Positions 1 to 64,000 of a stretch of 64,000 bases of DNA are shown one piece after another. The notes beneath the pieces are model-generated. The model saw only the letters and a program-made list of their open reading frames with translations, was not told the origin of the DNA and searched no databases. The DNA is from Micractinium sp. NFX-FRZ (Eukaryota > Chlorophyta > Trebouxiophyceae > Chlorellales > Chlorellaceae), in the NCBI GenBank assembly GCA_029339195.1, contig JAPTJF010000329.1, forward strand, positions 1 through 64,000, given 5' to 3'. The position numbers were made by a program, and so were the translations under genes. The first letter of the stretch is position 1. Each line of letters opens with the position of its first letter.

Positions 1-2
1 CC

Positions 3-3000
3 CGGCCGCCACCCCCACGTCCGCCACCCCGGCCCCCTCCCCCGCGACCGCCCCCTCCCCGACCGCCCCCTCCCAACCCGCCATCGCCGCCACCTCCCCC
101 ACCCGTGCCGCCAGTGCCGCCTGCTGAGCCGCCGCCGCCGTCGCCCCCTCCCCAGCCGCCCAGCCCGCCGCCGGCACCCCCTCCCCCAGACCCTTACTTG
201 GGGTGTCGTGCAAAGCTGCCCCAGTGCACTGACTGCGGTGAGAGCCGTGGCAAGAATAGGGCTGTCTCGCTAAGAACGCAACCGGCTGGCAGCTGCAGCG
301 GCGGGATGCAGCGGCCGGCCGGCTGGCCAGCGCATTGTGCCAGTGCTCTGCCCACCACGTCATCGACCCATTGTCACAAGGCCGCCTGCGCTGGCCTGCC
401 TGCTACGTGCTTCCCCCGTTGCCCTTCTGGCCTGCACCCAGCATCATCTGCACTCTGGTCACCTGCATGCCCTCCCTCGCTTACCACCCGCTGCCCGCCC
501 GCTCAGCGCACTGCACTGGCACCAGGCGCCCTCCTGGCGCGTCTGCTGCTCTCCCCGCCACCTTGCTGCGCGCATACCCCGTTCTCTGTCCGTGCTCCCT
601 CCACCCTTGCAGCCCGAAACGCGGCAGACCCAACGTCCAAGTTCCTCTGCTCCAAGTGCGACCCCTGGTCTGTGCTGAAGAACGACACATACTTTGACAG
701 GGAGCAAATGGATTTTGTGGAGGAGCCCTACTGCGACGGCATCTGCTACTACTACAACAACTTTGGGGTGCTGTTCACAGAGGTGAGGGGCAATGCAACA
801 CCCGCTTTGGCTGGTGAAGGGAATGTAATGCACCCGGTCTGCTCTGCTGGATGAGCCGTACCGCAACGGCCTCTGCTAAAGCACAACACGGTTTATTGCG
901 CCGCACAGAGTGCCGGCCTGCGGCGGCGGCTGGCTGACTGTTGAGCCCATGCCTGATCCGGCCCTGCCCTCTGCAACGCCCGCCTGCAGGACAATGTCAA
1001 CCCTTGCCAGGCCTGCAACGGCTTGGCTGGGTGCACCACCTGCCAGCAGGGCTCTTATGGAGTGCCAGACTCGTACCAGCAGTACAGATACAACATGCCT
1101 GCTGTGGTCACGGCGTGCATGACATGCGGACATTGCGAGGTCAGTGCGGTGTGGTCAGCAGCACACATGCAGGAGGCATGCTGTGGTCACGGCATGCCTT
1201 GTTTGAGCGCATGTGGCAGGTTCAGTGCGTGTCATCCGCAGAGCAGGCGCAGCATGCCTGCTGTGGTCGCCTGAGGCGGGGGACACTGCCAGTTCATACC
1301 AGCGCACGGCACAGCAGGCACAGTGCAATGGCAGAGGGCAGAAGGTAGCGCACTGCATTCGCCAAGCGACTGCAGGCACGCACCTGACACCGCATGCCTC
1401 GCGTCCGCCTGCGCTTGCAACCCACTGGTCCGGCGCCTGCCCTCGCTGCTGCTCCACCCACATGTCCACCCAACCCACCCGCCTGGCCCACACCCGTGTG
1501 CTCCCCAACCACTTGCAGAGAGAAAAGTGCGGCTTGAGGGGCTGCTCATCATGCATGGAGGGCGGCGCCGGCGTGCTTGTAGCGGGCACCCTTTCCCCCA
1601 CAGACCCAGTGCTGTGCCTCACCGAGTTGTGTGAAGACAAGGGTGACACCGGGTTTGCGCCCACCGACGTCAACCGCACGGTGCACATGCCCGCCAGCCT
1701 GCACCTGTGGAGGTAAGTACGCTGGTGTACTTCAGTGTACATCAGTGCTTCAGTACTGTGCTTCAGTATGTCAGTGTACTTCAGTGCGAGCCACGGCATT
1801 CACCTGAACAAGACACATGGTGCACTTGCAAAGACCGTGGTGTGCAGGCCGGGCAGGCGGCTTCAGTGCTTGCCACACCCTGTGCGCCTGTGCCAATCAC
1901 CTGTTCTTTCCTGCAGAAGTTGTGCCGTGGTGTGTGCGTTGTTTCCTCTGCTCAGCTTGGGATGATGCCCAAGTGCTGACTCCCTCCCTGCGCGTGCCCG
2001 CCCACCTCCCCGCCCCTGCCGCAGCTACGCGCCGCACTGCCAGGAGACGGGCACCAGCCGCGCCTGTGAACCCCTGAAGGGCTGCACCGCCTGGTGAGGA
2101 AGGGTCTGTTGGCTGGGGAGGCCATCACAGTACATGTGGTGGCGCTGCCCCTGTATGCTTGGGCCTCTCTTCCTCATGGTATGGCTTGTGTGCCCGGTGC
2201 CTGCCTGCCTGCCTGTCGAGCCTGCCTGCCTGCCTGCATGCATGCATATGCATGCACCCCCTCTCTCAAACTGCCTGTCGCACGCGTACGCACGCTTCCC
2301 GATCTCACACTGCCCCTCGCGCCGCCTCCCCACCCCTGCTGCAGCGACCCTGGGCGCTTCCTGGCCCAGCACCCGCTGGTGGCCAATGCCTCCCTCTGCC
2401 AGCGCTGCGAGGGCTGCCCGCCCGCCCAGTGTGGCAGTTCGGGCTGTGCCTCCTGCCCCGTCCCGGGCTTGGGTGCACTCGTGGCCCTTGCCGAGTACAA
2501 GAATGCCACGGGAGGCGCGGTGTATGCCTGCCGCAACTCCTCGCTTCCGCAGGTGGGAGCACAGCGGGGCGGCCCGGCCTGGCTGGGGTTGCTGCCGAGG
2601 GGTTGTGTGCAGCGCAGGCTGAGGGGTGTGAGTGCGCACAGCACGCTCCCTGTGCTCTGTCCAGCATGCACGTGCTGTGCCTGCCTGCCTCCCCCGTTCA
2701 CCTACCTGCACTGCTACCCCTCCCCACCCCACCCTCCCTCCCCCTCACCTGACCCTCGCACCCTCGTACCCCCCTGCCCTCCCGCCCTACCGCCACCTCA
2801 CCCTTCCGCCCCGCAGGCGTTCAGGGGCCGCGGCTCGCCAGGCCTGCCCGACACCGCGCTCTGGCCGGTCTCAGAGTTTGGCGGCTGTGGCCCTGATGTG
2901 GGGGAGGTTATGCTGGACTGGCGGGGCAACAACAGCGAGCACGACCTCGCCTTTTCCAGCTGGTTTGACCAAGACCTGCAGACAATCGACTTCAACAGCA

Positions 3001-3774
3001 CAACGCTGATGGCATTAACCCTGAACTTTACGTCACGCACGCGGGTGACGGTCACGCTGGCCTACACGGACGCCATCTCCGGCCGCCAGGTGGGAGGGCG
3101 AGGGCAGCACCATGGGGCCAGCACAGGGCCAGCACGTGGGGACTTGTGGCGCGGCTGCAGTGAGTGGCGCGTGCTCATAAAGCAGCCGCGACTGGTGGCA
3201 GTTCGCCATGCTGTGTGGCCTGCCTCCCAAGTGCGCTCACCCCAGTGGCACCCCTGCCTGCCTGCCTTGCCTGCCCGGCCCCCCCCGCCTGCAGCGCGTG
3301 CACAAGGTGACCCAGGGTATGCCGGCGGCCCAGGACCGCGTGTGCGTCACCGTTCGCAACCAAGTGGCCAGCATTCCTGAGAATGCACGCATGGCAGCGC
3401 AGCTGACCGTCATCAACAAGGCCGGGAAGAAAGTGCTGCTGCGGTTTGACGGGCAACCGTCGCTCACGCCACGGACAAATGCAACCAGCGGCGGCACGTT
3501 TGCTGGCGGTGGCGTCACCGTGCGGGGTCGGGACGGCGCAGTGATTGCCTCGCCCGCCAACGGGGTGCAGTGGCTGAATGGGGAGAACACGGTCCTGTTG
3601 CCGGCGCCAGTAGAGTGGCAGGCCCTCATGCCCAAGCCGCCTCCACCCCCGCGTCCACCGCCGCCACCCCCAAAGCGGCCGCCGCCTCCCATAAAGAGGC
3701 CCCCGCCTCCGCCGCCACCCAAGCGGCCACCTCCTCCCAAGCGGCCACCGCCGCCGACGCGGACTGTGGGGTAG
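3..3774 (+). CDS. Secreted hydroxyproline-rich, Cys-rich cell-wall glycoprotein (5' partial)
   Basis: Eight exons join in frame: 3-237, 613-782, 990-1139, 1519-1712, 2025-2093, 2345-2552, 2817-3089 and 3295-3774 (TAG). This gives about 592 residues in the window, and the start lies upstream of base 1. The order is an N-terminal Pro-rich tract with PPP runs separated by R or S, a middle region of clustered cysteines (for example NPCQACNGLAGCTTC in exon 3 and CSSC in exon 4), a Cys-poor part with several N-x-S/T sites that may be a beta-sandwich, and a C-terminal tail of KRPPPP-type repeats. Two Pro-rich modules around a folded core are typical of algal extracellular-matrix glycoproteins such as pherophorin-like HRGPs, so a wall role is inferred. 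No catalytic motif is visible and the central domain is not one I can name. The splice phases agree throughout, so the exon chain is reliable even though the family is not. Confidence 0.7.
1096..1275 (+). repeat. Decayed tandem copies of exon 3 tail in the HRGP intron
   Basis: The end of exon 3 (CATGCCTGCTGTGGTCACGG at 1096, donor at 1140) is echoed at about 1181 (GCATGCTGTGGTCACGGCAT) and again at about 1251 (GCATGCCTGCTGTGGTCGCC) inside the following intron. The 1181 copy also carries a donor-like GCAG/GTTCAGTGCG, comparable with the real GCGAG/GTCAGTGCG. Confidence 0.55.
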
Positions 3775-4380
3775 CTCGTGTCTCACGCTGCCCTCTTGTA
3801 TCTCTGCTGCTGCCCGTGTGCATTTTGTGCTTCCGCTGCCCCTGCTGGTCCATCCTTGTATTCCTTTTAAACCCCTCTTGTACTTCTGTCTGAACTGCCT
3901 GCCGAATGATCTGTCCGTGCCCCGTTTCGCCTTTACAACTGACTTTGACAGCCCACCATCTCACTTGGCTGCCACCAAGGCCACTGTTGATATCAGCATA
4001 CACACGCTGGCAAACAGCAATTTGGCCTGCCCTGTGCCTTTGCTGTACACATACACATACACCAGAGTGGTTACTGCTCACGCTGCATGCTGCCCCTGCA
4101 CTCACCCTTTGGGACAATGTAGAACACGCTCCCACTGAGCACGTTGTGTTACAGTTGAGAAGTCAGCAGCAAAGAATCAAAGGGGGGGCGGTACAAAGGG
4201 AGGATGCCGAGCAACAAACAAGAAAGCAAACAAACACAGTAGGCTGTGCTGGGGTAGGGTGTGAGGCAACAGCTTGGAGGCCAAGGCCCGGCAGCTTCCG
4301 AGCGCAGCGGCTCCCTGAATTGTTGTCCACTGCTATGTGCCAGGGCTGCCTTCCGTCCCGGCTGCACCCAGGCGCCGGGC
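3775..4380. other. Convergent 3' intergenic region (HRGP / ArfGAP)
   Basis: No reading frame here is supported by motifs or splice structure. It presumably holds the two 3' UTRs. A TGTAA on the minus strand at 4153-4149 fits as the ArfGAP polyadenylation signal. Confidence 0.5.
4149..4153 (-). terminator. TGTAA polyadenylation signal for the ArfGAP gene
   Basis: TGTAA read on the minus strand lies about 230 nt after the proposed ArfGAP stop at 4381. TGTAA is the usual poly(A) signal of chlorophyte nuclear genes. Confidence 0.45.
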
Positions 4381-7300
4381 TCAGTATCCGCCCTGCAGAG
4401 AGAGGTTGCGCCAGCGGAGCAGTGGTTGGCAGCAGGCAGCCCAATGAGCCGCTCTGCAACCGCGCAGGAGCTGCAGTGTCGTACCAGCACGCTCACGCAT
4501 GCATGCACTTCCAGCACACACACACAGGGGCCATCCGCCGCCAACTGCAAAAGCAGAGGGTGTACCTCCACCAACCCGCACCCAGAGCGCCCGCCCACCT
4601 GCAGGTCCCGCATGAAGCTCTGTGCCATGCGGGACAGCTTGGTGCCCGCCTGGCTGGCAATCTGCAGCAACAGAAGAAGTGGTGCGCCGGGTGAGGCGCA
4701 CAAGCAGCGGTAGGCAGTGGTATGGAGTAGCACTGGAGAGCGGGAGCTGCGGGGAGCGCTGCTGGGCTGCTTCAGAGGCAAGGAAGCCCCCTCTCGTCAC
4801 TGCCATGCAGCACAACAGTTTTGATCCCAAGCATCAGCCATCCAATCATCTGGTTGACGGACGCATGCCGCCTGCTGTCGGTTGGTCGACCATGGGACGT
4901 CAGGTCCCCCGCACACCTACACAACCCATTGCATTTGGATCAACAGGAAACCCTTCCACCCCCACCCCACCTGCTTGATTGAGTCCATGTCCTGCTTGGC
5001 CGTGATGCTGATCTTGTTGACCAGGTCACCCGCAGACATGTCCAGGTCACGGCTGGAGGAGCCGCTGGCGCCGCCGCCGCCGCCCTGGCTGGCGTGGCGC
5101 TGCTCCCGCCCAAAGTAGGCGTCTGAAGAGATGGCGCCTGCCCCCTGCACATGTGGAACCAAGCAGTGCCCGATGTGTGGTGTTAATGGCGACATCAGCG
5201 CTCTGAGTGCGCCAGAGTTTGCGCACAAGAAGTGGACGTCCGAGGGGAGGGCGCCGTGCGCGGCAGGGAGAGGCCAGCAAAGGTTGGGCAGTAAAAGATG
5301 TTGAACAGCCAGCAGCAACAATCCATCCACTAACTGTCGCGCAGCAGGAAGAGGCCATAACTCAGCAGTTCAACTGTCGCTTCGCCGGCGGCAGTCGACG
5401 CGGCGCGCCTGCTCATCCCAGCAAGTTCCCTCGTGTCCCACCTGTTCCCACCCTTGTCCCCAGGCACTCGCGCGTCCCTCCTGAAACTGCCTCCCACCCT
5501 CCCGCCCCGGCCCCGCCCACTGCCTACCGAGAACTGCTGCAGCCGCTGCTGCTTCTCGTAATCGCTCTCCTGGCTGTCCCCCCCGTGGAAGGCGGAGGAG
5601 GAGATGGACTTGGCGTTGCCAAACCGCTGCTGCGCCAGCCCGGGCCCAGCCTCCGCCTTGGGCTTGGCAGCAGTGCCGGAGCCGTAGCCGCCGCTGCGGC
5701 CGCCGCCCATGCCGCCGCCGCCGCCCATGGAGGACTGCTTGTCTGCAGACAAGCGGGCACATGGCAAGGGTGAGTGCATTGGGCAGGGGCTGCGACAACC
5801 AGCACCTGCTGCCGGCCCAGTTGCCTGCACAGTGCCCACACCCGCATCCAAGCGGCTGCAGAGCACGATGATAACCAACCACCTTGCTGCCCAGCAATAC
5901 CCAACCCGCACGACTAAACCCGGTCCGTCACCACGCCACCCATCATCCACAGCGCACCCAGCGAGCGCGACGACCCTCCCGTTGGGTTGGAGAAAAAGTC
6001 GTCTGCCGCGTTCAGCGTGAGGTGCCCGTCCTTGCCGCGTGCAAAGGCGGGCTTCTTCTCCTCAAGCGCATCCATGGTGAAGCGGGAGCCGGCGGGGGCT
6101 GCAGGCGCCACCGCCGCCCCCTGGTCTACCTGTTGCATTGGCAAGGGGTGGAGAGCGATGCAGGGCAGGCAGTGAGATGGAGCGCTGCAGCGCAGTGCCC
6201 GACGGTCATGGCCCGGTCCATCTGTTTGTGGTGGGGGAAGAAGCTAGGCGGCAGGACAACCGACGGTGCAGGACAGGGTGCGAGCAGGGCAGGGGCACGC
6301 TGGCCACGTTCAAGGGTGCCGCCTGCAGAGCTGCACGCATACCCGTGCAACCCACCGTATCAACACTGCTGAAGCCAGCTGCCTGCCCCACCCCAGCCAG
6401 CCATGACGCATCAACCAGGCACAGCCCAGCAGCCGCGGGCGGGGCTCACCGAGGGCAGCCCGGCGTCAGGTGCTGGCGCCGCCTCCTCCTGTGGTGCCTG
6501 GTCAAACAGCGCCTCATCCACCTTGACCGCCATCTTCTTCACACCCAGCCCAGTGCCCTTGCCAGCACCCGGCTTGCGCGACGCCAGCAGCCGCGGCTTG
6601 CCTGCTGGCGCACGCGCCGCCGCGCTGCTGCTGCTGGCGGCGGGCGTCGCCGCCGGGGCCACTGCCGCCGGCTCTGCAGGCTTGGCTGCTGCTGCCCCCG
6701 CACCGTTGCTGGCAGCAGCGGGGGCCGCGGGTGCTGCTGCAGCGGCGGCAGCAGGCGGAGGCGCCGCAATGCTGCCCCACAGGCTCTGGCCCGGCTGCTG
6801 CGGCGAGAAGGAAGGCGAGCCAGGCTCGCCGGCACCGGCAGCACCCAGCTTGGCTCCATCCTTCTCTAGCTGCTTGCGGTACAGCTGGGCAGCGCGGGAG
6901 GTGTACTTGGCCTCAATCTTGTCGCTGCCCACCTGGAGCAATGGCACGGAATGAGCAGGCGGCAAGCCAAAGTCAGGGGGTAGGGAAGGTATGTCCACTA
7001 GAGGGCAGCATGGGGAAGCATGTGGCAACACCAGCGGATTGGGCGGCGGGATGGGGGGCCTTTTGAGTACACACGTGCGCCCCAACAGCAGGCTCGGCAG
7101 CCGCGCCATGGGAGTGCTCGGCGCGCACCTCATCCCAGCCGTGCTGCTTGAAAAAGGTGCGGGCGCGCTGATTGCCGCCCACCGCCATCAGCCGCAGCTG
7201 CTCCTCGCTCCATGTGTCCAGTGTGGTGGACCTGGCGGTGGCAAGGAAGGCAGTGGCGGCGGCAGGAGGCCGTTGGGCAGGGGAGGCCGTGCCGGCGGTG

Positions 7301-8132
7301 CCGGCAGCACAAGAAGATCCATAAGGCATGCGCTGGCACAACGTGTTGCGCAACAGCTATGGGCTTCATAAATGCAGTCGGGCGATGAAGCTTGCACAAT
7401 TCAGAGCTACATTGGCGACTCCAATGTGCGCTGCCTCGGGCGGCACGCAGCAGGCGGCGGGTCGGTGGCACACGGCGGGTGGCCGCCGCCGGCATCCTGC
7501 GCACCTCACGAAGCTGAGGTGCACACCCAGGCTGCGGTGGATGCCGGCGCAGGAGAGGCAGATGAAGACGCCATAGGGGACGGACGCCCAGGTGGGGTTC
7601 TTCGCTGTGGCGGCGGCAATGGGAGGCAAGGGCGGCGGTGAGTGCTGGCACCCGCAGAGCGCCTCGGAGCATTCTGCCCACACTTTGCAGCCCTTGCTAT
7701 TGTCACGATCAACTAGCCCTGCACCCTGTTCTGCTGCTGGCACCACCCCGACCAACTCTTCCCGCGCAGGGCCTACCTGGACAGTCAAAGCAGCTCTGCA
7801 GTTGGGACATCGGACGTGGGGAGCAGGAGAGGGACGGGGGGAAGGAGTGAAAGCCGGCAGGCACGGCAGCGACAGGCAGCACCGAGGGGAAGCGGGCGCG
7901 GGGTGCGCAGGGCGACGGGGTGTGCCCTCTGTCCTCCTACAGGCCCGTCATACAGCGATCTACGGCCCTAGCGCAGCAAAGGCGCCGCGGGGACGGCTTT
8001 TGGAGGGGGCACAGACCGTTGGGGGCACGTTCGCGGGCTGCAAGCAATCAGGCGATCCCAACAGCCCCGCACCTTGTTCTCCGGCTTGCTGCGCAGCCGC
8101 TTGAAGAGCGTGTCTCTGTCTAGCAGCGCCAT
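4381..8132 (-). CDS. ADP-ribosylation factor GTPase-activating protein, GLO3/ARFGAP2-3 (AGD8-10) type
   Basis: Ten exons close in frame (466 aa): 8132-8073, 7795-7777, 7604-7505, 7231-7129, 6932-6450, 6129-5958, 5742-5528, 5144-4971, 4661-4599 and 4392-4381. The start [13 protein letters not shown] resembles other AGD8-type proteins. The ArfGAP zinc finger is C22-x2-C25-x16-C42-x2-C45, followed by [14 protein letters not shown] with the arginine finger at R50, its standard position. The middle (exon 5) is Ala/Pro-rich and low complexity. The second half has ISSDAYFGR and [10 protein letters not shown], the Ser-rich repeats of the Glo3 motif that recognises COPI coat and cargo. By family, it stimulates GTP hydrolysis on Arf1 at the Golgi and in COPI vesicles. 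The last coding exon (GGY-stop) rests on one strong acceptor and is the least certain part. The gene is divergent from HOP2, with 252 bp between start codons. Confidence 0.88.
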
Positions 8133-8384
8133 AGCGAACACAGCCGTCCTGGAGGCCCTGCGCGGCTTCTGGCACGGCGCTGCTATCAAAAGCTGGCTCT
8201 GGCAGCCTCAAGGGGCTGTGGGAAGGCAGGGCGGGGCACAGCACGGCACAGCATGTCGCCTGAAATGGTTCGCAGCTTTGGGCCTCCCCAATCAGTGTTG
8301 CAAGGTTTGATCAATAACTGCGCTTCTGCAGCCCGGGACGGGAGGCGACGGCGCAAGTTCAATCCAGTCCTCGAGACAGGCAGG

Positions 8385-10857
8385 ATGAGCTCGGCCGAGA
8401 AGCTGGTACTGGACCTGGTGGCGGGCCAGAACCGGCCCTACAATGTGCAGGTGAGGCGGCGGCGGTGGCGGTGGCGGCGGTGCAAGGTGCAGGCACGCCA
8501 CCTGCCGCTCACTGCTCACGCCCCGACCATCTTTGCGTGCAGCTCGTGGCGGACATGCTGGCCACCAAGGGCGTGAAGAAGCCGGCGGCGGAGAAGGCGC
8601 TGGAGGCGCTGGCGGAGCAGGGCAAGCTGGTGGGTGCTGCAAGCGGGGGCGGCAGGCCTTGCCTGGGAGGGCTTGGCATGCGGCACTGGCAGGCCGGCAG
8701 TGCGACCCGTGCCCCGTTCCTATAAACAGGCCCTTCTTGCCTCCTCACATTGTATTGCACACATTTGAGTGCCACACCTGTGGGATGCCCTGCTGGTTCG
8801 CCCGACGCTGCCCCGGCTTGCTGGCGCCCCCTCCTCTCCCCAGCCTCTCTTGCTCGCTCATGAGCTGGCTGCACCCCGCCACCTCCACTTCTCCTGTTCC
8901 CTGACCTCCTGAATTCGCTGAGCCATCTTCCCTGCTGCAGCTTCACATGGCTTTATTAGAAATCCAACTTGTGCATCCCTTCGCATGACTGGCTTCACCT
9001 TTGCTGTGTTGCCGTACGCAACTGTTTGACTGGCCAAGGTATGTGCCCCTGTCGGCAGGTGCGCAAGGAGTTTGGAAAGACCAAGATCTTCATCCCCTCC
9101 CAGGAGGGCCTGGCGGCGCTGACCCCGGAGCAAAGCGCGGCGCAGCAGCAGCGCATCAAAGAGCTGGGGGAGCAGTGCCGGGGAGAGGACGAGGCGGTGG
9201 CGGCGCTGAAGCGAGGTACGGGGGTTGCCGCGTCTGGCTGCTGTGGTTGGGCACAGGGGTGCTGCTGTGGCTGGGGAGAGGCTCTGGCAAAGGAGTGGGT
9301 GCTGAAAGCTGGGTGCTGAAAGCTGAGCAGTAGGAGCAGCGCGCGTCAAGGAGCTGGGGGAAGGGTGCAGCAGACGAGGCCGGCGGCAGCGAGCGAGGTG
9401 GGTGCAGGCAGGTCATTTGCAGGGTGGGTGCAGGCAGATCAGCCGCAGGGAGGGTTTGGTGCTGCCGTTGTGGGCTTGGGTTGCTATTCCGGTGGTGGGC
9501 GGCAAGCATCTTGCTGGGCCGCAAGCGTCCGCTGGGTGCCACGACTCCCTAGGTTCTCAATGCGCACGGCCAGCGACACACAGGTCCCCCCACGGCCTAC
9601 ATGTACAAGGTTAACACGAGTCCGAGGTCACCCTTTCAGCTGCCACCCTGCTGCCGACCCGTCCAGTGCTGTCCTCTGCCAGCTTTAGTCCCACCTGGGA
9701 TGGTAGGATCAAAACCATGCCCAGCATCCATCCTGCATGCCGGCGCCAGTCCTCATAACCGCGCTGTGCATGCTGTGCTGTGCCGCCCGCCCTGTGCTGC
9801 CCGCAGAGGTTGCATCTGCCAACTCCAGCCTCAGCGTGGGCCAGATTCGAGGCAAGATCAGCGAGCTGCAGGCGGCGCAGGCGGGCAATGACAAGAAGCT
9901 GGCGGCGCTGCGGGGCGACGGGGCGCGCCTGGTGTCGGCGGCAGATGTGGCAAAAGCAGAGAAGGTGGGTGAGGTGGGGGCTCGACCTACCGCACTGGCG
10001 TGCTGTGAAGGTGGGGTGGGCAGGGCGGTGTCGGATGTGCACGCAGCTGAGAAGGGTGTGGGGTTGGGGGTAGCTGAAGGGATGGGGGAGTTGGGAAGGA
10101 GAGGCGGTGGGCGGAGCGAAGGTGTAAGGGTGCTGGGGCAGTGTGATGTACATCGCTTGCCAGTTCTGTGTGTGCTAGGCTGGCGGGCCCATGCTCACCA
10201 ACCATCACGTCTGCCCCCGCCTCGGACCCTCCCCTCCCCCATTACCCCAATTTATAGCTACTGCTGCTGCTGCTGCTGCTGCCCCTCCGATGCAGGCCTG
10301 CCACACAATGGTGGATGCGTGGGGGCGGCACCGCCGGCAGTTCCGCGCTGTGTGGGACGCTGTGTCAGAGGGGATCGAGGGCAAGGAGGTGAGCGGGCAC
10401 TCAGCTCATGGTACTGCTGCATGGCATGGGGAGGTGCAGGCGACCAGGGCAGCGCAGCCTGGTGGGTGGCCTGCCGTGAATTTCTGCAAGTGTGCACTGC
10501 CCCCAGTGTGCTCTCTGTAGGCCATTCCGCTGGAGCAGCTGGGCCTTGCAACCTTGCCTTACTCACCCCCCAAACTGCCTTGCCTGCCCCAACCTGCTTC
10601 AACTGCCTCACCGCCTCACTGCCTCATTTGATGCTTCACGTCGGCAGCGGTTTGAGGAGGTTCCGTTCCCTCTGCCGGTGCAAGGGGGTACTTGACGAGG
10701 TCTAATCCCTAACATTTCTCCCTTCCTCTCTGTCTGCCCATCCCCTCCGCAGGAGGCCGTGTTTGAGGAGATGGGAGTGGACAGCGACAAGGCGGTGGGG
10801 GCCGACCTGGAGGGTGCCAAGGCGCTGGTGCAGCCGCCCAAGAAGCTCAGGCGGTGA
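8385..10857 (+). CDS. HOP2: Meiotic homologous-pairing protein HOP2 (PSMC3IP/TBPIP family)
   Basis: Six exons, 8385-8450, 8543-8629, 9059-9215, 9807-9964, 10296-10388 and 10753-10857, encode about 221 aa, close to the 217-226 aa usual for HOP2. The N-terminus (QNRPYNVQLVADML, then EKALEALAEQGKL and VRKEFGKTKIFIP) is the winged-helix DNA-binding domain. A Gln/Glu/Lys-rich coiled coil follows in exons 3-4, then W/R-rich helices (VDAWGRHRRQFRAVWDAV) and the FEEMGVDSD motif typical of the C-terminus. HOP2 acts in the nucleus with MND1 to load RAD51/DMC1 filaments onto duplex DNA during meiosis. An in-frame ATG at 8253 is possible, but the family's N-terminus fits 8385. No frameshift or internal stop is seen, so the gene looks functional. 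Confidence 0.9.
9140..9402 (+). repeat. Decayed copy of HOP2 exon 3 tail within its own intron
   Basis: Exon 3 from about 9152 (GCATCAAAGAGCTGGGGGAG, ending GAAGCGAG/GTACGG at 9215) is partly repeated at about 9345-9400 (GCGTCAAGGAGCTGGGGGAA, ending AGCGAGCGAG/GTGGGT). The copy has indels and substitutions, and it still ends in a donor-like GAG/GT. Confidence 0.6.
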
Positions 10858-11276
10858 TGGTGCCGTCGCGCCAGCATGGCACTCTGCCGCCGCGCCACGT
10901 CAGCACCCCTCCCCCATCGCGTCACGCCAGTACAGCATCGCAGGGGGAAGGCGTCAGAAGCCGGCTTCTTAGTGGCCTGCTACTCGATCTGACTGCTAGA
11001 CTTGACTGAACGGACTACATCCTCGCAGGCACTTGCACTCTCATTACACCATCATCATCATCATCGTCACAACCCAACTGCTTTACGCCCACTTTTGCTC
11101 TGCTCTGCTGTTCTTGCAATGCTCAGTTCTCCTGCACCCCTCCTTGGCCGGCTGCCACTCTCTAACACCAGTGCTGTTCACAAGATGTATAGAAAATGCA
11201 ATCCAAAACTGAACGGCAGCAGAACAAACAGCAGCATAACCAGAAGCAAGCACAGGGAAAGGAACATATGGCAGCA
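10858..11276. other. Convergent 3' intergenic region (HOP2 / FURRY)
   Basis: No supportable gene lies here. It presumably contains both 3' UTRs. It includes a short CAT trinucleotide run (about 11051-11065) and a minus-strand TGTAA. Confidence 0.5.
11044..11048 (-). terminator. TGTAA polyadenylation signal for the FURRY gene
   Basis: TGTAA read on the minus strand lies about 230 nt after the FURRY stop at 11277, the same distance as for the ArfGAP gene. Confidence 0.45.
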
Positions 11277-14200
11277 TCACGAGAGGAAGGGGAGGAAAGA
11301 GCCGCGGCTCACGTGCCGCCTGCTGCCGCCCACGCTGCTGCCGCCCCACAGCAGCTGCGCGCTGCCCGGGCAGGCGCGGATCACTCGTCCCAGCGCCTCC
11401 GAGCAAAGCTTGTTGCTCCCTCCCAGATCATCCATGCACCGCTGCCACTCCAGCTGCCCCTCTGCGCCTGCCGCTGCCGCCGCCGCCTCTGCCCCCGCTG
11501 CCTCAGCCTCGGCCTCTCCTGCTTCCGAGCTTGTCTCCCTGTCCTCGCTGCCCACCTCGCTGTCCTCGGCGGTGAGCGGTGCTGGCACGGCACCTCCTGC
11601 ACAGCACCGCAGGCAATCGTGGGTGTAGGCGCTGTGTGTCTGTCTGTGTCTGTCTGCCTGGCACAGGCCAAACCAACCGATCAGTGCACACCGGAGTTGA
11701 CAGCAGCAGCGCCCAACTGGCCCGGCGTCACGAAGTGGCAACCGTGAGGGGCACGAATACGCAGGGAAGGAAGGAGGTGCAAGCACCCGCACACAGCCTG
11801 AGCAACGGCACGGCACGTGCGGCATGTGCAGGGGGCAGCGCTGCAGCGCTGCCCCGCAGGCACCCCCAGACCCCAGGCCTGCTGCCCCGCCCCACCTTGG
11901 GAAGCGCAGCAGCACCAGAACACCCCCCTACAAGCAGACCCGCACAAGGTGCATCGGTTGTTTGTGTGTTTGTTTTCCCCAAGCACAGCCCCACCTTGGA
12001 AGCGCAGCATGGAGCGGAAGGCGTCCAGCACAGCGCGGCTGAGCGGGCCGCTGAGGTGGCCCGACAGCTGCTGCGTGAAGCGGGGGTCGGTGGCTGGCCA
12101 GCCCGAGGGACCCAGGTCCAGGCCCGGCACCTGCGCAGGCGGGGGGGAGGTGGAGGCGAGGCAGGGCGGGCCGGAGGAGGGGCAGGGGAGGGTGGGGAAG
12201 GGTTGGGCAGGGTCGAGAGTGGCAGCCCCTGTCTTCCGAGTGGGGCAGGGGAGAGTTGAGGAAGGACGCATGCGACGCACGGTACATGGCGCGGGATGCA
12301 ACGGCAAGAAATGATATAGCGGCAAACTGGCAGCCCAAATCAGCCTCGGACAGCCCAGCACCACGTGTCCTTGTCCCTCCTCTTCTTGCCTGGAAGATGG
12401 CGCGCATGCAGGCGATGGCGGCTGCCTGGTACCGCTCCGCCCCTCTTTGCACCGTCTCCATGAGCCGCTGCAGCACCAGGCGGGAGAAGGAGGGGAAGAG
12501 GGCGGTGCAGAGGGCCTGCAGAGGGGAAGAGGGAGGGGGCTTTGGGGTCAGTCGATGTGGGGCTTGGCAGAGGGCTGGGGGGCAGCACCGGGCGGGGAGG
12601 AGTGGGGTGCGGAGGGCCTGCGGGGGGAGTGTGGCAGGGCGTATGGGAGCGGTTGGAGCAGGTTGGGGAGGCGTACTTTCCTCGGAGAGCGGCGAGGAAG
12701 GTGGCCGCCACATGCCGGCCTTGCCAAACTGCCGCAAGGTCTGTGGCACGCATTACCTTTCCTCCAGCTTTCCAGCGCATTACCCTTCCTGCTCTCCTCC
12801 AGCTTTCCATTCCACCATCCTGGATACACTCCACCACCCAAGCAGCCACTCCTGCCACCACCTGCCCCGCATTCCCTCCATAACAGACCCTGCCCAGCCA
12901 CCCACCGTGCAGAGCGGCGGCAGCCAGTGATCCGGCTCTTCCGCAGCGCCCGCCATGCCCGCCAGCGCCAGCAGGGCATCCGCCAGGTCGTGCCAGCCCA
13001 GCGCTGAGCTGGCGCCAGCTGTCGATTCCAGGTAGCCCTCTATCACGCCCTCAGGCCCGACCTCCCGCAGGTGAACACACAGCCAGGGCAGGGCAGCACC
13101 CAGAGAGATTGCCGTCCCTGCCTCCAAGTCGCCAACTACCGCCTCTATAGGGGCCGCCGGGCCGCCGCCGCCGGCTGCCGCCAGCAGCAGCCCATCCGCC
13201 AAGCTGAGGCAGCTAAAGAGGTCTGTGGCACCGCCGGCGCCGCAGCCGTTGCCGCCCTCATCTGCCGCCGCATCGACCGCTGCAGCCGCCGCGTTGTTGG
13301 CGCGGTGCGCCGCCGCATCGCTGCGTGCAATCTGCTCTGCTATGGCCCCAAGAACCTCCAACGCTAGCAGCTCTGTCTCAGGCTGGAAGAGCGCCTTCAC
13401 AACCAGCTGCTGCAGCGCCAGCCAGGGTCCCAGCCACTGCTCCTCCTCCTCTTCATCCAGCGGCGGCTCTGCAGACCCGCCCAGCAGGCCCTGCAGTGCA
13501 GCAACCACAGCGTGGCACAGCGTGAGCGGCAGGTGCAGCAGCATCCGGGTGCAGCCAAGAAGGGGCCACCCTGCACAGCGCACATCTCATGCTGCAAGGT
13601 CTGAGACAGGGCGTATCCACGGGTGTTGTGCAAACCTAGGACATCCCTGAGTGTGATCTGAACCTAGGGTGCCCCTACCCTGCGCCTTGCCTCACCTGCC
13701 CCACCGGCCAGAGCGCCCCCTCCAGAGGCACGTCCCCCGCACCCCCCTGCCGCTGCCCCTGCTGCTGCCCAGCCTCCCGCTCCTGCTGCCCCGCCGCCGA
13801 GCCTTGCTGCGCCGCCTCTGCCTCCTCCGCCTCCTCCTCTGGCAGTGGCAGCATGGCCAGCATGGTGGACTGCACCACCGGATCATTGAGGTCCACCGCT
13901 GCTAGAAGCTGCAGCATGTGCGGGGCGAGGAAGCGGGGTAATGATGAGAAATGGCCGTCTGGCAGTGGCAGCATGGCTAGCGCGTGGGACGGCACCTGCC
14001 CCCTCACGAAATTTGGCACCTTGGCCTTACCGCCGCCGCGCTCCCCAAACATGCTGCGCCCTGCAGCAGCAGGTGCCAGCTCCACCACTCACACCACGCT
14101 GCTGATCAGCAAGACCACATGTATCGGCCCACCTTTCGCTTGCCCATCCCACTACAGCTGGCCGCCACGGGGGACAGTGTGGGAAACACAACACATTTGG

Positions 14201-17200
14201 CCTGTCCCTTCCTCACAACAGACAGCAAAGAGAGGGCTGAGCATGCTCTCCACCCGCCCCACACACCTGCAGGAGGAGGTGCATGGCCAGCTCCACCACC
14301 CGCACCACGCTGCTGTTGAGCAGCGCCACGCAGGCCAACAGGAGCTGCGGGTAGAGCAGCGCCTTGGGCGGCTCCGCCAGCAGGCCCGCCAGCAGGGCAC
14401 GCAGCGAGCACAGCACCTCCACTGCTGTGTCCAGGCTGCTTGTGTCGCTGCGCCCGCGCCCGGGGGCCAGGCACTTGTGCAGGGCCGCCAGCATGGCGGA
14501 AGCCGACTGGGCACCCAGCACCGGGCGCAGCGCGCAAAAGGCCTGGTGCGAGCGCGATGCCGCGTGGCGGGAGCGGGCGCCGCACGTCCACCGCAGCGCC
14601 TCGGCGCACCACTGGTCCCGCAGCTCCGTGTCGTAAACAAAGCACTCCACAACTGCAGCAGCAGTGGAGCAGGGGGATGGGGTCAACATGAGTGCCAGCA
14701 CAGCGCAAGGGGGCACCACCACGGGTTCATAGCAAGCGCAGTGACAGTTGCTACAGTGACCGTTTGACACCAACAGACAAATGGGCAGCCGCAGGTGGCG
14801 TTGGAGGCTCATGGGGTGCCAGGAACTGTGTGATGGCAACCGGAACATAACAAGTGATGCATGGCATGCACTGCAGCTTGAGCTAAGTACATGGACCACC
14901 CCCTCCCCTACCTGTCTGCACAAACAGGGCCACAGCAGTTGCGCTTGGGACCATGGGGTGCGCCAGCGACGGCTGCTCGCGCGGCCACAGCTGCTGCCCT
15001 AGCCGCGCCTGCAGCTGGCCCACCACGTCCGCCACGCCCTGGCACTCTGGCGAGGGGGTGCCGGTGCTCTGCATGGTGGGTGGGAGAGCAGGCAGGGGTT
15101 GAAGGAGGGGAGCGGGAAGCAGGTAACATGGTGTGTGAGAGAGCAGGCAAGGGGTTGAGGAGGGTGGGCAGGGAGCAGGGGGGCCAGGGCGACTGGTATG
15201 CTGGCAATGCAGACGAGGGGACCGGGTGTTGAAGAGCGTGCCACAAGGCACGCCCCCTGAGCAGCCCGGCTCTTCTCATAGCGCTGGGCCTGCTCTCCCG
15301 TCTGCCTCCTCCACCCTGCCTGAGCCGCTTGCCCAACTCACCTGAGCCGCCTCCAGGTGCTTGAGTGAGAGGGAGTAGAGCAAATAGACCAGCAGCTGCT
15401 GACTGTCCCGCCGCACCGTTGGGTTGGGGCTGTCGGCGTTGAGCAGGCAGACGTGCAGGAGCTGCAGGGGGAGGGAGGCAGGTGGCATGTCAGCATAAAT
15501 ATGTGATGTATAAGCGATTGGGTTACACTGCCAGTGATCAGCAGGCAGGCGTGCAGCAGCTGCAGGGGTGGAAGGAGATGGTGACAAGGGTCCAGCAACC
15601 GCGGGAGGCGGGTGCTCTCTGCGGCCTGCTTGCTGCGCAGTTCAGGCACACAGCCATGCCGTCAGCATCGAGGCCGCGTCAATCAATATGACCTGCCTGC
15701 CCGCACTCCGCACCACGCATACATACACACTCTCCACCGAAACATGTCCACACACCCGCACCCGCGCCACTCCCATGCCACACCACAGCCACAGCCACAC
15801 ACCTGGGGCAGGTGCTGCCGGAACTCCCCATAGCGCTCGCAGCACACACAAGTCACAGCCCTTCCCCGCAATGCAAGCAATCAGGAGAACAAGTCGCACC
15901 TGGGGCAGGTGCTGCCGGACTCCTCGTCGTGGTGCTCAAAAGCTGCACAAAGTCACCAAACCCCATACTGAGAACAATGCCAGAATGAATCGCACCTGGG
16001 GCAGGTGCTGCCGGAACTCCTCGTCGTGCTCGTAAGCCACCTCTGTGAGCAGGCTGAGCGCCATCTCTGGCCGCGACAGCGGCAGCCTGCGGGGGCGCGC
16101 AATGCATGTAAGTCGCATTTCAAGGCGTAAGGCAGCAAGCGCCAGCGGCGGCCTGTGAGGGAGTGCATGGCGCACTGTCAGAGTGTGTGCGTAGGGCAGA
16201 TGTGGGCAGGCAACCGTGGGGTGCAAGTGCAGGCAGCGCTGCCGTGCAGCAGGCAGACCCGTCGCAGGGCGCAACAGGCGGAGCCTGAGCAGGATGCAGC
16301 AAGCAACTCTCCAACGCCGCATGGCCCCTCCCGCCCCCCACACCTGCGCCCGCCGTCGCCCCCGCCGCCGCCCCGTTGGCTCATGCTGTTCTGTCGGCTG
16401 CCAAAGCTGCTGCGAGTGTCAGAGGGCACTCTAAGAAGGGAGCTGCCGGTGCCGGGCCCACCCCCACCCATGGCGGCTGCTGCTGCCGCGGCAAAGCTGC
16501 CGCTGCCGTCGCCGCCGCCCATGCCGCCGCCGTCTCCCCCCCATGTCGACTGCGACTTGACGAGCAGCTCAAACATGCCCACCCGCCGCCCAAAGCTGCC
16601 CTGCTTGCCGCCGCCGCCGCCGCTCCCGCCGGGCGTGCCGGGGCGGGAGCCGCCGCTGCCGGCCTCGCTGGCAAGTCCTAGAGCCAGGCTGCCAGCGGAG
16701 ATGCGGTGCAGGGCGGGCAGCTGGGGGTGCTGCAGGCTCGACTTGGTGCGCTTGTGGTGGTACTCCAGAATCTGCAGGGCGGCAGCCATGTGTTGCAAAG
16801 TTTGGACGTTAGGCCTGCATTTTCTGGGGTCGGGCTTGGTGGTGCTATTGGGCCTGCAGGGAAAGAGCAGGGTTTGATGTGCAAGTCAACTTCATCTGCC
16901 AACCAAGCTTCATTCAGGGTCGTCAAAGGTAACTCTCCCATCTGCCATTCCCCTGAAGCCCATTGCTGTGTGCCCCACCCCACCTAACCTTTGGCGTGCC
17001 GTCTGCCGGGGTGGCAGGCGAGTAGGGCGACCCGACGTCGTCCAGCTCAGCAGGGTCGGGCTGCTCAATCTGCTGGAGCGCCTCGTGCACCAAGTGCCCG
17101 ATCGTCTGCTTGGGGGCCACCCGGGAGAGGTAGAGCACCACCTGTGCAGCAGACAGGGTGGGGAGCAAGAAGAAGAAAGCAGCAGTGAGTCGACCAGCTG

Positions 17201-20200
17201 GAGCGCTCGTGGCACCACATGCCCAAATTCTGCTTGGAGGGGCGCCACACGCAGCATAGGGAGGGCCGGGAGGGAAATATGAAGAACAACACGACAGAAT
17301 GGTAGGGGTGCCCAACCGTCTCCCCAGGGGCTCCCCAGCACCGCGGCCCCCCAGGCCCACCCCACCCCACCCACGCACCTCCTTGCCGGTGGCCCCCGCC
17401 ACGTCATCGGTGCCGGCCGCTGCAAGGTCCTCCTTCAGTCCCCGCTCGATCAGGAAGTTGAGGGCGGGCACCATATTGAGGCGGTTGGCGGCCAGGGTGG
17501 CCCACAGGCGCTGTGCATGAGGGGAAGGAGGGGGTTGAGCGGTGAGCACAGACGATAGGTAGCTCAAGAGAGCGGGCCGAGTGTGTGTGTGTGTGTGTGT
17601 GAGGTGAGGCCCATGCCCCGCCTGCCCTGCTGTGCCTCCCTGGCTGCATGTTTGCACCTGCCCCACTGCACTGACAGCAGTCCTGGCTGTACTCGCAAGC
17701 TGCCTGCTGCCAAACTGCTTGCTGCCAAAAACAACTGCCTGCTGCCTTTTGGTAGCAAGCAGCTCACCAAGCCGCCTGCTGCCTCATGGCAGTGAGCAGC
17801 TCACGTGCCATGATGGCTCGGCTCACCTCATATGCCGGCCGCTCCGCCTGCTGTGCTGTGATGTCGTAGAGTGAGTTGAGCAGCACCTCGCTCCACTGGC
17901 CCTCCCACTGCACGTGTGCAAGGCAGTGGCGCAGGGGACCGTCAGGAACGAATCGATCGGGGGAAGGACCCAGCCACCATGCACAGCCTTCCACTCACTC
18001 CCACGCCACAGTTGGGGATGTTCTACCACCACACTCTTGCCTGCGTGGGTATGGTGATGAACCCTAGCCAGGGGCACAGGCTGAGCAGCGCGTCGGGCCC
18101 GCCCCGGTTGGCCAGCTGGCGGGAGAGCACTTCGATGGCCACGGCGTCACTGCAGGGTGAGGCCAGAGGTAAGGCGCCACGTGCCGAGTCAGCACGACAT
18201 CACCAGCTCAGCAAGCATGGCATGCCAGCTCAGCAAGCACTCACCACAGCTCGTGGTGCTCCTTTGCCAGCCTGGCGGACAGGCGCAGCTGGTAGGACGC
18301 GTAAGAGTTGGCCAGGCTGCCCACCACCTCAGTGCCGTCTGCACCCACTGCATGGGGGGGGGGGGCAGCAGCGGGGGCGCCGCCGATCGCCTCGTGGTGC
18401 TCGCTGCACAAAAGGGAGGGGGGAATGGGCGAGGTGAATGATGCAAGCTGAGGTGGGGTGAGGTGTGCAGGAGCAGCGGCAGGGGCGGCGCTCGCCACTT
18501 CACAATGATCAGTCAAGCACAAGGGAGGTGAGGTGACAGAGGATGAGGCGGGGTGGAGCGAGGTTGGCAGGCAGCGGGCAGAGGCGCCTGGCCATGCCGC
18601 CCACCTGCACTGTAACGCTTCCCCCAAGCGTGCCGTGCCAGCTGACCTAACATCCCCCCTGTTCCGCCCCCATCCCACCTCTCGTCCCGCGCTGCCTCAC
18701 CTGGAACCCGCCTGCTTGCCCCCCCAAGCTGGCCCAGCAGCCTGTCTGTCCCGCCCCCTGCCCAAACTCCCTGTGTGACCACGTGAAAGCCCCCTCACCT
18801 GTACCGCGCCTCCTTGCCCCACGCGCGCCGCGCCAGCTGGCTCAGCAGCCCCCGCGCCGAGTCCCGCACCTCCCTCCGGGGATCCACCACTTTGTGGAGC
18901 ACCAGAGAGACGACCACGTGCTCGGGCAGGGGCAGCGGCTTGGAGGCATACACCTCTGTCAAGACCTGCAGAGACATCAGATAGAGCAAGAGAAAACGAC
19001 TGCGAAATGAGAGGCTTCATAACTTTGTGAGGCAACTAGGGAGGCCACCACGTGCCCAGGCGTGGGTTACACCTCTGTGGGGATTGCACAGAGGCGAGGT
19101 GAAGTGGCACAGCAGTCAGAATATCATCAGTGCATCATGCTAAGAAGCACCAGGCGAGCCGCCACATGCAAATGGCAGGTGTGCCTGCGATTTGGTGACA
19201 CCATTTCGCCCCAGGCAACTCACACACGCACACACACACACTACTAGACCCGCCCTACACCGCCAGCTGACGGTTGTGCTACCCAAGGATCCCGCCAGCA
19301 GCAGCCTCCCAAAAAGCCCGGCACAATTCCACCCCATAATCAAAGCAACTCCCCCGCCAGAGCTCAGGCCTTCACACACCCGCCCACCTGAACGTACCCC
19401 GCCGCACCTGCTGGGAGCCCGTCAGCAGCAGCGCCCTCCCAGAACTTGACACAAGATTCACAGTATGTTGAGGTACACACGCACAGTCACCTGGAAGTAC
19501 CACGCCGCCACATGCTGGTTGGCCGAATGCAGGAGCCTGCCCCAGCCTCCCCCAGCCCCCAGGACTCAGCACACACAATCCCCAGAATCTCGAACTGCAC
19601 ACCACCACGCACACCCCCGCCCCACCTGGAAGTAACTCGCCGCCACCTGCTGGTTGGCAGAGTAGGACGATCCCACAAAGACGGGCGCCAGGTCAGCATT
19701 TCCCTGCAGGGGCAGAGAGCAGGGCGCCCCGGGCGGGGGCAGGGGAGGGTGAGCAGCGAGGTGAGGCGGGAGGGCGCAGGAAGGGGGATGGGCGCGCAGC
19801 GGAGGGCATGCGCCCACTTGGATCAACCAATGCCTCCGTGGCCGTCAGGTCGGTGAGCGCTCAGCACCCCGCTCAGAACTCCCGAACGCCGAGCGCCCCC
19901 GCAAACACAGCAGAGACAGCCCCTGCCGTCCCCGGCCCGTCTCTCCGCTCCAATGCTGCGTACCTGCAGCAGATTGGTGAGCGCGCTGCGCGCCACGGCG
20001 TCCTTTGGAGGCGCCCAGTCTGCGAGGCGGGCTGGCACGGGGGGCGCCGACAGCATTCGGTCCACCCAGGCAAACACTCGGCCCTGCAGGCAGGCGGGTG
20101 GGCAGGAAGGGGGAACGGAACATCAGCAGCGTGGGCAGGCTTGTGGGAAGGCACGCAAGGGCAATCGCTAAGGGAGTGCCAGGGAGGTGGAGGCATGGAC

Positions 20201-22288
20201 GGGGACGGATGCAGCCAGGTGGGAGTGGCGACAAGCAGCAGCGTTGCTAGCCAGGCAGGGTTCACCCCCCGCTCACCTGTGGGTTGCACACCTCGCTGAA
20301 CACGCAGGCCCACCCGCAATCTTAGGATAACATCCCATCCACCCTTATTAAATTCCGCACTACTCAAGAATACTGCCGAGCTCACCTGCGGTTTGCGCAA
20401 GTCCTCGCTGAACACCAGCTCACCAGCGTAAAAGTGAATGAAACCCATTACATTCTACGCAACAATATTGTATAACCTGCCCATCCCACCTGCGGGTTGC
20501 GCACGTCCTCGCTGAACACGCGCCCCACCAGCATGGCCGCCATGCCCAGGTAGGCGGCGTGCTCGAGCACCTCTGCAGGGTGAGGATGTTGTTTTGAAGT
20601 AGCAAACGAGGAGTGCAGGATGTAGGGATTGGTCAGACATGCATGGTCCCCATGCCCAGGTAGGCGGCGGACTCCAGCACCCTGTGCAGGGATCAAAACA
20701 TTGGTTTAAGATTGAGAGCAGGATGAAGAGATTGATAAGAGCAGCTGCACTAGCAAGCACTGCACAAACCCCACCACCAAGCAAGTCGTGACAAACTGGT
20801 GCGCCTCTGTGCGGCCCTTTAAACATTTGAGCCTGACAGAACCAGCTGTGCAGATGCGAGCCGGGTACAAAGCAGGCAACATAAACACCCAGAGAAACGA
20901 GCAAGAATGGCACGCACCTGAGCTGTCCACCAGTTCGCTCTCCACCTGCTTGCTGTACTCTATGTCCTTGATGCGCGCCTTGGCTGCACGTTTGGTAAAG
21001 GCGAAACGTGCAGTTGGTAAAGGCGAAACGTGCAGTTGGTAAAGGCGAAACGTGCAGAACAATCAAGTACAAGTCATAGTGCGCCCACAGAGGCCCAGGC
21101 ACTCGGGGTCCTTGAAGCATGCCTTGGCGTCAGCACAGCTGGCACTGCATCCCTGTGTGGAAGGACAGCACAGCGTGAGCAGCATGCCAGGCGAGGGCGG
21201 CAGGCGTCCCTGATGCTCAGCAACAGGCTCAAGAAGGGGCTGCAGCTCATGAACAGGGCTGCGTCCGCGTGCAGATGGAAAGGAGCCCCAGACTTTCTGG
21301 GCAGCATCCCAGAGCACAGCACTCCATAGCTGGGCGAGCCTGCCCCTGCACAACCCCACCACTGCCTACCCTGTGCGATGATGCGTCGCAGGTCGGATTT
21401 GAACTGCCCCGGCTGCTGCGCCTCCTCGCAGTACAGGGAGAACATATCATACAGAGCTCGCCGCGTCTGCAGCGGCGACAGAGGAGGGCAAGGTCAGGCG
21501 TGGCAAGTTCAGGCCACGCGCGGTAGAGGAGAGGCAAGGCAGGGCAAGGCAAGGTAGCCATCCCGCCTGCACACACCCCACCCCATCTGGGCAGGGACAA
21601 CCTGTGGCAGCAGCGCCTCCCCAGTCAACGATGCCGCACTGCCCCCACGAATGCAGATCCCAGCTACCCATGTTGCCCAACCCCACCTGGGCGGGGAAGG
21701 CCTGGGGCAGCGCCTCCCCCAGCTGGATGCCGCACTGCCGCGCCACCGCGCACAGGCAGTAGCGCAGCTGCTGCAGCTCTGGCGACACGTCGGCGTTGGT
21801 GGTGATGTGGCGCGCCGTCTCCCGCACAAACTCAATCAGCTTGTCGCGCACCATCTGCAAAGTGTGGGAAACATGCAACAAGAGGTCGGAGTCTGACTTC
21901 CGCTTGTGAGCTCAAGTGGTGGCCAGCTCAGCGTGGGAGGAAGGAAGGGAGTGGTGATGTGGCGTGCCATTTGCACGCACCCAGCATGGGCACAGTCACT
22001 ATATTGCGTTGCTCAATTTGTGTCGAGGCAATGTTGGCCAAGGCGGAACATGTTCTTATTCTTGGTACCTTCTCCTCTCAGGCACAGTCTGATGCTGCAA
22101 AATACTCACCACGTTGTCCGCCAGGCTGACAGGCGGCAGGTTGTTGGCGAGCATGCGGGTGAGGTGGGCGTGTGCCAGGCGGACGTCGTCCTTCTTGGCC
22201 GCCTTGCGCCCCATGCCCGGCACCGAGGGCATGCTGATGCTCTGCAAGGTGGGGGAGGAGGGGGCGGGGGAGGGGGGCACGGCATGCC

Positions 22289-22322
<34 letters not shown>

Positions 22323-25300
22323 AGGAGTGTGCTGCTGAAGTCAGGCTGTCTGAGGTGGCAACCCTGTAAGACCCACACACCCGCCGGCATATCCGCACAG
22401 AGGGCAGCGTCTAGAGTCAGAGGCAGGTCAAAGTACTTAAAGTGACATTCACGAGGGAGACGGGGCGGGGGACACCCACCCGCGCCAACTGGCGGCCCAG
22501 AGTCCTCCGCCAGCACAGCAGCCTGCAAGCACAACAGGCGCTGGCCAGCTCTTGTGCCTCACTTGCATGCCCTTCCCAACCGCCGGCGCATCATCCCAAC
22601 AATCCCCAACAGCAGCCATGGACCGACACCGCCGCTCCATGCAAGGAGTGTGCAAAGGCCGGGAGAGACTAAGAGCAAGCAAGCACACAAGACCCACCCG
22701 CGCCATCTGTCGGTCCAGATAGTCCTCCGCCAGCACAGCAGCCTCCGACAGCACCAGGCCGTGGCAGGCCGGGTTGAAGTTGCCCAGCGCCAGCACCGCC
22801 GTTGCCTGCTGCACCTCGGCGCAGGAGCGGATGGAGGAGACGAGGAGGCGCACCAGCTCGCGGCTGGTCAGGCTGCGCTCGCCCAGGCGGGAGGCGTCCA
22901 GCAGCGGGGCGGACGCCAGGGCGAGGCAGTAGGAGCGGGAGAGGTCGGTTTTGGCATCGGGGGGGAGCACCTGGCGGCCGTTGGAGTCGAGCGAGAGGAG
23001 GGCCTGTGGATGGGTGGGCGGTATTAATGATAACATTGAGCAACGGGCTTGGGATTCGTCTGACAACGGAAATTGAAAGGCAGCAGAAGGGTGTGAGTTG
23101 AAGAGGCAAGCAGGAGAGGAGTGTGTGGTGCGTGTGGAGGGAGCGGCTGGAGGGGCGGCTAGGGGAAGCGGCTGGCTGCAAATGGATCCTATGGGGCAGC
23201 AGATACCCCACCTGCAGCTTGGCGATGAGCTCCAGGTGTGCGGGCCAGGCCGACTTATCGGCACGCTGCCACACCTCGCGCATCACCTCACACAGGATGC
23301 GCGCCCAGCGGGTGTTGTCCTGCATGGTCCAAAGAGAAGAGGCAGTGGACATGAAACATGCAGATAGAAGTTCCCCTTTCGTTGACTAACAACGAATACG
23401 AAAGGCGCACACACCGTACAAACACCATCCGAAAGACAGTCGGTGCGTACGCCGACGCGGCTCAGGCATGGCACATCACAGGATGCATGCCCAGCAAGCG
23501 CGTGTCGTGCATACGGGCACAGCACGTGCAACAGCGGGTGGTGCCCTGCCGGTGAGCTTCCAAGAATGTTGATATCTGCAGCGGTACTGTATGGGCATCC
23601 TGTACAGTATGCGCGTGCATTAGATGCATGTCAGAGCACACACTTTCCTCCCCTCCCCTCGCACCTCTATCGTGCGTGTGCGCTGCATGCAGTTCTCAAA
23701 CGTGGCGCCGCCCGGCGACAGCGGGCGCCAGGAGCGCCAGAGGTCGGACCAGCGGCCAAAGTCCCAGAAGCAGCGGGCCACAATGCCGGCGCCGCTCCTG
23801 CGGGAAGGGTGCAGGGCAGGGGGGGCGAGGGAGCGAGAAGGGGCGTGTGGAGCGGCAAGAGGATTGCCAATGAAGTGCGTCTCAGTGCTGCTGGGAAGGG
23901 CAGCAGGCACACCCCTTGCTGAGCAGGCATGCAGGCAAAGCCGCACGTGCGACAGGCGCAGGCCATCCTGGGGGGCCGGGGGCGGGGGCAGGGGGGGCGC
24001 GTATCCGCCACCTTCCTACAGCAGCCGCAGAGACCGGCTGCAAACTGCCTAAGTTCAGCAGCACCAGTGCCGCCTCACAGCAGAGCACTTGAGCCTCACG
24101 CCAACAAGCGGGCACACACAAGTTGAACTTCAGGCAACAGCACCCAGCAAACGCAGTACATGTGATACTACAGGGAGGCAAAGCAAGCAAGCAAAGCAAG
24201 CCGGTAAAGCAAGCAAATTCAGCAAAGCAAGCCCTCTCACTTGTCCACAATGTCTGCCACATACACTGGCTGTGAGCCGCTCCCTTGGGAGGCCAGCAGC
24301 CCCTCCAGCAGCGGTGCAGACCCATGCGCCCCAGTGGCCCTCCGGCTGGAGGCCAGCCCTCCAGCAGACTGAAGGGTGGAGCGGCGCGTGCCCGCGGTGC
24401 TGCCGCCACCGCCGTCGGCGCCGTGCGCCATCGTGGTGCGCTTGCTGCTGGGCTGGGGAGGGGTGCACAACGTCTGATGCAGCTCCCGAGCGGTGCGCAT
24501 GAGCTCCAGGCCCAGCCGCCGCACCTGGGTGGGTGGGGCAGCATGGGGGAAGGGCGGGGCGGGGCGGGGCAAATGAATTTGGAGAGGCGGGCTGTGGCGG
24601 GGCAGCACAGCAGCAAAGCGGCGCCAGAGCAACACACATGTGACATTGCAAAGATGAGGGGCAGCAGTTCACCCAAACAGCGGCACCCGCTGAAGCGCAC
24701 CTCGACGTCGGTGGAGCACAGCAGCACTAGCGCCGCTCCCTCCACTCGATTCAGGCTGCTGAAGCCTGCCAGGGGCTTGGGGGCCTCCCCCGGCTGGGGG
24801 GCGGGCCACTCGGACACCGCCAGGCCAACCCACTCCCGCAGCAGGCTGCGGGCGGGAGGCGGGGGAGGGTGGTGATGGGTCACACAGGTGGCTTGGGGGG
24901 AGCGGCAGCCAGCAGAGGGACAAGTGGCGGGGTCACCACAGAGCCGGCATTAGGTGTCCTCGGGTAGTGTATGCGGTGAGGTCTGGCGCCACACAACCCC
25001 CATCACCACAACAACACCGAGCATGCTCAGGACAAGGCTGCTGCAAAGAGGCCCCACCTGAGGAGCAGTGCCAGCGACTCCTTGGTCACCTCCGCGTGCT
25101 CCTCCTGAATGCGGACCACAAAGCCCGCAAACGCGCCCACCAGCTTGTCCCGCAGCGCCGGCAGCGAACGCATGCAGCGGCGCAGCACGGTTTGTGAGAC
25201 CTGCAGCACGGGGCGGAGCGCGGGTGGGGGTGGCCGCAGGCAGGCGGTGAGGCTGGGCAAGGGGAAGTGCTGCATGGGGGGGCATGTCACGACTAGCACA

Positions 25301-28300
25301 GGCTTGCATGAGGACGCCGTAACACCCTTGGCTGGGCCAGACACTAGCCTGGGGGCTATCATGGGGCAACTATACTAGACCCGCATGGAGGGCGGCAGCA
25401 TTCCCTGGGAGTGCTCAATCAGCCAGTAGGGTCGCCTTTCTTCCCTACCACCTCCGCCCTGGGCCCCCCTGCCACCTCCGGCGCCCTCCCTCCCTCCCCC
25501 CCTGCCTGTCTCATGGACGCCTCTGAGTGTATCGTGTAGCCGGGCAGGTCCTCGCAAATGGCTCCCGAGGCCCAGTGCTCCGGCATGACGACGGGCACGC
25601 ACTGCAGGGACAGGGGTGTGTGGGTGGGTGAGTGGATGTGGGGGTGGGGTGGAGGTGGACAAGGGCAAAAGCAGGCAGAGGTGCCTGGCCTGGTCCCAAA
25701 GCTGCAGGGTGGGCACACTGCGAAAGGGACAGTTGGCTTCACAGTCGCAACGCCCTGTTCTGCCATGTCACATGCAGAAGCTGCTGGCGCACCTGCAGGG
25801 CCATCACAAAGACGGGCAGCGCGCCCAGGCGCTCACGGGCCGCTGCATCGCTGGTTCTGCAGTCCACCAAGGCGGGGGGAAGGGGAGGCGGCGAGTGAGA
25901 GAAGTTGGGGCATAGCAAGTGAGCTATCGCACTGGGTGATGGGGCAGATTGAGCAAGCAATCAATTGTTGGTAAAAGCAAGCAAGCAATTGTCGGTGTTT
26001 TCCGAGACACCGACATGCAGGCCTGGGGCACTGGGGAGTCAGAACTGCCCAGCGGGCAGGCAGCCAAGCAGGCAGGCAGGCAGAGGTCAAGAAGCAAGCC
26101 AGCGCAGGTCACACGCAGGTGGCAACGGATGCGAAAGCAACTCCAGCCCAGCGCAGGTTAGCACAGATGTAACCAGAATGCCAGGCTCACTTGAGCATGC
26201 TGGTGATACGGCTGAAGCCGTAGAGCGTGTGGCAGGCGGTCACCAGGCGGCCCAGCGCAGCAGCCACACGTGGCATGAGTCCGCCCACGCCATAAGCCTG
26301 CAGGGGGTTCGCGCCTGCAGGGGGCCGGGCAGGGGGGCGCGGGCAGCGCGGGTGGGTACCAGGGAGGGAAGGATGGGTGCAAGAGGTCGCGTCAAGTCAA
26401 GGCAGGCAGGCATGAGCAGGGCAACGTCGATGAGGCAACGTCGGTGCTCGACCTGCCGCCATCTGCCCATAAACATCGCTGTGTGTGAGCCCCACGCTAG
26501 CCAGGTGCGGTGTCTGCCCAGCCTCTCACCACCCCGCCTTGCTTGCCCCAAATCTACTCCCCCCTGCTATGCACCCTCTACTCGTTCTACTTCACCGGTT
26601 CCAGCAAATGGCGCACCGCCTCCGTGGGGGGGGGGCACCCTCAGCCACCTCAGCATCACTCTGCCAACCCGACAACCACCCAGCCTCAGCATTTACTCAC
26701 CCTGCTTGACCAAATCCAGCAGCTGCCGCACCGCCTCAGTGGGCGGCATCCACAGCCCCGCCGCCGCGCGCTCCAGCCCCGCCGCTGTCGCCGGCACCTC
26801 CAACTCCGCCTGCCGCCCCTCCAGGCGGGCGGGGGCGCCAGCTAGGATGGTCAGCAGCGCTTGCAGGCCCGCCATGGGGGCCTCCCAGTTGGTGCCTGCG
26901 GGGGGAAATCATGCGGAGGAGGGGGAGACGAGAGGATGGCCTGAAAAGGGAGGGATGGTTTGGGAAAGGCAGCAGCGCTTGGAGGCCCGCCATGGGCGCC
27001 TCCCAGTTGGTGCCTGAAGGAGGAAAGCGTGGGAGGCAGGGGCCAGGTGTGGACAGGGCGGCCAAGGAGGGTGGCGAGGCAGGGGCGGGGCACAGGACTG
27101 CAGTTGAACGGCACTGGGGGCACTCTTGAATCGGCATTGACAGCCATCCCGTCGCCCCCTCTGACACACAGCACATGCCAGCCACCCGGCCACACCTCAC
27201 ACATTGTGTGCCTCGTCCCAGCCCGCTCTCCCCGCCGAGCCCCGGCTCACCCCGCTCTCCCCGCCCGCTCAGCATCACCATTGGGCCTTACGCTTCAGCA
27301 TGCCCACCTGCAATACGTTCCTGATGCTTCAGCGGACACTCGGGCGGGTGTTGTGCCGCCGACCGATGAACAGCAGACCCTAATCACTAACTACACACAC
27401 CTGCTTGCAGGTCCACCTGCAGCAGCTCCAGCACCATGCCGCTGAGCGCGTACTCGGGCAGGTGCTGCGCCACGCTGGCGCACAGCTGGCGCACCAGCTC
27501 CTGCTGCTCCGCCGCCGGCAGGCTGCCTCGCACCATGGCCTGTATGACGGGGGCCACGCCGCGGGACAGCCACTTGGCCATGCGGCCTGCAGGAGGGGGA
27601 GGGATGGGGTGGGAGCGGTGGCGGGGTGGGAGTCGGGGCGGCGGGGCAACGCAGGTGGCAGCACCCAAGCAGTGGGTTGCGCTGCATGACTCCACCCCAC
27701 ATGCCTGCCTGCCCACTCACTCGCGTCGCTGCGCGGCGACATGCGGCGGAGGAAGCAGCCGACGACTCGGCACAGGCAGAGGATGGCCATGGAGGCGGTC
27801 CGCCGGTCCCGCAGCAGCTTGTGCAGCTGGTCTATGAAGCCATCAATGGTGGTGACCAGCTGGTCGTGGCGCTCGCAGCACATAAGGGCGGCCACTGCCG
27901 GCAGGCCCGACATGACCTGCGGGGCAGCGTGCGATCAACGGCAGCAAGTCCGGTTGCACATGTGAAGTGAGTTGTGGTGCCTCACTGGGCGTCAGCACGG
28001 GAGGGAGGCGGCCACTGCTGGGAAGAACTGCAGGGCAGCATATGACGGCAGCAAAATGCAAACAAAGACGTAAAGTGAATTGTGGCGCCTCAACGGGCGT
28101 GTTGCAGCTGCTCCCTCTGCCTGCCTCAGCAGCACACCTGCTTGGTGTGCTTGCAGGCCCACTGCGCTAATTCTGCCCGCAGCACCGTGCCATGACCACT
28201 GCTCCTCTCGCCACCCAAGGTGGCAGCTGCTCGCTACGCTTGCGGCTCACCTGCTTGCTCTGCTTGGATGCCCACTTGAGGAGATCAGCCCGCAGCACCG

Positions 28301-30491
28301 TGACCTGAGCACTAAACTTCTTGCGCAGCTCGGGGGCGCACCCCGCACCAAACTCGCTGCAGGGGCGGGCGGTGGCAGGCAGGCGTGACGGCAGAGGTGT
28401 GCAGTTGGTTAGGCACAGGCACGGGTTGCACAGGCTGCACGCTGGGGTGGGCTCTGCGTTGCAGGCGCAATCAGCGCACCAGCTGAAATTCTGTCAAGTG
28501 TATAGCTCCCGGTCTGCCCCAGTCAGAGCACAAAACACAGAAAGCACAGGCAGCACGGCGCATCAAGTGAAGTAAGCCAGCCATGCAGGCAGGCAGGCCC
28601 CCCTCCAGAGGCTCACTCTGGGTCCCCTCTGTCTGCCAGCGGCTGCAGCACCCCCGCCAGCATGTCGCTGATCGCCTGCTGCACCCGCGACTTGTGCGCC
28701 GGCGCCACGTGCGTCAGCGGGTGCGCCAGGCGCAGGAACTCTGCCGACGCCTCCAGCTGAGCTGGCGTGTCGCCAGCGAGGCGCACGAAACGCATGCCGT
28801 GGCAGAGGTCGTACAGCAGCTGGCGGGCGGGGGAATTGGAGTCTGCGCGAATCAGCTTGTTCAGTTCCGACTCCCAGCGCTTGGTGATGCTGGGCAGGCG
28901 CAGCGGGGACAGCGCGCCCAGCATCTGAGACGCCGCCAGCACAACCTGTGGCAGAGGCAAGCGAAGGCCAGTGGGCACCAGAGATTGAGTGAGCGGGCAG
29001 GCGGGTGCGACGACCATCTCAGCAGCAGGATGGTGCAAAGCCACACAGCAGCAGCAGCTGCGGGTCTTGAGTCCGCACACCAGCCAGAACCACGGGCAGG
29101 CGTGCCCGCCCATGCCAGCTACTCGCAACAGCAGAGCCAGCTGCCCGCCCCTTTGGCCCCTACACATCGCTGTACACTTTGCTTCACTACCACGTGCCCC
29201 CTGTAACACTATCCAACTCGCTCCACACCCTGCGCACCGCACCCATGTGGTGGCACCAAGTCCACACACCAGCCAGATCCGCAGCAAGCATGCGCACCCT
29301 GCGCATTGGCATTGCAGCGCTGAACAAGAGCCGTGCCCGTGCCTCGCCCGCCCTCGCTGGCACCTGCCCCTGCTTGCGCCCTGTCCCGTACATCCCGGCG
29401 CACCCGCTCCTTGTGATGGTACGGGTCAGGGTACTGCAGGTACGAGTCAGCACCCAGCAGCCAGTCAAAGGCCACCGCCTCCAGGTCAGCGCTCTGCTGC
29501 TGAGTCAGCACCGTGGGTGCTGCACCCACCAGCCGGCCGGTGGCCTCCAGGAACAGGGCCTCAGCTGTGAGCTGCAGGCACACGGAAACCAAAGCAAAAG
29601 AAAGGGGCTCGAATGCAGGTTGGAGGCTGCGGAGAGCCAAGAAAGGGGAGATGCAGCCAGGGCAGAGCAGATGGGCTAGGGCAGGCAAGGAATGAGCGGC
29701 AGAGGGGCGTGGGTGCGGATGCCCACGTCAGGCGGCACAGCGGCGACGGTGATGGCAGCGCGAGCTTGTGACGTACAAGGGGTGCTGTGCTGTGAGAAGA
29801 GCAATGCACAGACGAGCCGTCATAGCCGCTGAGCAGTGCAGTGCAAACGGCGGGCGGGCGGTGCCCTGGGCAGCCTGGCGGGCGGTGCCCTGGGTAGCCG
29901 CCACGCCTTACGCACCCGCTTCCGCTGTGTGACTGCATCGTTGCGGCCCCCCAGATCTGTGAGCATCCCGGCACGCCAGGTCAGCAGCTGAGCCATGACC
30001 AGCTGGCCCGCCGGCGCCGCCGCGGCCTGCAGGCGCGGGATCGCATTTGGGAAGAGGCCGGGGCCAGGCAACAGGATAATGCGCAGCAACAATGAAGGCT
30101 CGCAAGGCTGCGTGCAGCAGACAGCCCACGCCTGATCAAAAAAATGACGTAGGCAGAAGCCCGTGCTGATCCATGCGGGGTTCTCCTACAACCGCCGCTG
30201 CCTGCTGCCTGCCGCCACCCGCCGCCGCCGCCGCCAGCTGCCGCCGTCACCTGCAGCCCGTCGAGCAGCTTCTCGTAGGCCGCGTCGCCTGCATTGTTGC
30301 CATTCTCCTGCAGCCGCTCCCAGCAGCGGGGGCGTCAGTGCAGGCCACGGGCCAAGGCAGAACCGATCAGGCGACTGCCTCGGCGACAGCGGCCAGCCCA
30401 AGCTCACCACAGCCTTCCGGGCGTATGCCTGGAACTGCAAGAGGATGGCCTCCCCCACAGCCGCGGCGAACGAAGCCTGCCGGGACTCCAT
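11277..30491 (-). CDS. FRY: FURRY-like cell morphogenesis scaffold protein (plant type), 41 exons
   Basis: Exons run 30491-30408, 30307-30251, 30026-29916, 29571-29404, 28945-28617, 28356-28251, 27916-27721, 27586-27401, 26895-26701, 26314-26191, 25856-25793, 25601-25506, 25200-25058, 24845-24701, 24524-24241, 23797-23665, 23319-23212, 23003-22698, 22241-22110, 21854-21687, 21466-21370, 20983-20918, 20572-20490, 20083-19964, 19703-19626, 18965-18799, 18403-18245, 18149-18041, 17907-17827, 17510-17379, 17141-16989, 16771-16344, 16086-15996, 15461-15342, 15068-14912, 14652-14254, 14060-13696, 13490-12906, 12515-12390, 12130-11995 and 11596-11277. The chain closes in frame at about 2368 aa. Landmarks shared with land-plant FRY include LVLHKVVDPRREVRDSA, RLWATLAANRLNMVPALNFL, EVAYEHDEEFRQHLP and SRHAASRSHQAFCALRP. 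By family it is an alpha-helical HEAT-like scaffold that works with NDR/LATS kinases and Mob in polarised growth. A Gly-rich linker lies in exon 32 and a Glu/Ala-rich tail in the last exon. The junction after exon 36 is the only one needing a non-obvious donor. Three introns use GC donors. Confidence 0.92.
15798..16035 (-). repeat. Three tandem copies (period about 97 bp) of FURRY exon 33 tail plus donor
   Basis: The real exon 33 end (plus-strand ACCTGGGGCAGGTGCTGCCG at about 15994) recurs at about 15898 and again at about 15800, followed each time by similar flanking sequence. Each copy keeps the exon end and the GT donor. Only the 15996 junction continues an open, conserved exon. Confidence 0.8.
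17580..17600 (+). repeat. (GT)n microsatellite
   Basis: About ten GT units lie in a FURRY intron. Similar GT runs occur at about 22289-22316 (another FURRY intron) and about 52739-52761 (NADH dehydrogenase intron). Confidence 0.8.
19384..19665 (-). repeat. Three copies of FURRY exon 25 tail plus donor
   Basis: The real exon 25 end (CACCTGGAAGTAACTCGCCG at about 19623) is echoed at about 19488 (CACCTGGAAGTACCACGCCG) and about 19384 (CACCTGAACGTACCCCGCCG). The periods are about 135 and 104 bp. The copies drift progressively but keep the CAG/GT junction. Confidence 0.75.
20272..20700 (-). repeat. Tail and head copies of FURRY exon 23
   Basis: The real exon 23 end (plus strand, CACCTGCGGGTTGCGCACGT at about 20488) is repeated at about 20383 (CACCTGCGGTTTGCGCAAGT) and about 20275 (CACCTGTGGGTTGCACACCT), with periods of about 105-109 bp. 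Upstream, about 20645-20690 repeats the exon's start (CATGCCCAGGTAGGCGGCG). This exon therefore carries partial copies on both sides. Confidence 0.8.
22470..22755 (-). repeat. Partial copy of FURRY exon 18 tail
   Basis: The exon 18 end and donor (plus-strand AGTCCTCCGCCAGCACAGCA at about 22721, with CCACCCGCGCCA before it) recurs at about 22500 with the same bases and a drifted centre. The offset is about 220 bp. Confidence 0.75.
26590..27025 (-). repeat. Partial duplicates flanking FURRY exon 9
   Basis: The head of exon 9 (plus strand, GCCTCCCAGTTGGTGCCTG at about 26879) is repeated about 118 bp away at about 26997-27015 with the preceding coding bases. Its tail is echoed at about 26598-26625 (TCCAGCAAATGGCGCACCGC versus TCCAGCAGCTGCCGCACCGC at about 26716). 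Confidence 0.75.
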
Positions 30492-31631
30492 CCGAGCCTG
30501 CCTATGCTGCCGCCGATCGCATTATTTTCTGATCGGTGCAAGCAGAAGAGAAACGACGACAGATGAGCTGACCCCCTCGGTTTGCATTTGTCGGAGGCCC
30601 GGCCAGCATGGCACTGGCGATCGACAAGTTTGTGAAGAGTTTGAGCAGCAAGTGATGGTACCAACCATGGTAAGAGCATGCTCACTGAGAAATGTAAGCA
30701 GAGTGGGGGGCAGTTAAAGGCCTGCTCCTGGCATTGCATGCGCCGCACTGCCCCGCCTCCACGTGGCCCTGCTTCCCGCTGGGGTGCTCAGGTCTCGAGT
30801 CCCCTGCTTAACCCCTCTCGACAGCAGGACGGTGCAGCACATGGATCGATGCCCACGCCACTTATTAGGGGCCATACACGCACATGATAGCCATGGCGAG
30901 GAGGCAAGCGGCCACCACCAGATATAACTTGGCGTAACCGGGGCAGCCAGAGGCCACGAATACAGCTGCTTCCACCAGCGCCATCACCAGCCAGCACCAT
31001 CACCAACACCCTGAGGAAGCCCGGGCGGAGTGTGATGGCATGATGTCCCCTGAGATTAAAGTAACCACCGCACCATCCTGCTGTGGGGGGCTCAGAGCAG
31101 GGATTCCAGACCCGGGGTAACCCAGCACGCAGCCGCAACAGATGTGCAGGCAGCGGGCTCGCTACAGTGTGCCCCATGGCCGTTGGTGTGGTGCCAGGCA
31201 GCGGTGCCTGCGGGAAGGCACGGTGTGCCAGGCAACTGCCAGTGATACCTGAAATCCTGTTGAGCAAACTATCAACCAGTCCCTCTCCCAAGCAGTGGCA
31301 ACCAGCCGTCGCATTCAATGCCGCCTATGTGGCGGCAGGCGGGTGATGCCACTATTGACGGAGCGGGCCATCAGAAGCCGCACCTGCCACCTGACCTACA
31401 CAGCGCTGTGCCCATTCTCTGTTACAAGTGGTAGCGCCCACACCGGCGCTCGCAGCGCGAACCTCGAGACGCCAACCCGCCCGGCTGGCGCTCTCTGGCC
31501 CGCCGGTTGGCAGCAACATAGTCGAGAGACCCGCCGTGGTCTGCCGGGGGGCGGCAGCACGGCGTTAGCTGCCGAGGAGGCACCTTCCTGCCCGGAGCAG
31601 CGGAGCGGCAGTGCCGGCGTTGCCAAACGCC
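30492..31631. other. Divergent intergenic region (FURRY / polymerase eta)
   Basis: This 1.14-kb stretch has no ORF with coding character or splice partners. It should hold both promoters and 5' UTRs. No clear TATA box or other element was recognised. Confidence 0.5.
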
Positions 31632-34600
31632 ATGCAGCAAAATTTGCACAAAGTGCTTGCACTGGTCGACATGGACGCTTTCTATTCCCAGGTCAGAAGA
31701 GTATTGGTTTCTGGAAAGACCGTTGCGGTTGGCCTGCATGCCACCAGCGCGGCGCCGAGGTCGCTGTGGGGCCCCCACTGCCGCTGCCCTGCCGCTGCCG
31801 CTGCAGCACCCACCTTTGCGTGCTGCTGCTGCTCACCCCTGCGCCTCCCCCGCCCTGCCTTCTTTCCAGGTGGAGGTCAGGCAGCATCCAGAGCTGCGCG
31901 GGAAGCCAGTAGGGGTGGTGCAGGTGGGCGTGTCTGTGCAGGCAGCCAGAAGCGGCCTGAGTGTGCGCGAGGCGTGGCATTGAAGCATTGCAGCCGTGCA
32001 GTCGTGCGCATGCAGTCACCAGCAGCGCACCCTCCGGGTCTGGGCTGGCCAAACTCAACTGATCAGTAGCCTAAGTCTGCCTTCAACCCCGCTCTCCACT
32101 GCCTTGGCTGAACACTGCCATGCCCCGTGCCCTAGTGCACCCCACCTCCCCCCACACCCTGCTCCCCGGATGCTCACATCACCTTCCCTGCCTGGCTGAA
32201 ATCGAGCTGATCTACAGGTAAAAAATAGACAGTCTTTCCTCCATTTTTTGCAGTACAACCCCTATGGCAACCTGGAGACCCGCAGGCCTGATGAGAACCG
32301 CATTCAGAAGGACAGCAATGGCTCACTGATAGCAGTCAGGTGCAGAGGGGAGCAGGGGGCACGGGGAGGGGGGCGGAGGGGAGCAGAGGCGAGGGTCTTG
32401 CGGCGGGAGTGTGGGGGGCGTGGGCTGTGCGGTGTGAGGCGAGAGTGCCCTGCTTGTGGACATGTGGGCGGTGGTTGCAGAGGGGCGCAGGGTGTAGACT
32501 GCTCGTGCTAAATCGTGCTGCTGGCCCTCTGCGCGCTGCATGTCACAATTCAAACCCTTTACGCCCCATCCCCCAGCTCCCAATTGCTGTTCCGCCCCAC
32601 CCAGTCTCACCTGCTTGCGCGCCTGCCTGCCCGCCCGTAGCTATGAGGCCAGAGCACAGGGTGTGAAGCGAAACATGCGAGGCGACCAGGCGCGGGCAGT
32701 GTGCCCTGACATCCAACTGGTGCAGGTGGGTGGATGGTTGTGTGGTCGGGTAGGTGGACGAGAGGGTGGGTGAGGCGTGCAGGCGCCAGCCGACGGCCCA
32801 GCAGGCGGGATGTGAGCGCATGACGTGTGCTGGCACCGACGGGGCCACTGGCAGCGCACCAGCTCTAGCATGTGCCAGCAGAGCAGTCCTGCGTCACATG
32901 GCCTCCTATCTGGTCCTCTCTTGCCTGCACTCCATCTTGCCCCCGCCAGCATCACACCTGCGTCTACCCCCACCCCCGCCCCGCCCGGCCACTTCGCCCT
33001 TGCCCTGCCCTGCCCTGCTTAGGTGCCCATCGCATAGCGGGCCTCCCCTTGTACCACACACGGACGCTGTTGCTCACCCGCCCCCGCCCCGCGCTGCCCT
33101 TCCACCTCTCCATGCACTCCCTTTCGATTTGCCCAGGTGCCCACCCCCCCACGGAAGCGCAGACTCACTTTTTTCCGCTTCTTCACACCCTCCCTCCCTC
33201 CTTTCCCCAGTCCTGCCCAGGCGCCCAGCCCCCACGGAACGCAGACTCACTTTGTGCTGCCTCTTCCCGGCCTCCCTCTCCCCCTCTTGCCCAGGTGCCC
33301 ACCGCCCACGGCAAGGCCGACCTGACCCTGTACCGCAGCGAGGGCAAACGTGTGCTGGATGTGCTTGCACGGCTGGCCAAGACTGAGAGAGCCTCAATTG
33401 ATGAGTGCTACCTGGATTTAACAGAGGAGGCCCAGCGACGGCTGGAGGCCTGCGGTGGCATGCCGCCGCTGCCGTGCAACCCGGGTGTGTGGGGCGGGCG
33501 GGCGGCGGGGAGCAGGAAGCAGGGTCTGGCGGTAGGCATGCTGGGGCGTTGCCGTGCAGCGGGGGCGGGCGGGGCGGGCAGGCCTGCAGAGGCGAGGTGG
33601 TCTCAGTGTCTGTCGGGCTGCAGGGGCGACAGCGCAGCAGGCGGCAGAGGGTGTGTGTATGTGCTGGGTGCCATGCTTCAGACTGAGCCGGCTGGAGTGG
33701 AGGCTTGCAGGCCATCCGCGCTGCGCATCCTGTGCGTGCTGTGGTTGCTGTGCATGCTGAGCTGTGTAATCTGTGCGTGCCTGGGTACATACCCTTTCCA
33801 CCTCTACCTCCCGCCGGCAGAGCGGGTGCATGCGATGGAGCAAGCCGGTTGTGGTGGTGCGGCCACGTGGCGCGCATGCTACCGCTTGTGCCGTGCATGT
33901 ATGTGCATACCAGCCGATGCTGCCGCCTCGTCCACTAACTGCAGAGCAGGTGCACGTGATGGAGCAGGCCGGCTTTGTGGGGGCCGCCGCCTGGTGGCAG
34001 CGCCCGCCAGAGGCATGGCAGCTAGGGGAGCGGCTGCTGGCGTGCGCCGCCGCCGCTGTGGCAGACTTGCGGGAGGCTGTGCTGCAAGAGCTGGGCTATT
34101 CGTGCAGCGCGGGCATTGCACACACCAAACTCCTGGCAAAGCTGTGCAGCGGGTGAGGCGGTGCACCCGTGGTGGTGGGGCAAGGGCACGGGGGGCTGCT
34201 GTCCAAGGCAACAGTGCAGCAGCGGGGGCGGCGTGACGGCGGGCACAGCAACGCGCCTGCATGAGAGCTGCAGACAGATGTGAGCTGCAGCTGCTTCTCC
34301 TGCTGTCGCATGCGTGCCACCCAGGCAGCCAACTGCTCGGCTCCCGGCGTGCCGCCACACCGCTCACGCCCGCCCCCGCAGGCTGCACAAGCCGGCGCAG
34401 CAGACGGTGCTGCCGGCGTCGGCGGTGCCCGCCCTGCTGGGGCCGCTGCCCATCCCCAAGCTCAAGGGGCTGGGAGGGAAGTTCGGGGAGCAGGTGGGCG
34501 GGCAGCGTGGTGTGTGAGGTGTGAGCGGGTGGGTGGGTGGGTGGGTGGGGCAGCTGGCACCCTGGCTGCGGCAAGCTGGCACGCTTGCTTGGGGGGCTGG

Positions 34601-37059
34601 CACCTTGGCTTTGGAAACCGGCACCCATGGCAGGGAAGCTGGCAGGCTTGTCTGCGGGAAGCTGGCTGGCACCTTCAGCGCACCACTCGAGGCCCGGACC
34701 CATTGCACTTGCTCCCACGTCGCCGCACGTGGGTTTTACACCTGATCTCTAAACCCTAATCCCACCCCCGGCCGGCCATGCCTGAGCGTGGCGTCGAAGC
34801 AGTGGGCACGCTGGTGGGTACCTTCACTCTGCAGGCAAACCATGCTCCCATCCAACTCCCGCCCGCACTCACAGCTGTGACCCATCAGCAACCCCCACTC
34901 CCACCTGCTGCTGCATCATCCATTGCCACCTCGACAGGCCATGTCTGAGATGGGCGTCGATGCCGTGGGGCACGCTGGTGGGCACCTTCACGTCGCAACT
35001 CTGCAGGCAGGCAAACCATGCTCCCATCTGACCCCCACCTGCATTTACGTGGGTGGGGACGTGCCATTCCCACCCTGGCAGGTGATGTCTGAGCTGGGCA
35101 TTGAGACAGTGGGCGAGCTGGCTGCCACGCCGCTGCCCCGGCTGGAGAGCCTGTTTGGTGACAAAGACGCCCAGTGGCTGGCGGGGCTGGCGCGCGGCGT
35201 GACGGGTGCGGCGGGCATCGGGCGGCAGGAGGTTGTGCAGGGGGTGGGCACAGGAGGGCGGTGGGTTGGTTTGGGGCGGGGCTGGGAGCCCTCACATTGC
35301 AGTTAGGCGGCCAGGCAGCAGACAGCAGCAGCCGTGTGAATGTGGCAGTTCATGCATGGGGGAGAGCACCCGTTGCTGGCTTGCAGCAAGGCCACTACCG
35401 CTTCCGCCATCCGCTTTAAACAACCTTTTCCTCCTTCCCTGCCATGCCTGTCCAAGTGTGTGACTTGCTTACCTCCACCCCTGCCTGCCTCCCTGCCTGC
35501 CACCCTGCACAGATGACAGCGTGGAAGAGCGCAAACTTGCCAAGAGCGTGTCGTGCGGCAAGACGTTCCGTGGGCGGCACGCCCTGCGCGACCTGGGCGC
35601 TGTGCACACCTGGCTGCTAGAGCTAGGTAAAGCAATTCACGGAGTGGGGAAGCTGGCTGCTTGGCCAGGCTTGTGTTTGTTTGATGGCACAGGGGCACGC
35701 CCTGCGCAACCTGGGGCGATGGGCACTCTTGCCTGCGTGAGTTGGGTGTGCTGTGGTGTGCTGTGGTTCTGATATGTTGGCTGGCTGGCTGCTAGGCAGC
35801 GGCTGGCGTGCCGCCGGCGTTCCCGGCCGACCCAGGCTGGCTGGGCCAGGGCAGGGCTGCCTGGCTGGCAGGAGGGATGGCTGAGCTGGGCAAGTGGGGC
35901 TGGCTGGCGGCATGCTGCTGGCCCATGGGCATGACAGCTGGCCGGCTGGCGGCTCCTTGGGCAGGCTGAAGCGCCTTCCCCATTCCGCCCTACTGCCGCC
36001 GTGGGGTCTGTGTCGCAAGTTCCGTTGCCGAAAACAGACTGTTGTGAGCCCAAACAAGCAAGCAAGCAAGCAAGCCTTACCTGCCACACACGTGCAGGCG
36101 GCGAGCTGAGCGAGCGTCTGGAGGCTGACAGGGAGGGTAACAACCGGGTGCCGCAGCTGCTGACCGTCAACTTTGGGAGAGAAGTGCCATGGGCGGGCAA
36201 GTTGCCCGGCAGCGAGCAGGCGGGGCCAGGTGAGGGCCGGGTGTAGTATCTGCTATGGGGGTGGCAATGGCGGGATTGTCAGGGCACTGGGACATGCACC
36301 ATTTGGCTCTCTGGCAAACCGCTGCAATCAGCCAACGGGCCTAGGGACACCGCCGTCGTCGCTGCGGCCTGCCTGCCTGCCTGACCTCCTGCCTTGCCTG
36401 CAACTCACCACCCTCCCTGATCCTGCGCAGGCGGCCACCTTACCTCTCGCCCTTGCCATCTGCTATGTAATGCCCCCCTCCCCGCGACCCCGCCGCCCGC
36501 CCCGGCCGCCGGCTCCAGCTACCCCTCCCGCGCTGCTGTCCTGACGCTGCAGGCTACCACAGCACCTCCCGCTCCTGCCCGCTGCGCAAGGTGACGCCTG
36601 AAGCCATAGCAGACGACGCCACCGCCCTGGTCCGCCGCTGGGCAGCGGAGCAGGGCTTGGGGTGGAGCCTTGCCAGCCTCTACCTGGGCGCAAGTGAGTG
36701 GTGGGAGGGCTGGCAGCGGGGCACGGTGAAGTGCGCTGGGCTGGGGGTGAAGCATTGCCTGGGGTCCTGTGCCCAGCCGGGTTGTGGGATCCACACCCAA
36801 TGGCATATTCTGTTTTCCGTCCACTGTGCTGCTGGTGCCACATGTGCCATGCACACTGACCACGCCCCTCCTTGCCTCCCTCCAGCCTGCATCATCCTCG
36901 CCATCCCCACCTCTTGCCTTTTGTGCCCCAAGTTCTCCACCGCTGCTGATGCCTCCACACCTGGCTGGCTGCAGGCAACTTTGTGCCCGTGCAAAGCGCA
37001 GCCTCTGCCATCACTCGCTTCTTCAAGCCAGCAGCGCCTGCTGGATCGCAGCAGCAGCC

Positions 37060-37099
<40 letters not shown>

Positions 37100-37537
37100 C
37101 CAGAGCAGCATCCAGTGCAGGGAGGGCAGCGGGCACGACCATCCATGCAGCAGCAGAGGCAGCAGGCAGTGCAGCCGCCGGCGGTGTGGCAGGCGTGGCA
37201 GCAGCAGCAACAGAAAGAGCAGCAGCAGCAGGCAGTGCAGCCGCCACGACAGCAGCAGCAGCAGCAGCAGCAGCGGACCGAGCAGCAGCAGCCATTACCA
37301 GGGAAGCTTCACTCTGCCGAGCGCAGCAGCGGCGCTATGCCGGCAGGCGGGAGGCAGCAGTCGGAGGATGGCGCAGGGCCCAGCATCAGCGGCGGCAGCG
37401 GCTGGGGGGCAGGCGGTGCACCTGCTACGGCCATGGGAGCCTCGGTGGATGGGGCTGGTCCGAGCAGTAGAGGACCAGCAGGCGAGCAGGGGCCTCCCCA
37501 GCAGCAGCAGCAGCAGCACCGGCCTCGCCACCAACAA

Positions 37538-37580
<43 letters not shown>

Positions 37581-37894
37581 GGCAGCAGCAGGGTGCAGAA
37601 TGGCATGGGACGGGTCAGCAGGGGGCAGGGCAGCAGGGGGCAGATGAGATTGATGAGTCGGTGCTGGCTGAGCTGCCTTTAGAGATGCAGCGGGAGATAA
37701 GGGCACAGATGAAGACGCAGCAGATGATGCAGCGCTTAAAGCAGCGCAAGGCGGCTGGCGGGGGCGGGGCGGCAGCTGCAGGCGGGGGCAAGCGCCCGGC
37801 CAGCGCCGGGGGCGGCGGTACCACGCGGCGCGCGGCGCCGGCGGGCACGCAGCGCATTGACGCGTTTCTTAAGGGAAAGCGGCCCAAGAAATAG
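31632..37894 (+). CDS. POLH: DNA polymerase eta (Y-family translesion polymerase)
   Basis: Twelve exons, 31632-31691, 31870-31923, 32254-32339, 32641-32725, 33295-33484, 33945-34152, 34382-34493, 35082-35205, 35513-35626, 36098-36229, 36553-36693 and 36975-37894, close in frame at about 741 aa. Catalytic acids are in LVDMDAFYSQ (D13, D15 region) and ASIDECYLDL (D131, E132). Other landmarks are SYEARAQGVKRNMRGD (finger), AGIAHTKLLAKLCSG (palm), a helix-hairpin-helix (LPIPKLKGLGGKFGE) and the little-finger SCGKTFRG block. The tail has AITRFFKP (a PCNA-binding PIP-like box), several pure-CAG polyglutamine tracts, a ubiquitin-binding UBM (SVLAELPLEMQREI) and a terminal QRIDAFLK, a second degenerate PIP box. 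By family it bypasses UV cyclobutane dimers. A UBM instead of the animal UBZ finger is the plant arrangement. The polyglutamine linker is unusually long. Confidence 0.93.
33020..33330 (+). repeat. Four copies of polymerase eta exon 5 head plus acceptor
   Basis: The real acceptor CCCAG/GTGCCCACCGCCCACGG at 33294 is preceded by copies at 33220 (CCCAG/GCGCCCAGCCCCCACGG), 33135 (CCCAG/GTGCCCACCCCCCCACGG) and a weaker one at 33022 (TTAG/GTGCCCATCGC). The periods are about 74, 85 and 113 bp. CGCAGACTCACTTT-like sequence follows the middle two. Confidence 0.8.
33811..34000 (+). repeat. Copy of polymerase eta exon 6 head
   Basis: The real exon 6 start (GCAG/AGCAGGTGCACGTGATGGAG at 33944) has an upstream copy at 33820 (GCAG/AGCGGGTGCATGCGATGGAG). 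The period is 124 bp and the copy includes an intact acceptor. Confidence 0.85.
34765..35125 (+). repeat. Three copies of polymerase eta exon 8 head
   Basis: The real exon 8 start (GTGATGTCTGAGCTGGGCAT at 35082) is echoed at about 34938 (CCATGTCTGAGATGGGCGTC) and about 34777 (CCATGCCTGAGCGTGGCGTC). The two copies also share the downstream GGCAAACCATGCTCCCATC. The periods are about 145-160 bp. Confidence 0.8.
37050..37610 (+). repeat. Coding CAG/CAR repeat tracts (polyglutamine) in polymerase eta
   Basis: Several nearly pure CAG runs (about 37064-37094, 37250-37272, 37501-37518, 37540-37586) encode polyglutamine in the polymerase frame. All three forward frames stay open here, as poly-Q, poly-S or poly-A. 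Confidence 0.9.
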
Positions 37895-37960
37895 AACTGT
37901 TCTTGCGCGTGTGAGACCCTGGCTTGTCGTTTTCTGGAGAGTGCCACTGTGACGGCTCCA

Positions 37961-37965
37961 TGTAA
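37961..37965 (+). terminator. TGTAA polyadenylation signal for polymerase eta
   Basis: TGTAA on the plus strand lies 67 nt after the stop codon at 37894, the expected position and motif for a chlorophyte nuclear gene. Confidence 0.45.
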
Positions 37966-38973
37966 GCCCGGCGTTAGAGGAAGCTAGGGAGGAAGGTTTG
38001 CCGTCAAGAACCCTAGCTGAGCTGTCCTGGATGCCATGGGATTTGCTCAATCCCATACCAGTCTACCAACCTCGTATTCAGTCCTCGTGTTGCTGCAGCA
38101 ATCATGGCGGTCGGAAGAGGCCGCGCAGTCGCTGTTTTGATGCTCGCCGTGGCAACCGCAACGCTGGGTGGGTGGGCGCTTCAGAGGGACGAGGCTGTAC
38201 AAATGAGCCTCTTGTCACGCCTAGAGCCTGTTTTAGAAAGCAGCGGCCCGTGATACGCCCAGAAAAAGGCAGGCACTCCATCTGAATTGTGGCCGCCTTG
38301 TGCTCCTCGCTTCCCGTTGCTGCAGCTCACGCACAGGGACCATCGAGCGCTGCCAGCCGCCTGGCGGCTCATGCCGTTGGTGCTGCTCTGCTCGCAGTGG
38401 CAGCAGCGCTGCTCATGTCGGTGTGAGAACCCAGACCATTATCATCATGCAACAACGGCCCACCTCCAACCGATCTGATGAAGCCAGTCAGAGCTGCAGC
38501 AAGCGCTCACGAGAGCCTGCATGCGTGCACCAACAAGTTGGTGCAGCCAGGTGGTGCATCCTGCTGGCTCTGAGCTTTCATTGCACGGTTTCTCTGGATC
38601 CCCTGCCTGCCCCAGTCTCAGACCGCGCTCAGATTGGTTTTCAAGTGTGAGCACTGCACCAAACAAGAGTGCTTCCTTTCCAATTTGAACTCAGCCCCCC
38701 ATGCCTTCTAATTGCCTGCTCCCGTCCATGATCCCTCCCGTTCTCCCCCACCAGCCTCTGCTATACTACAGATCTAATACAAATCGTAACGGTGCTATGC
38801 AATACACTGGAGTACATGACCCCTGGCAGTGGCGCTTGGGCGAGTGGCAGAAGGCACTGTGCGTGGCACGGCGACGGCAATGTGGCAACCGCAGCCTGCC
38901 CTAGAAACTCAAAGCAGCCTATGCAGCCTATGGCCTATAAATGGTCAGATCTACCGACTGCCCCTGCTGGGCG
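37966..38973. other. Convergent 3' intergenic region (polymerase eta / PP2C-like)
   Basis: About 1 kb, less GC-rich than the genes, with only short unsupported ORFs. It presumably consists of two 3' UTRs plus spacer. Confidence 0.5.
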
Positions 38974-41900
38974 CTACCTCCGTGCGTCAGGCCGCACCGC
39001 CTTGATGCTGCGGCTGGCACCCGCTGCTGCACCGCCAGCCGTCTTGACCGCCGCGCCTCCCGCCGCTGCCAGCGCTCCCCTCTTGTTGGCATTGGCAGCT
39101 CCGCTCTGGTCCTCCTCCCCCTCCTCCCGTGGGGTGACGCCCGCGCTGCGCAGCTTGCCTGCGACCACAACGGCAGCCCCTGCCGCCAGCTGCAGCGCCT
39201 GCGCCTTGGCTGGGCTCAAGCCCAGCAGGCTGATGCGCCCAGCAGCTGCGCCCGTGGTGCGGCTCCGCCGGTACAGAGCATCCTGTGCCTCCCACCACTG
39301 CCGCAGCATCACACGCCTGCAAGCGGCATGGCCAGCCACCGGGAGCGGTTCAGGGCAGGAGGGCAGGCCAGCCTGATTAGGGCTGCGGCTGCTCTGCCGA
39401 ATGCTGACCTGGCACAGGTGGTCTGCCACGTTACACCAACCCCGTCCTTGATGCCTGCCCCACTCCCCGCCAGGCTGTTTCACAATCCTGCTTACATCAC
39501 CCGCCCTCCAGCTTGCTCATCCTCTTGTGTCCCCCACCTGTGCGCCTTGTGGAAGTCCAGTAGCATGCGGATCTGCGCCCAGCGCCGGCGGGCCAGCCGC
39601 TCCACGTACCCCCCTTCGCCGCCGCCCTGGCCGGCGCCCTGCTTGGCTTTTGCAACAGCTGCGCTGGCGTGGGCTGCCAGCATCATTGCCCGCATCCCCT
39701 CATCCATGCTGCAGGGCGAGCGGGGCAGGGCAGGGGCAGGGCACGGTGCATGGGCAGGACCTCAGGCTGGACTGGACCTCAGGCTGGCAGCAGCAGAGGC
39801 AGACGTACTGAGGGGGGCGCTGCCAGAGTGATTATGTGCGCCACATCACGGCAAGTCCGGATCCAGGAAGAAGGCCAGCGGCGGGCATGCATGGCAGGCA
39901 GGCTCGGCGGGGCGGCGCTTCCATACAACCCGCGCCGTGACAGCTAAAAACACCCAAGTTCCCAGCCAGCCAAATACAGCACCTGCACCTCGCTGGGGCT
40001 CTGGACCTCACAACAGCCTGAGCACCAGCCAGCAGCAGCAGCAGCAGCACCACCAGCAGCAGCAAGGTGCGCACCTCTGATCCTGCCGACGCAGGGTGAC
40101 CACAATCACGCCCACATCTCCCACCACGTCGCTCCGAATCAGCGGCTCCGGCAGCTGCCCCTCCTGCCGCGCTGCCGCCTCCTCTTCTGCCGCATGATGG
40201 GAGGCCCGAGGCGTGGCAGCTGGCGCAGGTGCAGCCGGCAGAGGCGGCCGCGCCAACGGCAGGGCCAACAGATCTGCCACTGAAGGGGGCAGCTCCCCGC
40301 TGCTGCCGTTGCTGCCGATGGCACCCCCGTCCCCGCTGCGCTGCTGCTGTTGCATCCTGGCCATTTGGCGTGCTGCTTTCTCTAGACTCCAGTACACCAG
40401 GTGCTCTGCCGTGTTGGCTGCCTGCAGCAGCGCCGGGCTAGGTGCGTCCTGCAGCCCTGCTGCCGCTGCGGCTGCCGCCATTGCAGCCGCGCGCTCCAGC
40501 TCGCGGCAAGCAAACTGCAGGCAGGCAAGCAGACAGGCAGGCAGGGGATGGTGGGCAGGCAGGGGTGCAGGGTAACAGGCAGTGCCAACACTGCGTGTTG
40601 TCACGCCAAGACTCCCCCCGCCCCCTCCAAACATCACAGTTATGTTACTTTTGTTCACCAATCCTCCCAGCCATAAACCTCCCCATACAACACAGCCAGT
40701 GAGACAGCAAGGCCTCTCAATTGAGGGCCCACCTGTGCCTGCCTGCTTCCCTTTCCCTCAACACACACGAAACACACAGCAAGCAGTGCGGCAGCTTGCC
40801 TTCTCATGAAAGTGCGCCCTCAGCGCGCAATCGGCGGGCCCCACCAGCCGCCAAAAGGCGCTCGAACCCAGCACCAGGTGCTGGTCAGTGCCTGTGAGGG
40901 TGTGGTCGGTGGCATATGCCTCACAGATGAGTGCGCCGCTGCCGCCTGCGTAACAGGAAGCATGTGGGGGCAGGGGTCGAGGATGAAAGGCCTGTGGCAT
41001 ATGCATCACAGATGTGTGCACCGCTGCCGCCTGCGGGGGCGAAATACATGAAAGCAGGCGGGCAGGTGTCATGGGGCAGGGTGGGGTGCCCCTGCTGCCT
41101 GATCGTCAAGGAACAACTTTCTGACACAGCACACACCACACTGACATTCACACTCGGCTGGCACATGGCAGCAGCAGTCTTCCGCCCCACCACTGCATGG
41201 CACTGGTCGCCCACAGGGGCAGGCTGTCATGCGCTGACCTGCTTGCTGCTTGGCTTCCCAGAACCCCAGAGCTCGCGTGTGCTCCCCCGCAGGCTCCCCC
41301 GCCAGCTCCCGCTCCCCGGCTCCGTTGCCGGCGCGCGGCGGCGTGGCCTCGCCCGGCGCCCGCCGCTGAAGGCGCACAAGCTCCTCCCGATTCCTGAACA
41401 CCAATGTTATTTGACAGCAGGGTCACACGCAGCGGGTGGGGTGTTAGCCAGCAGCAGGGTCGCACGCAATGGGTGGAGCAACGCGCAGGTGGGCGTTGAG
41501 ACCAGGAGGGTGGGTAGCTGCATGCAGCAGTTGATCAGTTGCATGGCTGCCATGAGCTTGTGGTCACGATTTCACATCGGATCAGGGTGGCAAACCATGG
41601 CGGTATGCCCAGCACAGCGGCGGGGGGTTAGGTGCGCGCCTGATCACCTACACTCTGTGCACGCCTCACCAGTACCACTCAGCACCTGCCAGCCGGCCCA
41701 TTTACCAACCGCATAGCATGCCCACCTGGTGGTGTGGTCTGCTGTGAGGAAGAAACCCTCCGGTGCCTTGGCATTGAAGCTACCCGAAATGCGGCTGAGC
41801 AGGCAGTGCGCAGCACCCACGTTGGCACAGTAGCACCGCTGGCTTCCCAGCTCGACCAGCAGGAGCACCGCCGACGCCCCGCTGCTGGCCTTGGTCTGCA

Positions 41901-42653
41901 CGCGTGCGGAGCAGGGGCACGTGATGCAGGCAGGGCAGGCAGCCGAAGGCAAGTGGGCGTGGTGAAGGCTGAAGGGGAGGGTTGTGTGGGAGACATGAGA
42001 ATACCTGTGACATTGTGCCCATGCCCTTGGGGACTTCCTGCATCAGTGCAGCGCCATTGGCCGCGACAGCAAATGCCCTCCGTTATCTAAGCATGGCCAT
42101 GCGGGCGAGCAACAGCCGGCCAGCACCCACCGAGTGCTTCAGGCGTTCGGTGGCAAAGATGGCTGCATCTAGGCGCTCCAAGGTGGCCTTCAGCGCCTCC
42201 AGGGGGTTGCCCGGGTGGCGCACGATGCTCTCTTGAAAGAGCTGCGCTTCGGATGGGTGCAGGAACCGGCGGGGTGGATGGGCTTCTGGCAGCCGAGCAG
42301 GCACGCGTTGCTGCCGGCACAAGCAGGGAGGGCGGCGGCAGGCGGCCTAAACAGGACATGCACCTCCAGAAACGTACCTCGAGCACGCGGCTGCGACAGA
42401 AGGCGGCCACGGCATGGCGGTCTGCGCCCAACCCCTCAAACAGCGCAACCAGCACGCCCTGCGGCGTCTGTCGCACGAGCAGCGGAGTGGCGTCGCCCGC
42501 CGAAAGCCGCGCCTGGCTTACGGCCACCTGCAGGCCTCCTGGTGCGCACTGCACTACGGGGTGCAGCAGGCGATCCGTCAAGCCGGCCTGCAGCTGGTGG
42601 GCTGGACGCGCCTGCTGCGGGCTGTCGCTAGGGGCGCTGCAGCACTGCCCCAT
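38974..42653 (-). CDS. PP2C-fold protein lacking catalytic metal ligands (putative N-myristoylated pseudophosphatase)
   Basis: Nine exons, 42653-42378, 42241-42131, 42037-42005, 41895-41726, 41393-41239, 40945-40800, 40514-40075, 39708-39538 and 39316-38974, close in frame at about 614 aa. MGQCCS at the N-terminus is a myristoylation (Gly2) plus palmitoylation (Cys4/5) signature, as in several plant PP2Cs. The PP2C blocks can be aligned by eye: VLVALFEGLGAD for the DGHG block (about residues 68-78), CYCANVGAAHCLLSR for ANVGDSRAVL (about 161-175), FFLTADHT, LVLGSSAFWRLV for the ASDGLWD block (about 272-283) and GDVGVIVVTL for DNITVIVV. The metal-binding aspartates are absent in each, so phosphatase activity is doubtful. 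A long Ala/Arg-rich C-terminus follows, of no recognised family. The intron after exon 6 uses a GC donor. Assignment to PP2C is by motif order and is an inference. Confidence 0.68.
40905..41040 (-). repeat. Tandem copy of the PP2C-like exon 6 head
   Basis: The real exon 6 start (plus strand about 40912-40950, GCATATGCCTCACAGATGAG ... CCGCTGCCGCCTGCG) is repeated about 84 bp away at about 40996-41035 (GCATATGCATCACAGATGTG ... CCGCTGCCGCCTGCG), acceptor included. Confidence 0.85.
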
Positions 42654-42877
42654 GGTGGCCGACGGCTGTTTGACGATCACCAGATGTAAGATGTCACAAG
42701 GCACGCCAGCTGTGGCCTCCTACGTTTGCATTTCCTTCCTGGCGCGCCACGCGGCAAAGTCGCTCGAGCGCGCTGTGGACCCCACAGACCAGCCTTTCGC
42801 CTCCTTCTTCTCTTGTGTACCCGTGATCAAGCCAGTTGAAACCTGGGCCTTGGCCCTCGGCACAGCAGCCGGAACCC
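42654..42877. promoter_or_regulatory. 224-bp divergent promoter region
   Basis: Only 224 bp separate the ATG of the PP2C-like gene (minus) from the ATG of the Gln/Trp-rich membrane protein (plus). Both 5' UTRs and any promoter elements must fit here or overlap. No specific element was recognised. Confidence 0.5.
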
Positions 42878-44760
42878 ATGCTCTCGGCAGCGGCTCTTGG
42901 CCCCTGTAAACCGGTCACGGCAACTGCCGTTGGCCGCTTGGTGCTGCCGAGACGCTCGCCAGCCGCCCGTGCGGTGCCCAACTCCACCCACCGGCGGCAG
43001 CGCCTTGTTGTGGCAGCCCGCCAGCGGGCCACGGGGCGCAGCACCGCCTCGCAGCCGCCGCCGGTGGACCCCGACAGTCGCACGCGGGCTTTCCGCAGGT
43101 CACCCAGTGGCAGGAAGGCGCCAGAGAAGGAGCCATTCGATGCAGAGGTGCGTGGTGTGGGGTCCATTGTGCCGCAGCCGCGTGTGCGTGCAGCTGCCAG
43201 CTGGCTGTGCGGCGGCGGCAGGGGGATCAAGCCCCGCACCCATCTGCGTGTCCAGGGTGATCACAACACAAGGCACCCTCACCCCTGCATGACCTCATCC
43301 TGTGGCGTCCACCGCACCAGCGCAGACTGCTAGTGTTGGCATGGCATGCATGCCTTCTGCCCAGCGCAGAGTGCGCCCCCCATCAGCCGCTCACGGCCCA
43401 CCCCGCCCCCTGGCTCCCATGCAGCTGTTTGTGCTGTTTGGCCTCCCCTGCGGCTGCCTGCTCGTCGCCTATGCCTTCAACGAGCCGTCCTCCCTGGCAG
43501 TGGCCATCCCACTGGGTCTGTTGATTCCGGGCGTGAGGGACGTGCTGCTTCACGTGGGCACCGACGCGTTTCGGGCCGTCCGCCGGGCGGCACGCTTTGT
43601 GTCTGTGGATTCCGCAGATGCTTACAGTGAAGAGGAGGAGGAGGCTGCAGAGGAGGAGCACGCACGGCAAGAGGGCGGCATGCGCTGGTGGCAGCAGCGG
43701 CAGCAGCAGCAGCAGCAGCAGCCTGCGTGGGGCCGGCGGGTACCACCGCCGCCGCCGCCGCCACCGCCGCCACCGGCCCCTCAGGTGGGTTCAGGACCCC
43801 TGGCACCCCAGCTGTGCCGCTTGACATCGCCTGGCTGTTATTACTCGTCTTTGCAATTGCGCCTCGCTCCCCCAACCCCTACTGCCATGCTGTGCACCTG
43901 CACTCTCAACCGGCCACGCGCCTGCACAAGCGCGCTCAATCCGACGCCCGCCCGCAGCTCTCACTTGGTCACCCCCTCAACTTCTCACCCATGGGTTTGC
44001 CCACTTGCTGGCTTCCTTCCTGCTGCAGGCAGAATACGAACTGAGGGCAGAAGACTATGCTGTGTACCCCTCGCCTCCTGCTCAGCCTGCGCCAGAGCAG
44101 CAGCAGACGTGGCAGCCGGAGCCGCAGCAGCCACCATGGCAGCAGCAGGCCTGGCAGCCGCAGCAGGGGCAGCAGCAGCAGCAGCAGTCGTCTTGGCAGC
44201 AGCAACCAGGCCAGCCGGGACAGCAGCAGCAGGGTGCTTGGCAGTCGGAACAACAGCCCCCCTCGCCAATCGCCCAGGGGTGGCAGCAGCAGCAGGTGCC
44301 GCGCTCGCCGTTTGCTGAAGGGTGGCCGCAGCAGCGGTCACCGCGCTCGCCATTCGCCCAGGGGTGGCCGCAGCAGCAGGTGCCGCGATCGCCCTTTGCA
44401 GACGGCTGGCCGCCTGCTGGTGCAAGCGGCAGCACTGATGCCGGCCACGGCAGCTGGCAGCAGGCGCCTGGCCCCTCCAGCTGGAATGCCTCTCCCGCCC
44501 CCGACACCACCGGCAGCTGGCGTTTCCGCCGCAGCAGCCGCGGCGGCAGCCCCACAGCAGCGGCGGCACCAGCAGCGCCCGCCACCGCTGCCATGGCACC
44601 GCCGCGCCGGCGGCGGCCGGGCAGGCTGGCACAGCCGGGCGCCCAGGGCAGGGCCCGTGTGACCACGGGAGCGGAGCGCCGGCGTGACCTCACCCCGCTG
44701 CTCCTGCGCCCACTCTTTACCCTCATTCCATTCCTTCGTTACTGGGGAGGCTTCCTGTAG
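42878..44760 (+). CDS. Putative plastid-targeted membrane protein with Pro, Gln/Trp and SPFA repeat regions
   Basis: Three exons, 42878-43147, 43425-43784 and 44029-44760, close in frame (453 aa). The first about 85 residues are rich in Arg, Ala and Ser with few acidic residues (KPVTATAVGRLVLPRRS), resembling a chloroplast transit peptide. Exon 2 opens with a hydrophobic block (LFVLFGLPCGCLLVAYAF, then LAVAIPLGLLIPGV) that could span a membrane once or twice, followed by an acidic EEEEEAAEEE stretch and a run of prolines. Exon 3 is Gln/Trp/Pro-rich with four imperfect repeats of the type PRSPFAxGWPQQ, then a basic segment and a hydrophobic C-terminus (LFTLIPFLRYWGGFL). I recognise no family. 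The SP dipeptides could be phosphorylation sites, but that is only a guess. Confidence 0.65.
44255..44420 (+). repeat. In-frame about 54-57 bp tandem repeats encoding PRSPFAxGWPQQ
   Basis: Three near-identical units (CGCTCGCC, then CAT/GTTT-GC..., then GGGTGGCCGCAGCAG), plus a degenerate first unit (PPSPIAQGWQQQQ), encode repeated P-R-S-P-F-A-E/Q/D-G-W-P. The repeat is maintained in frame. Confidence 0.8.
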
Positions 44761-45535
44761 GCAGGCAGGCATAAGGCGCTGCCCAAGGCCTGCCCGCCTG
44801 CTCCCACCTGTGCTTGCGGAGCAAGTGCTCCCCACTCAGTCCGGGCAGCGCCACCCGCATGCGCTGCGAATGCATGCTCGTAGGCGCACACAGCACCCAC
44901 TCGCGTTCCCCCCTGTACTGCTCAATTCACATTAATACCATCCCGCTGCCCTGCGTGGGCTTCCCCCCATCCCTGCCCCACCGCATGCACTCGTGCGCGC
45001 CGGCCCCGACATGTGTCCATGCCCGCCCGTCTCCCCATGTTGATCATATGTAGCTGCCGCCCTGCTCACCACGCTGCGGCACCGCTCTGACCCGCTCTGT
45101 CCCATTAGACCGCCTGATGCCCATTCATGTTGTCGCCTGAACCTGTCAGACCTCTCATTGCCGCTAATTTGGCGCTTCCAACCAACGAACCGCCCCACAC
45201 GTGTGCACCCTGCCATGGCAACAAGGGCCGCAACCTGTACCTACCACCCGGCCCATTGCCTTGCATGCCATTCATCCGACCAGGTTGCGAAATTTTGGCT
45301 TGCACCTGGGCGCCCTGGGTGGGCGCCCAGGTGCCCACCCAGCCCTTCTTGTGCAACTTACTTGCCCAGATTCACTCTTGACACAGAGCCAGCAAATGAA
45401 TGAGCAAACCAACGAAATGTAAAATTCATCTGATCTACACAGTCACTGTGAGCAATATACATACGCAGCGTGGGGAGCAGGCAAGCTGTGTGCTTCGATT
45501 TGACGGCATTCACGCCGGTGGGATACCTTCGCCCC
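44761..45535. other. Convergent 3' intergenic region (membrane protein / Canopy)
   Basis: No supportable gene. An inverted CTGGGCGCCCTGGGTGGGCGCCCAG segment at about 45306-45331 could form a GC-rich stem. Confidence 0.45.
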
Positions 45536-47795
45536 TCAGAGCTCATCCCGCTTGACACTGCCCGCAGTAGCGGTGGCTGCTGTGCCCGCTTCCAGCTGCT
45601 GCTCCCGCCCCTCCTCGCCACCCGCCGCCTCCGACCCTACTGCCCCTGCCTCTGGGCTGCCGACTCCCTCTGCCGGCACAGAGGCCAGCGGGCGGGTGCA
45701 GTGCTTGGCTGTGGTGAGGCAGAGGAAGTCGGAGGCGCTGTCGATGTCCACCTCACCGTTGCGCAGTGCGTGGGACAGGTCGTCCTCGTGCCTGCAGGGA
45801 CAGTGTGGAAGGGAACGCAGGCGAGTGGGCGCACAAAGAGCAGGCAGTGAAGCTCGCGGGGGTGGGCGCTGAAGGATGGTGGGGCAGGGCAGAGCGGTTG
45901 GTGCAGCCAAAGAGGGCGGTGGACGGGGGCCAAAGAGGGGGAAGGAGGCGGGCACGAGGCGGCCACTCAACATGACAGCTTTCTCCGTCCATTCATACCC
46001 CTGCTCGACTCCCCCTCCCTCCCACGTGCATCCAGGTCCCCAAGAGGCCATGCCAGCTCCAAACGGCCATGGCAATGCTGATCGGCTTTCCATCCCCTCA
46101 CCCAACTTTTTGTAGGCAAACCCCAACATAAAGCCAGGGCCTACACCCCCTCGGAGCTCCCACCTTTCCAGCAGATCGTGGCAGAACTTCAGACATAAAG
46201 CAAGGCACATGCACCCTCGGACCTCCCACCTTTCCAGCAGGTCGTGGCAGAAGTTCTCCAGCTCCTTGCGCTGCTCCTTCCTCATGTGGATGTTGTAGTT
46301 GCGGTTGATGTTGAGGTCCGCTGCGCAAGGAGGGTACAGAAAGGGACAACATAATAGGACGCGTCAGGGAGGGCAGCAGGCACGGGGACGAAGACAACAA
46401 TAGCTCATCTGGCAGCTGAGCTAGCCGCAAGTTGTGAGGCCAGCTGCACATGCCAATCAACCACTTGGCCTGCCCCCCAATCGCCCCCGCACTTCCTCCA
46501 TCAGATGGCCTGCTCCACACACCAGAACATGGAACGCACGCAGCCTGGCTGCCGTCACTCTCCACAGCTCAGTGGCAGCCCTGCGTTCACAACCCAGTTG
46601 CACCCCCTGGGGCGCACCGGAGCGTGCCCAGCGTGCCGCCTCGCTGCCGTTCCTCTCCACCAGCTCGTAGGCAGACATGCCGTCACACAAGTCTTCCAGC
46701 AGGTGGATCACACGCAGCTCGCTCATCCTGCAGGTGTAAGGGAGGCAGTGCACGGCGTGTGTGTTGGTGTATGTGTTGTGTGAGTGTACCAGCTAGCTGC
46801 ACAGGTCCCCCAGCAGAAGAATGGCGCCCAGATCCCTTAACGTGCAAAGAGATTGGCGGAATCGCAGGATTGAAACGGTTGGCGTGAGCGTCGTTGCTGC
46901 CGAAGCGGCAGCAGCAGCGCCCTGGTGCACGACAGGGCGGCAGGGCGATGCGGCGCATGGGCCGCCACACAAGCAAGGCCCAGTACTGGTGCCCCCTCCC
47001 CCCCTCACTTGTAGTCAATGACCTTCCCCCAGCGCTTCCCCTCCTGCACGCAGCGGGCACAGCACAGCACGGAGGCGCGCCGGTAAGTGGCCCGTCGGTG
47101 GGGGCTGCGTGACAGCGGCACACACATTCCCCCTGCCCCGCCCGCCAGTGCCCCCTGGCAATCGCTGGCAGACCGTCGCAGGCAGGCAGCTGCTGCGTGC
47201 CGCCTCCCCAGCTGCAACCACTGCTGAAAAGTTTACGCAAAGGCACATCCAGCTCCTTCCGCCCCTGCCATTCGCCCCTGCCGTCCACCTTGTCCAGCCG
47301 GTGCCTCATGTCCAAATGGTTGCTGCATGGGCAGTGCAGGGTGGTTACGATGCATTGAGCTTGAAGTCAACAGTCTGCGCACATCCACGGATGTATCCCA
47401 TCTGCTGTCATCAGCTGGGGCCCCTCTGCTTGCTCAATTTCCCGCCCCCCTACCGTGGTACCTCCTCCTCCAGCTTCTTTGTCAGCACATCCTGCAGCCA
47501 AGGGAGAACAATATTTGGCACAGTAACAGTGAATAATATGTGGGAAGTCCGCGCAGGCCCACTCGGTTCGGGGGAGCTGCTGGCGCCGCCGTCTCGCTTC
47601 CGGGTGGCGGCGTCCCGCCTGCCGCTGTGGCTCGTCCCTTGCCCCGCCCTTGCCCGGCTCGTCCCTGCTCACCGCCACCGCACGACAGGCCGAGCATCTA
47701 GCCCGCATGCTGCTGCGAGCTAGGGCAGCAGGGGCGCAAAGCAACAGCAGCAAGGCTGCCACCGCCAGGAGGCCGGTCAAGGCGTGGCGGGCCAT
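45536..47795 (-). CDS. Canopy/MIR-interacting saposin-like ER protein (DUF3456), C-terminal RDEL
   Basis: Seven exons, 47795-47673, 47491-47454, 47322-47289, 47043-47009, 46727-46618, 46320-46230 and 45791-45536, close in frame at about 228 aa. A signal peptide (LTGLLAVAALLLLLCAPAAL) precedes the first cysteine pair (CSACRAVA). Then come RNHLDMRHRLDKEGKRW, GKVIDYKMSELRVIHLLEDL and CDGMSAYEL, the diagnostic order of the Canopy domain, with further cysteines in NFCHDLLER and CLTTAKHC for the saposin-type disulphides. The protein ends KRDEL, a KDEL-like ER retrieval signal. By family, Canopy proteins are ER-resident folding factors or co-chaperones for membrane receptors; the client in an alga is unknown. 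Exons 2-4 are only 38, 34 and 35 nt, and phases force this arrangement. Confidence 0.83.
46140..46265 (-). repeat. Tandem copy (about 70 bp) of Canopy exon 6 tail plus donor
   Basis: The real exon 6 end (plus-strand CTCCCACCTTTCCAGCAGGT at about 46223) is repeated at about 46157 (CTCCCACCTTTCCAGCAGAT) with flanking ACATAAAGC-A-AGG-like sequence also shared, giving a unit of about 70 bp. Confidence 0.85.
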
Positions 47796-48110
47796 TGGGG
47801 CGGCGCTTCAATAGCGCACCCCACTGTAAAACACTTCAAGCACATCAAACGCCCACATGGCCACTTCGCTGCCCTGCTGCGCAGCAGCCAGAGCGCAGCA
47901 GGGCGGGCAGCCATTTGCAGGTGGTGCTGCATGCGTCAAGCAGCATTCCCTTTCAGAACGCCTCGCAGCGACGACCCCTCGCGCCAGCCAAGGTCGGAGT
48001 GCAGGCCTCCCCAGCTGTAGGCAACGGCACGACTTACGGCAGCAGGGCCTCACCACCGCTGGCAAGCGAACTTGGCACCCGCGAGCCACATTTTGCAAGC
48101 CCATCCCGTC
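47796..48110. promoter_or_regulatory. Divergent promoter region (Canopy / NAD(P)H dehydrogenase)
   Basis: This 315-bp space between two start codons on opposite strands presumably carries both promoters and 5' UTRs. No defined element was recognised. Confidence 0.45.
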
Positions 48111-51100
48111 ATGGCGACCGCGCTCCACAATTCCGCTCGCCCGCTGGTCCAGCAGCAGCGTGGGCCCGCCCGGGCTGTGGCCGCAGCGCCTCGCCGAGGC
48201 GGACGCAGGCTCAGCTGCCGGGCTATTGCCGCGCCAGAGGTGCCCCCAGCCACCCAGGTGAGCCGCTGCACCGGGTTGGCGCCTGCGCTGGCGGCGGCGG
48301 CGGCAGCCAAGCAGGTAGCAGTGGGCGGCGGTGCACTAAAGGCCGCTCGATGCAATGCCAGCCTTATTAATGTCCTGCGAAAGTCAGAAACACTGTTACA
48401 GCTGGAAGATGCGCAGCGTCCGACTTGCAATGCCGCCGCCCGCCGCCCTCTGTTGCCAGAATGGGTCCGCCGCGCCGCAGAACGGCGCCACCCCCAGCAG
48501 CGGCCTGCCCTCGTTTGGCAAGGAGGCCATGGGGGTCAATAGCAAGAAGCGGATCCTTGTGCTGGGGACAGGTGCGGGCAGCAGGGTTCGTGGTCAACGG
48601 GACAAGCAAGCGGGCGGGCCTGTGTGGTCCCATGAGGATGATGTGGGCATTCAATGCACTGAATGCCAGCTCCCTGCAGCAACAGTCTGTCATGCATGGT
48701 GCCCGGCTCAGCTGCGAGGTATAGCAGCCTGCTCATTGAGTGGGTGGCCGCTGCTGACGGTGTGCTGCGCCGGTCCACGCAACGCGTCCACTGGCCTGCC
48801 CCGCTTCTCCACCGCCCCCCTCCTGCAGGCTGGGCTGCCATGAGCTTTGTGAAGGCATTTGACGAGAGCATGAAGGAGAAGTACGAGCTGGTGCTGGTGT
48901 CGGTGAGTGGCGGCTGCGGCTGATGTCGGTGGCTTGCGTCAAGCGTTCGCCGAAGAACAACGAGCGCAAGCGCGGGGGAGAGCAGGGGATGGGTTTGCCT
49001 GGGCGGAAAAAACAGTAAAAAAACATATCCTTGCTCCCCCTGCCTCCAATTCCTTTGCAGCCACGTAATTACTTCGTGTACACGCCTTTGCTGCCCGCCA
49101 TGTGCGCTGGAACTGTGGAGGAGCGCTCAATCGTGGAGCCCGTGCGCGCGGTGCTGGGCACCAAGGTGAGGTTGCCAGCCGTAACAGCTTCCATTGCGTC
49201 GTGCCTGGCACCGCTGCATTGGATTTTGCATCACGTGGGTTGCAGTCAGGGCTGTGGGGCTGGAGAAGTGGGCACTATATTGCCGGGCCGGTGCGCCCAA
49301 ATCTGTCAGCGGCATTTTCGCACCTGCGACGCAAGTTCCTCAGGCCTTGTGCACCGGCACGCCGCACATTCTGACGCGGGGTGCTGCTGCTGCTGCTGCT
49401 CGCCTGCTGCATCCGTGTCCCTGCAGGGCAAGTTCTTTGAGGCCAAGTGCACGGACATCATGCCGGAGGAGAAGAACATTGTGGCCTGCTTCCCTGGTGA
49501 GGCGCGCCTGTGCCCTGTGCCCTTTGCCCTTTGCCCTGCCTGCAAGGTGTGCGTCTCCCGCCTGGGCTTGGGTGGGTGGACAGCAGCATGAGCACCTCAT
49601 GCCTGAGCAGGGCAGCGGAGCCTGCAACGTGCGGCTCGCGCCTGGGGCTTGGGAGGGCGGACAGCTGAGCAGGGTTACGCCTGAGCCGGGCAGGAGGGGT
49701 GTTGGGGGCAGGGGAGCTTGTGTGGATGGGGCCGGCAGGGCATTGTGCTGGAGGAGCAGAGCAGGGTGGCCTGCATGTTCGAGTGGGGCGCTGGGGGATA
49801 TGAAGGGGCACCGATGCGGGGAGGGGACGGGCACGGGCAGTGGAGGCAGGAGGGCACGCGGGGGCTGTCGAGGGAAGCAGATGGCAGAGTCACCTCGGCA
49901 GCACCCAAATGCCAGCTTCCACCTCAGGCCTCCGCCCGCGCACCCCGCGCATACATGTTCTGCCCAACGTCCCAACCCGCTGCCTGCCGCCCTGCCTCCC
50001 AACCTGACTCCCTGCCTGCTGCCCTGCATCTTGATGTGACGCCCTGCCTGCCGCCCTGCCTGCCCGCCTGCAGAGGACGCCGGCTTCCCGGAGGCCTGCT
50101 TCAAGATCAGCTACGACTACCTGGTTGTCGGCGTGGGGTGAGCCGACGGCCTCCCCTCCTCCCGTGTGCTGGTGCTTTGTATCGGTGGCGCACGGCAGCG
50201 CAGCAGCAGCTTGCAATGCGCGCGTGGGTGGGCTGAGAGCTGCACCTTCACCTGCTCAGGCGTGCCGCCTGGCGCAGCGGTGTTGTGACCAAACGGACGT
50301 GCCCATCCGGCTTCCAGCCTGGCGCCCCCTGGGCTTCTTGCACACTCCCGCCTGCACACTCCCGCCTCGCTCTCACCCCACCCCTCCCCTCTCCTTCCCC
50401 TCCCCCTGCAGCTCCATCAACAACACGTTCAACATCCAGGGGGTGCAGGACCACACCATGTTCTTCAAGACGGTGGAGGACGCCTCCCGCCTGCGCCTCC
50501 GCATCTCAGAGTGCTTTGAGCGCGCCGCGTTGCCGCAGACCACCGCCGAGGTGGGTGGGTGGGTGCACATGTGGTGTGATTGTGGACTGTAGGGCAGAAG
50601 TGCCTGCGCTGCTGTGCAACTGAGAGTGCTTTGAGTGCGCTCCGCTGCCGCAGACCACCGCCGAGGTGGGTGGGTGCCCATGGCTAAGGGTTGTGCTAAG
50701 GGTTGTGGACTGTAGGAGGGAGGTGCCTGTGCTGCTGTGCATCTCCAAGTGCATTGAGCACGCTCCGCTGCCGCAGACCGCGGCTGGGCGGGCGCTTGGT
50801 TGGCACCAAGGCGACTGGCAGGCTTTGGGCGCGCAGGGGCGCAAGAGGGCGCTGTCCCTTGCGATGATTGGCGCACTGCTCCCGCCCTCTGCCGCACCAC
50901 ATGAAGCCACACAGCACTGGTGCTTCCCTTTCCCCACTCCCCGCCCGCCCGCAGGAGCGCAAGAAGCTGCTGTCGTTTGTGATTGTGGGCGGCGGCCCCA
51001 CGGGCGTGGAGGTGGCTGCTGAGCTGCACGACTTGATCACTGAGGACCTGGTCAAGCTGTACCCCGACCAGGTGAGCTGGCCAATTGCCATCGCCTGCAT

Positions 51101-54100
51101 CGATAATCAACGGGCACTGATCTAGCTGCAGTGTGTGTGGGGTGTGTGTTTGGGGGACAGGTGGGCAGGACGGGTGCGCGCGTGGCCCCTGAGCTGCACT
51201 CCGACCAGGTGAGCTGTCAAAGTGCCGTCGACTAAATTGACAGCTGTCGGGCATTCAGCTGGCTGCAGCGTGGGTGGGGTGGGGTGTCACTTGTACCCCG
51301 ACCAGGTGAGCTGCCAAAGGGTATGAAGGCAGCTGCAGCGTGTGCACGGTGTGTTTGGGACAGGCGGGCAGGACGGGTGTGCAGCGGTGTGCTGGCCGGG
51401 GTGCAGGGGTGGACGCTGAGCTGTGCGGCCTGAGCAGTGGAGAGCTGAGTGAAGTCATTGCCCCGGTGAACTGAGCGGTACTCGTACAGCCTGGGGGTGG
51501 CAGAGAACGCTTTTCCCTGCACCCCTGCACCGCCTGCCTCTCTCCTCACGACAAGCTTTGTGAGCCGGAGTCTTCAATGCTGACACACTGAGTGCCCGTG
51601 CACCCCTGTTCATGTCATGCTGCAGGTCCAGGATGTGTCCATCCGTGTGGTGGAGCTGATGGATCACGTGCTGTCGATGTACGACCGCGCCATCGGGCAG
51701 TACACCGCAGGTACGGCGGGCAGTACAGTACAGTCGGGCAGCACAGCCCGAGTGGAAGGATGCTGGCGTGTTGATGTGCCTGTGGTATTGGGCAGTACAC
51801 CGCAGCTGTGATGAGAGCCTGCCACGGCGCGAGAGCCGTTTCCTCATCTGCATCACACGCCACCGCTGCCAGCCCTGCTTGCCATCCCCACCCCTCCATC
51901 CCTGCCACTCTCCCTGCACCCCTGCTGCGCGCTTCAAGCGCAGCGGCATCCGGCTCAAATTCCCACACTCCCACGCATCTGCTGCCTATGAGATATATGC
52001 CTCAATTTGCACCCTTTGTCCCCCTTCTTCACTTCTTGCAGAGCGCTTCAAGCGCAGCGGCATCGAGCTGGTGCTCAACTCTCGCGTCAAGGCGGTGGGA
52101 CCCGACACCGTGACGGTCGTCGACAAGCAAGACAACGTGAGTTATGTGTCGACAAGCAGGGGCTTGGTGCCGCCTGCCGCCGGCTTTGAGTGCTGGCGAG
52201 GTGGTCGTGTGGTGGCGACAGGGTGTGCTGGGCACCTGGTTCTAATCACGGTGTTGTGTGCCTCGGCCCCCTGTTTGCTCCTTGGAAGGGACAGCCTTTT
52301 TTTGAGGATGAGGTCACCTGTGGTGCCTGCTGCCAGGGGCGTTTTGCCCACCCCCATCCCCACGGTTGTGATTGGCTTGCTGGGTTCAAGGCTGGCTCCC
52401 TGGAGGAGTATGGCAGGTCTTTTGGCTCCTAGGGTTTGGTTTGCGGATGTCTGTTTTTCTACGCCAACATCTAAACCCCAACCCTGGCCCCCTGCAGGAG
52501 TACGAGATCCCCTTTGGCGCCTGCGTGTGGGCCACCGGCGTGGCCATGCACCCCGTGGTGCGCACCCTGTCGGAGAAGATTGGAAAGGACAAGCAGGTGG
52601 GTGGGTGGGCGGGGTGGGCGAGCCTCCAGTGGGCCAAAAGCAAGGTGGCTAACAAGCAGTCGGGTTGCCCAGGCAGGGGCGGTACGAGTGGTGCTGGTTG
52701 GTGCGGAGAAGCTAGGCGCGGGCACGGTACGGCGTTGTGTGCGTGTGTGTGTGTGTGTGTGTGCGCTTGGTTTCCTGCTGTGCGCTTGCACTGGCGAGGG
52801 GGCGCTCCTGTGCTGAGGGCAGCGTGCAGGGGGCGAGCGGCCACCCCGCCCCCGCCCCTGCCCCTCTTCCCTTGCCCCAGCGTCGCCAACCCACACATGC
52901 ATGGCCTAAACCCCATGACCTCCCCCTCCCCAACCGTCCAGAACCACTTCCGGTCCGCCGTCACCGACGAGTGGCTGCGCGTGAAGGGCAGCAACGGCAC
53001 CATGTTTGCGCTGGGGGACGCCGCCACCATCGAGCAAAACGGGGTGGGTGGGTGGGTGGGCACGCCGGCATGCCGTCACACACGTGCCTCTGCTCGTCTT
53101 GATGAGACGCAACCCCCAGCGTGTGTGTTGTGCGTTCTGTGCTGTAGCATCGAGCTGGCCAACACAAGGCGCATCAGCTTTCAACTGCTGGCTGACACAG
53201 TTGGACCACACACAGGGATCATTGCACACACACACTGAACAACAACAGGTCGCCTGATTGTTGGCTGTGCCTGCGTCATCACCCGCCTTTTGCTTCTTGC
53301 CTTACCTGCTCTGCCTGCCGCAGGCCGTGGCCAAGGCAATGAGTTGTTTGACAAGTATGCGGCCACTCACATGCACTGAACAACAGCACATTGGTTTGAC
53401 TGTTTTCTTAGTTTTGCCTCTTGCTACTGACCTGCTCTGCCTGCTGCAGGCGGTGGCCAAGGCCAACGAGCTGTTTGACAAGTATGCGGCCACCCACAGC
53501 GACGGGCGGCTGACGCTGGAGGAGCTGCAGCAGCTGATGCGGGAGGCGAGCCAGGAGTTCCCCCACCTGAGGGAGCACGCCACCTTCCTGGACGGGTGAG
53601 CCTGCCGGCTGGGTGGAGGGATGGCTTGCTGGCGGGCGGGCTGGCTTGCGGGATGCCTGGCTGGCTTGCGGGATGCCTGCCTGGCTTGCCCTCACGGCGG
53701 TGTGTCTCCAGGGTGGGCGGTGGGCGGCTGTGGCGGGGGGAGCACAGGGGTGGGGCGTGTTGCACCTGCGGGGGCATGCGACCAACCCCATTGGATGGGA
53801 TGAAAGGCGGGGCAAGGGACGTTCTTTGTGGCAGCCAAGCCAACGGAGTGGCGGGCTGGTGCTCCCAACACCCTCCTCTTTCCCCTCTCCAACCCGCACT
53901 GCACGCTCCGCTGACCCCCACCGCTCTCTGCCTTCACGCACGTACCCTGCATGCCCCAGCCAACCTCCTGCTCTGCCCACTTTAATGCTCCCATGCTTGC
54001 AGCAAGCTGGGATCCCAGCGGTTTGGCGGGCTGGTGTTCAACGCCTTCCTGGAGGCCAACAAGGACAAGGCCAACGTGAGCGTGTGGCTGAGCTGGCGGG

Positions 54101-55774
54101 CTGTGTGGGGGCAGTGGCGGGCGCGGGTCGGGTGGGTGGTGGGGGGCTGGACGGCCGCCTGGACTGTCTGCCCGTCCCTTTTATTGTTTTCTTGTACCGC
54201 ACGCTCGCCTGCTGCACCACCTGCTCCCTTCCCCACTGTACCGTTAGCTCAACCCTTGTAGTGCCCCCCTCGCCTCCCCACTGTACCGCAGATGTACCGC
54301 GAGCTGAACATCGACCCCACCTCCACCCTGTCCCGCGAGCAGTTCTCCAGCCTGCTGGGCAACATCGACAAGGGGCTGCGCGCCCTGCCAGCCACTGCCC
54401 AGGCAAGTGGGCTGACTGTGGGGATGAGTGTTAAGGTTATCGCCCTGAGATCCTTTTGGTGTGGGCAGGGGCGGCGAGGAGCATCAAGCATGCAATGGCT
54501 GCCCCGCTCGGCACGCGAGCTCTCCAGGCTACCTGCGCCTGGGGCTGAAGACGTGTTGGGGAGGACCGTGCCCTGCCAGCGTGTGCTGCTGCTGAATCGC
54601 TCCCCCCATTTTTCGCACATGTGCTCAATTGCTGGTGCGTGTGTGTGTGTGCCTCCCATGCTTTGCAGGTGGCGCGGCAGCAGGGCGAGTACCTGGCCGA
54701 GGCGCTGCGGGCGGCAGATGGGCGTGTCGACGGTGCGCCTGCACCCGCCTACTAGCGCCTATACATGCGCCCGCGCTTGAACCAGCGCCTGTGCCTGTGT
54801 GCCCATGCCTGTGCGCACCTGCCCCACCCGGCCTCCACCTGCGCCCCTGCGCCCCTGTGCCTGGCCCTCCCCCCAACGTCGCCCCCACCCCCGGCCGCTG
54901 CAGAGCTGCCCAAGCTGGCCCCGCAGTTCAAGTACAGCCACAAGGGTAGCATGGCATACGTGGGCGGAGGTGCGCGCTGCTCTGTGCAAACTGAGCATGC
55001 TGGGACCTGCTGTTGTCTCGCCTGTGCCAGCGCCCCACCTTGTGCGCGTGAGCAGCGGTCCTGCCACCCCGCCGCCTGCTGCCGCTCTCACCGCTCTCCC
55101 TCCCTCCGCGTTCACCTCATCTCCCTCCCCCTCCCCCTCTTCATGTCTCCTCCCTCCCCCTGCTCCATCTTGCTCCGTAACCTCCCTCCCCGCTCCCCAG
55201 CACTCTCCCCCATCCCTTCATCCCCTCCCCCGTCCTGCCCCCCTTCCCGCCCCTCTCCCCCCTGCCCCCCCTCAGACCGCGCCGTGATGGACGTGCCCCA
55301 GGTGGGCCCCCTCATGGGCCTCACCGCCGGCCTGGTGTGGCGCGGCTTCGAGACCTGGTCCCAGATCAGCTTCCGCAACCGGGTGAGGCAGGCAGCAATC
55401 ATTTTGATTCCCTCGACTTGGTGGCAGATGTGTAATAGCATAAATGATAGCTGTGCGGGTGGGGCTTCGGGGGGCTGGCCGCCATGTCAGGTTCCGCAGC
55501 CGGTTTCGTGTCCTGTGCGCTGTGCCCTGCCGTGCCTTCCCGTCTCCCCGGAAGCCGTCCTGCCCCCCTGCCCGTGTCCTCCGGCTTGCTCGCCCCCACC
55601 TCCTCCCTGTTCCCATCTGCTTACAACTCCGGTCCTGTGGCCCACGACTGGGCCCGCACCCAAATGCTGCGCCCCGGCCTCCCGTTCCACTTTTGAACAC
55701 GCCCTCTGCAGATCCTTGTGGCCAACGACTGGGCCCGCACCAAGCTGTTTGGCCGGGACACCTCGCGCGTGTAG
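48111..55774 (+). CDS. Alternative (type II) NAD(P)H:quinone dehydrogenase
   Basis: Nineteen exons, 48111-48257, 48460-48571, 48829-48902, 49061-49165, 49427-49496, 50074-50137, 50412-50550, 50955-51071, 51626-51710, 52042-52136, 52498-52596, 52942-53043, 53450-53595, 54003-54075, 54292-54402, 54669-54732, 54904-54969, 55276-55382 and 55712-55774, close in frame at about 612 aa. After an Arg/Ala-rich organelle-targeting N-terminus, the FAD site is [18 protein letters not shown], followed by [20 protein letters not shown]. The NAD(P)H site is [17 protein letters not shown], the flavin-binding acid lies in [12 protein letters not shown], and the end is the family's [16 protein letters not shown] segment in exon 13 ([11 protein letters not shown]) looks like a degenerate EF-hand at the place where NDB-type enzymes have one. 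It transfers electrons from NAD(P)H to quinone without proton pumping. Mitochondrion versus plastid cannot be decided here. Intron 15 has a GC donor. Confidence 0.93.
50500..50795 (+). repeat. Three tandem copies (period about 118-120 bp) of dehydrogenase exon 7 tail
   Basis: The real tail (GAGTGCTTTGAGCGCGCCGC at about 50508, donor 50551) recurs at about 50626 (GAGTGCTTTGAGTGCGCTCC) with an intact GCCGAG/GTGGGT donor, and at about 50748 (AAGTGCATTGAGCACGCTCC), which is more decayed. Confidence 0.88.
51055..51330 (+). repeat. Three copies of dehydrogenase exon 8 end and donor
   Basis: CCCGACCAG/GTGAGCTG at the real junction (51071) is repeated at about 51207 (TCCGACCAG/GTGAGCTG) and about 51304 (CCCGACCAG/GTGAGCTG). 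Downstream intronic sequence (GGCTGCAGCGTG..., GGACAGGCGGGCAGGACGGG) is duplicated as well. Confidence 0.85.
51915..52085 (+). repeat. Copy of dehydrogenase exon 10 head
   Basis: The real exon 10 start (GCGCTTCAAGCGCAGCGGCA at about 52044) has a copy at about 51929, about 115 bp upstream, also preceded by a pyrimidine-rich tract. Confidence 0.85.
53280..53500 (+). repeat. 126-bp tandem duplication over dehydrogenase exon 13 acceptor
   Basis: The real acceptor and exon start (CTGCAG/GCGGTGGCCAAGGCCAA at 53449) is preceded by a very similar block ending GCCGCAG/GCCGTGGCCAAGGCAAT at 53323, with TTGTTTGACAAGTATGCGGC also conserved. The copy's reading frame is shifted by a missing base. Confidence 0.88.
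55620..55745 (+). repeat. Copy of dehydrogenase last exon head
   Basis: CCTGTGGCCCACGACTGGGC at about 55634 echoes the real exon start CTTGTGGCCAACGACTGGGC at about 55715. The period is about 82 bp, and CCGCACC-AAG/A-TG follows in both. Confidence 0.8.
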
Positions 55775-56260
55775 AGCGCCGCGCTGCCATGGGCCCCTGC
55801 TGACATGGCGCTCACATGCTTTGGCTGGGTGCCATCTGCGCTGGCGTCGCACCTTGCGGCGCACCTGGCACCCAGCGCGCTACCTGCTGCGGTCGGCATG
55901 CACTGCACGCGTGCGCCTGAATTAGCGGGTGCACGTGGCGGGCCAGCTCAGCCCCACACCTCCTCCTCATTGTACACCCCACCGCGCGCGCTGGCACTAG
56001 CCTCCCCACGGCACATTTCCCCCCCACACACACATTTCGTCAGCAGCCCCCTTTGATTCACCCCCCTATTGTATGACCCCGTCCGTCGAGCCCGCACTGA
56101 TTGAAAATGATCAACCCCCCATCTCTATTCTGCCCGAGTAGCGACCCTTGGTCTTTTCAGCCACCGGCGGGCGCTGCCTGGGGTGCCCTGTGGCCTCCCT
56201 CCCTCCCCATGCTTGCCCCCCGTTGCGCCTTTTCTCCCCCAGCGCCTCCCTCCACGGCCC
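55775..56260. other. Dehydrogenase 3' flank before the duplicated block
   Basis: Pyrimidine-rich sequence with no supportable gene; presumably 3' UTR and spacer. Confidence 0.45.
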
Positions 56261-56504
56261 TTTCATTGCAATCCAACATTGGAGTTCAACCGCGTCCTGC
56301 TTCCCCTTCCCTCTTACCTAGTATCGCCCCCGCCTCCTTTGACAATAGGCCAGCCGCAGCCTCCGCCCCGGCTCCCTCTCCCACACCCCCATATTGAGTG
56401 CCGCGCTGCCGTGCTGAGCTCTGGATCCTCCCTTCACATGCCTGCTGTGTGTGGCCCCTGCCTGCTGTAACCTCGAGTGAGTGCACATGTGATAATGTGT
56501 TGGC

Positions 56505-56960
56505 ATGCAGGTGGGGACAGGACACGCAGTGCAGAGGTGCCTGAAGGCGTGGCTGGCAGATCATGGCAGTGGCTGGGGTGCAAGGGAAAAAGGTGTTGTG
56601 ACAGAACGGCAGGTGCAAGGGGGAAGGGTGTCGTGAAAGAACGGCAGGTGCAAGGGCTGGCGGTACCGCTGCGCTGGCACGGCTGGGAGCGCTGACGAGG
56701 CATTGCTGGGTGCCGAGAATGAGAGGGAGGCGGAGGAGCCAAACATGAAGAGGGCAAAGTGTGGGCCTAGAGAGGTGCAGAGGTGCCTGAAGGCGGCACG
56801 TGAGGTGGCCAGCAGCGCAGGCAGTGGCTGGAGTGCATGTGGGCGGGTGGTGTGTGAGAACGGCAGATGCAAGGGCTGGCGGTACCGCCTGCATTGGCGT
56901 GGCTGGGAGAGAGCGCTGACTTTGGGTGCTGAGAGTGAAAAGACAGAACGGGGCGAAGAC
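56505..56960. repeat. Nested about 246-bp internal repeat in unit A
   Basis: GCAGAGGTGCCTGAAGGCG at about 56531 recurs at about 56777, and AACGGCAG-x-TGCAAGGGCTGGCGGTACCGC is repeated after each. The same nested structure is present in unit B (about 60390 and 60646), so it predates the larger duplication. Confidence 0.8.
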
Positions 56961-57126
56961 GAGGAGGCAGGCGCAGCGTGGGCTCATGAAGCAAGCACAG
57001 GTGTGGCTCCCCCCATGGGAACAGTGGGACAGAGGCAAACAATAGCCAAAGGCGGGAGCTGTACAGGGCATGACCGCCCTGGCAGACCGCTGGATAGCTG
57101 CGCGTGCCTCGCTAAACAGCAGCTCA

Positions 57127-58037
57127 TCAGCTGCTGCCCGCATCGGCCCTGCGCTGCGCAGCCAGGTACTTGCGCCGTGCCCGCCAGGCTCGCACCATCT
57201 TATCAGCTAGCAGGTTGATGAGCAGCAGCTGGATGCCGGCGGTGGTCAGGTCCAGCTGCGTGGCCAGATCCATCGCTGCGGAGGAAGGCGGCAGTGCCGC
57301 GCTGGCATTGCGCAGGAAGAAGTCACGGAAGAGTATGTGCAGGGTGGACCAGACGGCCGCTGCCAGCAGAACCACCCAGCTCAGAGCCGTGCACTTGATA
57401 CGCAGGCACCTGAACTGGGTCTTGTAGTCCGTCACTCTGGCAGACGGCTGCATTCAGGTAGGGAGAGTGGCGGGGAGGTGAGCAGGGCTACCACGGCCAA
57501 CTGGCAGGGCTGCTGTGTGTTCCGCCTGCCAAGCTTGCGTGAAGCGGGAATGGATGCAAGGAGTGGCCGGGGTGGCGCCTTGCAGCTCACCGTGTTGCGC
57601 ATGACGCCGACTGCGACACCAGCTGCTCTGTCAATGTCCTCGTCCACAAACGCACACTGCAGTCGCACGATGGCCCACACCTGGGTCGCCAGTGCCACCA
57701 GGACGACTGTGAGAGGCCACCCTGCCAGCTGCAGCGCCACGGCGAGCAGCAGGGGCGGTGCCAGGTAGCTGATGAAGGCTGGCAGGTGCGCCACCTCCTG
57801 TGCTGCGGAGCTGTCCAGCAGCGGGCCCGCCTGCGCCCAGGGTACGCTGCCGCTGCGCCCGCCGTTGCCGCTGCCTCCGGCAGTCGCCACCACGCGGTAG
57901 CTGGCCCGGTGCCGGGTGGCGGCCCGGATCTGTGGCAGGAGGCCTGCAGGGGTGGCGCAGCAGGCGGTGGCAGGTTGGGCTTGATGAGGCGGTGGGAGAG
58001 GGGTGGCGGTGCAACGTGCATGCATGGCACGCAGCAT
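57127..58037 (-). CDS. Small putative plastid membrane protein, copy A
   Basis: Two exons, 58037-57591 and 57447-57127, give 255 aa with matching phase. The first about 60 residues resemble a transit peptide (RHRASYRVVATAG near its end). Hydrophobic segments follow: YLAPPLLLAVALQLAGW and VVLVALATQVWAIVRL in exon 1, LSWVVLLAAAVWSTLHILF and IQLLLINLLADKM in exon 2. The tail is basic (RARRKYLAAQRRADAG). No family is recognised. Reality is supported by the intact paralogue in unit B with the same intron position, phase and total length. The reading frame stays open far upstream of the ATG to 58877, but that extension is broken in unit B and is not included. Confidence 0.7.
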
Positions 58038-58738
58038 GGCTGGCAGAATGAAGCGGCGCTCGAGGGCATTCAGCCACCAACTCTGGCGCTTACGGGGCGG
58101 CTGGTGCAAGGCAGCGCCAGCCAGGCCGACACGCGCTGACATGCATTGTGCAATCATGGCCACAAGAACACTGCAGCAGGGAGGGCAGGTGCGTATGTTG
58201 ATTGGGGAGGTGGGGCCAAGTGCTGGTAAGAGGTGGGATGGGTGCAGCGGGTTGGTGCCAGCACGAAACCCACAGGTACCGTCAGCCAGCCGCCGCAGCC
58301 ACCGCCGCCGGCGGCGGGTCTCAAGAAGGGCAGCCCCAGCCGCGGCCTGCCCCTCAGCGGCGCTCCCTGGGCCCTCCAAGGGACAGCAGTGGCAGAGGGA
58401 GGTGGGCAGGCAGCCTGGGGAGAAGGGAGAGGTGGGCAGCCCACGTTTTGCTGGGGTTCGCACACCCACCTCTTTGCGCGCCAGGTCCTGATCCACGACG
58501 TAGACACGGCACCACAGAGCAGCAGTGGATAGCGCGGAACCCCAGCAGCTTTCCAGCAGAATCTGCAATCTTGGAGCCACCGCCGCGGCGTGCGCGACCA
58601 GACCAGCGCCCCTGGCATGCCTCTCTCTCTCTCTCGGCGACAACCAGGTCTCGTGTGCCATTGCCTCCGCGATCAGGCATCCTGCGTCTCGCTTCAGGCC
58701 TGGCTTTGAGCCCAGTTCGAGGCTCCGCAAGCGAGAGC
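58038..58738. promoter_or_regulatory. Divergent intergenic region, unit A
   Basis: About 700 bp lie between opposite start codons and are nearly identical to the corresponding region of unit B (61928-62631). The conservation suits shared regulatory sequence but could equally reflect recent duplication or gene conversion. Confidence 0.45.
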
Positions 58739-59199
58739 ATGTCCCCGACAGCCGTGCTCGGCTTCCGCCCGGCGCTGGTGCCGCGAGGTGCTGCCCGCTC
58801 AGCCGGCATTCTGGGTGCAGGTAAGGGCTGCTAGCTGGCCAGCAGCTGGCTCCGGCTTCGGCGCGCCCACCTCTCACTCTCTCTTTTCTTCCTGTCTCTC
58901 ACGTTTCCCCTCTCTGCGCAGGCTGGCAGCCGCTGCGTAAGATGGGCCTGCGCCGCCACACTGCGCTGCTGTCGCCGCCACCGCCGCCGCTGCCGCAGCA
59001 GCGAGGCACGCCGCGTGCTACGCAGAACAGCGTCCAGTGGGCGCATGAACCCCTGCGGCGCCCTCCAGGAAGCTGGCGCAGCAAGCTGCTTTGCGGCGGC
59101 ACATTGCTGGTCGTCGCAGCCTTTGATTTCATGATCGGCGCCGTCTTCTCAGCTTATGGTTGGTTGGTGTTCGCGCTGGCCATCATCTTCGTCCTGTGA
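58739..59199 (+). CDS. Short putative plastid membrane protein, copy A
   Basis: Exons 58739-58820 and 58922-59199 give 119 aa. The N-terminus (MSPTAVLGFRPALVPRGAAR) is transit-peptide-like. Exon 2 has a Pro run and a C-terminal hydrophobic hairpin (LLVVAAFDFMIGAVF, WLVFALAIIFVL). The TGA overlaps a good donor (CT/GTGAGTG). Splicing to GCAG/CTGA at about 59341 would give the same C-terminus (Leu-stop), so a terminal exon with only four coding bases is possible. No family is recognised; the support is the paralogue in unit B. Confidence 0.65.
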
Positions 59200-60107
59200 G
59201 TGCGTGGCAGAGGATCTGGCTGTCTGTGCAGATACAATGCAGGGCGGGTGTGTTGCGCAGGATGCCTGGATGTTCCATTCGAGGGCGGCCCAGCCCCTGC
59301 CTGCTTACCAATCCTGTCGCGCCCCCTTTTCTGGCCTGCAGCTGAAACGGGCCCCCGAGCCGTCGCGCCGCGGCACGAGCGCAGGGTGAGCATCGCGCAT
59401 GCTGGCTTGTCAGCGGGGGCAGGGCAGGGAGCACAAGTGTTGTTTCACACACTGTCCATCCAGCTGCGTGTGCCTGCTTGCTCACCCGCCCACGCCTGCT
59501 AGCTGCCCACCATCCGCCCCGCCTGCAGCGCACCCACGACTTGAAGGCGCACCGCTGCCCCAAGGCAGGCACAGTGAAGGTGCAACGGCGCCCACACCGC
59601 TGCCCTGGTTAAGCTTGCAGCTCCGCCGCCTGCCCCACCCATGCCAGTGAGAGCAGCCAGCCTCTCAAGTGTGCGCTCTGCCCACTCGATTCTGCTTTGC
59701 TGCCGCATGGCGTCATGCATGGCACGCACGTTCCTCTCTTGGACCACCCTTCCCAACCTGTCTCACCCGTCACTCACCCCCCGATGCTCCCTGCACCCAC
59801 CCACCACGCCCCGCCTGTCATGTGAGTCCTCATAACCACACACCAACAAATCTCATTCAAACCGTGGGCAGCAACCCCTCCCATTTCCTTGCTTTCGCAT
59901 CTGTTCCCCCAGCTCCAAGCTGTCGCTTGGGGGTCTCCGTCGCACGGTTTGATGCTGATAGACAGCCTGTGTGCTCAAACAAGCAAGCCGATCGTTTCCT
60001 GCCTTGTACTGTAGTTTGCTGCATCCCACCGGCACCTGACGGGAGCGCTAGCCCTTGCCATCCCCTATCCCTAAACCGCGCTCCCTTTCGGTAAAGCACT
60101 CGCGGCC
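59200..60107. other. 3' flank of copy A plus-strand gene
   Basis: No supportable gene. This part is also duplicated: GCACCCACGACTTG at about 59529 recurs at about 63567, and CCCCTCCCATTTCCTTGCTT at about 59875 recurs at about 63906. Confidence 0.5.
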
Positions 60108-61017
60108 TCTTTCATTGCAATCCAACATTGGAGTTCAACCGCGCCCTGCTTCCCCTTCCCTCTTACGTAGTATCGCCCCCGCATCCTTTGACAACAGCCA
60201 GCCGCAGCCTCCGCCCCGGCTCCCCCTCCCACACCCCCATATTGAGTGCCGCGCTGCCGTGCTGAGCTCTGGATCCTCCCTTCACATCCCTGCTGGGTGT
60301 GGCCCCTGCCTGCTGTAACCTCGAGTGAGAGCAAGCTCTGTGCACATGTGATAATGTGTTGGCATGCAGGTGGGGACAGGACACGCAGTGCAGAGGTGCC
60401 TGAAGGCGGCAGGTGAGGTGGCTGGCAGATCATGGCCGTGGCTGGGGTGCAAGGGAAAAAGGTGTTGTGACAGAACGGCAGGTGCAAGGGGGGAGGGTGT
60501 TATGAAAGAACGGCAGGTGCAAGGGCTGGCGGTACCGCTGCGCTGGCACGGCTGGGAGCGCTGACGAGGCATTGCTGGGTGCCGAGAATGAAAGGGAGGC
60601 GGAGGAGCCAAACAGGAAGAGGGCAAAGTGTGGGCCTAGAGAGGTGCAGAGGTGCCTAAAGGCGGCACGTGAGGTGGCCAGCAGCGCAGGCAGTGGCTGG
60701 AGTGCATGTGGGCGGGTGGTGTGTGAGAACGGCAGATGCAAGGGCTGGCGGTACCGCCTGCATTGGCGTGGCTGGGAGAGAGCGGTGATGAGGCTCCACG
60801 TTGGGTGCTGAGAGTGAAAAGACACAAGGGGGCGAAGAGGAGGAGGCATGCGCAGCGTGGGCTCATGAAGCAAGCACAGGTGTGGCGCACTCCCAAGGGA
60901 ACAGTAGGGACAGAGCAAACACTAGCCAAAGGCGCGAGCTGTACAGGCACAAGGCTCCCCTCGCAGACCGCTGGATAGCTGCGCGTGCCTCGCTGAACAG
61001 CAGCACCGCATGCATCA

Positions 61018-61927
61018 TCAGCTGCTGCCCGCATCGGCCCTGCGCTGCGCAGCCAGGTACTTGCGCCGTGCCCGCCAGCCTTGCAACATCTTGCCAGCCA
61101 GCACTTGGAGGAACATCAGCTGGAAGGCAGCAGTGGCCAGATCCAGCTGCGTGGCCCGATCCAGCTGCGTGGAAAAATCAGGCAGTGCCACGCGGCCAGT
61201 GCGCAGGGGGGCATCACGGAAGATTGCATGCAGGGTGGACCAAAGGGCAGCTGGCAGTAGGAGCAGCCAGCTCAGAAGCGTGCATTGCGCACGCGCGTCG
61301 ATGAGCTGGATCTTGTAGGCCGTCGCGCGGTCAGACGGCTGCATTCAGATAGGGAGAGTGGCTGGGAGGTGAGCAGGGCTACCATGGCCAACCGGTAGGG
61401 CTGCTGAGTATTCCGCCTGCCAAGCTTGCCCAAGCGGGAATGGATGCAAGAAGTGGCGGGGGTGGCGCCTTGCAGCTCACCGTCTTGCGCCTGTCGCTGA
61501 ATGTGGCACCAGCTGCTCTGTCAATGTCCCTGTCCACAGACGCCACCATCAGTCGCACGATTGCCCACAGCATGGCCACCTGTGGCGCCAGGACGACTGT
61601 GAGAGGCCACCCTGCCAGCTGCAGCGCCACGGACAGCAGCAGGGGGGGTGCCAGGTAGCTGATGAAGGCTGGCAGGTGTGCCACCTCCTGTGCTGCAGAG
61701 CTGTCCAGCAGCGGGCCCGCCTGCTTGCCGGGTCCACTGCCGCTGCGCCCGCCGTTGCCGCTGCCTCCGGCAGTCGCCACCACGCGGTAGCTGGCCCGGT
61801 GCCGGGGGGCGGCCCGGATCTGTGGCAGGAGGCCTGCAGGGGTGGGGCAGCAGGCGGTGGCAGGTTGGGCTTGATGAGGCGGTGGGAGAGGGGTGGCGGT
61901 GCGACGTGCATGTGTAGCACGCAGCAT
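61018..61927 (-). CDS. Small putative plastid membrane protein, copy B
   Basis: Exons 61927-61481 and 61338-61018 give 255 aa, the same length, intron phase and layout as copy A. The transit region and first hydrophobic stretch are nearly identical to copy A (HLPAFISYLAPPLLL shared). The end of exon 1 and the membrane part of exon 2 differ a lot (for example LSWLLLLPAALWSTLHAIF), while the last 20 or so residues (WRARRKYLAAQRRADAGSS) are again identical. Open frames in both copies despite divergence argue for a functional protein. Function unknown. Confidence 0.7.
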
Positions 61928-62631
61928 GGCTTGCAGAGCGAAGGGCATGCATTCAGCCACCAACTTACGGGGCTGCGGGTGCACGGCTGCAGCGCCAGGG
62001 AGGCCGACACGCGCTGGCATGCTCTGTGCAAGCATGGCCACAAGACCACTGCAGCAGGGCGGGCGGGCACGTATGTTGTGCCACAGTGTGCGGAGGCAGC
62101 GCATGTATGTTGATTGGGGAGGTGGATGGAGGCAGCGGGTTGGCGCAGCCACCAGCAGGCAACCCACAGGTACCGTCAGCCAGCCGCCGCCGCCGCCGCC
62201 GCCGGCGGTGGGTCTCAAGAAGGGCAGCCCCAGCAGCGGCCTGCCCCTCAGCGGCTCCCTGGGCCCTCCAAGGGACAGCAGTGGCAGAGGGAGGTGGGCA
62301 GGCAGCCTGGGGAGAAGGGGGAGGTGGGCAGCCCACGTTTTGCTGGGTTTACACACCCACCTCTGTGCGTGTTAGATCTTGATCCACGACGTAGACACAG
62401 CACCACAGAGCAGCAGTGGATATATGGCGAGGAACCCCAGCAGCTTTCCAGCAGAATCTGCAATCTTGGAGCCACCGCCGCGGCGTGCGCGACCAGACCA
62501 GCGCCCCTGGCATGCCTGTCTCTCTCTCGGCGACAACCAGGTATCGTGTGTCATTGCCTCCGCGATCAGGCATCCTGCGTCTCGCTTCAGGCCTGGCTTT
62601 GAGCCCAGTTCGAGGCTCCGCAAGCGAGAGC

Positions 62632-63084
62632 ATGTCCCCGACAGCCGTGCTCGGCTTCCGCCCGGCGCTGGTGCCGCGAGGTGCTGCCCGCTCAGCCGGC
62701 ATTCAAGGTGCAGATGAGGGCGCTGGCTGGACCAGCGCTGGCCAGCGGCTGGCTCCGGCTTCGGCGCGCCCACCTCTCACTCTCTCTTTTCTTCCTGTCT
62801 CTCACGTTTCCCCTCTCTGCGCAGGCTGCAAGCCGGTGCGCAGGATCGGCCTGCGCAGCCATGCTGCGGCAGAGCCACGGCCGCTACCCCTGCCGCCGCA
62901 GCAGCCCGGCGGGGCGCCCCGATCCGATGGTGCCCATCTAGAACCCTGGTGGGGCAAGCTCGCCTGCAGCGGCATAGCCGTGGCCTGCGCAGCCATCTCC
63001 TTCTGGTCCGGCTTCCCCTACACCGCCGGCGCGCATCTGCTGTTGGCCTTGCTCATCCTGCTGCGCTACCCGTTCGACATGTGA
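62632..63084 (+). CDS. Short putative plastid membrane protein, copy B (donor-site change)
   Basis: The start and first 24 residues match copy A. The copy A donor GCAG/GTAAGG has become GCAG/ATGAGG. Two readings remain. With a donor 6 nt upstream (CAAG/GTGCAG, exon 1 ending about 62701, exon 2 from 62825) the protein is about 112 aa. Without splicing the whole 62632-63084 interval is open and gives about 150 aa. Exon 2 has a different sequence from copy A but the same design (Pro run, then hydrophobic hairpin VACAAISFWSGFPYTAGAHL onward, and LLALLILLRY). The TGA again overlaps a donor (AT/GTGAGTG), with GCAG/CTGA at about 63251 as in copy A. Confidence 0.6.
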   Translation: MSPTAVLGFRPALVPRGAARSAGIQGADEGAGWTSAGQRLAPASARPPLTLSFLPVSHVSPLCAGCKPVRRIGLRSHAAAEPRPLPLPPQQPGGAPRSDGAHLEPWWGKLACSGIAVACAAISFWSGFPYTAGAHLLLALLILLRYPFDM

Positions 63085-64000
63085 GTGTGCGCCAGTGGGC
63101 AAGTCCTGCTGCTGTCTGTATCTGCAGATACAGATATCGATACAATGCATGGCAGGCGTCCTGCACAGGTTGCTTGGATGTTTCATTCGAGGGCGCCCCT
63201 GCCCCTGCCTCCCTTCCAACCACGCCGCGCACTCCTTCCCTGGCCTGCAGCTGACACGGGCCCCCGAGCGGCCGCAGCATGCATGAGCTCAGGTGAGCAT
63301 CGCGCACGCTGTCTTGTCAGCGGGGGAATGCAGGGCGGGGTTGCAGACGGGTCTTCTCGGTTGTTTGCTATTCATTCTTTCTTTTCACTTCAGCAACACC
63401 TTAGTGGGGTGGGTGGGTTGTGGAGCTGACCCGAGCCCATTTTCCCGCGGCCCCCGGCCGCCCAACAGGTCAGATCCTGGTTGATGAGCCGCGTGTGCCT
63501 GCTTGCTCACCCGCCCACCCCTGCTGGCCGCCCACCATCCGCCCGGCCTGCTGCGCAGGCGCGTGCACCCACGACTTGCGGGCGCACTGCAGCCCCAACT
63601 TGGCGGCAGGCACAGTGAAGGTGCAGGGGCGCCCACACCTCTGCCCAGGCACAGGCTGGGAGCTCTGCCGCCTGCCCACCCATGCCAGTGAGAGCAGCCA
63701 GCCTCTCTACTGGGGCTCATCCACTCCTGTTTTGCTGCCGCATGCCCCCAGGAATGGCAGGCCGCTTCTTTCTGTCTTGAACCACCCCTCCCTACCCGTC
63801 TCACACATCACCCCCTGATGCGCCACACAACCACCCGACACGCCCGGCTCTTCACATCACTCCTCACCCACACCCTGCAAATCCCATTCACAAGTGTACA
63901 GTAACCCCTCCCATTTCCTTGCTTTTGCGTCTTTTCCCACAGCCCCAAGCCGTCTCTTGGGGGGTGTACGTCGCAAGCTTTGTTCATCAGACTGTGTGCC
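63085..64000. other. 3' flank of copy B plus-strand gene
   Basis: No supportable gene. It matches the flank of copy A at 59200-60107. Confidence 0.5.

Follow-up and report, generated by a model that had tools for sequence, protein, structure and literature searches.

Tandem duplication across an intron-exon boundary has been described in a potato RdRp gene (PMC4974935), and with that case in print the duplication event itself is not new. That case concerns one gene and the outcome is a new intron, whereas in the alga studied here, which belongs to the Chlorellaceae and is nearest to Micractinium, the event recurs across the sampled genome, lengthens existing introns and gave no new ones in a register test. 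Rogers-type intron gain works by tandem duplication of exon segments containing AGGT; PMC2891723 deals with novel intron positions in Drosophila. This type of gain has in common with the alga a short tandem duplication that interacts with splice sites, but it duplicates exonic DNA and creates introns, and its register signal is missing in the alga. In mouse stem cells (PMC8355091), break repair by CST/Pol alpha-primase fill-in also gives rise to small tandem duplications; patch-mediated repair in rice is referenced there as Vaughn and Bennetzen 2014. The duplications in PMC8355091 are, like those of the alga, direct, adjacent, head-to-tail and short, and are described as contributing to genome expansion; the insertions given there for the human genome are <100 bp and the units in the alga are 67–166 bp. 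Both the direct head-to-tail adjacency and the short size class expected of break-repair duplication are found in the alga.

Introners are dispersed mobile elements, whereas the copies in the alga stem from the host exon and remain local, although both are intron-associated repeated sequence in algae. A single query with the intron 7 array of the type II NADH dehydrogenase gene (NDH2) against the genome returned itself alone among the matches listed, with no introner-like dispersal; the name introner is used in PMC10487979. Single cases are already in print, and the genome-wide pattern was not found described in the titles and abstracts of the literature searched, a search outside which the C. 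variabilis genome paper fell. That 2010 paper, by Blanc et al., may comment on intronic repeats, in which case the pattern would be less new. In our view, intron growth without transposons is poorly understood.

Exon-edge copies in the window and the sampled genome

The window is the whole stretch of 64,000 nucleotides analysed. Its self-comparison gave 38 repeat pairs, 37 direct and one a self-palindrome. Of the direct pairs, 29/37 are spaced by 67–256 bp and 8/37 by 3.6–14.6 kb, seven of these eight lying between the tandem gene copies at 56–64 kb. Repeats occur in most of the sampled stretches and reach outside the window; a third-order Markov control of the 20 other stretches yielded 4 inverted hits and no direct one. 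The local pairs (score at least 44, self-palindromes dropped) number 78 direct against 0 inverted, with distances of 67–166 bp in 61 and up to 267 bp in 17, and no pairs were found at spacings of 300–2500 bp. A separate scan without gaps, filtered for low complexity, found 60 segments compared with none in the Markov control. The detection of repeats is independent of gene models; when these are superimposed, 57 of the 78 pairs join an exon copy to an intron copy, against 32.4 (sd 4.6) with shifted positions. By the predicted gene models, 8/78 pairs are exon-exon.

Gene models came from an ab initio predictor trained on the same sequence, that of NDH2 being the one checked residue by residue against orthologs. 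A copy of the adjacent exon edge is present in 68/298 usable introns, against 0.5% in mismatched introns. This comparison of introns with their own and with shuffled exons, proposed in the initial annotation, was replicated in held-out DNA, where 9/29 introns matched compared with 10/580 mismatched ones and 1/29 when the intron itself was reversed; in the larger sample, mismatched or reversed introns matched at 0–2%. Exon edges match other introns of the same gene at a rate near background (19/3012). Each copy sits in the intron next to its exon and corresponds to the outermost ~60 bp of that exon: the edge-match rate is 14% and 11% at the junction, falls off within 40–60 bp of it and reaches zero in windows that begin 140 bp from it. 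Introns with copies have a median length of 390 bp, against 260 bp for those without, longer introns also offering more room for chance matches. Taken together, the edge tests, the fall-off and the longer introns favour the original proposal that local tandem duplications straddling exon-intron junctions lengthen introns. Exon-edge copies in introns are confirmed as genuine and extend past the window.

In the 40-bp edge test (unfiltered), copies occur in 5/12 predicted genes of the window and in 30/108 of those 12 genes' introns (Table 1). The affected genes lie on both strands, as had been noted, with each copy in direct orientation to its own exon. All five cases named beforehand in FURRY (exons 9, 18, 23, 25 and 33) and all five in NDH2 (exons 7, 8, 10, 13 and 19) were recovered, the two genes having edge copies in 14/40 and 7/18 introns, respectively. 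BLAST pairs at NDH2 exon 7 are 50489-50656/50602-50779 and 50501-50541/50739-50779. Copies had also been reported in the polymerase eta, PP2C-like and Canopy-like genes, whose exon numbering here differs from the earlier one, and the edge test finds them in 6/10, 1/7 and 2/6 introns; those of polymerase eta are mostly weak (scores 27–29, one 42). The remaining two reported genes fared less well. For HRGP, BLAST aligns 1077-1188 with 1156-1268 at 72% identity but the edge test gives 0/6 introns, and support at HOP2 exon 3 is marginal: the edge test gives 0/6 introns, and the best ungapped match pairs 19/21 bases at offset 190, with a score of 16 where 10 shuffles reached maxima of 12–15.5.

Table 1 Exon edges and their intron copies in the window (source exon segments in brackets; offsets in bp)
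Feature	Position	Strand	Offset, identity or support
HRGP exon 990-1143 end, weak tandem copy	1156..1268	+	79; 72%
FURRY, exon start after exon 33 (15442-15470), copy in same intron as exon 33 end copies	15540..15568	-	98; BLAST
FURRY exon 33 end (15993-16032), two copies	15800..15931	-	97 and 193; BLAST
FURRY exon 25 end (19623-19661), copy	19488..19526	-	135; BLAST
FURRY exon 23 end (20487-20533), two copies	20274..20427	-	104 and 213; BLAST
FURRY exon 23 start (20531-20580), copy	20641..20691	-	110; BLAST
FURRY exon 18 end (22692-22765), copy	22474..22545	-	218; BLAST
FURRY exon 9 start (26852-26924), copy with acceptor	26970..27042	-	118; 87.8%; BLAST
FURRY exon 6 end (28220-28313), copy	28101..28200	-	119; 72%; BLAST
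Polymerase eta exon start and intron tail (33214-33321), tandem copy	33130..33246	+	84
Polymerase eta exon start (33941-34003), copy	33817..33875	+	124; BLAST
Polymerase eta exon end (35576-35628), copy	35694..35747	+	118; BLAST
PP2C-like exon start (40909-40950), copy with acceptor	40994..41035	-	85; 92.9%
Canopy-like exon end and intron head (46193-46256), near full-length tandem copy, 67-bp unit	46126..46190	-	
NDH2 exon 7, 3' edge and donor duplicated	50412..50550	+	gene model, ortholog alignment
NDH2 exon 7 edge, two decayed copies, intron 7	50602..50779	+	~115 and 238 downstream
NDH2 exon 8 edge and donor, copies in intron 8	51192..51317	+	137 and 234
NDH2 exon 10 start (52037-52064), copy in intron 9	51923..51950	+	BLAST
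NDH2 exon 13 start with acceptor (53412-53498), copy	53288..53371	+	124 upstream; 88.5%
NDH2 exon 19 start (55717-55741), copy in intron 18	55636..55660	+	BLAST

Unit geometry and drift of the copies

The edge units span 67–166 bp with a median of 111.5 bp (n = 46, offsets >175 left out). Their exon part is 17–82 bp long, 26–62 bp in the middle 80% of cases, and in most cases they include at least 40 bp of adjacent intron. In young cases, for example 4991-5308 of stretch L020, the head-to-tail unit is plainly visible together with its intron flank. The intron flank exceeds the 95% control level in 14/55 cases; most intron halves are past recognition, so that a tandem unit that takes in the intron can be observed directly in a minority only, and the breakpoints are eroded in the cases viewed.

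The copies drift without coding constraint. Mismatches between exon and copy are 0.110, 0.116 and 0.173 at codon positions 1, 2 and 3, against 0.109, 0.048 and 0.261 when two AAE-like paralogs are compared over their real coding exons. The tandem paralogs of the window (56–64 kb) have a flat pattern (0.150, 0.126, 0.100) and are therefore of no use as a coding yardstick. No clear fresh duplication was found in these tandem copies; an 87-bp insertion between them was considered as one and rejected, as it resembles neither flank. Between the two AAE-like paralogs, the longer intron alone carries an exon-start copy, and a genome search for closer AAE-like paralogs returned just the two known copies. 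That copies diverge with distance from the exon, as first proposed, is a tendency rather than a rule: among 31 arrays of at least two copies (scores at least 22) the nearest copy scored higher in 18, lower in 11 and equal in 2, and in 14 strong arrays picked by eye the figures were 12, 1 and 1.

Origin of the copies

The best explanation, to which we give a probability of about 0.85, is that introns lengthen when units of ~110 bp spanning a splice junction are duplicated head to tail, which the outer splice site makes tolerable. The short unit, mostly 67–166 bp, would comprise some exon edge and the adjacent intron. The outermost donor or acceptor would still give the same mRNA, so the duplication would be nearly neutral and the intron would gain one unit. 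The real edge would stay fixed while the inner copy drifts into a decaying decoy splice site, and where one junction is hit repeatedly, two or three copies would accumulate as an array. The duplications themselves probably stem from DNA-break repair (fill-in of staggered breaks and end joining) and not from slippage.

Chance similarity in GC-rich, low-complexity DNA, or a gene-finder artefact, is barely credible: the sequence does have 65% GC and abundant simple repeats, and the predictor called some copies as exons, but the repeats were detected without gene models, direct ones are absent from the Markov controls, and mismatched or reversed introns give the low rates above, in held-out DNA also. 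Intron gain, in which introns arose by tandem duplication of exonic AG-GT segments and have ends resembling the opposite exon edges, would find its raw material in tandem duplications near junctions. It is very improbable, as similarity of donor and acceptor flanks in register is at control level, 0/298 introns reaching 18/30 identities on either side, and a match to the upstream exon end falls within the last 55 bp in 1/298 introns, one to the downstream exon start within the first 55 bp in 2/298. Copies as new introns are rejected by these tests in the 298-intron sample. We also regard it as improbable that the copies are functional, as alternative or mutually exclusive exon edges or as regulatory decoys under selection. 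GT is kept in 20/31 donor copies and AG in 13/24 acceptor copies, 10/31 donor copies score at least as high as the real donor, and the C. ohadii and P. kessleri annotations treat such copies as coding. The dinucleotides are, however, retained in line with neighbouring positions, which makes no case either way for selection against decoy sites; the offsets are evenly spread modulo 3 (18, 20, 19), and the copies, the 8 exon-exon pairs perhaps apart, are not kept as coding exons, as tandem or mutually exclusive exons are, their codon-position pattern being unlike that of coding exons.

Duplication targeted to junctions, for example by paired nicks that G-rich donors and C-rich pyrimidine tracts, or co-transcriptional structures, bring about there, is a more serious alternative but still an unlikely one. 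A junction is spanned in 48 of 53 classified events, where the lengths of the individual introns predict 32.6, and 0 of 100000 random-placement draws reached this figure (with a detection factor of 1.42 taken from simulation). Simulated uniform placement, with the same detection and present intron lengths, gives 49–55% straddling, and the excess persists when indel rates are raised. Against targeting, duplications of the same size occur among the 64 clusters within introns (5) and between genes (4), and the fast decay of intron flanks may let intron-only duplications escape detection. With ancestral introns all <=150 bp, simulation gives 84–86% straddling, which leaves no significant excess (P 0.17 at 85%). 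How much exon the unit contains also fits a plain functional limit, namely uniform placement in which the working splice site keeps at least 40 bp of intron (exon parts <22 bp left out); a positioned mechanism, considered on account of the narrow exon share, was dropped once this 40 bp was required and the anomaly disappeared. The junction excess could be due to rapid turnover of introns, to ancestral introns that were shorter, or to true targeting. A wider reading is tentative and rather doubtful: junctions may be hot spots of repair-born duplication in Chlorellaceae, with introns growing outward from their borders in ~110-bp steps that leave a datable edge archive, and this might be a main mode of intron lengthening in the family, common to Chlorella, Parachlorella and Micractinium relatives.

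Visible growth steps and annotation

The steps of intron growth are visible here, almost a quarter of the tested introns still showing one. Conservation of the exon gives every copy a slowly changing reference, so that the steps could be dated. As natural decoy splice sites, the copies make the family a test bed for how splicing chooses between near-identical sites. Annotation may be misled by them as well: proteins of C. ohadii and Parachlorella have similar repeats in one gene, NDH2, and these two public Chlorellaceae proteins appear to include such copies as coding sequence. In the Parachlorella kessleri protein, a peptide is repeated at the junction of NDH2 exon 8 and intron 8.

Exon edges matched within adjacent introns

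The window, at 65% GC, lies on contig 329 of a genome that comprises 66.07 Mb in 838 contigs. For the gene models we wrote our own predictor, which reads both strands and was trained on the DNA under study; its final run yielded 530 exons in 55 genes, with 475 introns of median length 260 bp. The best matches of three predicted window proteins are to Micractinium species, at 85% for the type II NADH dehydrogenase (NDH2), 78–83% for FURRY and 78–80% across ~60% of the query for polymerase eta (pol eta); Chlorella comes second for NDH2 and FURRY. These matches place the host among the green algae of the Chlorellaceae. Pfam domains were found in the four window proteins submitted: NDH2, pol eta, TBPIP/Hop2 and DUF3456, the last of which we take to be linked to Canopy. 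The names PP2C-like and HRGP come from the initial annotation and are putative. The 12 window proteins contain no internal stops, which the gene-finding method guarantees. The FURRY model is backed by homologs, and the NDH2 model, its N-terminus aside, shows two differences from the Micractinium ortholog, a single one-residue gap and an extra five residues at the end of exon 15. Since these five residues, added by the GT reading, are missing in 6/6 aligned orthologs, the exon probably ends at a GC donor (CAG/GCAAGT, the slash marking the exon end).

Each exon's terminal 40 bp, at its start or its end, were aligned to its own adjacent intron at a threshold score of 26. Introns were retained if at least 100 bp long and if both flanking exons scored at least 6 and measured at least 40 bp (298 of 475; 177 excluded). 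Sixty-eight of the 298 match their own exon edge, compared with 0.5% for mismatched introns cut so as not to exceed the own intron in length; own introns when reversed give 0/298 on the donor side and 4/298 on the acceptor side. At a score of 30, there are 51/298 matches, with 1/2980 (donor) and 0/2980 (acceptor) in mismatched introns. The window contributes 25/82 and the other stretches 43/216. In a held-out set of 50 kb of later DNA, for which the gene model was fixed and 29 of 67 introns were usable, the counts are 9/29 own, 1/29 reversed and 10/580 mismatched, and at a score of 30 they are 6/29 own and 0/580 mismatched. The initial annotation had proposed that introns of at least seven window genes carry decayed copies of the neighbouring exon edge, and this comparison of own with mismatched pairs, run on a sample of the genome, bears out such copying. 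Copies are present in 21 of 26 sequences (the window and 25 stretches) and, by predicted gene, in 5 of 12 window genes and absent from 7. Introns with copies have a median length of 390 bp (n = 77), those without 260 bp (n = 250; p about 1e-12), in line with the earlier proposal that local tandem duplication lengthens introns, although the gap arises in part from the room for chance matches and from the copy itself.

Spacing and structure of the repeats

Repeats were also sought independently of the gene models. Self-BLAST of the window gave 38 pairs: one self-palindrome, 29 direct pairs at 67–256 bp and 8 direct pairs at 3.6–14.6 kb, 7 of which link the tandem gene copies at 56–64 kb. Twenty 10-kb stretches from other contigs gave 47 direct pairs, spaced 50–250 bp in 40 cases and > 2 kb in 7, and five inverted matches, all at distance 0 (self-palindromes); Markov control sequences gave 0 direct and 4 inverted matches. 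The window and stretches together (264 kb) hold 78 direct pairs with a score of at least 44 and no more than 2500 bp apart. Their spacing is 67–267 bp (67–166 bp in 61, longer in 17), with a mode at 110–120 bp, and no inverted pairs reach the same score once self-palindromes are removed. BLAST may conceal the shortest offsets, for which reason we also ran our own ungapped seed-and-extend scan, filtered for low complexity; it found 60 segments with the same hump and mode (110–120 bp), 6 of them below 60 bp, and none in the Markov control. The upper limit of spacing is firm; the lower limit is in part set by detection.

Clean head-to-tail units are visible in young cases. Across 46 edge clusters, leaving out offsets > 175, the unit is 67–166 bp long (median 111.5), of which 17–82 bp (median 40.5) is exon. 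On the donor side (27 cases), the intron part is at least 12 bp long, with a 10th percentile of 44 bp; on the acceptor side (19 cases), the corresponding values are 45 and 50 bp. With exon parts < 22 bp excluded, the position of the exon part is consistent with a uniform distribution when the working splice site must keep a minimum of 40 bp of intron (KS p = 0.53 donor, 0.19 acceptor); without this rule, the donors do not fit (p = 0.0004). On the acceptor side only, an intron minimum is expected from the branch point and pyrimidine tract.

It had also been suggested that copies drift with distance. Among 31 arrays with at least two copies, the nearest copy outscores the farther in 18, falls below it in 11 and ties in 2; many of the far-copy matches are near chance (score 22–28). 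In 14 strong arrays, picked by eye (both copies at least 29, the far copy at about double the distance), the counts are 12, 1 and 1. The suggestion is borne out only in part.

Position relative to the junction

At the junction, the match rate is 14% (donor) and 11% (acceptor); for exon windows beginning 40 bp in, it drops to 1.9% and 3.1%, and at 140 bp the counts are 0/90 and 0/98. In non-adjacent introns elsewhere in the gene, exon edges match in 19/3012 cases, and in the intron on the neighbouring side in 4/440; the far edge of long exons gives 2/240. The copies derive from the outer exon edge and lie in the adjacent intron, as the initial annotation held. By class, the 78 pairs are 57 exon–intron, 7 intron–intron, 8 exon–exon (by the models) and 6 intergenic. 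A shifted-position control gives 32.4 (sd 4.6) exon–intron pairs against the 57 observed, and 17.6 (sd 3.3) both-exonic pairs against 8; some of the exon–exon pairs may be copies misread as exons by the predictor. The L013 array, on another contig, is intergenic by the models, so that such duplication may also occur outside genes.

Random placement with even decay, simulated through the same pipeline, yields 49–55% junction-straddling pairs, rising to 77% with ancestral introns of ≤ 200 bp and 84–86% with ≤ 150 bp. We observe 48/53, which does not differ significantly from 85% (P = 0.17). The introns concerned, however, had a pre-duplication median of about 240 bp, and a calculation per intron length, with a detection factor and overlap limits chosen by us, expects 32.6, none of 100000 draws reaching 48. 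Targeting of duplications to junctions could account for this excess. So could fast intron turnover: no more than 14 of 55 intron flanks adjoining a recognisable exon copy lie above the 95% control level, so that duplications wholly within introns would fade from detection earlier than the simulation assumes.

Decay, relatives and precedents

Exon-to-copy mismatches at codon positions 1, 2 and 3 are 0.110, 0.116 and 0.173 (57 exon–intron pairs), compared with 0.109, 0.048 and 0.261 between the coding exons of a paralog pair that is putatively AAE-like, a label given from sequence appearance. Judged by this comparison, the copies are free of coding constraint, and the milder position-3 excess fits with drift of the exon itself. 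Among copies reaching the junction, GT is retained in 20/31 donor and AG in 13/24 acceptor copies; 19 further copies stop short. Offsets modulo 3 are 0 in 18, 1 in 20 and 2 in 19.

Alignment of 119 NDH2 relatives to the Micractinium protein revealed 22 internal insertions of at least 10 residues, 3 of which repeat the adjoining peptide with a score > 40: one each in Chlorella ohadii, Parachlorella kessleri and Tetradesmus (15 residues; outside Chlorellaceae). Another insertion in P. kessleri has a score of 21. Mapped against exon ends, the insertions of C. ohadii and P. kessleri coincide with the junctions of NDH2 introns 5, 8 and 12, which bear copies in the present genome too, although the copy at junction 12 is of the acceptor side and not the donor side. 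These insertions (public proteins P0004 and P0027) are probably intronic exon-edge copies annotated as coding. Among 53 insertions in 12 FURRY relatives (named species inspected), two are in C. vulgaris, both low-complexity, and among 43 in 43 pol eta relatives (named or high-scoring, first 450 residues) no such repeat occurs in named Chlorellaceae. Protein-level evidence from relatives is thus limited to NDH2. In the AAE-like pair, the longer intron bears an exon-start copy (22/25 bases) missing from the shorter, where the sole match (score 25) is the exon itself, the intron as taken running ~20 bp into it. Because these introns align poorly except at their ends, the comparison is only suggestive.

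Excerpts of earlier papers describe a tandem duplication across an intron–exon boundary that made a new intron in a potato gene (PMC4974935), exonic tandem duplication as intron gain in Drosophila (PMC2891723) and, in mouse stem cells, small tandem duplications that arise when staggered breaks are repaired (PMC8355091); those of the Coccomyxa genome paper give intron length with no mention of exon-edge copying (PMC3446292). The underlying events are already known; here we regard them as a common route by which introns lengthen within a single lineage.

Both copies of the duplicate at 56–64 kb hold internal direct repeats of 219–256 bp, and one has an 87-bp insertion. Two of its predicted exons differ evenly across the three codon positions, so that the models may be wrong or the gene unconstrained.

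Repeat arrays and other features located in the window and in two sampled stretches (L013, L020)
Sequence	Position	Feature	Details
L020	4991-5308	Head-to-tail edge copies	Three copies, about 115 bp each
L013	1452-1828	Direct repeat array	Period 113 bp, 76% identity, alignment > two units
Window	54400-54417	End of NDH2 exon 15	Probable GC donor
Window	56255-59951 / 60103-63982	Tandem duplicate	~3.8 kb, 86% identity over aligned bases
Window	37048-37591	Long CAG/glutamine-rich tract	Pol eta C-terminus
Window	44096-44413	Long CAG/glutamine-rich tract	Unnamed predicted protein g49
Window	20992-21057	22-bp unit, three perfect tandem copies	Inside FURRY gene; only perfect three-copy array in tandem-repeat list
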